Made by a program: the position numbers and the translations under genes. 64,000 bases of DNA from Axinella damicornis (Eukaryota; Porifera; Demospongiae; Axinellida; Axinellidae): assembly GCA_963931865.1 (NCBI GenBank), contig OZ007507.1, forward strand, positions 1,560,913 to 1,624,912, written 5' to 3'. Positions 1-64,000 of the stretch are shown piece after piece (within the stretch, counting starts at the first letter, position 1; every line of letters begins with the position of its first letter). Below the pieces are notes generated by a model. The model did not search any database. It worked only from the letters and a program-made list of their open reading frames with translations, and had not been told where the DNA came from.

Positions 1-141
1 TTGGTGTAAAACACTGTTAGTCCCATGCTCGGATGAAAATCAAGGGAAAATCCATCCAATTTCCGTTAGTTCAGAATTTTATGATTCAATATTTCAGTGG
101 AATTGCATATTTGACCACTTCATTTCTTATATCACTCCCAG

Positions 142-3141
142 TGTCGCTGTATTTCAAGCAGAAACTTCAGGGCTTGTACTTGAATGCACTTCAGGATGCT
201 AAGAAAGAGCTAGCGTAAGTCAAGTACTTCCTCCCCACCTTTACACACTTCCAATGGCTCCATCCTTCCCTTCTCCCTCCCTCTCCTCCTCCTTCTCTCC
301 CTCTCCCTCTCCCTCTCCCTCCTCTCCTCATCCTCCTCTCCTCGTCCTCCTCTCCCTCTCCCTCCTCCTCTCCCTCTCCCTCCCCCTCCCTCTTCCACTT
401 CTCCTCTCCCTCTCCTCCTCCCTCTCTCCCTCCCCCTCCTCTCCTCGTCCTCCTCTCCCTCTTCCTCCCCTTCCCTCTCCCACTTCTTCTCCCCCCCCCC
501 TCCCAATACAACACTCACACCAGACTTATTGAGCAAGGGCTTGACAAGATTGCCGAAGTGAGGCAGGAAATTGGAGACAAACAATGTATGTTGCTTCTGA
601 CCATCCCATGAAAGTATCAAAAGTATGACATCATTTCCTATCCATGCGCAGCTCGACCAGCCACCCAACCTATTGTCTCCGACATCCGGCATGCACCACA
701 GTACGCCAGCTTGCATGTTCCGAGAAGAGGTGCATGTACGTCACTAACTCTTTCTCTGTGCTCTGCAGGAGGCGTCGCCGAGGGATGCTGATGACCGTCC
801 TCCACCAGTTTGCCTTGGAGCAACCCGTCTGGAGGGGGAAGCCTGGAGAAAGGTAACACCACAAGATGTTCCTCTTCATGTACAGGGCAAAAGTAAGCGT
901 TCTTGTACTTTGCTTCTCCCCGTAGCCCGCCTTCCCTGTGTGGCTGTGTACCGGTTGATGACAAGTACAAGTGCAAACCTTCAGATCAGGTCAGTGTCTA
1001 TTCACTGATCCATCTGTCTCTCTCCTTTCTGTCCCCTTTTCTTCCCTCCCCTCTCTATTTTGTTTTTTCCTTGCCCTCCCCCTTCTCTCCTCCCCTTCTT
1101 CCCTGTCACTCCCCCCTTCTTCCCTCCTTCCCATCCCCTCTTCTCTTCCCTCCTTCTCCCCCCTCTCTCCCACTCATCCTCTCCTCTGTTCCTTCCCTCC
1201 AGGTTGCGGCACGTGTGCGTACAGAAGACGGAGAGGAGCAGTGGATCCTGGCCGAGGTGGTCTCCTACAACTCTCACAACCACAGGTACATCGTGGACGA
1301 CATCGACGAAGAAGGACATAATGAGAGGAGGTGAGGGGGAGGGAGAGGAGAGGGACAGGTGGAAGGAGGAAACAAAGAGTCTGTAAATAGGAAAGAGAGT
1401 AGTCGGGAGAACTGTTCCACTGTTCCTGCAGGCGGTACAATGTGAGCAAAAGGAGAATCATTCCTCTCCCCATCTACAAGGCCGACCCTCAGTCCTACCC
1501 GGAGGCACTCTTCAGAGCGAAGCAAGTGAGTGCAGCTATCCTCATCTGGTATCATGACTGGCACAGTGTTTGTGTCAGTATAGGTACAGTTCTCGTATGG
1601 CAACAAAAAGTGGACGAAATCTCCCGTCCATGCAAATATTAGAACGCTACTGTATCTTACTGTACTGTACAGTCGGGGGATTAGGGTCAGGGTTAAGGCT
1701 AGGAACACTTCAAATGGATTGTACAATTTCAGAAGACTGTCCAAAGATGGAGTGTATAGATCGTCCTATATTTCGTTGCTGTAGAGCATTCCTCTTGTAC
1801 ACTTGCTACTGCTTTTCCGTGCAATAGAAATTGCTTGTGGCAGTGTTTGTCTTGCAAGGTGATGGCTAAGCACTGTTTATCCACCCCACCGTATGTTTCA
1901 TCTGCAAGGTTGGGTGGGCCTCAATGTTATGCTATGTCTGTCTTTCAAAGTGTGCACTCTTTTCACCGTTTTGTTTTCGTCCCCAGCTGGTGTTGGCGCT
2001 GTACCCGCAGACCACATGCTTTTATCGAGCCATCATTGACGAACGACCAAAGGATGTGAGTGTTTGTTTTGGGGGAGGGCATGATACAGTTGTTGTGGCT
2101 CGGTGTCCTGCCAGAATCCATTTCCTTTGGTGTCCTGGGAATAGATTATGTGGTTAAGCGATGACCTTTCAAAGCCGTTGCTAGGCGCTACTCCACCCAA
2201 ACCTGTGTTTGCAATTCCTATGAGTAGCTTTGCTTACTTTGCTCACTTCAGCTAATGTTCCTCGTGGTGTCCGCGTGAGTCCTGCACCAGACAGCTACCT
2301 GTGCAGATGTCTTGTGAGCTCTCGCCCCTCTCGTGGTGTTTACGTTCGCACTGCGTATGACAATTCCCTCTTCGACATGCAGTCTCACGAACTCTCGCCC
2401 CTCACTGCATCTGTGTCAGTCTCACGCAGCTCATTATCCTGATTCAGCCTTGTGCGATGGCATCTCTGGCGAAGAGCTTTAGTGATCTGGGTCCCATGTT
2501 GTCTAGCCTTGAGGTCAAGTACGAGGGTTGCAGGTGGACAACTGATTCCGTTACTGACTTCCAGTACACACACGCTAAAGATCTTAGTGGCAGTCTCACA
2601 AATAATGTTATGGTAGTACTTGATAATTTAGACACAGAATTCTTGGCTTTTAAAAATGTTGATGTTCAATTAAATGAATTGGGCTAATCCCCAATTAGAA
2701 CGGTTCAGTATCTGAGCATTCAGTTGATCGAAAGTTAAAACGTGTGGGCATGTGTGTGTGTGAGTAACGAAAGTGGGTGTTCAGGATGGACACAACGAGG
2801 GAGCAGTAGCTGAAGCCGAGTGAAGCTACTTGTATGTACGTATTATGTTTACTAGCTGCTGTTAACAAGTCCTTGTGGGTAATATATGGTGGGTGGTTGG
2901 GGCTGGCCTGAGCGAGCTCCACACGATGTGAAGTGCATGCTACAAATGTATATTTGGATGTTGCCAATTATTTTGAGGCCACACTATCATGCGTTGTACA
3001 TTCCCCTGTGCACACACCCCCCAGGTTCACTCAGAGTACTCAGTTCTGTTTGAGGACACCACCTACCCCGAGGGCTACTCTCCTCCCTTGGGTGTCCCCC
3101 AGAGGTATGTGCTGCCCATGAGAGAGACCAAGAGGAGATAG
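142..3141 (+). CDS. SGF29: SAGA-associated factor 29 (SGF29/CCDC101), 5' end incomplete
   Basis: Subunit of the SAGA acetyltransferase complex whose tandem Tudor domain reads methylated H3K4 (family knowledge). Exons seen: 142-214, 524-585, 769-852, 926-989, 1203-1330, 1432-1525, 1987-2055 and 3025-3141 (stop TAG). Early exons give a helical part (LDKIAEVRQEIGDK). Later ones give GMLMTVLHQFALEQPVWRGKP, then the Tudor pair (DEEQWILAEVV-like, IVDDIDEEG, LVLALYPQTTCFYRA, YSVLFEDTTYPEGYSPPL). These match SGF29 along its whole C-terminal two thirds. A further exon at about 652-729 is likely, but its phase misses the next exon by one base, so that junction is unresolved. The first coding exon is outside or at the left edge. 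Introns 254-500 and 1010-1200 are long polypyrimidine tracts. Confidence 0.93.
254..510 (+). repeat. CT-rich polypyrimidine tract in SGF29 intron
   Basis: Almost pure C/T run inside an intron. A similar tract occupies about 1010-1200 in a later intron of the same gene. The long open frames read through these tracts on both strands are low-complexity artefacts. Confidence 0.9.
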
Positions 3142-3338
3142 CTGACATTGGCGGACTGAGCCTGCCATGGTATTATGTACGTATGCTCTTATTCACTACT
3201 GGTTAGTAGATTCATTCAAGGAGAAGACATTGTTAGATGAAATTAATATTGTGTCAATATTGTAAGTGTGTGTATCAATATCCACAGTATAAAGTACAGT
3301 AGTTCACACTTTTAGTTCGTGTAAGTTCAACTATCATG

Positions 3339-4494
3339 CTAGAAGCAACGACAGGTGCGGCGATTAAGGCGCTGCCCAGAGGGACATTCATTGGCAAAGA
3401 TCCTCAGTGGCCTACGAGTCGTGGTCCCACTACGCCGACTTCCACTGGTCCCACTGGTCCCACTACGCCGACTTCCACTGGTCCCACTACGCCGACTTCC
3501 ACTGGTCCCACTACGTCGACTTCCACTGGTCCCACTACGCCGACTTCCACTGGTCCCACTACGCCGACTTCCACTGGTCCCACTGGTCCCACTACGCCGA
3601 CTTCCACTGGTCCCACTGGTCCCACTACGTCGACTTCCACTGGTCCCACTACGTCGACTTCCACTGGTCCCACTATGCCGACTTCCACTGGTCCCACTAC
3701 GCCGACTTCCACTGGTCCCACTACGCCGACTTGTACTGCTCCCAGATTTGGACCTGCTGCTGCTGGAATCTGACGAATCAGTGCTGTCGCTACTGCTGGA
3801 ACCAGATTTAGACTTGCTCTTAGACTTGGATTTGGATTTGGACTTGCTCTTAGACTTCGATTTGCTCCCACTGGACCTGGAACTGGACCTGCTGCTGCTG
3901 GAATCTGATGTATCAGTGCTGTCTCTACTCCTGGAATCAGACTCACTGTCTGTGTCATCAGTGCGCGTACCGTCTGTGCGACTGCGACTCCTGACTACGA
4001 TCACTCTCTCACATTCACACTCACAAGTTTCCTCATCAAACTCTTGCAGTCTGTTGCAGCGACTCCTCCTGGGACACTCACATTCACAAGAGCGAGGATT
4101 GAGAACCTGGGCATCGGTACAGGCGTCAGCAGCATCCGCAGGACACTCACACCTGCACGCAGAGAAATCAAACTCTTGTGGAGAGGGACACCTGAACACT
4201 CGAGGACACCGAAGGGGTGGTCTAGCAGTAGGGGGACGGGTCTCTGTCCGAACGCACCTACAGGCTAGTCGGTTAAATGAGTAACCGTATGGACAGTTGA
4301 AGGATTCTCGATTACAGCCGACTCCATAGGCCACCTGTGAAAGATGCACTGCGGGTTAATGTACTGAATAGATCTATGTTCCAGTCAAATGAAAGTACCA
4401 TACAATGAGTGAGAGTGAGTGCGTATATTATGTAATTTTATCTTACCAAGAAGAAACTTGATAGCACCGTCAATATAAAAACAAAGCTTGCCAT
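3339..4494 (-). CDS. secreted Cys-rich/SR-rich repeat protein, copy A
   Basis: Two exons, 4494-4447 and 4334-3339, joined in phase 0, give about 347 aa. Exon 1 is exactly a signal peptide core (MASFVFILTVLSSFFL) ending at GTAAG. Mature part: a Cys-rich N-terminus with three C-x10-C-x-C-x-C-P units resembling CXCXC repeats of VEGF-C/Balbiani-ring type; then a Ser/Asp/Arg segment and (SK)n runs; then twelve 8-residue SGSRRSGT repeats; last, a short Cys cap (CPSGQRLNRRTCRCF). An extracellular matrix, mineral-associated or adhesive role would fit the composition, but that is inference. It has the same exon structure as copy B at 6584-7900. I do not recognise a named family. Confidence 0.78.
3420..3735 (-). 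repeat. 24-bp coding minisatellite (SGSRRSGT), 12 units
   Basis: Twelve 24-bp units, three of them carrying an extra 9-bp insert, code for the Ser-Gly-Arg array of copy A. Substitutions between units are mostly single bases (ACGCCG versus ACGTCG). The unit contains no stop codon in several other frames, which creates long shadow frames on both strands. Confidence 0.95.
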
Positions 4495-5929
4495 CCTGCA
4501 GAATCTGCAGTAAGTCACACACAGCTGTAGGTCTCAGCCGTAAATGCAGTGCATGTATATAGCTACTTGTAATTTATAGCCTTCTGGTTTGTCTGGCAAA
4601 GTGGGTGGATGCACAATGGGCTCCTGCTTCTCCTAAACATAAGTTGTATAGAGCTTTGTTCAGCATTAATAATTATTTCTGAACCTGTCTAGGATGTAAA
4701 GTGCTGTTTTGGTGGTGTATGATATTACGTGCTTTTTAGGGCAAAACAAAGACCTGTAATCCCATTTTGATCCAATTATAGACTGACACATCAGCAATGA
4801 TTGAATGTAGCCTCGTTCCCAGGCTCCTCCCCGGTACAGTATGCGACAAAAAACTGGGGAGGAGCCTGGGAACAAGGCTATGTAGAACATACAATTAGCT
4901 ACTTGATCAAAACTCACATGGCCTAAGTTAATTATTTTAGTATTAATGTTTTAAGTGGTAAAGTATCGATCAGACTTCCAGTGCCAACTGATCCAAACCA
5001 AGACCGACATGTAATCATATTACTATATGCTGAAACAGCTGCATTGTGTGAATGTAGAACTACTGCGTTAACGTAGCTTCACATGAGCTGGTGGCTTTTG
5101 AGAATAGTACTTTCTACATTGTACATGTAAACCTATAGGAGGCAGCTACCAGGCCTTCACCACTTCCACTGCTTGCCTGATTGCTTGCAGTATGCAACTA
5201 CATGTACAGAGGAGGGGAAGGAGCTTTAGCTCTTTAGCCATGCAGGTGATGATGGAACGAGGTTAGAAGCTCCTGCCATGTTTTTTCCCCTCTGCTTGTT
5301 ATGCATATCAACATAGGTGCAGCAATCAATCTACCTCTAAAGTACCATAGAGGTCAAAAACCAAATCATGGGATACCTGTGCACATAGAGGTCAAACAAT
5401 GTCCACAATTATTTTTCACCCACAGAAAGGAGTACAAGAACAAAAGGGACATGTCTCTCAATTAACAGAATTATGCTATAAACATGCACAACCTCTCACC
5501 ATACTTAATGTTATAACACAATTACGACAAGAAAGACTAGGAGAAAGAAAATCTGTATGTGCAAGAAAATTCCTATTAGTACAGGCAGACCGAAACAACT
5601 CACAAAACCGCAGAAAGCAAAATTAATTGATATTCACACTGATGACAACCTGATACACAAGGAAGAATACTTGCATGTGCGACAATAACAAGGAGAGACC
5701 AAATGTGACATTAAGACTAAGGACAACAAAAACCAAACCTAATCAAAATACTATTCGCTTGCTTAATGGCCTCATGGGAACATTGCAAAATATCGTCATC
5801 CAGTAAATTAAAAGAAAAAAACATGACCTACATTGTTAATCTTAATGCACAACAGACTTGGCATAGCTAACCCATAGCTTTGCCACAAAAAAGGAAATTA
5901 CAATTATTGTCACCTGTACATCGTCGAGT
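4495..5929. other. intergenic region upstream of copy A
   Basis: No coding exon supported. It holds the 5' flank of copy A, which is similar to that of copy B: a shared block near 4580-4645 reappears near 7970-8070. It also holds a palindromic mini-element at about 4811-4882. The rest is AT-rich and unassigned. Confidence 0.6.
4811..4882. mobile_element. palindromic TAGCCTCG mini-element
   Basis: Starts TAGCCTCGTTCCCAGG and ends with its diverged inverse, with a core carrying CGACAAAAAACTGGGG. The same core recurs near 19975-20010 and 20090-20171, so this is a subfamily. See the finding on the whole family. Confidence 0.7.
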
Positions 5930-6060
5930 TTTATTCGGGTTAAAGTTCAACTGATTAGCCGCCCCAAACTGCTCACAAATATGCAACAGCGAGCTGATGG
6001 ACTGGGTGCCAGTAGTGTAAGATCATCAGCACGGTAGTTTGCAGATTGAGAGGGATTCTT
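5930..6060 (-). mobile_element. decayed non-LTR retrotransposon reverse transcriptase fragment
   Basis: On the minus strand a segment reads with the catalytic box as ADDLTLLAPSPSA. A second segment, in a different frame, has HICEQFGAANQLNFNPNKT. Both are typical of the palm region of LINE reverse transcriptases. A frameshift separates them and no flanking open frame survives, so it is a dead fragment. The strand is opposite to the numbering. Confidence 0.7.
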
Positions 6061-6583
6061 GTTCCCCTCGATCCTTTGGAATAGGAAGGACAACTGCATC
6101 TTGTTGTGTAACTACAGCAATCCCACCTGTTGTCTATCATACTATTTCCACTTCGGCATCACTAGAATGTGACTGGTTGGAGCTAAGACATTTCAAACCA
6201 CTTAAGTGATTGCACGATGAATAGAGGGCATGCAGAGAGCATGCTCTATTTATCCATGGTTGCACAATATAACTGAAACTCAGAATCTACATATCCTGAG
6301 TGCTGGTCCTTGGGACCAGGTGGTACAAAGGTAGATAGCTACCACCTGCCCAAGAACTGATGGTTTGTCAGTTTCTGAGCTGGGTACGTATGTTTCAGAT
6401 AGCCAACAATGGCAGACTGTGCCTGCCATGCTCTAGTTCACTAGCTACTGGTTCGTAGATTCACTCATGGAAAAGATGGTGAAATTTCTCTAAAAATTGC
6501 ATCAACAATGTAAAGTGTGTGTATGAACTTTAAGCTACAGAAGTTCACACTACGTATATTATACAACAAGGGCAAAGATGACA

Positions 6584-7900
6584 CTACAAGAAGCAGCGAC
6601 AGTTGCGGCGATCAAGGCGCTGCCCAGCAGGACATTCATCGGCAAAGTTCCTTGTCCCACTACGTCGAATTCCACTGGTCCCACTACGTCGACTTCCACT
6701 GGTCCCACTACGTCGACTTCCACTGGTCCCACTACGCTGACTTCCACTGGTCCCACTACGCCGACTTCCACTGCTCCCACTACGCCGACTTCCACTGGTC
6801 CCACTACGCCGACTTCCACTGGTCCCACTACGTTGACTTCCACTGCTCCCACTACGCCGACTTCCAGTGGTCCCAGATTTGCTCCCACTGGACTTAGATC
6901 TGGACCTGCTGCTACTGGAATCTGACGTGGAATCAGTGCTGTCGCTACTGCTGGAATCAGACTCAGACTTGCTCTTAGACTTGGATTTGCTCCCACTGGA
7001 CTCAGATCCGGACCTGCTCCCACTGGACTTGGACTTGGATTTGCTCCCACTGGACTTAGACCCAGACCTGCTCCCACTGGTGTCTGATGTGGAATCAGTG
7101 GTCTCGCTGTTGCTGGAATCTGACTCACTGTCTGTGTCATCAGTGCGTGTACTGTCTGTGCGACTGCGACTCCTGATTAAGATCACTCTCACACATTCAC
7201 ACTCACAACTTTCCTCATCAAACTCTTGCAGTCTGTTGCAGCGACTCCTCCTGGGGCACTCACATTCACAGGAGTCAGGATTGAGAACCTGGGCATTGGT
7301 ACAGGTATCAGCAGCATCCACAGGACATTCACATTCACAGGAGTCAGGATTGAGAACCTGGGAATCGGTACAGGCATCAGCAGCATCCACAGGACACTCA
7401 CATTCACAAGACCCAGGATTGAGAACCTGGGCATTGGTACAGGTATCAGCAGCATCCACAGGACACTCACACTGACAGGTATCGGTGTTTAGAGTCTGGG
7501 TATCAGTGCAGGCTTCAACTGCTACTTGTGGACACTCACAGCCACATATATCAGTGTTCACAACCTGTGCGTCAGTACAGAGTTGGGCAATGGAAGCAGG
7601 ACACACACACCTGCACACAGAGAAATCAAACTCCTGCGGAAAGGGGCACTTGAACACTTCAGGACACAGAGGGGGTGGTTTGGTAGTGGGGAGAGGGTTG
7701 TCTATCGGAACGGTCACCTTGGGGTCATAGTCAACTCCATAGGCCAGCTGTGGAAGATATACTGCCTGTTACTACCCTGAAGAGATCTGTGTACCACTGT
7801 ACGTAAGAGTCACATCCAGATACGATACAATCAGTGAGAGTGTATGTCTTACCAAGATGAAGCTTGATAGCACCGTCAATGTGAGAACGAAGCTTGCCAT
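6584..7900 (-). CDS. secreted Cys-rich/SR-rich repeat protein, copy B
   Basis: Paralogue of the gene at 3339-4494, with exons 7900-7853 (signal peptide MASFVLTLTVLSSFIL) and 7747-6584, phase 0, about 403 aa. The Cys-rich part is expanded to seven C-x10-C-x-C-x-C-P units; three consecutive ones (VDAADTCTNAQVLNP type) are almost identical in DNA, showing recent unit duplication. A Ser/Asp/Lys segment follows, then nine SGSRRSGT-type repeats and the Cys cap ending CRCFL. Upstream and downstream flanks resemble those of copy A, so the whole transcription unit was duplicated in tandem. Function not recognised. Secretion is the only property the sequence supports directly. Confidence 0.78.
6656..6880 (-). 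repeat. 24-bp coding minisatellite, 9 units
   Basis: Same 24-bp unit as in copy A but with nine units and more substitutions (S/A and R/Q changes). There are no 9-bp inserts. The two arrays have therefore diverged in length and homogenised separately. Confidence 0.93.
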
Positions 7901-9289
7901 CCTAGAATCTGCCATATATGTCACGTCCAGCTGCAGGTCAAATGCAGTGCACATACTTATATAGCCCATCTGGTTTTGTCTGGCAAAGTGGGTGGATGCT
8001 CAACAGACGATGTAGTTCACATCTATGCTGGCAAAACAGGTTCCTGATTCTCCTAAACATATAGTTGTACTAGACCTTTGTTTTAGCAAATTACGTTTTA
8101 AGTCTGTCTGGGGTTGCTTAATGTGCTGTTTTGGTGCACGTGGTGTGTGTTATTAGCTATGTGCCTTTTAGGGCAAAAGGCACGTAATAACGTACCTGCC
8201 AGCAGCAAATTCAGTACGTGTAGCTACTCTTATCTGGTACTCCTACCGGTTGGTAGCTCTATATTGCTACACAATCTACACAGTGGAACCTCTACCATCA
8301 GGACAATATAAATTCAGGAGCACTCCTGTTCTGTAGGGTGACTGCATGATGTGCTATTTCGCCAAAAATGAAACAGCAACACCACACCAAGGATAGCTAG
8401 CTACACAGTGAAGATCAAGTCTTGCTAGCCTTTGCTACATGTAGCTACACTAGCTCAGCAGCCACTTGTTGTGGAGGGCGTCCTGCATCCATATATAGCC
8501 CCATTCCAAGGCCCTCTACACTTCCAGTTCCTAATCACTGATTTTCCAGTATGCAAGAATTCTGTAAGCAATCAAAAACTGGTAGTGTAGAAAGCCTATA
8601 GCTGGGAACAATTAGGCTATGATATGCTCACATGTAGTTATAGCAGACTAGCTAATGTGCTAGGTAGCTATCTTAGGTTAAATATGAAGCTCGGATTTGC
8701 ACCATTGCATATGATCAGCATAAATGGAGCATTCCAGTGATGTCCACATTTCCTGTCGGTTGAATTTAACCCGAAACGATAATACATGGATTCATAGGCT
8801 TTCATCAAGACAAAAATGTGATCAACATTAAGTCATTTTTAATGCATCACTTCATGCTGATCACATTGACACAATAGCTACCAACTTTGTATCTCATTCA
8901 TCTCATTCAAATGCATGGATACAACATGTCTTTCTTTAGACAATACGCAGAGTAAGAATTATGCCAGCTAGCTAGCCGGCTAAGTAGCTAGTAACTATGT
9001 TAGTGGTAGCTATCTTGAGCTAGGAAGGAGATGTACGGGGAAGCTGAGATTTGTGTCATTGTGATCAGCATGAATGGAGCATTCCAATAATGTCCGTTTT
9101 GCTGGCAATTGAATTTTGACCCAATGGGTCCCATAACATTGCACTAGGCATGGGTATGTGAATGAGATATGAAACGGGGAATTGTGCCATTGTGGTCAGC
9201 ATAGAAAGAGCTTTCAAATGGTGCCCTAAAAAATGATTTTTACCCCGCGCGCCCCATGTTTCCGCTAGAGCTAGAGCGAGTCGCCGGTC
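7901..9289. other. intergenic; dispersed repeat around GATCAGCAT
   Basis: No exon supported. The 5' flank of copy B lies at 7901-8080. Three related blocks containing a GATCAGCATRAATGGAGC-like core occur near 8713, 9062 and, more diverged, 9197, suggesting an old repeat. The rest is AT-rich with many AGCTAGCT words. Confidence 0.5.
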
Positions 9290-9331
9290 TAGCCTCGTTC
9301 CCAGGCCGTTTTGGGCCTGGGAACGAGGCTA
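9290..9331. mobile_element. 42-bp palindromic mini-element with direct repeats
   Basis: Near-perfect hairpin beginning TAGCCTCGTTCCCAGGCC. It is flanked on both sides by GTCGCCGGTC (9280-9289 and 9332-9341), which reads as a target-site duplication of 9-10 bases. Confidence 0.85.
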
Positions 9332-9508
9332 GTCGCCGGTCGTGCGCGGATACCGGATGGATATGGATCGCGGATCCGCGGAGGAGGAAATTATGACGCC
9401 ATCGTGTTCCAGCCCCACCCATGCAAGACGTCTAATCAATGATCTACGAAGTTGTTACAGTCGGACGATGAAGGCCTGATTAACGATAGTCATTGAAATT
9501 CTATACCG

Positions 9509-11411
9509 ATGACAAACAACCAGCAAATGGAATTTTTTACTCGGAAGAAAGTGCCCAAATCCAAACTGCGCGAGAGAGACTCGGTGCCTGCATCGCCAGT
9601 ACCTCAATCAGGTGTTAGGAACGGGTGCCAAGTAGTTAATCGACCGATTACTACTTGCCCGTCCACGGTAGTGGTGCCGCAGCCGTATTTGACTCCAGTC
9701 ATCAGCACAAAGAAGAACGATAAACATATCAGCGTGTCGAGCCAGATACCCGTCTGTCGTATCCCTCCGCCCAAATTGCTCCCTCCACGCAACCCACCTG
9801 AGGGAGAGGGAGTGAGAAAATTGACTAGAAGCCATAGCGAGCGATCGCCGATCGTTGGGAGGAGGAAGGATCTCGCGTATTTGGTTGTGGATCTACAATC
9901 TGGGACCCCAACATACTGCAGTGAGTATTCAAGGAGGGTTGACTGTGTCAGTAATACATGAGTTAGGGGCGTGTGACAGCTGTTGTGTCTGGTAAATGAA
10001 TTTACCACAGAGTGTATACCGTCAGGGCATTTAGACAAGGGTGCTAACAGCAACAGGTTGTACCGCTGCCCGCAGCTTCTCGCATTATAGACTAATCCCC
10101 AGTTATTGGATACCTTGGCACAATGCAGCCCTTAATTTGTTTATATCAATGCCTATGGACAGACATATAGAGCGGCTGCACAAAACAACGTGACTGAAGA
10201 ATGCAGAGTTCAGTGGCAGCTGAACGGAAGCTACTGTCTCACTTGTACTCCACGTCGCGTAGCTGCTCGATCTAATTGGCATGGTAACTGTGCTACAGCG
10301 ATGGTTGACACAGTAGTACTTCGTAAGTTCCAAGCTGCTTGCATTTCTAAGATCATCTTGCCATGCAGTCTTTATGAAAAAAATGGAATATAATGGAGGG
10401 TGTTTCAGTTGTTTTACGGCCGGTGACGTCAAACGCACCCACTCTGTTATATATCCATAGCTGAGATGTGGGGACGTCTTTATTCTATGTGGAGTGTACC
10501 GCCGTGTAGTATGATCAGGAGCCCACGGCGCTCATAAGCTCCTGGTATGATCAATCCCATGTTCCCAGACCCCTGCCGGATCTGGGAACGAGACTGCACT
10601 TTGACATCCCAGAACGTTCAGACTCTGCTCTGCTTCTTCCAGGCAACCTGCACCAAGCATCAAGCCAGAAGCAGCCTGTCCCGGGAAAGAAGTCTACTCT
10701 ACCCACTCGAGCTCGGTCAAAGACCATGAGTTCTCCCAGATTGAATAGGCCCGTTCCTGTTCCTCGGCACAAGACAGGTGAGCTGAGTCACTTTTTTTTT
10801 GTGCTACTTTTCCCACTGATCCCACACTACTCACAGCTTTAACACTCACCAAGATTGAAACAGCTTGGGTTGAGATTAGGCCTGAGATAATTATGCCGGA
10901 ATAATTTTGAGAATAGTAGCAAAGGTAAAGAATTGAGAATAATTCGAGAATAATAGCAAGCTTTTGCATGTGGAAGTAAGGGGTGTGGCACAAATTGACT
11001 TCCATTTTGCTGCACAATGGTAATAATGGCTGACATTTGCAGCACTAGCACGGATATTGTAGTTGATTTGTTGAGTGTTGTCCGAAGACTCTGATTTGCC
11101 TGTACCTCAGGTGCAATCTTTGCTCACTCAAGACTATGTTGAATGTTCCCTAATGTTGCAGTATAACAAGCGTTGATTATAAAGTTATTTGTTGAGAATA
11201 ATATGAGAATAATAGCAAGGGTTTTGGGAATAATAGCAAGATTTTGAAAGAATTAAGGAATAGAATAATAGCTACAAGTTGAAGCATAATTATCTCAGGC
11301 CTAGTTGAGATGATCAGTATTTGCACATGGCTTCATATAACTGGGTTAAGTAGACAGCTGATTTCCTATACGCCCACATCCACACACAAAACACACATGC
11401 AACCCCCCCCC

Positions 11412-11442
<31 letters not shown>

Positions 11443-14400
11443 ACAACACACACACTTAGATTCGCTCAACAGGAATTCCCCCTTACAAACACGGGATGAC
11501 ACAAGGTCCCAAGTAACACACCCACACACCTCTACCCCCTCACCCATTGGTCGTCCCGTCCCCGCCCCAAGACTGAGAACTAGCACAGTGAATTCCTGGT
11601 CTCCTTCCAGCTCAGAACACAGAGATAAAAGTACTGCTAACGACATTCCACTCATCAGAGGTTCCTCAGTCCCCGAAGATTGGATTGCGCCGTCCCCACC
11701 TGTGTCAGTGCCTGACCCAAGGGAACAAAGAACTTCTTTAGACTCTAAAGCTAATGCAGTAACAGTTGAAGCTACCAGTAAACATTCACCTTCAAAACAG
11801 ACTCCGAGCAAACCGAAGCCGTCCCGTCCTCCCCCACCCAGTCCTGTTGCCCTACAGAGAATCAAGGAGAACAGAGCGAGGAGCCACAGTCACGGCTCCT
11901 GTCCTCCTCCTAGCGAGCAGAACCACGACTATGAGTTTGATACCACGGAAGGCGAGGATATGCATGAGACCCAACTTCAGTCACGCCCACAGCCAAGGAG
12001 ATCAGTGCACAGCCGAGATTCTTTAACCTCCCAGTCTTCTCTAACGTCTCACTCTTCTCTTAACAGCTCTTCTTCTGTCGTCAGTGCGATGATCCCGACT
12101 AGGACTTCGGCTGCCAGTTCACTGGACAGTGCTGTGGGAACTGATTCCTGTCCACCGTCAGATGATAATGTGTATGAGCCGATGGACCTCAGCAATCCCA
12201 TCCCCCCACCTCGCCGTAAGAGGAGCAAGAAGGGCCATCACTCACCAAAGCTTGCTGGATCTAAAGATGTAGCACCAGAGTTACCTCCAAGAGGAACTAA
12301 GAGTGACCCTTTGGCTAGAAGGAGAATCACCCCACCACCAACCATCCCACAGAAGAGCCAGCTAGCAAGGACTATTGGTTTAAAAGCAAGCGCAGCCAGG
12401 GAGGCCAAGTTGCAACCGATTGTGGGGACCTACCCTCTGGCACAATCACAAGAAGCTGTTGATGCGTCTGAAGATGCGTATGTCATACCTGGTGACCCAG
12501 AGCCTGACATTGGAGGGGTGGATGAATATGTGGACATGAAGCCCGTGAGTGCATGGCAGAAGGAGAAGGCAAGTACCGGGACACCTCATGCAACAGCTGA
12601 AGAATTAGCACAAGGTATGCCATCCCATCTCTCTCTCTCTCTCTCTCTCTCTGGACACTTGGATCAACAGTCTCAACAATGGTTGAGTGGTTTTGATTTG
12701 AGAAAGTGCTTGATAAGTGCCTGTTTACTTTCCTGTGCCAAGCGTATTCACCTCATGTTGTTTATTACTCTTAAGTGGTTTTCTACTCTGCTGAATTGTG
12801 TCTACTGTCAAGTCATGATCATGCATGTGATCATGCTGGGACATAGCCTCGTTCCCAGGCCCGAGGCTAGCTGGGACATGCATGTGATCATGCTGGGACA
12901 AGCAGGTGATCATGCTGGGACAAGCAGGTGATCATGCTGGGACAAGCAGGTGATCATGCTGGGACATGCATGTGATCGTGCTGGGACACGCATGTGATCA
13001 TGCTGGGACAAGCAGGTGGGATAATGGTGACTGAGTAGCTGGGTTCATAGTCCCGTTCCCAGACCCCGGGGTCTGGGAATGAGACTACTAGGTTTAGTGA
13101 AGATCAACGTGCTGGTGACACCGTGCTGGTGACACCGTACAGCCTTGCCTTGCTAATGGTTGAGTAGTTTTGATTTGAATAAGTGACTGTTTATTTCTCT
13201 GTGCCAAAAACACTTTCATGGTTGTTTCTTCACTGGCTGGTTTAGTAGATTCATGGCCAGGCTGCGCACTCCAATCACCCGCACTCCAATCACCTGTAAT
13301 AGGAAGTCAGGTGGACTCAGTGCCATGGTTGACTTGTACTACAACTGCGGCTTCCGGTGTGAATTTGATACCTCTGTGTGTGATCATTGGATACACTGGA
13401 GCATCAGTGTGTGTACCATGCAAGGGCTTTGTTGGGTACAACATACTGCATACCATAGTAAATACATGCACTCCACCCATCTCCCCTCATCCCTCCCTCC
13501 ACCCCTCCCCCTCCCTCCCTCCACATCCCTCCCCCTTCCTCCCTCCAACTCCCCCTACCTCCCACATCCCTCCCCTTCCTCCTTCCAACCCTCCCCTTAC
13601 CTCCCACATCCCTCACTCCCTCCAACCCTCCCACATCCCTCCCCCTCCCTCCCTCCACCCCTCCCCCTCCCTCCCACATCCCTCCCCCTCCCTCCCTACC
13701 TCCACCCCTCCCTCCAACATCCCTCCACTGCCACCCTTCACATATTTTCCCCCTCCCTCTCACTCTTCACACACCTGCAGATCAACCTGAAGATTCTTAT
13801 GTTCAAATGCACCCAGCCGGTAGCCTCCCACTCACGAAGGAGGAGGAGGAGGAGGAGGAGGAAGACCAGCCGGAACCAGTGTACATCCAGATGGACCCTG
13901 ACGAGTACATCCAACCTCCGAGCCTCTACTATGCTTCTAAAGACCTACTACACAAAAGACCTGATCTCAAGTCAGAGGTGAGGAATACATTCCCAGGCCG
14001 TGTGGTCTGGAAATGCGACTAGGATACTAATAGCTGATTGCATGCTTATAGGAAGTAGTTACTACATGCAATTTCTGTTAGAGCTTATGTGATATGTGGC
14101 TATCATTACTGTGGGGTCATGTGACTTTCATGTGACCCCTTCCTGCTGTCCCCACTTGGTTGCCAGGGGATTGCATCTGCAGTACCGTAAGCGCTTTACA
14201 TTTGCGCCACTCTAATTCTGCATCAAAATTGATAATTCCAAAACGGTAATTTCTAATTTTGCATCAAGCTATAAAATGTACTTTGTGTCCATTCTATTGT
14301 TGCGTTGCTCCGCGAAGTGTGGCTTGCATTGGGCGCAATTGCGCGTGTAAAAGTGCAAACAGAAGCTGCAGAAAGGCGGCGATGTCATCTGGCATGGTGG

Positions 14401-15989
14401 ATCCTTCGAATGTTCGCCGTCGCTACTTGTAAAATCAATGGGCTCTACCGCTACTACCTTTCAAGGTTTCCACGATCCTGCTCGGAGTGGCTCCGCACTC
14501 GAAGTCCAACGAATCGGCTGAGGTCCTTCTGTATGTGAAAAGAAGACTGTACATGCAGGTATCTTAGAGCTCGCACACACACACTTTCTAATCTTGCGTC
14601 GTCTGGACAAATAATTATCGGGGCAAGCATTAGCGAGCCCTACATAGACGAGTTTGCTGCGAATTTTCTCTCTCTATATATATATATCTGTCGTACGTCG
14701 TTCCGTAAATCACTTCCTGCTCCTATTTTGCGTGTTCTTGCGTCATGTGTTAACGATACACAACAAAGTTGCATGCATGGCGTGCGAATACTCTACCTGT
14801 TCGATGGACGATGGCGACAACACAGACAGAGACCACTGATGGACCTACCTATTCATTGGCTAGAACGATGGGTGAACCATGAACAGTCTAACCAGGCTGT
14901 GTACCTTCTCGCCTGCGGTGACAGCAAACTGGACGAAGTCCACACTTACCTATTCACGAACCTCAGACCTGTACATGTCCTGCAGAACACATGGTGTGCT
15001 AGACCAGCTAGTGTGCAGCATGCATATAGGCCCCTGTGTTGTGCACAGGTGTGTCATGTTATGATTTCTGTCACCTCATGCAACATTGGACGGGCTGCTT
15101 TGGCAGGGGACATTAAAATTTGACTGACTGTGTATGCAAATACTCAATCTGCGTTGCATGCATTCGCCTAGCTATTTTGGTGACGCAAATTTAGAGTGCT
15201 TACGGTAGTCAACAGTGCTTCATAGCAGGATGGGAGGTAAGATTTTTCCTCCCCTCTCTCGTTATGCAACAGAATTTACTACCCCAAAGGTCTCCACCCC
15301 AAGAAAACAATGAAATTTGATCTGGTAACATTCCATGTGTAGGCACCTCCTCAGCAGAGGTACAATTAGCCTCGTACCGCGATTTGAAGGCCTGGGTACG
15401 AGGCTAAGGTACAATGTTCTCTCATCTAGAGCAGACAGCTGGCGTAGGGTATCTGCTGATTTCAACCTAGTTTACATAAGGAGACCTTTGATGAGAAACC
15501 ATAATCTCATGGGCCATTATCCTGATGGGAAATACCTCTTGTCCCCTGGGAGATGCTTTGGCTTCATGTACACAGTTACATCACTCCAGGCAAAGTTCAT
15601 GTACACAGACACAGGATGTGCGACATTCACACATGTACATGTACACAGTGTTCTTACTCACACTTGTTCACACAATCACACCACCTACCTAGCTGTGCAT
15701 ATAGCTAACTTTTAGCTTACTGCCAGATTCTTTCTTGGAAGGGTGTATATCCGCTGACCTTTCCAAGACTTCTTGCTTCAACCCTCCTACTGCCCATGGT
15801 GATCCTGATGACCCCACTGCCCATGGTGACCACTGTCCATGGTGACCCTGATGACCCCACTGCCCATGGTGACCCTCGGCCCAAGCTCAGGCTTAATTGC
15901 AGGTTACTTACCATGACTTGCTAACCTTGAACGAGCTTCTCTGGGCTGCGAACTATCCTGTGCTAATGAAGATGAAACTGCCTGCCTGA
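9509..15989 (+). CDS. adaptor/docking-like protein with YxxM and proline-rich motifs
   Basis: Five exons, 9509-9920, 10643-10777, 11616-12614, 13781-13977 and 15903-15989, join with consistent phases to about 609 aa. A polyadenylation signal AATAAA lies at 16061. The protein is disordered and rich in Ser/Pro/basic residues. It has four YxxM motifs (YEPM, YVDM, YVQM, YIQM), the consensus for PI3-kinase p85 SH2 domains, plus other DEY/NHDY sites. Proline clusters (PPPSP, PPPRRKRSKK, ELPPRG) could bind SH3 domains. An acidic E-run precedes VYIQMDPDEYIQP. No PH, PTB or SH2 domain is visible. A signalling scaffold of the GAB/IRS/GAREM kind is inferred from motifs only. The last exon (HDLLTLNELLWAANYP) is the least certain; the sequence before it is intron with minisatellites. 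Confidence 0.72.
10877..11303. mobile_element. 427-bp inverted-repeat element with 8-bp direct repeats
   Basis: Ends are TAGGCCTGAGATAATTATGC and its inverse, flanked by GTTGAGAT on both sides (10869-10876 and 11304-11311). The interior is AT-rich with repeated GAATAATAGCAAG-like words and no open frame. An 8-bp duplication fits hAT-type non-autonomous elements. It lies in an intron of the adaptor gene. Confidence 0.8.
11402..11446. repeat. poly-C then CA tract
   Basis: About 27 C followed by (CA)n in an intron of the adaptor gene. Length may be unreliable in the assembly. Confidence 0.9.
12823..13018. repeat. 22-bp tandem repeat around TGATCATGCTGGGACA
   Basis: Six to seven partly degenerate copies in an intron of the adaptor gene. 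One copy has been split by a palindromic mini-element at 12844-12869. Confidence 0.85.
12844..12869. mobile_element. 26-bp palindromic mini-element
   Basis: TAGCCTCGTTCCCAGG...CCGAGGCTA, flanked by GCTGGGACA at 12835-12843 and 12870-12878. It is the shortest member of the family seen here. Because the target is itself a tandem repeat, the flanking match is less decisive than elsewhere. Confidence 0.7.
13048..13087. mobile_element. 40-bp palindromic mini-element
   Basis: TAGTCCCGTTCCCAGACC and its inverse ending GAGACTA. Flanks CTGGGTTCA and CTAGGTTTA match at 7 of 9 bases, as expected for an aged target duplication. Confidence 0.7.
13480..13765 (+). repeat. C/T-rich tract before an acceptor
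   Basis: Imperfect CCCTCCCT/CCACATCCCT repeats fill the 3' part of the intron before the exon at 13781, acting as an extreme polypyrimidine tract. Confidence 0.85.
14185..15205. mobile_element. 1.0-kb TA-flanked inverted-repeat element
   Basis: Left end CCGTAAGCGCTTTACATTTG and the inverse of the right end (CCGTAAGCACTCTAAATTTG) match over about 25 bp, with TA on both sides, as in Tc1/mariner-type non-autonomous elements. No transposase frame is seen. An inner block, 14785-15035, has a diverged relative at 52640-52892 on the other strand. It lies in the last intron of the adaptor gene. Confidence 0.72.
15367..15406. mobile_element. 40-bp palindromic mini-element, exact 9-bp duplication
   Basis: TAGCCTCGTACC...GGGTACGAGGCTA flanked exactly by AGGTACAAT (15358-15366 and 15407-15415). 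It lies in the last intron of the adaptor gene. Confidence 0.9.
15785..15885. repeat. short tandem repeat around CCACTGCCCATGGTGA
   Basis: Four imperfect copies of a roughly 20-30 bp unit containing CCCATGGTGA, just upstream of the predicted last exon of the adaptor gene. Confidence 0.75.
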
Positions 15990-16060
15990 TGGTTTTGCCT
16001 ATTCCGAGCACATTTTCCTTAGGTCATGTAGATGTGTACCAGTCCTTGGTGTTGCATAGC

Positions 16061-16066
16061 AATAAA
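16061..16066 (+). other. polyadenylation signal AATAAA
   Basis: Canonical hexamer 72 bp after the proposed stop at 15987-15989, on the same strand. It supports the adaptor gene ending here. Confidence 0.55.
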
Positions 16067-16241
16067 GCCATGGCAACTGGCTATGTGATTAGACAGTCTG
16101 TGTCTTCCTGTACCAGATGCCATTAGAAATGGGACAAAACATGTCATTACGTCAACACAAGTTCAAAGGTCATTTCATTTCTTTACATTGGAACCAGTGT
16201 GTGTGTGTGTGTGTGTGTAGCTCCTGGTCAGTTTGGGAATT

Positions 16242-16528
16242 CTATTGCACTAGCCTGGTACCCATGCTATTGCGCTAGCCTGGTACCCATGCTATTGCGC
16301 TAGCCTGGTACCCATGCTATTGCACTAGCCTGGTACCCATGCTATTGCACTAGCCTGGTACCCATGCTATTGCACTAGCCTGGTACCCATGCTATTGGTA
16401 CCCATGCTATTGCGCTAGCCTGGTACCCATGCTATTGCACTAGCCTGGTACCCATGCTATTGCACTAGCCTGGTACCCATGCTATTGTGCTAGCCTGGTA
16501 CCCATGCTATTGCACTATAGCCTGGTAC
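16242..16528. repeat. 25-bp minisatellite, about 11 copies
   Basis: Unit contains GCTAGCCTGGTACCCATG. Copies differ mainly at one base (GCGCTAG, GCACTAG, GTGCTAG) and one copy is shortened. There are no unique spacers, so it is not a CRISPR array. Confidence 0.95.
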
Positions 16529-16858
16529 TCACACTCTTTGAATCAATGTACTCCAGTCATGAGGTTAGCAATACCAATCGAAGACTTGCTTGCAGCCTTG
16601 CTGCACTCATGATTTCTATTTCCACTGTGTTTGAGCTCATGACTCAAGGTATCACTTCTCACACTTCAAGTTTACTCTCCTCCATTAATCACATACTTCA
16701 GGTGGCGTGTGACTGACTATTGCACTGCACACTCTACGGTGGGGGACAAACTGCTCTATGGCCATGTCCCAGACCCTTTCCCTTGTTGCGGAATGGGGTC
16801 TGGCCACGTGAGACAAGAGAGCATGATGGCATATCATCTTCATTCCTCTGCCGCTATG

Positions 16859-16930
16859 ATCATCATGCACTCTTGCGTGAGACTGTCATCATGCACTCTT
16901 GCGTGAGACTGTCATCATGCACTCTTACAT
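16859..16930. repeat. 26-bp tandem repeat, about 2.7 copies
   Basis: Units containing CATCATGCACTCTTGCGTG, head to tail. Confidence 0.85.
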
Positions 16931-17231
16931 ACACGTGAGGCTAGACACTGGCCCTTGTGAGAGGCAGAGATGCCAGAGACTCCCACTCTGCTAGTTCCCT
17001 AATTTAATAGTCTAAATAAACCAGGCAGGCAGAGTGGAATACTTGAGTAGATTCTGCTCAGTAGAATGAGTAGTGTTTGCTCAACTAGCCATGTGCAAAG
17101 TGGGTGCTGTTCAACTGTTCAAAGGTGACATGATGATCTCTTCTCCTCTACCTGTTTGCAGAAAAAATGAAACACCAAGACCTGAAAGTTATGGGTTGAA
17201 TTAGTCATTGAAGCTATCACTTTATATTGTG

Positions 17232-17310
17232 TACATTGTCGTTGGTGTTGTTTGTTGTGTACTTGTTGTTGGTGTTGTTTGTTGTGTACTTGTTGTTGGT
17301 GTTGTTTGCT
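17232..17310. repeat. 27-bp GT-rich tandem repeat, about 3 copies
   Basis: Units built of TTGTTGTTGGTGTTGTTTG separated by GTGTAC. No gene context. Confidence 0.85.
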
Positions 17311-17727
17311 GTTTGTGCTTCTAGTTTTGTATATACCCAGTCTTGAGTTGCTTGTGTGTATAGGTCTAACTCCTGTCTTGTGTACTGTTCTGAATCTGTC
17401 ACTTGCTCTGGACCTGTCACTTGTCCAGAATAATGATTTTATTCCGAAACAGGAAATCACATCAGTTGTGTGTACTTATAGAGCTAGAAATGCAGTTCAC
17501 ATTAGTCACATGATAAAATATCCCAGACCTTGCAAAGACATTATATTGCAAGCAATCAAATAGTGCCAGTGCATGGGAATGGCCTGGGAATGATGAGCTT
17601 CTGCACGGTGCAGGTGATTCTCAGGTCATTTCCACCTCTTCTGCATTTTTGTTTACTTGCCATGTGGACAGTGTACCTTGACTTCAATCCTCTTGGCTTC
17701 ACTCCCTCCCTATTTGCCTGAGCTACA

Positions 17728-17924
17728 AGACCGAAAAAATTAACTCCAGGCTGTTCCTATCTCCAGTGTACATGCATGGAACATGCTCTCAACCCCAGGC
17801 TGTTCCTACTTGTGTCTCCAGTGTACATGGAACATGCTCTCAACCCCAGGCTGTTCCTACTTGTGTCTCCAGCGTACATGGAACATGCTCTCAACCCCAG
17901 GCTGTTCCTACTTGTGTCTCCAGT
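17728..17924. repeat. about 51-bp tandem repeat, 3-4 copies
   Basis: Each copy has ACATGGAACATGCTCTCAAC, then CAGGCTGTTCCTACTTGTGT, then CTCCAG. The copies are nearly identical. The first is partial. Confidence 0.9.
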
Positions 17925-18289
17925 TGCGGTGGCTGGCTGGGCCTTTGCTTCTATTGTTGTTTTAGATGGCTATCCGAGTATTAGTCAAGCAGGAACGATC
18001 ACATGCGGCTGCATGAAGACAGATGGTGACTGCCACTCAAGAACTTTGAGGTCCTTCCCTAGCTGTTGGTTTGCCAACAGAGAACATGCATGAAGAATAA
18101 TAAATAAAAAAACAAGCCTCTCCAAGAAGAAAAAATAGCAAGCATAGCTAATGATTTTTGTGTCCAAGAACACAAAAGAACAAGGAAAAAAAAAAAGAAG
18201 AGTTGACCAAAAAAAAAACAGGAAAAAAAAAACAACCTAGCAACAACCCATCCCTCCGTGACAGGTCAGACACCGAAGTGTAAGCCTCA

Positions 18290-18540
18290 GGAGCGCTGGA
18301 TAGGCGGTCCTGGAATCACAGGAGGCTAACCTGCTTTCAACCAGAACACCTTTAGCTTCGGTGGTCAGATGGGAACCGGCGTACTCGAGCTGCTAGGCGG
18401 GGAAGTCAGGAACCGGTATGTACGGAGTGGCCCAGACTCGTACTCGGTTATTGGGGAGACGAACACTCAACCCCCAGGCTGTAAAGCAAGTGCTTAGCGA
18501 GTGTGCCATCCCGACTTCCCGCCAAAACTTGGTGCAAATT
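18290..18540 (-). mobile_element. tRNA-like SINE candidate
   Basis: On the minus strand a tRNA-like promoter layout is seen: an A-box-like TGGCACACTCGCTAAGCACT and, about 40 bases on, a B-box-like GTGTTCGTCTCCCC. The segment is GC-rich relative to its surroundings. No poly(A) tail or clear target duplication was found, so this is tentative. Confidence 0.35.
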
Positions 18541-19273
18541 CCTTATTTAAACCCAAACCGGATGTATCCGGTTGCGCATGCGCGTGCCACCTGGACCTTG
18601 ACTTCCCGCCAAAAATATTTAGAACTTCAGCCGCTTGAAACTAGCTAGCCACGGGCAGTGCGGATACTGGTCTAGCTAACTCTCTGCTGTTCAGTGAAGA
18701 GGCAAGAACAATTCGATGTTAGTTGGAAGAGACAGTGGGCTTTCCATGAGTTTTGTGAGATAGACATGAGCTTGAAAGGAGGGTGAGGCCTGAGTCAGTT
18801 TCCGCTTTGCATTGCACATGTATGTAGAGCTGTTTGCTTCTATGAAATTAGTGTCCTTAGAATTTGAGTCATGAGTAACACAGTGTACATTCGGACATAT
18901 TCTACCAAGAAAGACAGTTAGTCATAGGCTTCTCCCTTTCCGTCAGCAGCATACTGATGATACATGCCTGTAACACCATGGATGTTGACCAGTCGACACT
19001 TCACACTTGCTCCATCAAAGGTTGACCCAACATCTTCCGAGTTTCTATTCCGGAATTACTGTACATAACAAGTGAACGATTACCTTGATGTAAGTTTAAC
19101 ACACATCACACTTTAACCAATAAAGCCATCTACAGAAATTTTTCCAGGTAGCTGGCTGATACTGATTATGCACACTAGTGGATCTTTAATTCTTTCAACT
19201 TGCTGAGCTGAGTGAAGAGGCAAGGACCATTGGATATTTGGAGGAGATAGTGGTGCTCCTTCTGAAGCTTTAA

Positions 19274-19310
19274 GCATAGATAATAGAACTACGTAGTTCT
19301 ATTATCTATG
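19274..19310. repeat. palindrome ATAGATAATAGAACTACG, copy 1
   Basis: Perfect hairpin of about 36 bp. The same hairpin, slightly longer, occurs at 43841-43881 in an unrelated place, so it is a dispersed mini-element rather than a local accident. Confidence 0.8.
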
Positions 19311-20089
19311 GTTATAGTTTTAGTTAGTAAAGACATGACTAACCAAAAGAAACGAGTGAAATTCACTGTTTTCATTTTAGTTGTAGTTGATGAAACTTTG
19401 GGAAGGCCCGACTCGTTAGGGTTTTGACCTGAAACCTGCTGCAACGCTGCTGGCCGCAACCACTGTGTCAACGCACACCCGGTGCTGGAGTCCTTGCAGG
19501 AATTAGGAGGGCCTACAATTGCAACAGAAATGTTCATGAGTGCACATTCAGTGACAGGCTCAGGCAGTCTTATTTGACGTTTGCACTGTATTATGCCACA
19601 GTGTAACCTATTATAGTGTAACTGTTAAAGGCAGCCATGCACCTGTCTGGTATGGTCACCACTGCTAGTCATGCCGTGATATCACTAAACATTTGCCACC
19701 ACTTCTTTGCACATGGCAAATCTTAATCCATGCAAATGCTTCCTTAAGATTGTGGTAGATTGGTGAAATGCAAAAGACCAGCTAGGTTGTTTCATTTGGT
19801 TAACCCAGTTGCAATCGGAAAGCTAAAATATGCGCTATCACGTGCTGCTCAACAGTGACCTAGAGTCTTCGCTTGATATGTATAGTAAAATCTATAAGGC
19901 TAGTGATGTTCGTCATTGCTTAATCTGTAGCTAGCTACATGTCAAGCAAAGACAAAGATATGCATCTATTGCACAAAAAGCTGGGGAGGAGCCTGCCATG
20001 GGAACGAGGCTAGTCGTAACTACGTATATTTGATCCTGTCTCGAACTGAAAATTGTAGCTAACTCCTAGCCTTTCATTATGACTATAGG

Positions 20090-20171
20090 CTCCTAGCTCC
20101 ACAGCTTTTTGTTGCATATGTATAGTATATATGCGACAAAAAGCTGGGGAGGAACCTGGGAACGAGGCTAG
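20090..20171. mobile_element. TAGCCTCG-family element, GACAAAAAGCTGGGG subtype
   Basis: Right arm CGACAAAAAGCTGGGGAGGA ending CGAGGCTAG, with a diverged left arm AGGCTCCTAGCTCCACAGC. A half copy of the right arm is at 19975-20010. Confidence 0.65.
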
Positions 20172-21396
20172 TTACAGTGTGTAACAGCCAGGAACAGTGT
20201 TGTGGCCTAGACACTGGTCAGATCGTACGTGTCTGAGTATGTGGAGAACAGGGACCTGACAGCAAGGTGTATGGTTGTAACAGCTACAGGTCATAGTGAC
20301 GGTCTCCGTCATTCCTGAGTCCATACACATCTGGAAAACAATAAGTAAGGTACGAAGACTATATAGGAGCTATAGCAAGCAGCTGTAATGTTTGGTTATT
20401 GTTATGCTGGAGCAGGATGCATCGAGTACAACCTGCATGGTGGTTGTGGAGCAGGATTCATCGAGTACTAGTAAGCATGCAATGGGCACAACGTTGTGCA
20501 TGGTTGTGGTGCAGCATATGCATTGGTGGTGCACGTTTAATGTGGTGCAGCAAGTATTGACTGTGGAGCAGCTCTGACATTATGGTGACCTGTACAAACA
20601 GGAGTTGATTCATGGCACGAAAAGGACATTGACCTTGGATGGAAACTGGGCTGCATGGACGACTAATGTGCACGTGCATGGTGATTGGCATTAGAACATT
20701 CCCAGTCTGCTGTATAGCTAGCTACTTGCTTCCTCCTTGGTTTTCGGTCACCACCAATTCAACCAATGAAAACCATAATTGGTGAATCCAAACGCAACCA
20801 TAGTCCTATTTCTAGCTAGCTATATAGGTAGCTATGCCAATCAGTACATACGTGTAATTCACCTTCGATCGGTACTCCACCTTTGGTAACGTTCTGTCAA
20901 TTGACCTCGGTAGCTAGCTAAGTGCATAATTCACCTTCAGTAACTGTGTCACCTACCTGCAGTTATCCTACAGTGAGAAATTAAACGCCACATGATAATG
21001 AGTCATATCCAATCTATAGTAAATGCCGAGTCCAAATGTCAATTTAAATTTCATGTTTTGGATGTTTATTATAGTCATTCTGTCCCTCTATAGAAAAATC
21101 AGTCGAAATAACATCTGTGATATGAAACTGGATGAATGTTGGGTGCCATACTAAAGCAGAACCTACCTCCATAACTATATATAGATAGCATACTCTTGTG
21201 AAGTCATAGCTAGCTAGTCACAAAGGGAGTTTGATATGCCAACAACAGGAAATGGCATGGTACTTGTTGTACTAGCCACATGTCAACTGAAGCCATCAGC
21301 AGGACAGTTAGTACAAGGCCGGTACTTGTTGTAGCCACATCTTCACTGTTTCTCCAATGGTTGAGTGGTCCAATTGAAAATTCAGTGTAGGAAAAG

Positions 21397-22012
21397 ATGG
21401 CTGCTGGTAAGCATTGTATATAGCTGGATCTCAGCAGTTATATATGCCTATGGTAATGGTGACATTGAGTGATATAGCAGTATACATGTAGCTACATGTA
21501 TAAATCCTGCATGTGCTGACAGCTGACTACAGTTCAGAAATCATTATTATAGCTATACTGTGGTAGCTAGCTAGCTAGCTAGCTAGCCATATTCAATAAG
21601 TATAACTTATTGCCAACCTTAATTTTTTGCAGACTGCGTGTGTGGTGCACTCTACTTGCTCATATTTTTGGTAGTTGTCCTCCCCATTATTGGAGGGCTT
21701 GGGATAATTCTCGGTGTGGTCGTGATAATCATCTCCCTTGTGTATTGCTGCACACGAAAATCGAGGAGGAGGGAAGTGCAGCAGACTGGGATTGTTCTAA
21801 GGCCTGCCACCACGGCTGCAGTAGTGGTCCAGCCCGGGTATAACTATCCCCAGTATCCGCCAACTGGAGTTCCAGATTATGCTATGCAAGCATCAACTAC
21901 TGGGGAAGTTCCTCCTCCCTACACAGCTACACCATATTACACCTCTCAGCTCATGCCAGGTGGAGCAGCTCCAATAGCACAACCTCCCCTACAGATGGGG
22001 GAGAAGATGTAA
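21397..22012 (+). CDS. small single-pass membrane protein with PPxY motif
   Basis: Exons 21397-21406 and 21633-22012 give about 129 aa. A short N-terminus (MAADCVCG) leads into a long hydrophobic helix (roughly residues 9-42, LLIFLVVVLPIIGGLGIILG and onward), then CC, a basic stop-transfer stretch (RKSRRRE) and a Pro/Tyr-rich cytosolic tail with PPPYTA, a PPxY ligand for WW domains such as those of NEDD4 ligases. Size and layout resemble small WW-binding/shisa-like membrane adaptors, but I cannot assign a family. AATAAA occurs about 205 bp after the stop. Confidence 0.75.
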
Positions 22013-23498
22013 AGACCACAGAGCCCCCAAGGATCACAATCTACTGCTTTAGCTTCAAGTCCATTGTACTCTTCCATTGTATGAAGAACTATAGCAAAGT
22101 TTATATAACCATAATATATTTATAGGCACATGTTCTTTACACATGGTGACCGAAATGTATTTGTATTAATGTATGCTGCATATAGTGTATACCTTACATA
22201 GCTAGCTAGGTGGACTAACAATAAAATAATCTATTTCTTGATCTAGTACAAGATAATTATATTGTTGTGTAATTGTACACATTAGCTGTAAAGGTCAGAG
22301 GCGATGGATTTTGCAAGTGTAGAGAATGCATTTGAAGTAGTCTCGGCCCCAGACCCAAACCCACCGAGACTACATTTGAAGTAGCTGTTAATGTAAATCA
22401 CTGAAGAATCAGTAGCTGCATGGTAGACAGAGAGGGCTGGGAAAGATGGCAGAAACTGCTGTAGGATATAGCCTTCTTCCCAGGCCTATAGTCCCCATTT
22501 TGTTCTTGCACTGAATGCAAACCAAAGAACAGAAAACGGAAGAACAGAAAATGTCAGCAACCTTAAACGTCAGGGAACACTTTAATTTGTTGTACGTTGA
22601 GGCGCTCTGTAAACGTAGCTCTTCATTCATGCATGGCTTCAGTGAAGACCTTGTTGGTAGTGACAAGCCTTTATTAGGGTAGATGTATGGACACAAAATT
22701 TTGTCTCAGTTACGTAGCTAATACCGGGTACCATCTTTCATTCGTAAGATACCAATTTTTGTTTCCTAGGTAGCTATATGGCTAATTACATTTTGACTAC
22801 ATGTACCATGGTAGCTAGACATTTTTTGTCTAGTGTGTTCCAAAACCTAGCTATACAAAGGAAACTGCATGGAACACTACAATAAAGAGTATACACAAGG
22901 ACCAAGTTTTCAAATTATGTAGCCAAGAGCTATAGATCAAAATTTCTCCCCAGAAGTATTTTTGACCATACAACCACCTTGATCTAGGATCCAACATTTC
23001 CAGTGATAGTGACAGTAGCAATTGAGGTTGGAAGTAGGGGACCACATGACAGTGCACGTAGTCGTTGCATTTACGTTGTTGACTTGCTTGTAACTAGTGA
23101 CTCTTGGGTTCAGAGGTGTCTAACGTAAGCTATGATGCTGCTCTCCCTCATGCAACCTCCTCACCATATTCTTGGTCCTTGCACCTCCAGAATTCCACGA
23201 AATGGTCATCCTCTACTATGCTTACAGCTTTTTGGTAAGTGAAAGATTGCAAGTAGAATCTAATATAAACTGCAACCTTCTAAATACATTTCCGAATATA
23301 CAGTACAGTGTATGCGGAGTTTTAATATAACATTCATCATGAGAGCAAGAGTTTGCTAATAGCTAAAGCACAGAAGAAACAAGAATTGAATTACAAGTGT
23401 GCAAACGTTAATAATTAAAATCACCAGTACAAGTCAGCTATATAAATCAACTTATGGTCAGTATAATCATATTATGCATAATTGTAGTCTCAGAAATC
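22013..23498. other. intergenic
   Basis: No exon seen. Contains a 35-bp mini-element at 22338-22372. The rest is AT-rich without recognisable features. Confidence 0.6.
22338..22372. mobile_element. 35-bp mini-element, exact 9-bp duplication
   Basis: TAGTCTCGGCCCCAGACC...CCGAGACTA flanked exactly by CATTTGAAG (22329-22337 and 22373-22381). The inner sequence matches one half of the larger element at 61824-61935. Confidence 0.88.
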
Positions 23499-24988
23499 TC
23501 AACATGGAGGTTTGTAATCAGGCTGCCTGAAGTGTTTCTCAAGCCTCATCTCCTTGCAGAAGTCATTGCAGTGATGAGTTTTGAAGAACCTCCACATGCC
23601 CTTGGGGCCTAGATTAGTCATCCCATACCTCCAGAATTTCGTGGCGTGGATGGCAGGATCTGTCAGGATGACCCCTCTGTCAGTTCGCACTCCCTGAAGG
23701 TCGCAGATTAGGAGTTCTTTCTTTGACTTGACCCATGAGTAGTGACTGAATGTCTGCATTGCTGCTGTAAAGGAGTCTTCAGATGCTGCTACGTATCCAT
23801 TGTTGCTGTTGAATTTCTCGTACTTCCCCTCGATGTACCGCTCCATTGTGTACCACTCCGACTCTTTGTCATCAGGCAACTGAACAAGATCGATATGAAG
23901 GACCTCAAGCTTAGGAGCTTCAGTGGGTTTGTCGTGGTTGAACTCTTCTGCATATGCAGCAGTAATTTTGTGTAATTGGGAAACTTCAACAAAGCGTTTG
24001 GGGGACTCCCACTTTGGTCCTGTTCTCTTGAACAGCTTCAAGACAACCCACTCTTTGGAGAGCTCAAGGAACCCATGGAAGGCAAGACGGACACCACCTG
24101 TTGAGAAAGGGTCTGGGGCACGCTTGATAGTCATGGGATCCATTGGGAGCTCCACTTCTTCACCAACTGCTTGTGGGTCAAAGGTACCAGTGGAGGAGGA
24201 GAGGCTTGGGGTTTTCATTCCATCTAGTAGAATTAACTTACTGGAATCTGGTCGAGTGTCGTCGACTTGGAAATGACGAAGTGGTGTTGCAGCTCCTTTT
24301 AGTATATACGTTGCTGATGATACACTTGACACGACACTGGAGTATACGGCATCTTTGAGCGCGGTAGGGTCACTGGCATTGAACTCTGTTATCATTTGTT
24401 TTTGGTTACTGAAGCACCTAAGGCTTTCATTCAGAATGCTAATCATTTTGGCAGTGCGCCTCTTTCTGATGTGCCCGAAATAGTAATGGATGCCTTGCTT
24501 AGCCACCTTCTCCATCATGTCATTGTGGGAGATTTTTGCTGGATCGCCATCTTTGTAGTCATCATTAATGCACTCATCATGGTATTCCCTCCCATGACAT
24601 GGAGCGTCTGCAATGTGAATCAGCACCTATGTACGCGTGGATGATTTGGTAGGTGAAAGTACTGGGGGTTAGTCCTTCAAACTAGCCATACATGGACTGG
24701 TACCCAGTTCCCAAATCTTACTTAACCAACATGTCTGTGCAACTCTACCAGCTATTTCAGCACGTACATACCTTTGTTCCACCGGCACGCCATGTGAGCT
24801 TTGTGAGGGCTGCCTTGAGTCCTCCCATGACATCCTCGGCTGTGTCTCCACCAACACCACCTGGCGTCTGAATCTTGTCCACAAACTCGTAGAACTCTGT
24901 TGGGTCCCTGCATGTTGGGTGACAGTATGGTTGCCCTCGATTGTGCTATTGTTCTTCCTTTATACCAAATGATTTGATGCTCATGTGT

Positions 24989-25019
<31 letters not shown>

Positions 25020-27800
25020 ACTCCACCAAGACCAAAGTCCTCCAGATGTCCACCTGTACGTTGTTTGCACATTGCATATGTACCTGTGGATTGGCATGTA
25101 CTGCCTGTATCAGTGATTGTAAGACTATAAAGAGTTGAATTTTGCGTCAATGCATCAATGTTTTTCCTTTTCATACTATACACACTATCATGGTTTTGCG
25201 TACTACCAGTTTCAAGCCTCAAAGACAAAATATAGTGTTTAGTTTATTGCTATGTGCAGTGTAAATACTGTAGCTACATACTCTGTGAAGTCCAGCAGCT
25301 TTGTCCTGACATCCTCTGGCTGGTCATAGTCAGTGTAGCCCACAAAGGCACAGCGGAAGTCTCCCTCAGGGTACTTGGCTGCCACCTCTTTGGTCCATGT
25401 GCTGATTGTTTCTTTGACATAATTTGTGAAGGGTGCCATTGATCCCGTGCAGTCGATTAGAAAACAGAGGTCAATCTGACAATCAAGTGTGTTCATTATG
25501 TGTGTAGGATAGTTTTGAGATCTACACACAAGCAGACAAATTACTTTACCCCGCTTGCACTATAGGACCCTGTGCATAATTAGCACACACAACTGACTCA
25601 AGCAACTGCTGCTTGTGTTGGGTATATGTTAGGTACCCTCTATGAAAGGGCCACAATGATTAAGCTTCGATTAGGCCACTTCATGTTAGCATTGGATGTA
25701 TGAGCCATCACCAGAGAATAATTATCAGTGAACAAGTCTTTTGCGCTGTTATACATAATGGTTGGAAGTCAATAAATGAAAGAACACTAGCAAACTTGCA
25801 TAAATTGATTTTAGCTATCTCTCTGTGCATAGTCTATAGAGTACAACACTTCATATATATATATACTCCAATAGATAGAGTTTTTATTATTGCAGCATAG
25901 GTACACGAATGGAACTATTCCTGCATTGAAGGGCTAGTCTCCAAGGATCTGTATTGCACTTCTAAGTGATTTTAACACAATGAAAAGCTACTACAACCCT
26001 AGGTTGGTTGCTATAGAAACCATAGTATAATCTAGGTTCTAGATTGGGCTTTGAAATGTACCACACTGTACATAACAGTGCTTGGCACAGCCAAGTAGTT
26101 CTCTAAACAGCAATTTCAAGAATTTCATTCAGGGGAATATCTTGCAGACACTTAAATTGGTGTTTGCTGTAGCTATAGGCTACCTTGGTTAGTTTCTGTA
26201 TGAAAGTATATCAAGCTCTGCATGGAGGTGCGTGCATATGCATAAACCGTACCTTTGATGCTTTTTGCAGTGCTAGCAGCATGTGTTGTACTTCCTGATC
26301 CCTTCTTTTGATATATTCTTTGAACTCCTGATCACTCATATACACTTGGCTGCCTTTCCCTGCAGGTTGATCCTCAGTTACTGTAGCGCTGGACATTTCA
26401 AGCGAGCAGAGGTCAACCTGACAATCAAGTGTGTTCATTATGTGTGTAGGATAGTCTTGAGATCTACACACAAGCAGACAAATTACTTTACCCCACTTGA
26501 ATGCACGACCTCATTATAAATTCTAACAAGAAATGCCCAGTAGAGCACTTATCCCATGTGCAGTTTTCCAGTAACACTCAATGTGCCATCAGTGCTGTAT
26601 GAACTATGTACCAATGGACATCATTATTGGCTTACCCTAACCTCGAGGTGTGGTCATGTTCCATTATTTGGACAGAGAGCGAAAGCCTTGTTCGTCATAC
26701 AACTCTCGTTTGTGAGGTACGTGCTTCGCTTTTAAAATTCGTTACATGAAAGGCTGAAAGTACAGTGTTCCTAGGCTATTCCTGCTCATTTTATGCTCAG
26801 ACATATTGGCAGACACAGCAATCACTCCACCCTTGCAGTGCTGCACGTGCACACGGGGCAATAGGACCCTGTGCATAATTAACACACACAACTGACTCAA
26901 ACAACTGCTGCTTGTGTTGGGTATGTTAGGTACCCTCTATGAAAGGGCCACAAATGATCAAGCTTCGATTAGGCCACTTCATGTTAGCATGGGATGTATG
27001 AGCCGTCACCAGAGAATAATTATCAGTGAACAAGTCTTTTGCGCTGTTAATACATAATGGTTGGAAGTCAATAAATGAAAGAACACTAGCAAACGTAGCT
27101 ACATAAATTGATTTTATCTCTCTGTGCATATAGAGTACAACACTTCATACTCCAATAGATAGAGTAATTATTGCAGCATAGGGAGTGGAACTATTCCTGC
27201 ATTGAAGGGCTAGTCTCCAAGGCCTGATCTGTAGTGCACTTCTAAGTGATTTTAACACAACGAAAAGCTACTACAACCCTAGGTTGGTTGCTATAGAAAC
27301 CATAGTATAATCAAGGGCGCATCGAGCCGCCGGCAGCTCGATGTGCCCTTGGTATAATCTAGGTTCCAGACTGAGTTTTGAAATGCATGTACCACACTAT
27401 ACATAAGTGCTTGGCACAGCCAAGTGTAGTTCTCTAAACAGCAATTTCAAGAATTTCATTCAGGGGAATAGGCTACCTTAGTTTGGGGGAAGTAGCTGAG
27501 CGAAGGAGCTCAGCTACTTGTATGCATAAACCGTACCTTTGATGCTTTTTGCAGTGCTAGCAGCATGTGTTGTACTTCCTGAACCCTTCTTTTGATATAT
27601 TCTTTGAACTCCTGATCACTCATATAAACTCGGCCACCTTTCCCTGCAGGTTGATCCTCAGTTACTGTAGCGCTGGACATGTGTTCTATTGCTTGCTTGT
27701 CTTTCGGTAGCATGCATTCGCCAGGAAACTCAGCTAGGTCATACTTGTCACTCCTCATTAATTCTGGTCTTACTTTACGTGCTAATTTCTTACTCGCCAT
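23499..27800 (-). CDS. VWA-domain alpha-protein kinase (VwkA-like)
   Basis: Five exons, 27800-27537, 26417-26253, 25475-25282, 24907-24772 and 24626-23499, join in phase to about 628 aa. The N-terminal helical segment (DQEFKEYIKRR, EVQHMLLALQKASK) is present twice because exon 2 is a duplicate of part of exon 1. A VWA domain follows, with MIDAS-like FLIDCTGSM, FVGYTDYD, GGDTAEDV and HIADAPCHG. The C-terminal alpha-kinase domain shows ERYIEGKYEKFNSNNGYV, the catalytic-loop DLQGV, TDPAIH and the zinc site HHCNDFCKE. This is the VWA plus alpha-kinase order known from VwkA/myosin-heavy-chain-kinase relatives; an atypical Ser/Thr kinase is expected. Start ATG is the first in exon 1. Key residues look intact. 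Confidence 0.9.
24993..25020. repeat. poly-C tract
   Basis: About 28 C in an intron of the alpha-kinase gene, on the genomic plus strand. Confidence 0.95.
25465..27680. repeat. tandem segmental duplication inside the alpha-kinase gene
   Basis: Unit 1 (about 25465-26398) and unit 2 (about 26407-27680) are highly similar along exon and intron sequence. Unit 2 carries an extra block of about 350 bp near 26500-26855 and a 39-bp palindrome at 27313-27351. The join near 26400 fuses the start of the VWA exon to the middle of exon 1. Confidence 0.93.
27313..27351. mobile_element. 39-bp palindromic insertion, empty site known
   Basis: AAGGGCGCATCGAGCCGCC and its inverse, flanked by GTATAATC on both sides (27305-27312 and 27352-27359). 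The paralogous intron near 26020-26040 has a single GTATAATC and no insert, so this is a direct before/after comparison. Confidence 0.9.
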
Positions 27801-28966
27801 AGCTACAAGTAGCTAGCGCAACAATAATTAAGCTCTGAAAGAAAAATCTTGATTACTGAATATCTGGAGGCCTTCTTGTATACTGTTAACTGACAACAAC
27901 AAAAATGATTTCCCTTTTAAGATGTTCCAGGAGGGTGTTCCCCAGGGAAGATCCCTGGGGTAGTCAACAAGTTACAAACGGCTGATATCTAATTGAATTT
28001 GTGGTTAACTTTAAGTGCTCAGTCCGCACGAGTCAGCATTTTCTGCGTAGTATTTGCGGTCTCTAATTAATCACTTCCGTCTGCTGTTGGTAGCCTGCAA
28101 AGTGCAAAGATTGTGCAAACTGCTGTATAGTCAGTTAATTGGTCGTTCCCAGGCTTTTTTGCAACCAACAGCAAGCAAAGTTCAAAGGGGTGTAGTTACT
28201 TATGAACACAAGTTAGTACTTAATTAATTGAAAGGGCACATAATTACATCTAGTGCATAATTATGCACGCTGAGTAATCAATCTTGGATGATGAGCTCCT
28301 TGTCAGGTCCAAGAAAACATCCTGGACAAAATTAATGGTCTTTGCAGTTCGAGGGTGCATGTGTTTTGAACTGCAAAGATTCTGTTAAGGCACTTGCAAG
28401 CTATTCCATCTATCTTGCATGTGTGGTTCCTGCTCCATGAACCAGGAACTAATTCAATTGTTTGGTCTAAACGTGTTAGCTAGATCAGTGACTTCTGTTC
28501 TGTGTGAGTACAAGATTGCCATTGTGTAAACATAGCAGCAAGCCATGATTGATAGCTCAGCACTCCATGCACACAACTTGATTTGACCAATCAAATACTG
28601 TTTGGACCAATCATGCAGTGTCCTGATTACTCCATAGCAATGGATGGTCCGTACACTTAATGACCAGAGTCAGCCGAAGCATCCCAGAGTTGAGAGCAAA
28701 GACTCGACTCATGCAGGCTTCATTCTGAAAAGTGTGTTTACCCCCATTTCACTTACCGGGAGTGTGTTTGTTCCATGTGTGTTAACTGGGGCAAGCTGCA
28801 AGCTAGCCACCTAGGCCAGGTGTCCAGCTTACAGCTCACCCACATGGTGACCTAGCTGGTGGACCTGATGATACCAATCTGTCTTGGGAAGTGGAGAAAA
28901 AAAACTAAAAGTTTGTTGCTAGACATGAACATTAATTTTCAGATGAAACTACAGCCTGTGGGTGGG
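27801..28966. other. intergenic
   Basis: Region upstream of the alpha-kinase and downstream of RFESD. No exon or clear repeat seen. Confidence 0.55.
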
Positions 28967-29513
28967 CTACTTGAGACCTGTTCTGGTGGAATGTATGGGT
29001 ACTCTCAGAGGGGGGCGGAGTAGCAACGGTTCTCTGAGGGTGTTTTCTCTGAGTTCTCTGTACTCCTCCAGGTAGTAGTGGTCCGAGTCCACGGGAGAGG
29101 ACATGTCGGACAGCTTCACGTAGACACTGTCTCCCTCTGCCTTCACATGGTGAACCCTCTGGAGAGTGGAGGATACATGGCGTTAACTCCTTACCAACCA
29201 TTAAACTTTTTAACCCTAATGAGACATGCAAGCATATGCATGTGACCGAAATAATGGGACACTTGTACCAATTGTGTGTGTGTGTGTAAAGTGTGTATTC
29301 TGGTATATATCATTGCACTAATGCAGTCCCTCAGTTGGGTAACTTCAGAGCATTTGTACAATGTACTAGACTAGAAATTGTAGGAGGCGTACTTTGCACA
29401 CCATGCATCTATCCATAATACCCCCGCAAAAAATCCTGTATGAAATCCTTCACATACACGCCCACACACATGCCACACCCATACCCACACAAACACAAAC
29501 ACACACAATGCAG

Positions 29514-29575
<62 letters not shown>

Positions 29576-32256
29576 GCTTCACTCCCTTGGAGCAGTTGTA
29601 TCTCCTCATCTTGGGTCGGGCAGGGTCGATGGCAGTGTAGAGGCTCTCCCCTGTGTCCAGGGTGATAGTGTGCTTATGCCACGGACACACGACGCACAGC
29701 CGGCCATGCGAGTCCTAAATGGGGGAAGAGCAACCAATGAAGTTGTTTATGCTCCCCTACAGTCTGCGTGTTGTTCTCATTCCCAGACCATTACCAGCCT
29801 CATTCCCAGGCTTGTGTTTTCAAAGGAGACCGAACATAGCAGCTGACTGCTAATACTAACCAGTACGTCAGGAACAATCCCCTCCAAATCCAAAGGATGT
29901 GATATAAACAATTTCAGGTGCACTGGGAACACCCAAATTCAAGAATGTACCTACTCATCTTTTATGGTAGAGCTGAGTCGGGTATGAGGTTAAGGTACCT
30001 CAATGCTGCCTGCAACGGTGGGTATATATAGGTACCTGCAACGTGTGGGGCTAGGTGTGTAAGTACCTCAAGTACCTCAATGTCTCCCAGCTCCAGTGGT
30101 CCACCCGCATCTGTAGGAGGATATTTACTGTCATTACAGCACTAATTTCCTGTGAGTCACTTCCTGTGCTACAACATGTGATGGTCAGTTGCCGATGTAC
30201 AGAGCAACTACGCAACACTGTTTGCATTTCAATTTGTGGCTAAAATTGAATGATGAAGATTCTGAACTTGTAGGTTCAGATGGGCCACTGTCTCGCTGCA
30301 TCTGTGAGTGTAGCACCAATCAGATTGCAGAACCAGCTATCACTACTGCATTACTTCCTGTGGTTTGAAGTGAAGCCAAAGTGTTTGCTGCATGTATAAG
30401 TGTATTCACGAACCTTAAAATGTATTCACGAATGCTAAGTAGATTCCCCAGCAACAAAACCACATATAGTTTTGATTCCAGACCCTCCTAGGCGTGCGAG
30501 GGTCTAGCTGCGCCAGACTATGAAACCAGTACGTCCCCCCGTCATACAGGACCCTTGGAACTCAAAATCATAATCATCATGCTAGTTAGCCTCATACCCA
30601 GGCCCCGCCTGGCTTGCAGCTATGTGTTGCCCCACTTGATTATGTCATACGTACCGATGACGGATCATGTAGGATATCCGACTCCCTCGCGCAAATGAAA
30701 GGGGGCGTAGTCAGCAGTCACGTGGTGCCACACCCACTCAATTCCCATGGTGTCACGGCCACCTAAGAGTTGTATGCACGCGCTAGACCGTTGTAAGTCA
30801 CGGATCAAACGATTACGCATATATAAGCTTACGGAAGGCAAAGGTACCTCGCGTAAAATTTCCTGGTTAGGTCTGTGCAGGTTTCAAGTATCCTAGATAC
30901 TTGAAACCTGCACAGGCCTAATAAACCCTAGCTAACTGCACATTGAAGTATTATGTTCCGTCGCTGTAAGTCTATCGTCTCTACATTTGATCTGCAACTT
31001 TTCTATTTTCCGACGTAGATATAGCGTGCAGGAAGTACATAGCTACTTTAGGTATAGGTACTGGAAACGCGCGCATTTACACACAGTCAGCCCTGGCCCT
31101 AATATACCCTAAGCCGCCTGCCGGACCAATAGCCACTTCATATACCCTAACCCATCGCCCTACTTCCTGCCGGACCAATAACCACATCGTAATGATTCTC
31201 GAGCTAGCGTGTGCCCTTAGCTTAGGTGGGCGTAACACCATGGGAATTGAGTGGGCGTGGCACCACGTGACTGCTAACCACGCCCCCTTTCGTTTGCACG
31301 AGGGAGTCGGATATCCTACATGATCCCAATAATCATAAGTAAGTAATATTTATATACCACTTTGCCGTGCATTACGGGTTTTAGTGCACGAGGGCAATCT
31401 AGTTAACGGTCGAGGGCGAGATAATGCACGAGCCGAAGGCGAGTGCATTATCCGCCCGAGACCGTTAACTAGATTGCCCTCGTGCACTAAAACCCGTAAT
31501 GCACGGCAAAGTGGTATATAAATATTACTTAGTGCTACTCACGTGACCCTCAACGAATCAGACGCCTCAGAATCGATCACATGACGGAGCATTAAATCGC
31601 TTATTGCACACTTTAGTGTGCATTATCTAGATAATGCACACTTTTCAAAGATCAAAGGCTGTCTCGGGTCGGTGAGTAGCACTAAGTAATATTTATATAC
31701 CACTTTGCCGTGCATTACGGGTTTTAGTGCACGAGGGCAATCTAGTTAACGGTCGAGGGCGAGATAATGCACGAGCCGAAGGCGAGTGCATTATCCGCCC
31801 GAGACCGTTAACTAGATTGCCCGAGTGCACTAAAGCCCGTAATGCACGGCAAAGTGGTATCTAAACTACTTAGTGCAACTCACCGACCCGAGACAGCCTT
31901 TGATCTTTGAAAAGTGTGCATTATCTAGATAATGCACACTAAAGTGTGCAATAAGCGATTTAATGCTCCGTCATGTGATCGATTCTGAGGCGTCTGATTC
32001 GTTGAGGGTCACGTGAGTAGCACTAAGCTACTATATAAGAATGATTTGTGCTGTCTTGCTCACGATAACAGAAGTGATCAAGAGCATAGAGCTGGCCTGC
32101 GACATGGAACACCACAACCACCCTCTCCCCTACAGCCACTCTCTTTCTCCCATTCTTCTTCAGCTCGCTCAGAGAGGCCACAAGATGGAACTCCTCGTCC
32201 GCACCAGCGCCACCACTGGCCTCATGACCACCAACAAGCTCATTCACAGCGGACAT
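28967..32256 (-). CDS. RFESD: Rieske (2Fe-2S) domain-containing protein RFESD
   Basis: Four exons, 32256-32064, 30110-30076, 29714-29574 and 29158-28967, join in phase to about 186 aa. The Rieske cluster ligands are complete: CYH at the exon 1/2 junction (FCYHAGGPLELGDIE) and CVVCPWHKHTITL in exon 3. Then come SLYTAIDP, CSKGVKQRVH and VYVKLS, the order and spacing of vertebrate RFESD. RFESD is a soluble protein with a 2Fe-2S Rieske fold; its physiological role is poorly known. The tail after the Rieske fold (LEEYRELRENTLREPLLL) is specific to this protein. Intron 1 (1.95 kb) holds several large palindromic elements. Intron 3 begins with a GT microsatellite that includes the splice donor. Confidence 0.93.
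29521..29573. repeat. (CA)n microsatellite at an RFESD splice donor
   Basis: About 25 CA units. On the coding strand this is GTGTGTGT directly after the last base of exon 3, so the repeat supplies the GT of the donor. Confidence 0.95.
30663..31325. mobile_element. 663-bp element with about 100-bp terminal inverted repeats
   Basis: Ends GATCATGTAGGATATCCGAC and its inverse match over about 100 bp. The interior has another palindrome near 30878-30928 (GGTTTCAAGTATCCTAGATA) and no open frame. It is a MITE-like insertion in RFESD intron 1. No convincing target duplication identified. Confidence 0.85.
31341..32026. repeat. nested giant palindromes in RFESD intron 1
   Basis: Two nearly identical 190-bp palindromes (31341-31530 and 31683-31872) both read GTAATATTTATATACCACTT inward. 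Around the second, two arms of about 150 bp (31531-31683 and 31872-32026) are inverted copies of each other. The whole can fold into one stem of about 240 bp. It ends 37 bp before exon 1's donor. Confidence 0.93.
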
Positions 32257-32558
32257 AATCTGCAGTTCAATATTTCTGGGGTTGCAGCTTACGTGTAATT
32301 AGAATAAAATAGGTGGGGCTGCATGATTTGTATGCACGTCTCTACTGCATGGTTTTTCGGGGTTTTTTTGACCAAGCATGTAAGTTGGCTGATACATGAT
32401 GAATATTTGATATGCATTTTTCCCAGGTCAAGAATCGAAAATTGCATGGGAAATTAAACAGGGTCAGTGCTCTGCTATAGGATACAACCTGACTGCAGTG
32501 TGAATGGAAGCATATACAGCTCTTACCTACAGAGCTATATAATCTATGATGGAAGGAG

Positions 32559-35500
32559 CTATGGTTTGATGATTGCCCTCAAGCTGCGGGCATTAGTGAT
32601 GAGTTTCAGTGCATCTGCTACTGTCCTGGACTGCCCACTGGCTAGCACCACTGCCAGAGGTATGACCTGTAGAATTCAGGAACAATGTAAGTTACTATAC
32701 AAACAAACAAACAAACAAACAGGAATGTGGACAATTGTGATCCTACCATATTCTGCTGTGTGGCTGCTCTTATGTGGGATGACACTGGCTGGGCTGCATA
32801 CTGCAGGGAAAGTTGAAACGGGAGGTAGCTATGGGTATGTATGCTACAGCACAACAGAGTATGGACTATAGATAGGTCACAGGTGGATGGGCAATTATGC
32901 TGCAAACAAATGGCAAAGCCATGTACTGCCATTACAGTTATCAGAGCAGATACAATATCACCCACCTTCTCACCATCATCGTCTCTGTAGATCGCCCTGA
33001 GTAGTGCAGCTCTAGCCTTCTCCTCTGCCGCCCCACTCAACTCAGAGATAATATCAACTGAGCGATGGAATAGCTACACGATATGAACAAAGTAATCCCA
33101 ACCAGACCATTAACATGTGTATGAATTCGGTATCCATGACAACTCACTTTGTCGTTGGCAACGGTGAGGTTGATCATAGTGTTTCCATATACCCTTCCCT
33201 TCAGCACGTTGGCACCGGTTGATACTGCATTCACTATCAGCTTCAGTGCAAAGCCACCAAACAGAGGCTCTGTAACAGGAGGTGAGATAAAGGTAACCAC
33301 CCCTCAACGAAATCCCTAAAACATAGTCAATTGCTGGATGCTTGTCTTGAGAATCAGACGCTACTATAGCAAGTCAAAGTCGTATCTTCCTCTCCTCTGG
33401 GAACGAAGCAGAGAGAATAGTCTTGGAATGTGATAGGAATAGTCTTGGAATGTGATAGGAATAGTCTTGGAATGTGATAGGAATAGCCTTGGAATGTGAT
33501 AGGAATAGTCTTGGAATGTGATAGGAATAGTCTTGGAATGTGATAGGAATAGTCTTGGAATGTGATAGGAATGGTCTTGGAATGTGATAGGAATGGTCTA
33601 GGAATGACGCTGACTTCATACCTTTTCCACAAACTCTGAAGTGGGGCAAGCTCACAAACACTGTTGTCTGGTACCTGTAGCCAGATATAATGACTGTCAT
33701 TCAGCATGCAAAAGCTTGAGAGAGCTGCATATATACAGCTTGAGGTAACTAGCCTTCTATCAAGGATGCTGTGGAAGTGTTCAGGTTGAGCATCTCTGCT
33801 GTTGTTGCAATCAGAGAGAACCAGCAGCCCACACTTTGCTGGAGTTGACAGAACTCTGTAGAATGTGAGTAAGAGAACAGGAGGCAAACATATCACCATG
33901 GACGCAGAGAGAGCCTTGCATCAATTTGATAGGCCGTATGTGTTCCTTCTAGGATGGCTAAGGGGGAGCAGTAATTACTAACTTGTCCATGATAGCTTGC
34001 AGCTGGCTACGCTCCTCCAGGGAGCACAAGCAGATGACAGCATCATGGCTGCTCAGGTTGGGAAGAAGATCTGCCTCAAAGTGAGAGGTGGAGATACGAA
34101 ACAACCTACCCTTGCCATAAATATCACCTATGTGAGGAGTGAGCAGTGAGGAGTGAGCAGCGAAGGGAGAGGTAGTGAGTAAGGCCTCACTGGTAGAGAG
34201 GGGGTTTAGGTTGGGGCTTGTAACAGACCTTCCTGGTTACCACATGTCTTCCATCCTCCAAGCACAAAGCCTCTGACTTCATCGAGAGCTGCACCATAAG
34301 TGTCCACCATCTCAGAGCTGTCTATTAACCTGTAGACAAATGCATGGGAGATCTCGTTGGTTTTGGAAAGAGTTCATAACAATTTGGCTCCAGGGCTTTT
34401 ACCCTAGAATTCCAAATGTACTTGCTCCGATGTAGTAGAGATGCCCATCGGGATGACTCAGACAGCTGGCAGCTAGGTTTAACAGGGCGGCTACTCCTTC
34501 TGCAGGCCTGGGAAGGAAGGGAGGGGAAGGTGGCAGTATATAGTTACACCATCTAATTCCCTGATCTGCATACGGGACATGAAGGTAAGCCAGTGTGTAT
34601 AGGTCTGAGATGTGAGACCTGTCCAAGTCCAACCTACCATGCATGTACATCTACAATCTGAAGACTAGATCATGGTATGTAACCTGGAGATACGACTGTG
34701 ACTCACCTGTATGCATTCTGGTAGACAGCTGCAAACATATCAACTATGCCTGCAACATCCTGGGATCCTCTGCTCAGAGAGTGTTGAAATTTTGACGCTC
34801 CATCTCCAACCTTGGTGTCTGCACAGCTGTTCACCTGGAGAGCATCTCCTCGAACCGAGTGATCAGAGTTTGCTAGACCACCAATACCGGCCACTGGGGC
34901 AGCTGCCTGTACAAACTGTTCCAAGGGGATCCTAAATGCTCTAGAGAGGGCAGTGATGAAGATTGTGTCCAGCAGGATTGCTGTCATTGAGCCACCCTTC
35001 ATGCGAGAGGATCCTGAAGTGATGAATGGTTGGTCACTATAAATAGAGCTGCAGGTGGCAAGTGTGAACTGTCTACATCTGTATTTTAGACTTTCAGCCA
35101 GGGTAGAACTTCAGTTCTGAGAAACTGAATTCCATCCTAGTTACAAGTTATTATTTATTTGGGATGGTTTGAGTAATGATTTCAAATGGATTGACCACCA
35201 AAACTATAGCGTTATGCACAGTGATGCAATGTGTACAGATGTACCAGTGATTGGTTCTGGTCCTACAACAGGGTTGAGGATCACTGCCCTGTCGGACTTC
35301 AATGACAGCTGCTCCAGCTCTAGAAATGTCTGGATGGAATGCATGTGCAGTGCCAGATTATCATCCATGCAAGTGGCTGATGAATATGCATTGAGGTGTG
35401 TGTGACCTACATCTTTGCAGGTCTTGTGCCACTTCTCAATGGGCGTGTCCCTAGCCAGGGTAACAGGGTTAAACCCCACAAGCACCGTGGTGCAGTTTGG

Positions 35501-38317
35501 CTGGTGCATGGCGTAGTCTACCTGGCCAGCCACGTAAGGGGCTGAAAGCCCACAGGTTATGCCAAAGAACTGAAAAGAAAACCATTTTGTGCAAATTAGA
35601 ACATAGATTCATAGAAATTGTTTCTAGGAAGACAGATTGGTCATACCATGACTTCTTTAGCTCCTGTTGTGAGAGATTTCAAATCCTCAGCACCTGGTAA
35701 GGTGAACAATACTTAGTCAATGCACGTGGTGTACAGCAAGGGTGACATGCAAACATGCTGACTCTGTGACCCTAAAGTTAACTGGTTAACCGTGCTATCA
35801 TTTACCACTGGATAGCTTGCTTACCGAGTGGTGGGTCATCCTCTGGAAGTTCGTTGCTAATTATGAGTGACTCATCTCCTCCCGAGATGAGGTAACGAAA
35901 GCACGGCTCTCTCCCTGCCTGGCAGAGGAGTCTGTTATAAGCACGGCTGCACAACCAAGCCTGTGAGGTGGGATAACACACATACTAACACGGCATTGAA
36001 AGATTGACTTTTCCAGACACTCAAGTTGCCATAGTAACCTTAATGATAGGGTAGCACGCTATACTTACAATTGCAACAGAGAATGTGACTCATGTAGTGA
36101 CCCTATACACTGGTGCTTATCTCAAAAAGTGTGGAAGTTACCGGGTCATCATGCACAATGTGGTCCTGCAGCTGCTTGGACAGTCATGGAGATTGTGAGC
36201 TGGTTATGTGCAATACTTATGTAAGTGACCACCTGTAGTGCAAGTACTTTTTAATGCACCTCTTGTACACAATCCACGAGGGAATCTCACGTACTATTCT
36301 TCCACTTGTGCCACTGCCACTGAAGACAACCACCTGCAGGTGTGTACATTAGGAAGAGGCTCAGATCAGTACACCATTGTGGATGCATCCGTTAGAAGTG
36401 GCTATTGGTCCGGCAGGAAGAGTGGTTGGGTTTAGGGGTTATAGATAAGGTTAGAGTTTGGATTATTGGGTTTGGTGGTGGCTACATTGTGTCAGCATTG
36501 CTGGACCAATAGCCACATCATTACAATTGACATGATCCTCACTTACATTGTTGGCACCATGGAGATGGTTCTCCTGCAAAATGAGATGGTGTAACAAATC
36601 TTCAGTACAGAGCCAACGTACAGCTTGCCAGTGAGTACACTGCCGAGTGAGATCATCCTCATTCCCATACTGAGAATGGCTTGGGAACAAGGCCAGAGTA
36701 TGACTTACATTAAGCAGCATGGCAGCCTTGTCAGCAATGTGGTCAATCCTCTCAAGTATTTTTCCATCGCTGATGCTGGGGTGAGCCCCCCACCCAGCAA
36801 ACAGCTGAGCATCACTCTGCCTGAGAAGACGAACTATACCCTGTTGTGTGTGCATGGTGGAATGATACAGTGAAGATCACGTACATATGGCTGATTAATA
36901 GGGTCATTCCCAGACCACCTCCAGTATTGGTTGCTTGCAGAGTACAAATGAACAGGGAAGTCTAACATACTCTATGGCGTGCATAGCATCAATGGTGGAC
37001 ACGAACTCAGGGGACGAAATGGACTGGACCGGACAGGACAGCAACCAGACCCTAACCATTAGGCTACATCTCCCTACGGGTTAGGGTCAGGTTGCAATCC
37101 AGTCTGATCGATCCATTCGGGGAGACCCATGAACAACCTGGAGAATAGACGTCGTGCGTTTGAAGTCATAGCTGTAAATCTACCCGGTATTCCAATCCAT
37201 TGCAATAGTGGCAAAAAGAGGTGTGTTCTATTGTGAGTCTATAAGTACATAGTCTCGGAACCAGACCCTTTGCACGGGGAGGAGAACGGGTCTGGGCACC
37301 ATCTTACATTCAAGTTGTCCCCAGGTCGGAATGTTGACCCACGAATCAGAAGCGTTGATTGTGAATGACGTCAGGGAAATGATTTTTCTCCAGGGTTTCA
37401 GTGTCGCCAGCGATTAGACACGGCAAATCGCTGTGCTGTACAGCATTACCCGCCAGTGTCAGACAAAAGTCGAGGAGAGCAACGAGTAGGTCGACTGTGA
37501 TCGTACGCGTGATATCACAGTTGATCGCTAATTACCCACGCATAAACGGCGTGTCCGTTACCTATACTTCTTCCTGCTGGACCAACGTCGTTTTCTGTAT
37601 TGCATTCCGTGAGGATAACTCGAATGTAGGCACGTGCTCAGACCCTGTGCGAAGGGTCTGGTTGCGAGATTAGCAGCTACATTGTACATAGCGATGTCAA
37701 TTCACTGCTAAGTAGATAGCATACCTGCTACTTTCAGGCTGATCTGTACGCAGATTGCGAGGGAAAAAACTCCGTTCTTAGGGGGGAGGAGATATGAGTG
37801 GATGGGACAACTACAGAAAACGATGTTGGTCCAGCAGGAAGAAGTATAGGTAACGGACACGCCTTTGCATTCAGCACCTGAACTGGCCTTAATATACCCT
37901 AACCCATCGCCCTACTTCCTGCCGGACCAATACCCACTTTGTACAGAAAAATATGGTTGCCCCACAAGACTAACACTAATGTTAGGAGACCTGAAAGTCC
38001 AATACTTATTATGGCAGGGAATGCTATCTAACGGCAAACAGCACGCGTAAATGCAGCCTGCACGCGATGCATAGTGGCGCGGGCGTGGCTGCTAGCCTAT
38101 GCATATCGCATTGCATTGATGCCATGGCATCAATGCAATGCGATATGCATAGGCTAGCAGCCACGCCCCCTAACTTCCTAGTACTCCACGCGTAACGCCA
38201 TTTCAGTACTTGCGCATTTATTTTTACACTCACCACGGCATCAGCTGCGTCGATATTCAAAGTCAGCTCGTTAGGAAGCTCTGTAATCCTAGTCCTTGTA
38301 GCAGCCATCTTTTGCAA
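32559..38317 (-). CDS. GCKR: glucokinase regulatory protein-like (SIS-domain) protein
   Basis: Exons (minus): 38317-38234, 36840-36709, 36573-36547, 36333-36295, 35960-35825, 35693-35647, 35569-35411, 35329-35245, 35013-34707, 34507-34403, 34329-34241, 34127-33983, 33855 to about 33640, 33269-33148, 33073-32966 and 32666-32559. Phases agree throughout except the 3' end of the exon starting at 33855. About 640 aa, close to vertebrate GKRP. Hallmarks: VVVFSGSGTSGRI (first SIS sugar-phosphate loop), FRYLISGGDESLI, GLSAPYVAG, VLVGFNPVTLAR, ITGSSRMKGGS, IVNAVSTGAN and LLRAIYRDDD, in GKRP order with the C-terminal helical cap. GKRP inhibits glucokinase in a fructose-phosphate-dependent way; whether that holds here is inference. 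Alternative: a MurQ-like sugar-phosphate sensor. Confidence 0.92.
33415..33606. repeat. 22-bp intronic minisatellite, about 9 copies
   Basis: Units of GGAATGTGATAGGAATAGTC followed by TT, nearly identical, inside the GKRP-like gene between the exons at 33855 and 33269. It blurs where the upstream exon ends. Confidence 0.95.
37250..37672. mobile_element. 423-bp TAGTCTCGG-family element
   Basis: Starts TAGTCTCGGAACCAGACCC and ends with the diverged inverse. The interior is homologous to the elements at 49226-49590 and 57099-57441. Flanking 9-mers match at only 5 of 9, suggesting an old insertion. It lies in intron 1 of the GKRP-like gene. Confidence 0.75.
38081..38168. repeat. 88-bp perfect palindrome
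   Basis: Every base of 38081-38124 pairs with 38125-38168, with no loop; the centre is GCCATGGC. It is in intron 1 of the GKRP-like gene, 66 bp from exon 1. Confidence 0.97.
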
Positions 38318-38912
38318 CGGAGTTTCTAATTATGCAGATAGAAAATAAGTATTTCGTATGTATTTTGTGTTAGTTACGTGCAGTGCAGTGTGCTGTATTT
38401 TATGTTTGTGTTGTGCATTTGTGTATGCTGTGTATTTGTGTGTGCTGTGTATTTGTGTGTGTTTTGTGTTTTGAGCTTGATCTTATTTGATCACTGAGGT
38501 CAGTCTCAGTGAGGTGAGAAAACTACTCGTCTGAGCTCCACGCTGAACTGGAGTCAGCTGGGGCAGTGATGGACATAACAGTTACTTGGAGGATGATGAA
38601 TGTTGCCTGTCTGATGACTAGCCACCTCGGTGGTCATGTCTGGAGATGACAGTGCAAGTCCTCTGACTCCAATCTGCGCACTTCAAACGTTTAAAGGCAC
38701 AGGACAATATTTCTCACCCTGATGGTGTCTGAGCAGGGGTTAACCCTGTGAAATCAGTGTGGTATGGGTGTGGCTTACCCCGGAAACGAAACGCAGAAAA
38801 ATCAGGGAACTAAATACGGTCGCGGTTCCAGGCGGGCCCCCACCCCACCCAGCTTGGAACGAAATTAGGAATGTAGGATCTGCGAACCAGGCGGAGCGAT
38901 CGTACAATCTGG
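38318..38912. promoter_or_regulatory. candidate bidirectional promoter between GKRP-like and TMEM97
   Basis: About 600 bp between two divergent start codons. It contains TGTGTATTTGTGTGTGCTGT repeats near 38400-38465 and a G/C-rich stretch near 38830-38860. No TATA box is obvious. Shared promoter use is inference from the head-to-head layout. Confidence 0.4.
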
Positions 38913-40655
38913 ATGGCTTCCATACTGCGAAGACCGTTGGACCTGTTCATTGTTTCTGTCTTCTTTGTCTTCCTCTTCATAGCACTGACCATTGGTGAGA
39001 CACGAGGAGTTTTTCCATGCTTCTATCACATGCATGCAGACTTTCGTGTTAGTTTACAGAGACCGGCCTGCCCCTTAGGGTCTTCCGCAGGAGCTTTATC
39101 CTTTCTGCAGACAGTATCAGAGCACTATAGCTACTCGCTATTTCTATGAACCTCAATTTCTGAGACCATGGGTATTTCATGGAACGGAACACTTGGACAA
39201 CATTATGTAATTTCAACTCGCTTCCATTTTGTGAATAGCTAGCCATACCCTTTCCGATCATGGATGGATTATTGCTATGCTGATACAGTTTGAGTTTAGA
39301 CTGTGAGCAATACTGTTGGGTTACCGTATAGCATGTTACTTCATGGCTCACCACCAAGTCGTGAACTATGAAATTTGAATTTTATGATCGTCCTGTACCA
39401 CCTCCCTTTTCCACCCATCATGCATTGTGAAGACTGGACTCAGTCCATATATGGCTCCGTCCTTGCACTTGAGGATCTGGAGTTTGGGTGGTGGCCTCCG
39501 CCTATCGTCCTGCACTACTACGCCTGGTGGTGTGAGACGGTTGACCCGCTGGTGGGACACAACCCAATGTGGTAAGGCTGCTCAATTAACCCCTAGCCTT
39601 AGCTGCCTTACCCCACTTCTTACAGCATTAATTATTGTGGGGTGATCAGGTCCAGAAATGATTCAATATATAGCCTTGTTCCCAGCCTTCTCACCCCAGT
39701 GTTTGTCGCTTGCAGTACTAACCCCGTGTTAGTACTGCAAGCTACAAATGCTGGGACGAGAACGAGGCTAGTTTCAATAACCAACGAATCTAGTGAGGAG
39801 CTAACCTAGAGTGGCTGCATGCGACATGCTATCCCAACGTCCTCCCTCCACTATATTCCGTTTCTACATAATATGCATTATGCACAGCAGACGGTGGTTA
39901 GCCTCGTTCCCAGTCCTAATGGCCTGGGAACGAGGCTAGACAGTTGTAGGTTGAAAGGTTGGAACATACTACCTTATGCCAACTGTCGCTGTATAGCGCA
40001 GTCACCATGCCAAATAAATTGAGTAGCTAGAGTACAAGTGGACAGTTCCTTTTGTTCAGCTGCCGTTCAGCCCCATGTTCCTTTGCCTTGCACATGCTGA
40101 CATAAACGCATGCAGCCACTCTATATAGATACCAGCAAAAACGAATATGTATGATGTAACGTACAGCCTAACGGTGCATTTTAACCTCTCAGGAGCTGCA
40201 TTTAGGTTGATCGGCCATGGTATTATCCTCACTGCAGGTATGAAACAATGGCATCGTTCAGTCCATTCATCTATGCTCCATTCTACATGGTAGCCATTTA
40301 TGCCTTTGTCTTTGAAAAGGAGTGGATCCGGGCCCCAGGTACGTCCCTAGCCTTGTTCCCAGGCTGTAGAAATGGAGAAACAGCCTGGGAACGAGGCACC
40401 TTACTGCATTTGATCAAGTCTCCTTCTCCTCCAAATGCAGCCTTGATGTGGGGGTGGGGTCTCTTACTGTCCATGGTGGTGATTTTACGAGAGGAGTTCT
40501 TCGGAAAGTATGCCACCAAAGACCCGTTCCTCTTCAGCCTGGCCTATGGGGGATACATGCTGATGCCCCTGCTCGTTATGCTAAGAGTAGCAAGGACACC
40601 TGTGTTTGGCACCAGCTCCACCAGGAAAACTGAAACCAAAACTAAGAGGGATTGA
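38913..40655 (+). CDS. TMEM97: TMEM97 (sigma-2 receptor family, EXPERA domain)
   Basis: Exons 38913-38994, 39433-39571, 40238-40338 and 40441-40655 join in phase to about 178 aa, matching the family's about 176. It is an ER/lysosome membrane protein of sterol handling in vertebrates, with four helices. Seen: helix 1 (FIVSVFFVFLFIALTI) ending in the conserved Asp of the ligand site (TIDWTQ), ETVDPLVGHNPMW, a second helix into FYMVAIYAFVFEKEWIRAP, a third (LLLSMVVILREEF) and a fourth (YGGYMLMPLLVMLRV), then a basic tail ending TKTKRD that may be an ER-retention-like lysine tail. The family Glu at about human position 73 aligns with Ser here by eye. Intron 3 is only 102 bp and contains a palindromic mini-element. 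Confidence 0.92.
39669..39774. mobile_element. TAGCCTTG/CGAGGCTA palindromic element
   Basis: Left arm TATAGCCTTGTTCCCAGCC and right arm ACGAGAACGAGGCTAG flank an inner inverted pair (TTGCAGTACTAAC / GTTAGTACTGCAAG). It lies in TMEM97 intron 2. Confidence 0.7.
39899..39938. mobile_element. 40-bp palindromic mini-element
   Basis: TAGCCTCGTTCCCAGTCC...GGGAACGAGGCTA in TMEM97 intron 2. Flanks match at 7 of 9 bases, consistent with a worn target duplication. Confidence 0.75.
40347..40397. mobile_element. mini-element filling half of a 102-bp intron
   Basis: CTAGCCTTGTTCCCAGGC ... GCCTGGGAACGAGGC lies entirely in TMEM97 intron 3 (40339-40440), starting within 10 bases of the donor. Related palindromes follow the gene at 40727-40763 and 40833-40877. 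Confidence 0.78.
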
Positions 40656-40899
40656 TCTGTCAGGATTCGTATCAGTCTCTAGCTGGTACTTTTGAAGAAG
40701 CTATTGACAAGATGGATTTTAGACATAGCCTCGTTCCCAGGCCACTCCCATGTGGCCTGGGAATTAATGGTGGGAGGAGCTTGAGTGATGGCATATACAT
40801 ATGTACATGCATATGCATGGCTGGAACAGTATGCCTCATTCCCAGGCCACTCCCATGTGGCCTGGGAATGAGGCTAGTTTAAAGTTAATGGTGGGAGGA

Positions 40900-41631
40900 G
40901 CTATACATGCATGCCTGGAACGGTATTGCTTCATGATCAAGCAGGAAGAATCAGTTGGCGTTTTCTAAATCCCTCGCTATAGTCCCACCCTACTACACCT
41001 AATCCTCAACCATCTGTCACTTCCACATGATGGAGTCGGTGTGATCAGAGCTGCATGGGCCAGGTAAGGAATGGACCCTCATTCTCCCATGCACCACGAT
41101 CACTAGGAGCAGGTGCAGGGTGGGCGTTAATCAGATGATAGTTTTGAGTATGCACGAGAGGTACTCAGTCACATAGACTATAGATGGCACCCACATTTAT
41201 CTGTTGGTCCAGCACATCAGCAAATTACCATTGCTGGTAAGACAACCACAAGTTGAAGTTGATGTAAAAAACCAAAACAAAGAACAATGTATGGCACCGT
41301 AGGACCCCTTTTCGAATCAAATTGTTGGAAACACATTGCACGTTATATATATACACACATCAGAAACAATCGGAATAACTGACGCTACTTTGAAAAGATT
41401 CTGATTGAGGTTCATGATAGCGGCATGAATCAATATAAGCAAGATTGCGATTGAAAATGTCACTGAGTGATACAGATAGTTGGGGAGTCAATAAACATTG
41501 ATTTGCTGGTGTCAGTGTCAGACTTGATTGATCAGAAATAGTAGCATCGCATTGGGATATATGATAAGAGTAACCTAAGTCAACACTAGCATAGCACTGG
41601 GCAACGATAAGAGCAACTTAAGTCAACGTTG
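40900..41631. other. intergenic
   Basis: No exon or clear repeat after the mini-elements downstream of TMEM97. The sequence is AT-rich and unremarkable. Confidence 0.5.
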
Positions 41632-41890
41632 TCAGGACAGCTCCTCCTCCTCCACAGCCATGCTTGGTTTGGTGATCCTGATTCCGTGAGGTCCCTGCAC
41701 AGAAACAAGACATGCCGTGCCTGTAGTCAGAGGGGGGATTCACAGGAGAGAGCGGACCGAGGCTATGGTGGTATAACTGAAGAAATGAATTGCCTACCAA
41801 TTCCGTTTTCAGGTCAAGTTCCTTGGCGATTTCCTCTGCACATGCAATCTCCTCTGGTTCCACACAGGCTGGGAGGACCAGCTCTGGCAT
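41632..41890 (-). CDS. small unknown protein, possibly the 3' end of a longer gene
   Basis: Exons 41890-41798 and 41694-41632 join in phase 0. They read MPELVLPACVEPEEIACAEE..., then GPHGIRITKPSMAVEEEELS and a stop, 51 aa from that Met. The frame is open upstream of the Met to a possible acceptor near 41912, so more N-terminal exons may exist further right. None was recognised before 42500. Conserved-looking codon use and clean splice sites argue for a real gene, but the family is not recognised. Confidence 0.4.
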
Positions 41891-42482
41891 GTCCGTGTTT
41901 GACTTGAAGGTGCTGTGTTGCACAGTGGTATAGAGGAGGGGGAGCAGGGGGAAGGTCAAGAGCTACCAAGAGTTGAGGTTGTGTCCAGTTAAACTTTCAC
42001 CGTAATAACTCCCAAACAATAATATAGCCCACTGCACTGACTTTGCACAAAATCTACTTGCTTAACCAATTAACGTGTTCTTGAGTAGAATTTTAACAGC
42101 TTACACCAAAACTTGGTACTCACACAGCAGCGTATCTGAGTAGCTGAGGTCACCATGCAGCCAGCTAGGTGCTATGAGCCATGCACCACGTGTCACCAGG
42201 ATTTTAATGAACTTTATTGGCAAATCGTTTACAGGCTAATTCTCGTTCCAATCTGAATTGAAAAATTGAGCTCTAATTAGTTTGGTTTGCCTGCTTAGCT
42301 ATAGAAGAGCAGATGAAGCATACCTCTAACTAAATGTGTATGTGACCTTTGACCCCTTGGAAGCACTTCAACAGGTTACGAAGCAACTTTAGACTAGACA
42401 ACCCATCACAGCTTTAGTGTTAGCTGGCACATGAGTAATGTCGCAGGTGGAGCTCAGAACTTGCAAAACCACAAGTCTTTTT

Positions 42483-42506
42483 GTCTCGGTGCCGAAGCAC
42501 CGAGAC
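42483..42506. repeat. 24-bp palindrome GTCTCGGTGCCG, copy 1
   Basis: Perfect hairpin. The same hairpin sits at 54342-54365. It directly abuts the left direct repeat of the 42516 element. Confidence 0.8.
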
Positions 42507-42515
42507 AGTGCTGGG

Positions 42516-42902
42516 TAGCCTCGTACCCAGTCCCACGCTCAGCTTTCCGTCGCTTGCAGTACGGTAAAGCAGGGAGGGCCTGGTACGTTTCCTCACATGA
42601 GCATGACGTAATCAAAAATTGGCAGAACGAAGATGCTACGTTTTGCGTGTTATTCAGCCATCTACACGTTCAACGCTCGGTGAGTATGACAGTCGCCCCC
42701 GCTAGCTAGATACGTGTGGTATGTTACCTGGTACCTTGGCTCTTCTTGCTGTTCTGAGACACACTACACCCACGTTAAACTTCCGGTCTTTCTACCCCTT
42801 TCTACCCTTGACGTCACTCACGTGAGGAAATGTACCAGGCCCTCCCCGCTTTACCGTACTGCAAGTGACGGAAAGCTGGGCGTGGGACTGGGAACGAGGC
42901 TA
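42516..42902. mobile_element. 387-bp member of the TAGCCTCG family, exact 9-bp duplication
   Basis: About 86-bp inverted ends starting TAGCCTCGTACCCAGTCCC, with exact flanking AGTGCTGGG (42507-42515 and 42903-42911). The interior of about 210 bp has no convincing open frame. It is the best-preserved long member and may show what the tiny palindromes derive from. Confidence 0.92.
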
Positions 42903-42911
42903 AGTGCTGGG

Positions 42912-45187
42912 TACGTATACGTCTGTCCACATAGCTGGTGCGCATGCGCGACAGATTTTACCAACTAGTAATCTGCATGTGGCCGCACCCTACTGTACTA
43001 CACAACTGAAGAAGATCATGTGAGATTTCAGCAAGAGAGGCTAAAACAGCAAGAAGTTGGATTACAAGGTATACGCGAGAATGATCGTCTGAGTGCCTAG
43101 AACGCAGACTAGACAAGCTGACTGAGAAAGGCAACGGCCTGAACAAGAGAGTCCAGAACAGAGAGAGCAACGACTACAAGCTGACCGAGAGAGGAGACGA
43201 CTAAGAAGGCAACGAGAAACCACTGACCAACGTAGGCAACGTGTAGCTAGCTAGATGCTCGTAGACTACATCAGTATTCCTCCATTGACAAATTTAAATC
43301 TTATCTTCAAGCCACTTTGTCTGTGTGCTCGTGTATACTTTTCAGACAAAGTCAAAAGTATGACCAGTGCAGTGCGCCTTTCATTGAAGTTTGTCCATCA
43401 TAATTATGTGTCTATTGGTGCAACAAATTGTGACGCATTTTCCTGTTGACACACTGTAAAGTCTTTCATCAGTACGGCAAGATTTGATCTAATCTCAGAG
43501 CTATAGCTAGCTACCGAGCAAATCTTGGTAGTTTAACCAAACCATCTATAGTGCTCAATTCTTGTATCAGTCTTGCAAGCAAACCGCCGAGACAATTTTT
43601 CACAAAAGGTGCTTGTTATACCATAGCATACAGCAGCCCAATGAGCCATGCCCCAAGACTCCATAATCAAGCAAGCCCCTCCCTGTTCACAATTGATGCT
43701 TTCGAAGTGTTTCCTACATTTACTGTTTACAGACACTGCCCGATCACGGTTACCGTTGATCACTGTGCAGCTAACCGGCAAGTGATTGATCATTCAGCTT
43801 TGTGTGGACACTACCACATAATTTGCAGTCAGTTCAACCATAGATAATAGAACTACCTACGTAGTTCTATTATCTATGGTTCAACTAAACCATGTGCCAA
43901 ACGTAATAGTTGGACACAAAGGGACAGCAGGCATTAAAACCCTATTTCCAGGAATATAGAACTTGGGACATCTGTTATGCTCCCCCCCCACACATGTGCT
44001 CCAGCAATTCCTGGAAATATGTTTTTGTGCATGCAGGGTGCAGGAAGCTATGGTATACATGAAGCTTTAGTAGTTCAACTGGGCCTAATGCCTTCTGACA
44101 CAACAAACCTCCTGCACTCAGCAATACATTATAGCTCAATTGTTCTTGTTGAAGTTCAGTGGGCTGCCAGCTTAGCTTCGTTCCCAGGCTTCCACCCAGC
44201 TCTTGTCACTTGCAGTACAACATTTGAAGCAAACAATGGCGGCCAGCAGGGAAAGGGTCCGGTTTCTGTAACCCGGGCCTAATATCTTTGATGTGGTCAT
44301 TGGAATTCATTAGTGGTCCGTGCAAAGGGCATGGCTGCGAGATATCTCCATTGACATCTCTAGTCTTTGTAGTATTATAACACTACCACTGATATGATCA
44401 ACACACCTTAGCTTTTCCATGAAAATTCTTCCAGTTTCTGTTGAAGCAGAACTGCGGGCAGTGCTGGAGCTGGTATTGGTTGCTATGAAAAATAAGGGCC
44501 TTGGTGAATCATGCTCAAAAACTGTCCTATTATGCTATGCTCCAATGCGCTCCTACCTGCATGTGTTTATTATGCTCACATTATGCTCGTTCATAATATC
44601 ATTCATCTGGCCTTGTGATCTATTAAGTAAAACTCTAGTCACGAAATTAGCCCTGTGCCTGAAGCAGACATTGACGCCTACATGTAGCTAGCTCTAGCTG
44701 TTCTATCAATCATAAACTAAAAGTACCAACAAAGTCAGACCTTTCCATTCTTATGCTCTTAACTGCTGTTTGTTATGCCAGCATATGCTCTTATGCTTCC
44801 ACCGTACTATTATGCTCGAGCATAATTCGCCAAGGCCTAATTCGTTTAGGAATTTGTTTGCGGGGGCCCTGGAAAAATCATATCTGCTCTCTTTACCTGG
44901 TGTAAAATGAAACATTTTACTGCACATAGACTTCTCCATTGCCTGAAACTTGTTCACAGCTCTGCATTGCGGAGAGAAAAGGGAGGATCTTGTCATGCAA
45001 ACGGTCACATGACTGGAGGTGTGGCAAATCATTACATCACACAAACCACATTTTTGCCGCCGCTTTGCCGCAAGCGCAAAATTTGGGCGGGCAAATCGTT
45101 AACCAAAAAGCAAGATTCTTCGACTAGAGCGTCAAAACGTTGAATTCCGACTTCTGCCAACTCCCAACTCTACCCACGACGCCGTCA
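42912..45187. other. intergenic with a decayed charged coding-like stretch
   Basis: From about 43010 to 43240 the plus strand is rich in AGA/GAG/CAA codons (for example FQQERLKQQE and ERRLDKLTEK), but stops break every frame. It could be a dead coiled-coil or helicase-like mobile-element gene. A dispersed palindrome is at 43841-43881. No other exon recognised. Confidence 0.45.
43841..43881. repeat. palindrome ATAGATAATAGAACTACC, copy 2
   Basis: Perfect to near-perfect 40-bp hairpin matching the one at 19274-19310. Confidence 0.8.
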
Positions 45188-47513
45188 ATGCCAATGGAAG
45201 GAAGACACTGGCATCTACTGCTCTCAGTGGTGGCCGCGTGCGTGAGCCTCGCACTATCCACGGACGTCCTGTGCTACAACCACCAGACGCAGAGCTACGA
45301 CGCACGATTCAAGCCCATCGACTCGTGCGATGATACGTGCACAGTGACGCCGTATTTCTCGCCAGACCATTCGATTGATACCTATGTCAGCCTGATCCAG
45401 TCCGCAGCCGAGTCTATAGACATATATACTCCTGGTGAGTTAATCTGAGTGAGTTTGTGAATGCCACCAATTTTTGTGCGCGCAGCTTGCATGGTCGTCT
45501 ACAGTGCAGCTTTAATAGCTGGGGCGGGGCCATGCATCTCGCAAGGTACCCATGGACATGGTATATTAATATGTGTGGAAGTATCGCGCAGTTTTTGTGG
45601 TGGGGCATTGCAGAAGCGTTAACCGCGCATTTTGTGGCGCGAATACTCGTATGCATTCCACGTGTATCAGCCCCACCTTACCTCTGCGGTCAGACAGAAG
45701 CCCAATTCATGCACAAGGTTGTGGCCAATGAATACTTACAGCCCACGGTTTGTTTTCCCCTTGTGTCGGTAGGTTTCGACAGCTGGAGTTACTGCACCCA
45801 TTACGAAAAGGAGTGTGATAACGAAGGCATTGGGTGCACTTTGGAGGATCAGAAGAACGAGGCCTTCCCAGTATTCCCCGCACTTCTCAATGCAGTTCAC
45901 CAGAAGAATATCAAAGTTCGTTTGCTTACGAACAACTACTCCCAGCCTACTGCACCCGGCAAGATCACCCCGCTAGACTGGTTCAGCTTGAATCGCATAC
46001 AAATTCGTTTCTACACAACCACCACTTTCATGCATTCAAAATACATGGTGATCGACCACGGGAAGAAGACCTCCGTATCTTCAGTAAACTTCAGCAAAAC
46101 GTCCTTCACAAAGAACCGAGAAGCAGGAGTGGTGTTAGAGGATTGCAACTGCTCTGCAATAGAATTCTACCAATCAGTTTTCGAATACGATTGGGGTCAA
46201 GCCAGTGACTATGTGGTTGATAACTCCTACACAGACGATCAGATGAAGACCATAACTGACCCTTCATCTATGCCTGTGAATATCCCTCCCCCACCTGCCA
46301 TCCCCGGAGCCTATGTGACCTCACTCAAAACCTATACTGATGTGTCAGTCAAAAGAGGATATACTTCACCTGACAACGCTCGTGATGTTATTCTCTCCTA
46401 CCTCCAAAATGTCCAATCTTCTCTGCAGGTAATATCTTGTTGAGACTTCCTACAAGCTAGAGGCCTAGTGTTTTATACCAAACGTTCGTACCTTTCATCT
46501 CTCATGTGCACACACACCTCGCATCCACTCCCACAGGTGGCCATCTACCAAATAACTGACAGGGGGCTGTGCAATCAGACCCTGTCACTCTGGCAGAATG
46601 GAGTGAATGTTTCACTGCTTGTCTCAGATGAAATTGTCTCTTACACAGATTGGAAAGAGGCCCAGGTTAGTAGATTTTTTTGGCTACCTTAGGGTTGGTC
46701 TGCAATACAGGCAGACAATCAGAAAGCATTCCACCACATTGTTGTGTTATGGTCCAGGTATTGCATATCACAGAGTCGGTAGACTCTGTAGGGATACGAC
46801 GTACACGCAATATATGCTAATACAATTATATTTTTTCATACCCAATGAGTTGACAGTGTAAATTTGATGAGCGTGGCAAAATCAGAGATCTCCTGCTACC
46901 TAGTATTTTGCAATTAAACTTGATCCTGTTAATATTCTCACTTTCTGCTGCTCATCTCACTTCAGGACTGCTATGGTATGCTCTACAATGCGGGCATGAA
47001 AGGACACATACAGAAAGCCTTCAGCAAATTCGAGTTTTCACATGAAAAGTTTTGGATTACTGATGGTCAAGCAGTTCACCTCAGTACAGGTATGTGCCCT
47101 AAAGAAAACAAACACCCTGCTAGTGTACTGTTATTCCAACATTTGTAAGGCTGAAGTTGAGCAGATGTGACTGTTACTAGAGAAACAATGGAAGAACAAC
47201 TTCATTGTCTTGTTGCCTAGCAACTGGGTTGTGATAAAGAAAGGATAGGGTGGTCCACCAATGCCATTGAGCATGGCTTGTGGCAGGGACCTAAGACCTT
47301 TTATTATAGGTTTTCAACCATTCTAATCCTGCAGGTAACTGGAGCCCGAGCGACTTCCCGCCTGGGAGTTCCTACGATCCCTATCAGGAGACTCACCAGA
47401 GCATCAACAGGGACTTGCTTGTGGTTATGAACAATCCCGACATAGTGAATACGTTTCAGACAGTGTTCAACAATGACTGGGCCACAGGGAAAGAGTGGGT
47501 GCCTAAAACGTAA
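45188..47513 (+). CDS. PLD3: PLD3/PLD4-like phospholipase D family exonuclease
   Basis: Exons 45188-45434, 45773-46428, 46537-46665, 46966-47089 and 47335-47513 join in phase to about 444 aa. The N-terminus is a hydrophobic signal or anchor (LLLSVVAACVSLAL). Both HKD motifs are complete: HSKYMVID in exon 2 and HEKFWITD in exon 4, the latter followed by HLSTGNWSPSDF. CTVTPYFSPDHSIDTYVSLI and the C-terminal DWATGKEWV match PLD3/PLD4. Several N-x-S/T sites (NYS, NFS, NCS, NQT, NVS) fit a lumenal protein. Vertebrate PLD3/4 are lysosomal 5'-3' exonucleases; the same role is inferred. Human PLD3 is about 490 aa with a longer N-terminal cytosolic part, absent here. ATTAAA lies about 35 bp after the stop. 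Confidence 0.93.
46765..46830. repeat. dispersed repeat AGAGTCGGTAGACTCTG, copy 1
   Basis: In a PLD3-like intron. The same block (AGAGTCGG...AGACTCTRTAGGGATAC, then ACACGCAA and GCTAATACAA) recurs at 53238-53300. Confidence 0.75.
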
Positions 47514-48073
47514 TCTCCGAACACATGGGTCTTATGTGTATGTGACAATTAAAACAGATGCTTTAGTGTATTTTACGTCAAGTATTATTGCTTTAGTCAG
47601 AACCATGCACATTTATATTTGGGTTTGTGCACTATTCTCAGTGTTTCATCTTGAAGTACACATATTTACCACACTCTCCAATTTACTGATGGGGCATGCA
47701 TGTGGAGGGTGGGCATGGCCAAGACTTATATTAACTATTGTGGTATTATCTTCTGACCCAGAGATTGTAGTTAACCCATCCGACATTGTTGTGGTTGCAT
47801 GGTAACCCAAGTGATATTCTATGCATGTAATCATAAAGAAACGTAATTACTACTTAAAGCAAACTTCCAACCAGCTGGCCACCAATGCAGAAATCAGTTG
47901 AAACTGAAACTAAATTTCTCTGTAGGACAACCCTTTTCTAAAACAGCTATATATGACCATTCCAAAGTTATTTGACATTGTTATGGTATGTAAGCATTCT
48001 GTAAAACAAATTGTGCTGGGTCAGTGAACGTAGGCTGTAAGAGTTTGTAAGCATTGCTATATAATTAAACCAA
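47514..48073. other. convergent intergenic spacer
   Basis: Between the 3' ends of PLD3-like and FKBP6. AT-rich. Apart from ATTAAA at 47548, nothing is seen. Confidence 0.6.
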
Positions 48074-51000
48074 TCATGCTCTACAGCCCGATCGAGAAAC
48101 CAAGCTTATCCTACAAAAGGAAAACATGCCATGGATGGGGAGATGGTAAACATACTTGTCCAGTTTCTGCAGTTCCTGTCTGATCTCAGGGTTGCCCGGA
48201 GACAGCCGTCCAGCCTTGATGAAGTAACTTCGAGACTTCTCGAACTCACTGAGCTGCATGTATGCCTGCAACAGAAGTCGCATTACAAGGATGACAGGTG
48301 TACACTCACACGAAAAAACGCATTCGTCTTCAATACCCGCCATGAAGTTTACAATATCCCATCCATGATGGCATCGACGGATGAAAACCCTCTCACCATC
48401 TATGTTGCCATACACACCAGCCTGCTAGTTGAGGTAGGAAAACCCCAATGAGAAACTAATCATGAAATCTTGTACTGCACAGTAAAGACACCAAGTGCCT
48501 ACGTTCCTTACCTGGCCAAGTCTGAAGTGTGCCTTGATGTTCTCAGGATCCAGTTCGAGTGTCTTCCTACAGTACGTGATAACTGGTTTGGGCTTTTTCT
48601 GACGCAGGTCGCAGAGACACAAGTTGAGGTACAGCTTCACTAGCACCTGCTTCCATTGGCGCTCCTCTTCCTCGTCCTTCAGCCGAGTGTTTTCCAGGAG
48701 GCGGATGGCCTTGGTTGTGGTGGAGAGGAGGAAGGGGAGAGGACTGATATAAGGGTAAGGCCACCTGAAGCAGAAAAGGAGGGTATGGTCTACTATGTGA
48801 CCACATGATCGCAGCATTGTTTGGTACATAATAGGAACTGTTTTGCTTGTAAAGACAGGTGAGGGAGCCAACTTGAAAGAACTTTACACAACCTTACAAT
48901 TCACAATGGGATCTGAAAAGAAACGGAACTTCATGATTTCCGATGAAAGTCTTTGTTTTCCACTTGAAAAGATTTTATGATCACAAAGAGCTAGGTGGAG
49001 CCAATGTTATGAATAACACATGTACAAAGGCAGGTGTTCTTTGTTGCTTAAGTTCACTATGAAGGTCCTATAGCCTCTAAATTGCCCGTTAGAAAGGTAA
49101 CTTTTATGATGCATGACAGGCAGATGGAGAGACAGACCCAACTGCTTAACCCCACTCACACCTAAATGTGTGTAGCTACAGAGCATAATAGGGTGGGGAT
49201 ACAGCAAGCAAATGAAGAGTGGACTTAGTCTGAGAACCAAACCCTTTGCATGGGGAGGAGGAAGGGTCTGGGCATATGTGCGTACTTTCGAGTTGTCGTG
49301 ACAGAATGCAATTATGCGTGGGTAATTAGTGATCACTTGTGATATCACATATGATCACTATTGGCCTGCTCGTTCCCCTCAATGTTTGTCAAACCCTTGC
49401 GAGTAACACGGCATAGCACAGAGATTTGCAGCAATCACTGCATGGTGAAACTCAATGCCTGGAGAAAAATCATGCATGACGTCATTTGCAATCAATGATT
49501 CTGATTCGTTAGTCCTGGGGACAACTCGAATGTAAGCGTGTGGCCAGACCCTTTCTCGCCCCCCGTGCAAATGGTCTGGTTCCGAGACTAGTGTGGACTC
49601 ACTCTGATGTATTTGCCGGCAGCCTTTCCAAACTGTCTCTGTTGAAACATGTCATTTCCTGCCTGTGGAATATAAAGGACATCAAAGGACAAAACAACCA
49701 GCTCCTTTGCACTGCTACACGCTAGCCTCATTCCTGCCTAGTAAGAATGCATAATTATACGCACCTCCCTCTCTGCGTTGGCAACAGCAATAAGCTGCTT
49801 CAGTGTCGCCTGCTCTCTCTCCTCTCGGGAGAAGGAAGCAAACTCATCTGCTGCCCGATGATCCACAAAACTGATCAGCTCAATCTCAAACATGACTGTG
49901 GGTGAGAGAGAGAAAGTGACAAGAAGGCCGAGAGACTTGAAGGAAAAGACTTATAAAGTAAATATACAACCAAGACCCCATGAAAATTTTGCAAAAGTAA
50001 AAAAGTCACTATGTCTAGGCAAAGTCAGTATTGACTACACAGTTGTGTACCCATATCAAAAAGCTGGTATTCCAGCACATTCCTTTGCATTGTGTGGACA
50101 TAATGTCTGCACACTCTGAGGTACAGTGTATGCCCTGCTATAGCGCTATTCGAGGGCTCATAGTCTGATGTCACACTCACTTTGGGCGCTGGGTGGGATG
50201 CGTGGAGGGCAACCCATTTCTCCAAATGCATACTCCGGTTGGATAAGAAACCTTGCGAGCTCTGCTCTCCGCATCGAGGTCAGACCCACCTCCCAACCTA
50301 ATATCACCTCCCCTGAGGAATGTGTACAGGCTTAGCAAATTAGTGTACACGGCAGTTTAAAATGAACCATGGTACAGATGCTAGTTGGACATAACAGACA
50401 GTCAACCACAGTAAATCACAGGATACTACAGTATACTACTGCAGTTCGTATTTGAAGCTACACACCATAACACATTAGCTAACCTTTTCCCAGCCGGAAC
50501 TGTTGCTGTCGGTTACGCAATCGGCTGGAGTCGTATGGCTCCTCTGCATACTCCAGATACCCATTGTAGTGCACCCTCACCATTGCCCCCTCAGGCACAA
50601 CGGAACCCGTCCCTGGTCGAAGGATCTTCTTCAACACGCCACCATCTCCAGTTAGGTCGTCCATGCCAACCGCCATGCGTTCAAAGGGAGCCTACAGAGG
50701 GCATGCAGTTACGTCATAAAGTGATACGGGCAGCAATTTCAGTGGTAAAAACATTGGAGTTACATGTAGTATGGAAAAACAACGGAGTTTGTCTGTTACT
50801 TGCAATCTGTACAGGGATCAGCCTGATCTTAGCAGGTATGGTAACTATACTTAGCAGCAAAGATTAGCATATATACTAGGAAGAAGCTATGCAGCTGCCC
50901 AAATTTCTGCAATCACAATAGAAGGCACCATCCTATTGCCACTCGTACAATGGAATATGGTGTAGATTTCCAGCTGTGAAATCGTCTGCATAATGTACAC

Positions 51001-51153
51001 GCAGATAATGACTAGGTGGTGGGATGAGTGTGAGCAAGGTGCCTGCATTTTGAGATAGTCATGCGAGTAACTTAAATTTACTTCCTGGTCTAGTTTGTTG
51101 CTCTGTGCTTTTGTCTCCAGTACCTTTTGAAAATTCTCAGCCTCGATTCCCAT
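48074..51153 (-). CDS. FKBP6: FKBP6-type FK506-binding protein with TPRs
   Basis: Exons 51153-51082, 50691-50484, 50312-50181, 49895-49765, 49662-49603, 48709-48512, 48265-48156 and 48110-48074 join in phase to about 315 aa (human 327). An FKBP domain (GDGGVLKKILRPG, HYNGYLEYAEEPYDSS, LGWEVGLTSMRRAEL, YAFGEMGCPPRIPP, FEIELISF) is followed by three TPRs (ERE/AGNDMFQQRQFGKAAGKY; LYLNLCLCDLRQKKP...KAHFRLGQ; AYMQLSEFEKSRSYF). FKBP6 is a catalytically weak, HSP90-linked co-chaperone of the piRNA pathway in germ cells (family knowledge). The last intron is only 45 bp and one acceptor is AAG. An alternative 5' end could add the acidic exons at 51234-52288. Confidence 0.9.
49226..49590. mobile_element. 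365-bp TAGTCTCGG-family element beside an FKBP6 donor
   Basis: Ends TAGTCTGAGAACCAAACCC / GGTCTGGTTCCGAGACTA. Flanks GAGTGGACT (49217-49225) and GTGTGGACT (49591-49599) match at 8 of 9. The element ends about 12 bases inside the intron from the donor of the exon 49662-49603. Confidence 0.88.
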
Positions 51154-51233
51154 TCTCTATCGATTCCACACTCGACTCATCGCTGAACTTGGTAGTAGAT
51201 GCCGTGCTTAGTTGAGCAGACTAGCAGCAAATA

Positions 51234-52288
51234 TTATTGAAACTCAAGACGCGGGCCAGGAACAACTGGCAAGGCTGACAGAGGTCTAAGAATAACGCTA
51301 ACCACTGCATCCTCCGTGTCAGACCCAGAGTCGCCTCCGACATCAGTGCAGGCATAGTTTAGCTGCTCATGCACTTCTTCCCGGTCAAATGTCTCCTCCG
51401 CCTCCTCAGCACCAGGTGAGGGCAGAGAGGGGTCGATCTCAAACATGATCCCCTCCCCCCTTGACAGCTGCTGCATATCAATGCCATCCTTGATGGACAC
51501 AGAGTGGGCAGCGTGCTGTGAGGTATGTGTGCATATGCAGGTAGTGTTGGTGTGTTGGAGGCAATAACGAACACATTCATAAATCCAGGAAATCCATATT
51601 TACTTTCATCATGCACACTAACAAACATAGCCATGCGGAGTATTGTGTAGTCTCGGTACCAGACTATTCGTGCATGGAGGAATAGTCTGGTACCAAGAAT
51701 AGAGTACTGTGCATGTCATAGCCTCATTCCCAGGCGGCCTGGAACGAGGCTATGCATGTCACCATGTACTGTACAGTTGTGACTGCCATGCTTCATTTGG
51801 CATGGAGAGGGACACAGGACACATTGTGGACGAAGTCTGGAACATTGCAAAAGACCTACATCTATAATTACAGAGCACATTATAACAGTCGGCCATTGGC
51901 CATATTCCGGGGGAAGCGCTGATTCCGGGGGAAGCGCTGAATGAACACATGAGCACTTCACAGACATACATGCACATACGTACCTACATACACAATGATA
52001 CATTCCCTCAGATTACCACCCCACACCGAAAGATCATAAGCCTAGCTTCCCGCCCAGCAAATTTGTTAGTGTCAGATCATGTCCGACCAATACTGGTGTT
52101 GGTCTGACATTATGTCAGACCAGCCTTTGAAAATTATATTGTGCACTGAATTATGCATGTTGACAAAGAGTGCTCTATTTAGAGTACTTTTGTGTTTCAG
52201 TATTAACCTGCAAGCCATGAGCTGCAGTGAATCATACCTGCCACTCATCATCAAGTGGTCCAAACGGTTCAATAGTTTCCATCGCCAT
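51234..52288 (-). CDS. acidic unknown protein (or alternative FKBP6 N-terminus)
   Basis: Exons 52288-52238 (MAMETIEPFGPLDDEWQ) and 51515-51234 join in phase 0 to about 110 aa: HAAHSVSIKDGIDMQQLSRG, then the acidic GAEEAEETFDREEVHEQLNY and GGDSGSDTEDA, and a tail ending PGPRLEFQ. If a donor after DTEDAV were used, the frame could continue to an AG just before the FKBP6 start (51156), adding this as an acidic N-terminus to FKBP6. The weak acceptor there makes that uncertain. No domain recognised. Confidence 0.5.
51648..51702. mobile_element. 55-bp mini-element
   Basis: TAGTCTCGGTACCAGACTATT ends are inverted. Flanks AGTATTGTG and AGTACTGTG match at 8 of 9. Confidence 0.8.
51719..51752. mobile_element. 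34-bp mini-element, exact 9-bp duplication
   Basis: TAGCCTCATTCCCAGG...GGAACGAGGCTA flanked exactly by TGCATGTCA (51710-51718 and 51753-51761). It is inserted only 16 bp from the preceding element, and the two duplications overlap by two bases. Confidence 0.9.
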
Positions 52289-52639
52289 CGAGGCTGGTAG
52301 CCTTGCTTTTGTTGTCCAGAGTAAAACGCGGACACACCTCCGAAGATTAACACGTGGGTGATCACGAGATGTTATGCATGACAACACGTGGAGGTACAGG
52401 TACAGGAAAAAGCGGAGTGCCATCCCCATCGTCTAGCTGCCATGTCTGCGGAAAAGGTGAGTGAATAACTATGGGGTGAGCGTGAGCGAGTGCACCTGCA
52501 GAATGTGGAACAGTTTTATGCACAAAACTGTCATCAGAATGTGACTGCATGGGCATAGCACAACCTCAGGCCACAGAAATTATATCACACCAAAAAGTAC
52601 ACACATATGCACAACACAGGAACTGCGAGTCAGACTAGC

Positions 52640-52892
52640 TGAAGCAGTCTAGCGGCAATATGGCAGGTAACACAGCCTATATGCATGCTGCACACTGGTC
52701 CAGCACTGACGTCAATGCATACACATGTACATGTAGGTAGGTCCACTAGCGGTGTTTGTCTTTGCTGTCGCCACTGAGGAGGTACAGAGGTAGACTGTTC
52801 ATGATCGCCCATCACTCTAGGCCTCTAGCCAACGAAGAGGTAGGTCACAAGTGGTCTGCGTCTGTTGTCGCCATTGTCCATCAAACAGGTAG
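52640..52892 (-). repeat. diverged relative of the block at 14785-15035
   Basis: Reverse strand matches the interior of the TA-flanked element in the adaptor gene: CTACCTGTT(C/T)GATGGAC, ATGGCGACAAC, GGACCTACCT, GAACAGTCTA and GTGTGCAGCATGCATATAGG in the same order. It is an old repeat family with two members here. Confidence 0.75.
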
Positions 52893-54084
52893 ACTTAGTT
52901 TCGGTACCAGACTCTCGCACACGGCGGAGATTGACGGTATGATGTCCGGAAATGAATGCAAAGTTATATTAGATATACACTCTATGAGAGACAAATCGAC
53001 AACACTCAGCGTGAGCTGTGCTCAATTACGGTTTCCAAAGTGAAAACTTGCTGAAAGATGGTCGACAGCTTTCTCACTGTGCCATATTTGTGCGTGGTTG
53101 CTACGTGCACAAACCTGGAAGTAACCAATCACCACCGCCCTTTCAGTCACGCCTTGATGATGTGCATTACGGGGAGTGCAATACGTGTGGATATTGCACT
53201 GCGGGTGGATATTGTGTATGTACTACGTGTGGTGTATCAGAGTCGGTGGTAGACTCTATATGTAGGGATACAACGGACACGCAATTGAAGCTAATACAAA
53301 AAAATCTTCCCAAATCTCTCCAAATCTCAAAAACGGGCGGCAAATAAGCCTTTATGACAACTTACTATTCGTCTTCGAGTGTTTTCCTGGCCCAGAAGAC
53401 TCCCAGTGTCGTGAATAACCGTCGCGAAAGTACCGCGCCAAAAAGTCGCCAAACCGCCAAAATCGGTTTTCTTCTTCTTCTTCTTCTTCTTCAGACGGGC
53501 TAGTTCAAATTTGGCTGACTCCCTCACGACGTTGTTTGCACAAAACAGCAGCATTTTACACAGAGCAGTGCACGACCCCATCGCTTTTTGGCAACTTCGA
53601 AGTCTCACAAGGCGCTTGAAACCGCCCACTCAATAACTATGGCTTCCTGTGCGACGCCATTTTCTTCATACATGCGCATGCGTAGAGCAACTTTGAACTT
53701 TGAACTCAAAATTGTGTACAGTGTGCGGAGTGAATGCTATCGTACAAAAATGAGGTAAACAAGTGTAAACAGTGAGTCTTTAAAAGACTTGATGTGTCTC
53801 GGCACGACTTGGTATCAGCTAGAATCATGCAGAGGACATGGCAGCTGCTTAACCCTTTATTATGACTGCAAAATCTGTTAGCTATGAGACTTTCAGCTTA
53901 AGTGAGCGTCAATATCCTTGGAGGTTCTGTGTGAGCAAGGGGTGGGTCAGGAATGTTCACCCAAAGGGTGAAAGCGCAGTATGGTCGTGTCTGGGCTTGA
54001 TGTTTAGTCAACACCTTGGCCAATTCTTTCAGCACTTATCTATAGGCCTATAGCTAGCTAGCTAGAGCTGAGTGAGCACTTGGG
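52893..54084. other. intergenic, repeat remnants
   Basis: Contains the second copy of the AGAGTCGG repeat (53238-53300), a (CTT)n microsatellite at 53468-53490, and GC-rich DNA near 53380-53660. No exon could be tied to a gene. A plus-strand frame at 53018-53347 is Cys-rich but overlaps the repeat. Confidence 0.5.
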
Positions 54085-54341
54085 ATGGCTGAGTGCAGCA
54101 CACTGGATGGGTGAGTATTCATTGTCCTGAATTAAGTATTAGAGCTATGTGGCAGCAGTCTTGGTAAGAGGATTCATGAGCAGCCATGCAAACCCATACT
54201 CATTTTTGAAGATCTACTTGCAGGCTATAAATACGTTTGATACCCTATTAAGGGTGTAGAGCATGCATGCAGCACTTGCGCAGGCGCATTGCGAAAAGCG
54301 ACGTACGTACCACGTACGTACCTACGCATCCAGCACTGTGT

Positions 54342-54365
54342 CTCGGCACTTCGGTGCCGAGACAA
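54342..54365. repeat. 24-bp palindrome GTCTCGGCACTTCGG, copy 2
   Basis: Near-perfect hairpin related to the one at 42483-42506. It sits immediately left of the large hairpin at 54366-54601. Confidence 0.75.
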
Positions 54366-54601
54366 AAACATTAAAAATGTATGGAGATGTAGGGATACCA
54401 GAACCTCAAAAAGGATGGAGACAAGGTAGGGATGATAGCATAAAACAGTTCAGTATACAACCCAGCCCTACATATCTTTTCACATCGTAACGTTATGTAG
54501 GGGGGTTGTATACTAAACTGTTTTATGCTATCATCCCTACCTTGTCTCCATCCTTTTTGAAGTTCTGGTATCCCTACATCTCCATACATTTGTAATGTTG
54601 T
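54366..54601. mobile_element. 236-bp hairpin element with about 100-bp arms
   Basis: Left arm (AAAATGTATGGAGATGTAGG onward) and right arm are inverted copies with few mismatches around a loop of about 40 bp. It lies in the presumed first intron of RanBP1. No open frame beyond the two mirrored short ones. Confidence 0.9.
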
Positions 54602-54798
54602 TTACACTTGTTAGGAAATACTGTTGGTAGAATACGAAGTATATAACTTACCTCTCATAAGTTGTGATCCTACCTGTGACGCCCTTTGACCAATATTCCA
54701 TTTTCCTGGTCTTGGGAGACCAATTTCTGCTGAAAATTTTGTTCAGAGACCGAAATTTTGTAGCTAAAATTCTGCCGGCACTTTCTTGTTGCTTTCAG

Positions 54799-56466
54799 GA
54801 GGAAGTAGTCGATAGTCCAGATGTCCACTTTGAGCCATTGGTGAAGCTTCCACCCATGGAGCTGAAGACGATGGAGGAAGGAGAGGAGGAGCTGTTCAAG
54901 ATGTGAGCCGTGGCCCCCTCCTTGTGCTTGCAACATGCACACTTACACCAGTGCACGCACACACACACACTCATGCTTGCACACACACGCTCGCACACAC
55001 ACGCACACACACACACACACCACAACATTGATAACACAGTATTCTTACTACACGTACTCATCTCACAGTACATTCTTATGTCGTCATTAGTGTAGTTAGT
55101 CTGTCAGTGTGTGTGTGTCCGTAGAGCAGCAGTCTCTATACACCGACTGCTATTGGTGTTCTTTCAGTTGATGATATGGTAAAGTAAATGTTTCCTCTTG
55201 CAGGCGAGCAAAGCTCTTTCGCTTTGACTCTGCGGCCGATCCTCCGCAGTGGAAGGAGAGAGGGACTGGAGACGTGAAGCTGATGCATAACAAGAAGTCC
55301 GGGAACATGAGGTTGATCATGAGGAGAGACAAAACACACAAGATCTGCGCTAACCACTTCTGTGAGCACAGCTGTTTGGGTTTACACTCTCACTGTTCAA
55401 GGGGGGGGGGGGGGGGGGGGGGGGGGGGTGTACAGGTGAAGGGGAATACCCCTAATTGTATGCTGTATTGACTGGCTATCAGGAGGGGATAATAATATTA
55501 GCACCTGGTTAGCAGTGGGAACGATGAAACTTTGTTTTAAAGGAGTAAAGGAGAAATGAGCTGATAGACTGAGAAATAAGTGTTTAGTCAACATCCAGGC
55601 CCCTAAGGATCATGATGTACATTCCTGTTTCTGTGTCGATTACCTCACTGCTCACAGTCCAGTAACATGAACTTCTGTGTCCATTACCTTACTGCAGTAA
55701 CCAAGGAGATGAAGCTGATGCCTAGTGCTGGCAGTGACCGGGCGTGGGTGTGGACGGTACAGGCTGACTTTGCTGACGAGGAGGCAAAGGTGGAGCAGCT
55801 GGCCATCAGATTCAAAAACACAGAAAGTAAGAAACCCAGGCAGCAGTTATCACATTTGGACAGCACTAGGTCTTAGCTAGCTAGGTCTTGTGCCTCAAGC
55901 AACCACAAACTAGTGGAAATAGTCCAAGAATGAGGGTGGTATTCAGTAGGGCTAAGCAATTATTCCATTCCGTTCCATTATCTTTGAGCATCACAATGGT
56001 GACGGCAGCAGTTGAAACCATGATGTCAGTCACATGCTAACGTGCATGCTCAGTATAGCTGAAATTTCAGATGCACATATGAGGAATAGTCATGTATCCT
56101 TCAAAATTGTTTGTGACATGATGATGATGGAAAATCTCAGCCCTGAGTCTGCAGTGCTGAGCTCTTGGATTGTATTTCCCCCTCCTGACCATTGCAGATG
56201 CGCGCAACTTTAAGGATGCATTTGAGAAGTGTCAGGCTACCTTGTCTGATAAGGATGAGGACGAACTGGCCCAGGAGATGAACAAACTGAAGGTGGAGAG
56301 CGCCAAAGACTCAACCGGTGGCCAGCAGGAGAGTGACGAGAAGAAGGAAGAAAAGACGACATTGCAGGAAAGTAAAACGAAAACTGAATCTACTACTGAT
56401 CCACAAACATCGTCAAAGGATTCGGCGGCTATTACTGAAGATAACAAGCCGACAGAGACCAAATGA
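54799..56466 (+). CDS. RANBP1: Ran-binding protein 1 (first exon uncertain)
   Basis: Exons 54799-54902, 55204-55361, 55698-55826 and 56198-56466 (stop) join in phase: about 219 aa from the first certain exon. The RanBD is complete: [86 protein letters not shown] and [19 protein letters not shown]. It binds Ran-GTP and promotes GTP hydrolysis with RanGAP in the cytoplasm (family knowledge). The tail is acidic/Lys-rich and low complexity ([15 protein letters not shown]), possibly with a nuclear-export role. A candidate first exon at 54085-54110 (MAECSTLDG) does not fit the phase of 54799, so the true start is unresolved. Confidence 0.93.
54950..55020. repeat. (CA)n-rich microsatellite
   Basis: ACACAC/GCACACAC tract in a RanBP1 intron. 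Confidence 0.9.
55400..55428. repeat. poly-G tract
   Basis: About 29 G on the coding strand of a RanBP1 intron. It could form G-quadruplexes; length is probably unstable. Confidence 0.95.
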
Positions 56467-56689
56467 AAATGCTCTCTCTTTCTGTGTATTTGGTAGGTAG
56501 AATTGTACTATGCATGCATGTCCTATCGTTGCTCCGTAATAGTCCGTGATTGCTTGTGTTCTTCCGTACACACGTGCGAAACGTGGGTGTGGACTTCCAA
56601 GTTTATGGGAGTAAGTATGGTGGTATGCCGGTAGCTACACTGCCATCCTGTCCTAGCTACGGGGAGAGAGGTCAAGTTGAAAAAGTGGG

Positions 56690-58988
56690 ATGGCTGGCCG
56701 TCCTGGTGCGTTCCATCGGAAGCACGGACAGAATATTCGGCTGTACGAGGAGGAGACGGTGGCACACAGGGTCGACAGTTACAACAAGGCAGTCGTCTTT
56801 TCGGAGCAGCCGATCCCTACAGGTGCAACGTTCCAGGTCCAGCTACTGGACAAGGGAGGAGGGTGGGCAGGATCAATTGTGAGTGCACTGCATTGCTGAT
56901 CGCAGTTCTTACAAGTGTCTCAATTAGAGCACACCATGGAAAAATGGGTGTGTGCGCGTATAAAGTGGAAGGTTTGGTAGCATCCTCGAGCTCTGGCTAG
57001 ATACATGTTTAGACTTCTAATCACTTGGTTGAACTACTGCATGTTGGGAAAGTGGGTCTATATACACTAGAATTGTGAACTTACTCAAGGGGCGGTGGTA
57101 GTCTCGGAACCAGACCCTTGGTCCTGGCACATGCCTACCTTTGAGTTGTCCTGACGGAATGCAATTATGTGTGGGTAATTAGCGATCAGCTGTGATACCA
57201 CCCGAAAGATCACAGTTGAACTGCTCATTGCTCCCTTCAAACACTTGCAGGTACACGGCATAGTCCAGAGATTTGCCGTGTCTAGTCGCTGGCACCACTG
57301 AAAGCCTGGAGGAAAATCATTTCCATGAAATTCAATGCTTCTGATTCGTCAGGTCAACATTCCGTCCTGGGGACAACTCGAGTGTAAGCGCGTACCCATA
57401 GCATTCCTCCTCCCCGTGCGAAGGGTCTGGTTCTGACACTAGGGCAGTGGCTATTTTCCAGAATGGAACGCATCATGTTGGTACCCATATTACGTTTAGT
57501 GGTAGGTTACGAACGAGACTTACGACCAGGAGCCATACGCAACCTTCAGCCCACGTGATTTTATAGAGCTGTATCTAGTGACATACAGTTTGGGGCTAGG
57601 TACGTCTACAGCATGCAGATACTTTTTCTATCTTGACTTCGAACAACAGTGCCACAAATCTTTTCGACTTGTCAACGTAGTGGTCAGTCTCATACTCTCG
57701 CAATGGGCAAATCAAATGACTTTCTTGGACACGTTTCCCCCAGCTGCTGCTGCTACCTTGTGGTACTAGCATACCGTAGTCGCGCGTTATTAGGCGCATA
57801 TTCGCTGTTAGGCGCAGGTTCAACTCTCGTCCCAGGTACTTGCTGTTAAGCGCTGCAGTCTTCTTTCAGAAACTCTGCCGTTTTCGATCATACGGAGTGG
57901 AAAACAGCTGATTCCAATTGAAGCGCACTTCCTATTCGAGGAATGTCATTATTAAAACATTCGTTATTAGGCGCATCTCGCTTATAGGCGCATATTTCCT
58001 TCCTGTGGAGTTATAGGCGCATGCGCCTAATAACGCGCGACTACGGTATATATGAGATGATCGGACCGTATCTGTGGTTTTCAAATGACGTCAAAATTAG
58101 GTTCAGAAATTGGACATGTCTGACTAAATGAGACATGTTCACAACCATGTCTTAGCTGCATCTGAGTCTGACATTTCTCTTTCCTATACCCAATCCAGAG
58201 ATTTGGGTTCTCCGTATCAAGTCCGGACGACCACCCAGTCCCCAGCGGTGCGTTGGATCTGTACAGAAGTTCAGAGTACTGGATACTCTCAGCAAGCACA
58301 GTGCATCACAGTGGACAAGAAAGACGGGTGGATTTCAACCTGGAGTCCCTCAGAGTCGGACAGTCAGTGGGCTGTTTGGTAAACAAGGAGGGAGAACTTC
58401 ATTACTTTATAGATGGCAAGGACCAAGGAGTGGGGTGGACTGGTGTCCCCACGGACAGACCCATGTGGGGCTTTGCCGACATCTATGGACTTGCTAGGAA
58501 AATAAAATCAGAGTTTTTATGTGGTAAGTGAGAATACCAACTCTACGAAGGTACACTGTAGGAGAGAGGTCACACAGGGGTAGCCTAGCAGGGAGGGGCT
58601 GTATAGCAGGATGTGCTATGGAAGTACCCCTAGCCTCGTTCCCATGCAGGCTGTTCCCACCTCTTTGATCACTTGCAGTATGCAAATACGGAGGGGGATT
58701 AAGTCCTGGGAGGTCTGATCCCACTCACCCCATGCACCTTTCCTGTTCACACAGAACCTCTCCACCCCACCCTCTGTTCACACAGAACCTCCCCACCCCA
58801 CCCTCTGTTCACACAGAACCTGTTTTGTTTTAGCAAAATTGATGATGCTCCATAATTCGTGGAGTGTGGATGACAAAGCCGCTAGCATGCTAGCATTGTA
58901 ACGAGGCTAGTAACAGTGCGTGGTCTCTCTCGTTTCAGATGAAGTAATGAGTTGTAGTGAAGATTCAGACTTGGACATCACGGGATGA
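56690..58988 (+). CDS. neuralized homology repeat (NHR) protein
   Basis: Exons 56690-56878, 58199-58523 and 58939-58988 join in phase to about 187 aa. Nearly the whole protein is one NHR domain: FHRKHGQNIRLYEEETVAHR, NKAVVFSEQPIPTGATFQVQL, GGWAGSIRFGFS, then SLRVGQSVGCLVNKEGELHY, FIDGKDQGVGWTGVP and MWGFADIYGLARKI. A short acidic tail follows (CSEDSDLDITG). NHR domains bind substrates of neuralized-type E3 ligases, such as Notch ligands. No RING finger or SOCS box is seen, so it would need a partner. Position 224 bp downstream of RanBP1 on the same strand allows a shared or readthrough transcript. Confidence 0.85.
57099..57441. mobile_element. 343-bp TAGTCTCGG-family element
   Basis: Ends TAGTCTCGGAACCAGACCC / GGGTCTGGTTCTGACACTA. 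Flanks GGGCGGTGG (57090-57098) and GGGCAGTGG (57442-57450) match at 8 of 9. It is internally homologous to the elements at 37250 and 49226. It lies in NHR gene intron 1. Confidence 0.88.
57774..58046. mobile_element. 273-bp TA-flanked inverted-repeat element
   Basis: Ends CCGTAGTCGCGCGTTATTAG and exact inverse, with TA on both sides. The interior carries repeated TTAGGCGCAT/TATAGGCGCAT words in both orientations. Non-autonomous Tc1/mariner-like by ends and duplication; no open frame. It is in NHR gene intron 1. Confidence 0.85.
58737..58820. repeat. 31-bp tandem repeat, about 2.5 copies
   Basis: Units with GTTCACACAGAACCTC plus CACCCCACCCTCT in NHR gene intron 2. Confidence 0.85.
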
Positions 58989-59359
58989 CACCGACCCTCC
59001 CTCGCCTAGGATCAATATTATATTGGTGCATCAGAGGATGTCCATAATGTCTTCTTATTGTCAAGTATATGCATTTGTACCAAGTTCTTTTTAATGCACA
59101 CACTCACTACTATAGTATATGTACCTGCATTATCAAAATACCTGGTCCACACACATCAATTTGCTGAAAAAGGGGAATATAAGGTGGAGAGATTTAGTAT
59201 AAAAAAAAGGAAAGATGGATGGTTTATATGTACCTGTGAAACATTCAAGATAAACCTGTACTGTTATGACTGTATATGGCAGCTAGGGGTTCCGCTGCTC
59301 CTGGGTTGGGTTGTACATAGATATTGTAACCAAGTGGATGGTAGGCCACTAAGGAAGCT

Positions 59360-62300
59360 TCACTGTTTCTTGTGTTTTACAACCTCTAAGTCAACAATCT
59401 CCTTCTTGTGACCAGTCGCCTCCAGCCATTCCTACAGTACACAATGAAGAGAATATGACCTCATTGAATACCGGCAGAGTTTGTGTCAGTGGAGGTGTAG
59501 TTGCTTGCACCACTGTGTTCACCTGAAACTTGGACTGCACGCTGGCCTGTAGCTGCAGTGCCTGCTCCTTGCTCAGACTGGCCTCCTTCACCTCCTCGTA
59601 CCACCCTTTGATCCTCCTGTGGGACAGCAAGGCAGGAGAAGTACTAGCCATGGATTGGTGTTGAATGTTGCCATGCATCATATGTCTAGCTGAACTGCTC
59701 ACTCTTTCCTCGTGGAGAGTTTGTCCTGGTACTCTGTGGGGAGGGGACAGGGGTTGTCTTGCAACTCCCCCTCCATCTTGAAGGGTACAACCAGCGGTCT
59801 GAAGTCCTCAGGAGACATCAGGTGCCAGACATCCGACTCATCGCCAACTGAAGACATGAGAACCACGAGTGCACCACATGAGTTTGTCACACACACAATG
59901 TCACGCTGTCCCCACACATACTGTACACCCACAACACACACACACCTGTGCCCAGAGAGACAGGTTGGTTCCAGTAGTTGACGGAGGGCAGGAGACTGCA
60001 CTGGTGGAGGTGTCTGTCCAGGGTGGGGTAGTGCAAGTTGTAGGGGGCAAAGGTGAGGTGGAGGCTTGGCAGGAAGACCACTGGCCGGGTGGCTGTGAGC
60101 AGGTGGAAGGTACACTGAGAGCTTGAGCTATGGAGAGGAGGAAGAGAGGGAAGGGAGAGGGGTAAAGTTAGGGTTGATACGGAGAGGCAACAAATCTCAT
60201 TGAAGCCTGAGATCTGCTTATGCATAGCAGCTTTGTTGTTCCCACACTCTCACATCCCACCTGACATGAAGCCTCCGGCATGCAGTTACCACGGTGATGC
60301 TGTCGCAGTTGTTGATGGTGAGTGCCGTTTCCACTGCTCCCAGCACCACCAAGCAGTGGGAACATCTCTCCACCTGTACCATGCTGCGAGGGGGGACAGC
60401 CAGCACCACACACACACACAGAGAAGGATACAACGGTCAGAATTCAGACAACTGAAATAGACTGCCTGAGCCATGAATCAATCTCAAGATTGAGCATGAC
60501 TCTTGTGGATTGCACTGACACAAGTCATGAGCAATCTTGGGAGTGGTTGCATGCTCTCAGGACTGCTACACAATTGAAATCGTGCAGATCTTATCCTCCA
60601 GCAAGCCTAGCTCACACCCCACATACTCACTGGAGAGGAGCCAGGAGGTAGATGCTGGACCCCCGACAGTACTGGATGTGAACAGAGCTGCCGCTGAGCC
60701 CCTCCTCGCCCTGTGAATACAGTACACCATAACAGATCATTACCCTGTGAATACAACAGATTACTATCTTGTGAACATGGCATAGATTACCAGGGGCAAT
60801 CACTCCAGTATAGGCACGGAGCTAACAGCAGTGACCAGGATTTTGAGAGTGCAGTCACCTGTATGCTGTAGACGTGGGCGTGGCTTACCACATTCCCTTC
60901 CTGAAGTCACAAGATCACCAGCAGTTTAAATTTAGTCACAGCCAGACTTCAGATGGTCACCAATTGTGACATTGGTCATAGCCATGAATGCAGCATTAAC
61001 TAGTAATCTCCAGTAATCTATGAGCAAAGCATATATTTTCGGGAGTGGCCATCCTCTAACTTGTAACAGTAATGCTGTACCTACGAAGGGTAGAGCCAAC
61101 ATGAAACTAGCAGAAACTGGTTTTGCGTTTGAACATCACATGAGCCGGGGCTACCAGTATATCAGTTGGAGCATGCACCTTAGTAGCCTCGAGGCTAGCA
61201 CCTTAGTAGCATGGTGGTAGTCTCCTGTCAGTGGAGCTACACAGAACTATACAGACGGTCAGGTTCAGAGGTTTGGTTCGGAAGTTCAGAGGTTTGGTTC
61301 GGAAGTTCAGAGGTTTGGTTCGGAGGCTGGTTCACAAATTAAATCTGCTGTATACAAGTCACCTTTGCTAGTGTCTGCTTGTTGATCTTATGAAGCAACA
61401 CACACCTGCACCTGCAATGAGAAGAGCACACCTGTACATACATTCACACACACACACACGTCATGCACAGACCACACACACACCAGGTGCTCGGTAATTG
61501 CCGAGCCACCTGGGAATGAGGCTAACACACACACACAGTTTGCTAACTATCTACACAGCATACATACGTATACACTGTACATTATACACCACAGTGAGAG
61601 GAGGACAGGCATTAGTTTGCAGTTCAGTCGCAAATTTGTGAAGGCCAGATATGACTGCAAGTGTACTAGAGAGAAGACAGAAAAGAGTTTGTTGTGTGCG
61701 AGCAACCTAGTGCAGCGCTAGCGGTACTCTGAACAGTACTTTTATGTTGTGTAGTAGGGTGTGATCATGCCATGTCATTGGCCAATCAGCAACTAGAAAC
61801 AGGGAACGAGGCTTACATGTAAGTAGTCTCGGTCCCAGACCCAAACCCACCCCAGCACGGATCGCATCTAGTATCACGCGCGTGATACTAGATGCGATCC
61901 ATGCTGGGGTTGGTTTGGGTCTGGGACCGAGACTAACATGCAAGTGACCCCTGCACTCACCTCTCCGGTGCAGTGACAATGTTCGAGACGATCTTCCCGA
62001 TGGGCTCGCTGCGGTAGGCGTGGCACTTCTTGTCCCTGGGTCCTCTCTTGAGGCTCTGGGGACCAAACGGGTTGAGACAGAGGTGGGCTCGCAGCCACCT
62101 CTCCAGCTGGGGCCGGGGAAACCCTTGCAATAACTGAGGAAGAAGAGAGAGTTCAAATTGGTTGGTACTTGACTACAACACATGGATCACATGGTACCAA
62201 ATCGGTACAAGCTGGTGAGTGAGTCTGGACCTACTTCCCATGATACATACCTTGGAGTACCCATTGCTAGCAGCTTGTTCCTGTGAGGTGGCAAGTTCCA

Positions 62301-62403
62301 GGAGAGGGAGGAGTCTCTTTTCGTCAGGAGAGGAGCAGATGAGGAATTCAAGGGCCTTCACCCCCTCCTCACTTACTTGCTGGTCACCAGAAACATCCCC
62401 TGT

Positions 62404-62437
<34 letters not shown>

Positions 62438-63701
62438 GGGAGAGAGTGTGTGAAGAGTGAGCACAAGGATGTGCAACCACTGTCTTACCTGTTTCTGAGA
62501 GCAGTTCCAGGATGTCAGAGAGTTGGGCTTTGAGGAATGACAGGTGGGTAAACTCTGAAGACTGGAGGGGTGTGGAAAAGAGGGACATGAGTAGGAGAGA
62601 ATGGGAGTGGGAGGTGAGGGAGGAGAGGGAGGAGGAGGAGGAGAGGAGGAGGAAGAGGAAGAGGAGGAGGAGAAGGAGGAGGAGGAGCGGGAGGGGGAGG
62701 TAGACGAGGAGGAAGAGGAGGAAGAGGAGGAGAAAGAGGAGGAAGAGAGGAGGAGAAGGAAAGGAAGAAGAGAGGAGGAGGAAGAGGAGGAGAGAAGGAG
62801 GGAGGATTGTTGCATGACCTAGGCAGCAAATTTTACCTTCTGCTTCTTGTCTGATTCCGGTGACGGCCACCTGGTGCCAGAGTTAAGGAAAACTAAGTGA
62901 TATCTTGTGGCATCACAGGTTCCTGCCAATCTTGCAAGTGATTATAAGGTGGGAATGACCTGGGAATGAGGCTATCACACATAATAGAAATCACGTGGTG
63001 TCACTACCTCAACAGAAGTGAGGTCCATTTAATAACATTTCAATGATGTCATGATGACAACATAACATGACATAATCACGGAGCAGGTCTGTGGNNNNNN
63101 NNNNNNNNNNNNNNNNNNNNNNNNNNNNNNNNNNNNNNNNNNNNNNNNNNNNNNNNNNNNNNNNNNNNNNNNNNNNNNNNNNNNNNNNNNNNNNNNNNNN
63201 NNNNNNNNNNNNNNNNNNNNNNNNNNNNNNNNNNNNNNNNNNNNNNNNNNNNNNNNNNNNNNNNNNNNNNNNNNNNNNNNNNNNNNNNNNNNNNGATCGA
63301 GATGACAATGTCATCATGCTCTCTTGACTCTTGAAATAGACACTTCCTCAAGGACACGATACCGACTCCTGTGCCCCTCCCCACCTTAGGAACGGATAGG
63401 TCTGCTTCTTCTTGCTTCTAGCATACACCAGCAACTTCTTCAGATGCTGTAAAATGAGATAGAGGACATGAACCTGGACATCAGATGAACAATCAGGTAG
63501 CCTTAACAGTAGTAGTGTCTTCGTGATCAGTGAGTGATTGTCTGTGATCAAAGGATGAAGGAGCCCTCCCACACACTCACTCACGTGGAGAGAGAACTTG
63601 CTGTTGCCTCCTGCACCCGAGTACAGGATGCCACACTCCAGGGGACCTGGGTTGGGCCACAGAAACACCGATGGCTCGCTCACTCCCGCCAGAGTTGCCA
63701 T
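59360..63701 (-). CDS. TBCCD1: TBCC domain-containing protein 1 (TBCCD1), interrupted by a gap
   Basis: Exons (minus): 63701-63585, 63446-63385, 62869-62836, 62561-62489, 62399-62250, 62133-61961, 61405-61363, 60710-60631, 60383-60261, 60127-59946, 59847-59703, about 59617-59523 and 59431-59360. Phases agree wherever both sides are present. Matches TBCCD1 from KFSLHHLKKLLVYARSKKK through EEWPSP-like WPSPESDKK, LSDILELL, GVKALEFLI and LERWLRAHLCLNPFG to the C-CAP/TBCC beta-helix (SVHIQYCRGSSIYLLAPL, VVLGAVETALTINNCDS, TATRPVVF, LTFAPYNLHYP, VNYWNQP) and the C-terminal WYEEVKEASLSKEQAL, EWLEATGH. TBCCD1 acts at the centrosome/basal body and in Golgi positioning (family knowledge). The Trp-rich segment after exon 2 is missing, probably in the gap at 63095-63294. 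Confidence 0.93.
61264..61325. repeat. 21-bp tandem repeat, 3 copies
   Basis: TTCAGAGGTTTGGTTCGGA plus AG, three head-to-tail copies in a TBCCD1 intron. Confidence 0.92.
61824..61935. mobile_element. 112-bp near-perfect palindromic element
   Basis: TAGTCTCGGTCCCAGACCC to its inverse with centre ATCACGCGCGTGAT. Flanks ACATGTAAG (61815-61823) and ACATGCAAG (61936-61944) match at 8 of 9. It lies in a TBCCD1 intron, 26 bp from an exon. Confidence 0.9.
62405..62436. repeat. poly-G/poly-C tract at a TBCCD1 splice acceptor
   Basis: On the coding strand about 30 C lie directly before the CAG acceptor of the exon 62399-62250, replacing the usual mixed polypyrimidine tract. Confidence 0.95.
62580..62812. 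repeat. GGA/GAG-rich polypurine tract
   Basis: About 230 bp of nearly pure purine on the plus strand inside a TBCCD1 intron. It generates long Glu- or Ser/Leu-rich shadow frames only. Confidence 0.93.
63095..63294. other. assembly gap (200 N)
   Basis: Exactly 200 N, a conventional placeholder length rather than a measured size. It lies where TBCCD1 exons are expected. Confidence 0.99.
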
Positions 63702-63884
63702 TTATAACTTGAGCCCAGCTGGTCCCGCCCACACGACGTGTATAATTAATATGGTATCACGTGCAGATAAACTATACTCTGACATTGACATGACAGGAAA
63801 AATTAATTATATCGATAATGGAAAATTGATTGAATAAAAAGTATAATAAAATCTCAACACTGTAATCATGATGAGGAGGGGTAA

Positions 63885-63978
63885 CTATATTTCAGCTCTT
63901 GGGCTTGGGGATTGCCCATTGATGGCCTGTACCCAGGACTCCCTCTCTTCGTCGGTGGCGGCATCCAGCAGGTAAGCA
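63885..63978 (-). CDS. last exon of a PH-domain gene (partial)
   Basis: After an acceptor (TTTCTTTGCAG) the minus strand reads AYLLDAATDEERESWVQAIN, the last strand and C-terminal helix of a pleckstrin homology domain with its conserved Trp, then GQSPSPRAEI and a stop at 63885-63887. One base before the first full codon belongs to a codon split with the previous exon, which is outside the window. The gene cannot be named. Its 3' end lies about 180 bp upstream of the TBCCD1 start on the same strand. Confidence 0.75.
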
Positions 63979-64000
63979 CTGCAAAGAAAGAAGACAATTT

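Follow-up and report, generated by a model that had tools for sequence, protein, structure and literature searches.

Hairpins with the ends TAGYCTCG and CGAGRCTA are scattered through the 64-kb window (the whole stretch of 64,000 nucleotides analysed here) and through the rest of the genome, and the data support reading them as transposon insertions with 9-bp target-site duplications (TSDs). The explanation we favour, to which we give a probability of about 0.65, is that they are non-autonomous DNA transposons of the MITE type with ends TAGYCTCG...CGAGRCTA, some of which, units of 35–44 bp, were transposed as such. Scores of hairpins are flanked by a duplication of their own, one insertion has an empty counterpart, and the elements have their ends in common, form a size series and include deletion derivatives; transposition of the 35–44-bp units themselves is the best reading of how these units spread. 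Units copied at that length appear remarkably short for a nuclear jumping element. No report of nuclear transposons of 26–44 bp was found among the matches listed, which were titles and abstract openings of mostly open-access literature.

Hairpins in the window and their 9-bp duplications

The end motifs TAGYCTCG and CGAGRCTA occur 14 and 15 times, respectively, in the window. A sequence-only reading had reported at least twelve hairpins between such ends, and all 11 start coordinates that it named proved to be those of inverted-repeat hairpins with the sizes it gave, 26–423 bp. The five sites for which it claimed identical flanking 9-mers hold up, each at 9/9 positions: the 26-bp hairpin at 12844..12869 (GCTGGGACA), which sits inside a 22-bp tandem array, the 40-bp hairpin at 15367..15406 (AGGTACAAT), a private derivative, the 35-bp element at 22338..22372 (CATTTGAAG), whose arms are weak (9/17), the 387-bp MITE at 42516..42902 (AGTGCTGGG), with inverted repeats of 86–94 bp, and the 34-bp hairpin at 51719..51752 (TGCATGTCA). 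Agreement at 7–8 of 9 positions, claimed for five other sites, was recovered for the 365-bp element at 49226..49590, the 343-bp element at 57099..57441 and the 112-bp near-perfect palindrome at 61824..61935 (8/9 each), as well as for the 40-bp hairpin at 13048..13087 (7/9), but not for the 423-bp element at 37250..37672, which has matching ends and flanks agreeing at 5/9 only, with no usable TSD. For the 42-bp hairpin at 9290..9331, a member of a dispersed 42-mer family, the duplication TCGCCGGTC is 9/9 when a single additional G at the hairpin's right end is passed over.

Two hairpins for which the earlier reading gave no coordinate also have duplications, one of 40 bp at 39899..39938 (7/9) and one of 54 bp at 51648..51701 (8/9 at a 1-bp offset). 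The TSD is not recognisable (4/9) at a 73-bp hairpin with the same ends (4808..4880), and unclear (5/9) at a 151-bp element with a 40-bp hairpin inside each end (40726..40876). The palindrome at 61824 is 93.75% identical to a 112-bp element at C2:3040298-3040409 (locus L023), which has a different TSD (ATGCATGCA, 9/9).

The flanks were compared with chance in 312 kb, comprising the window, two further 100-kb blocks and 11 smaller loci, where 54 inverted-repeat pairs were scored, erroneous pairings of neighbours included. They agreed at 9/9 in 15 pairs and at 7/9 or better in 23, compared with means of 0.04 (maximum 1) and 0.16 (maximum 2), respectively, in 1,000 shuffles of the flanks. Exact matches among the same 54 pairs numbered 0–2 at other duplication lengths and 0–2 in shifted frames. 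When no arms were required, identical 9-mers were found at 22 of 6,820 end pairs, against an expectation of 0.03 from 4^-9; 17 of these 22 lie outside the window, one insertion (L029 and L038) being counted twice. The comparison with shuffled flanks that the sequence-only reading had called for thus places the duplications far above chance, also beyond the window. TSD length is fixed at 9 bp with few exceptions, including one 14-bp TSD in locus L177. The duplications of hAT elements are 8 bp long and those of P elements 7–8 bp; exact duplications here cluster at 9 and not at 8.

An empty site was found for one insertion: a MULE copy, the one in C14, contains GTAATAGGT once, and at that position three sister copies contain GTAATAGGT, a 92-bp palindrome and GTAATAGGT again. 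Joined flanks of 28 elements from the window and the two blocks were compared with retrieved sequence only, and this search was informative for the 26-bp element at 12844, whose joined flanks match intact 22-bp units of its array and thus empty sites, and for a 113-bp element in locus L013, both lying within tandem arrays; for the remaining elements, the retrieved sequence gave just self-matches or weak repeats. Genome-wide, the 26-mer of 12844 has 31 matches at up to one mismatch, 10 of them exact, itself counted. A reading without transposons, as chance hairpins in repetitive DNA or as functional palindromes, would suit the strength of the hairpins and their very high copy number (the 17-mer TAGYCTCGTTCCCAGGC has 21,523 exact copies in the 226-Mb genome and its reversed control has 0), but it is ruled out by the precise 9-bp duplications together with the empty site, and we assign it practically no weight.

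Size series, subfamilies and tandem arrays

Elements with the common ends range from 26 bp, and in one case 14 bp, to 565 bp. The 14-bp remnant at 61184..61197 (TAGCCTCGAGGCTA) is composed of the two 8-bp ends fused at their common CG, and its duplication (GCACCTTAG, 9/9) is the sole perfect one among 25 candidates of 12–23 bp in 343 kb scanned; it is either an excision footprint or the end product of deletion. Some short elements consist of the two ends of longer ones. For example, an 87-bp element in L013 corresponds to 41 + 37 bp from a 396-bp element in L026, and a 92-bp element to 39 + 39 bp of the 356/387-bp kind, with 92–95% identity. To this extent the hairpins are deletion derivatives, as the sequence-only reading had proposed, but its single family gives way to several subfamilies, alike in their outer ends and different in their inner arms; moreover, the 42-mer, the 44-mer and the 35-mers are multi-copy themselves, and the hairpin at 15367 is unique.

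A first look at the 387-bp family yielded 3,355 candidates, and the 40 that were scored are full-size matches, the 39 other than 42516 being 91–94% identical to it over all or nearly all of the length. Three features of MITEs are present, namely terminal inverted repeats, a TSD of fixed length and a homogeneous high-copy family, the 387-bp one. Tandem arrays of an element with a 9–10-bp flank were found in L097 (22 units of 49+9 bp), L118 (two units, 66+9) and L138 (two units, 44+10), and in L097, L118 and the part of L138 that was read, the spacer between units has the sequence of the outer flank. Slippage or unequal exchange between duplicated 9-mers could generate such arrays of element plus 9 bp. 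The size series with its intact duplications provides a natural record of MITE shrinkage, and also shows how TSD-bounded tandem arrays, or young satellites, start.

Origin of the 35–44-bp units

Genome-wide, the 42-mer of the 9290 family had 104 matches at up to three mismatches, a 44-mer had 133 and a 35-bp form 191. Among the 100 listed matches of the 42-mer, 27 are identical and spread over 12 large contigs, some of them being copies of one site. Flanks agreeing at 7/9 or better were found at 15 of 22 loci read for the 44-mer (20 distinct left flanks), at 12 of 20 letter-identical copies of the 42-mer (19 distinct) and at 11 of 20 sites of the 35-mers. Pooled, 38 of 59 tiny units reach at least 7/9, 19 of them 9/9, and the number rises to 47 when up to 2 bp of slop is allowed, compared with shuffled means per set of 0–0.22 (strict) and 0–0.33 (with slop). 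Since the 42-mer loci L146, L155 and L159 are one site copied, they were counted once, leaving 57 independent sites, of which 37 have their own duplication at 7/9 or better and 46 with slop; the duplication is absent at 20 by the strict count and at 11 even with slop.

The right end follows the exact 26-bp core of the 44-mer, at up to one mismatch, in 36 of 39 cases, and the left end TAGCCTCG is present in 18 of the 22 loci read at up to one mismatch and in 21 at up to two, so visible parents of the 44-mer are few; the core in L130 has neither left end nor duplication. For the 42-mer, 44 of 64 exact cores are among the 100 listed of its 104 full-length matches, and therefore up to 20 may be worn 42-mers or pieces of longer elements.

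We propose that the hairpins are inserted by a DDE-type transposase, most likely one of the MULE superfamily, whose cuts are staggered by 9 bp, and that they shrink through internal deletions, of which repair or replication slippage at microhomologies of the palindromes would be the probable cause. Many of the tiny deletion products would stay private, while the 42-mer, the 44-mer and perhaps the 35-mers would remain substrates because the outer 15–18 bp of each arm may be all that the transposase needs. These units, each in essence a pair of ends set back to back, could have multiplied in this way to about 100–200 relatives each. Against such transposition, placing both ends of a 35–44-bp duplex in one synaptic complex would be sterically awkward. 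As duplexes this short can hardly bring both ends together, the units may instead multiply as a folded hairpin or cruciform, not as a straight duplex, a proposal that we consider speculative and improbable. If it were true, one folded strand would serve as a full end pair for a transposase whose stagger is 9 bp, which would form a bridge between DDE transposons and single-strand hairpin elements.

The main rival to transposition of the tiny units holds that only longer MITEs transpose and that the tiny hairpins are made in place by recurrent identical deletion, the same longer parents deleting at the same microhomologies through palindrome slippage or abortive gap repair. The uniqueness of some tiny hairpins (the 40-mer of 15367 has one genomic match at up to three mismatches) argues for this, as do the differing middles of hairpins of up to 60 bp in the 312-kb pair set, the 14-bp remnant at 61184 if taken as an end product, the 87-bp and 92-bp elements made of two ends of longer ones, and the 20 of 64 42-mer cores outside the listed full-length matches. 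The asymmetric 35-mer, in addition, is the 44-mer less 9 bp between two TGGGA repeats, and therefore could form repeatedly in place. However, the 27 identical copies among the listed 42-mers and the scarcity of 44-mer parents, with no more than 3 of 39 exact cores lacking the right end at up to one mismatch, speak against deletion in place, which would need to use up nearly all parents and yet spare both ends and the TSD, and we regard it as rather unlikely. The tiny units might also travel as dimers: a pair of copies separated by a 9-bp spacer would be excised as one piece, insert at a new place and later collapse to a single copy by slippage; at 79–97 bp, such dimers would have ordinary MITE length. 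Tandem dimers and arrays with a period of element plus 9 or 10 do exist, and the spacings 44 (35+9) and 53 (44+9) recur among the genomic matches. A travelling dimer should bring a foreign spacer, however, and the identity of inner spacer and outer flank in the three arrays points to local duplication, which makes travel as dimers very unlikely.

Transposition of the 35–44-bp units themselves, if true, would set a very low lower size limit for a eukaryotic nuclear transposon, nearly all of which would be end-site, and would offer a natural test of a DDE synaptic complex with no space between the ends. It would also mean that repeat annotation, which tends to skip such small units, misses thousands of insertions in genomes of this kind.

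Transposase class and comparable systems

Duplications of 9 bp are typical of Mutator-like elements (MULEs), and a search gave 51 MULE matches in the genome; a SWIM scan gave 15 places. Merlin is the other superfamily known to make 8–9-bp duplications, and its profile PF12762 (DDE_Tnp_IS1595, Merlin/IS1016) had 0 matches in the genome, although a divergent or split gene could escape that search. Assignment of the hairpins to the Mutator (MULE) superfamily is likely but unproven. The sequence-only reading had suggested looking for an autonomous copy with the same ends and a transposase, and none with TAGYCTCG ends was found in seven stretches of 6–10 kb read around MULE matches (L029 and L038, which are one family, L030, L031, L098, L099 and L100); in the last five, TAGYCTCG ends with a 9-bp duplication around the MULE domain were not found. 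A candidate of about 5.5 kb in L029 (830-6349), with identical 9-mers CTGGCGCTC and a MULE domain inside, was rejected because those ends are missing from L038, a sister copy with 99.5% identity. The candidate is a Mutator-like element, nested in a hairpin, that has different ends (GCGTTTTT...) and a 9-bp duplication of its own; these ends and this duplication were resolved in 4 of 4 copies.

Alternatively, the mobilising enzyme could be a non-MULE DDE transposase with a 9-bp stagger. The absence of TAGYCTCG ends from every one of the seven MULE stretches favours this, and the TAG...CTA termini are unlike both the GCG ends of the MULE whose borders were resolved in this genome and the GGG...CCC ends that PMC9168764 describes for a plant MULE. 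MULE TSDs are about 9 bp long, with a range of 7–12 bp in the same paper, which includes the 9 bp of the hairpins, and that length was also seen for one MULE here. With MULEs abundant and Merlin without a match, we consider a non-MULE enzyme possible but doubtful.

Like MULE-MITEs, the hairpins are bounded by terminal inverted repeats and 9-bp duplications, show no coding capacity, and occur in many copies and as deletion derivatives; unlike them, units of 26–44 bp have their own TSDs here, some are multi-copy, and no autonomous partner was found in the seven stretches. MITEs are usually about 50–800 bp long. Bacterial REP/REPIN-RAYT systems are likewise tiny hairpins multiplied by a transposase encoded elsewhere, but they differ in their Y1 single-strand chemistry, without a staggered 9-bp duplication. 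According to the excerpted text of PMC4478555, the GC cluster GC42 of yeast mitochondria is a 42-nt palindrome that occurs many times, lies between short direct repeats and is reported to be mobile; these clusters are mitochondrial and have AG or ACT flanks. The hairpins described here have neither that location nor those flanks, and lie instead in multi-megabase chromosomal contigs, with 9-bp duplications and same-end relatives of up to 565 bp. Sponge mitochondrial DNA contains small, repetitive hairpin-forming elements with invasive spread (PMC2800124, in part); our likening is by description, and would extend to the host if this genome, as is probable, is a sponge's. Those elements are mitochondrial, and that text leaves their transposition mechanism open.

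Four 14–15-mers of the element ends were absent from open-access (PMC) text, and of six related strings just one 11-mer matched there, in 6 papers unrelated by their listed titles. An Rfam scan gave no match and a tRNA scan with the bacterial code found none. The 17-mer also occurs in cyanobacteria, but the palindrome there (CGTTCCCAGGC...GCCTGGGAACG) is shorter and lacks the outer TAG...CTA pair, and it was treated as a different repeat. A 147-bp element of the same kind as the hairpins, with an exact 9-bp duplication, was found in a contig binned with a Poecilosclerida sponge symbiont (L041).

Flanking duplications in the window and beyond

All 11 hairpins named in the sequence-only reading between positions 9280 and 61944, which begin with TAGYCTCG and end with CGAGRCTA, were present at the sizes claimed, and the five flanking 9-mers described as perfect matched at 9/9 each. 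Its near-matches at other hairpins held in part, with three at 8/9 and one at 7/9, but 37250 reached just 5/9. At 9290 the duplication is 9/9 after skipping one extra base. Two hairpins beyond these 11 (39899 and 51648) have flanks compatible with a 9-bp target-site duplication (TSD), and the flanks checked at 4808 and 40726 do not fit one. A 14-bp palindrome at 61184-61197, TAGCCTCGAGGCTA, has perfect 9-bp repeats on either side and looks as if two element ends had been joined together.

Across 312 kb, the flanks of 54 inverted-repeat pairs, a number of them mispairings between adjacent elements, matched at 9/9 in 15 cases and at 7/9 or better in 23. Shuffled controls, as the sequence-only reading had proposed, gave means of 0.04 and 0.16, and with any other duplication length or a shifted frame there were 0-2 matches. 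Twelve perfect pairs lay in two 100-kb blocks picked blind to content. Applied to the window plus both blocks (264 kb), a looser census accepted 29 pairs out of 404, and 16 of the 29 were no longer than 60 bp; in a flank-swap control the mean was 1.2 and the maximum 6. The 9-bp duplications at TAGYCTCG/CGAGRCTA hairpins are thereby confirmed as a real observation. Since the two blocks alone (200 kb) held 17 accepted elements, the whole genome (226,483,885 bases in 120 contigs, with the window at C3:1560913-1624912) may, by rough extrapolation, contain around 10^4 of them. An element of this kind, flanked by a perfect 9-bp duplication, was also found on a contig submitted together with a symbiont of a Poecilosclerida sponge; we take this contig to be sponge host DNA rather than symbiont because its GC content is 42% and its reading frames are all short (at most 238 codons in 6.2 kb).

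Other features of the window include an ORF with an alpha-kinase domain match (PF02816; 23499-24626, minus strand), whose 104 relatives include, among those named, slime moulds (best), Dysidea avara and Amphimedon queenslandica, and an ORF with a PLD-like domain match (PF13091; 45457-46443, plus strand). Genome size and genes such as the alpha-kinase ORF mark the genome as eukaryotic, and it may be that of a demosponge. Four more near-perfect large inverted repeats (31453-32027, 30662-31326, 54364-54602 and 38081-38168, with arms of 170, 106, 100 and 44 nt) are apparently additional palindromic element families. A second palindrome family with ends TAGTC(G/A)CGCGTTATTAGGCGCAT occurs at 57777-58043 and at C2:3098029-3098118 on another contig, and no 9-bp duplication was found at the ends of these two.

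Insertion, size series and tandem arrays

Insertion could be seen directly for a 92-bp palindrome with TAGYCTCG-type ends that sits within a 5.5-kb Mutator-like element (MULE). Three MULE copies (L029 on C3, L038 on C5 and L101 on C4) have the arrangement GTAATAGGT-palindrome-GTAATAGGT, whereas a fourth, about 94% identical copy (L102 on C14) has one GTAATAGGT and no 92-bp palindrome, so that filled and empty copies demonstrate the insertion. Likewise, the 26-bp element at 12844 breaks a 22-bp tandem array, and because its joined flanks match the intact adjoining units, the array provides the empty site.

The outer ends are common to the elements and the inner arms vary (...TTCCCAGGCC, ...TACCCAGTCCCACGCCC, ...GGAACCAGACCC, ...GGTCCCAGACCC). 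An 87-bp element corresponds to 41+37 bp of a 396-bp element, and the 92-bp element to 39+39 bp of 356/387-bp elements; in these cases the short elements are the two ends of longer ones. A homogeneous family of miniature inverted-repeat transposable elements (MITEs) includes the 387-bp element at 42516: a search gave 3,355 first-look candidates, of which 40 including 42516 itself were scored, and the other 39 share 91-94% identity with it across its full or nearly full length. In the C2 block, a relative with another TSD is 93.75% identical to the 112-bp palindrome at 61824. The proposal that the hairpins are deletion derivatives of one active family is thus supported as far as short elements resemble the ends of long ones, but several inner-arm subfamilies and the tiny multi-copy units do not fit it.

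Some elements occur in tandem together with their flank. At C1:1337700-1339200 (L097), 22 head-to-tail units of a 49-bp hairpin plus the 9-bp flank AGCCTGGAC suggest a transposon converted into a small satellite; two further stretches carry two tandem units each, of 66+9 bp (L118) and 44+10 bp (L138, the second just begun in the stretch read). Match positions alone give spacings of 53 (44+9) at C12:1589850-1589989 and 44 (35+9) at C2:1378304 and C2:1862687. Since the inner spacer equals the outer flank in the three arrays read, local duplication between TSD copies would be the simplest account.

Possible mobility of the tiny units

The tiny hairpins fall into two classes, private and multi-copy. 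Even with 3 mismatches allowed, the 40-mer at 15367 has a single genomic match, whereas the 42-mer family of 9290 has 104 matches within 3 mismatches, with at least 27 letter-identical copies among the 100 listed, on 12 large contigs. A 44-mer has 133 matches when 2 mismatches are allowed over its final 34 positions. For a 35-bp form, the 29-bp core matches 191 places with up to 1 mismatch, every place being counted on both strands, and the 26-mer of 12844 has 31 matches within 1 mismatch (10 exact), its flanks being known for the window copy alone.

Flanks were read at 62 places. Of these, 22 were 44-mers (two chance encounters plus the 20 that came next in the list), 20 were 42-mers (the leading 20 among the 27 identical ones) and 20 were 35-mers. 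The 35-mers comprised the first ten perfect palindromes, one that lay 111 bp away from another being omitted, and the first ten in which a single arm base differed (GCCTGGG to GCRTGGG), other one-mismatch types being skipped. Merging identical left 9-mers left 59 sites (20, 19, 10 and 10, respectively). Flanks matched at 9/9 in 19 of these (6, 5, 4 and 4), at 7/9 or better in 38 (15, 12, 5 and 6), and in 47 (18, 12, 9 and 8) when a junction slop of as much as 2 bp was allowed, compared to shuffled means per set of 0-0.22 (strict) and 0-0.33 (with slop), the maximum being 3 in both. By their wider flanks, three 42-mers (L146, L155, L159) represent one site in three copies; with two duplicate 42-mer loci removed, 57 independent sites remain, of which 37 qualify under the strict count and 46 when slop is allowed. 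Exact flanking repeats are nearly all of length 9. One 35-bp hairpin (L177, C1:19099171-19099245) has instead a 14-bp direct repeat, GTCAGGTGCAGATC.

Since the duplications differ between sites, every tiny copy either inserted itself or replaced something that had. We put the odds that the 42-mer and 44-mer transposed as such at about two to one or better, and give the 35-mers a lower chance. According to the main rival, it is longer elements that insert, and these then collapse repeatedly into an identical short form. In favour of this rival, the asymmetric 35-mer equals the 44-mer less 9 bp between two TGGGA repeats, and of the 64 exact 42-mer cores, 20 are absent from the 100 full-length matches listed (of 104); these 20 may be worn copies or longer elements. 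Against it, the right end of the 44-mer follows the exact 26-bp core with no more than 1 mismatch in 36 of 39 cases, and the left end lies within 1 mismatch in 18 and within 2 in 21 of the 22 read, so longer parents are scarce. The 27 identical 42-mers likewise resemble recent copying, although some of them stem from a single site.

Candidate transposases and known systems

Because the duplication is 9 bp, we infer that the Mutator superfamily mobilises the hairpins. The 5.5-kb MULE has a 943-aa transposase ORF with PF10551 and ends GCGTTTTT / GCGTTTTTTTTT, and was read at L029 850-6305 (C3:10945500-10953500), L038 (C5:9764100-9771900), L032/L033 (C4) and L036/L037 (C14). Each of the four copies is bounded by a 9-bp duplication that fits CCGNNNCGG (CCGGACCGG, CCGGAGCGG, CCGGGCCGG, CCGGAACGG), which suggests a palindromic target preference, and those on C3 and C5 are 99.5% identical across 4.3 kb. 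The L029 copy, considered as the autonomous element of the hairpins, was rejected once its sister copy was read: it is nested in a TAGCCTCG hairpin with duplication CTGGCGCTC. The remaining MULE stretches read showed no TAGYCTCG-type hairpin ends, so that the expected autonomous copy joining such ends to a transposase did not appear among them, and no match to a Merlin transposase was found in the genome. At L100 867-5872, a MULE-domain ORF is enclosed by inverted repeats TAGGGCTGTCACAATAT and the 8-bp duplication ACGGCTAG, which looks like a MULE sitting within a hAT-like element.

In the sequence criteria tested the hairpins behave like MITEs, with the exception of the partner; their unusual feature is the lower size limit. 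Among the titles and abstracts listed by searches of open-licence literature, none reported nuclear units this small. The closest published precedent found is a 42-nt palindromic GC cluster of yeast mitochondria with flanks AG or ACT (PMC4478555), and sponge mitochondria likewise carry repetitive hairpin elements (PMC2800124).

The 17-mer TAGYCTCGTTCCCAGGC is also present in cyanobacteria. The palindrome that contains it there, for example CGTTCCCAGGC-N-GCCTGGGAACG, is shorter and lacks the outer TAG...CTA pair of the hairpins described here. Loci L047-L093, among 56 in GTDB, include 11 in Microseira wollei and 7 in Hormoscilla, which includes sponge symbionts.
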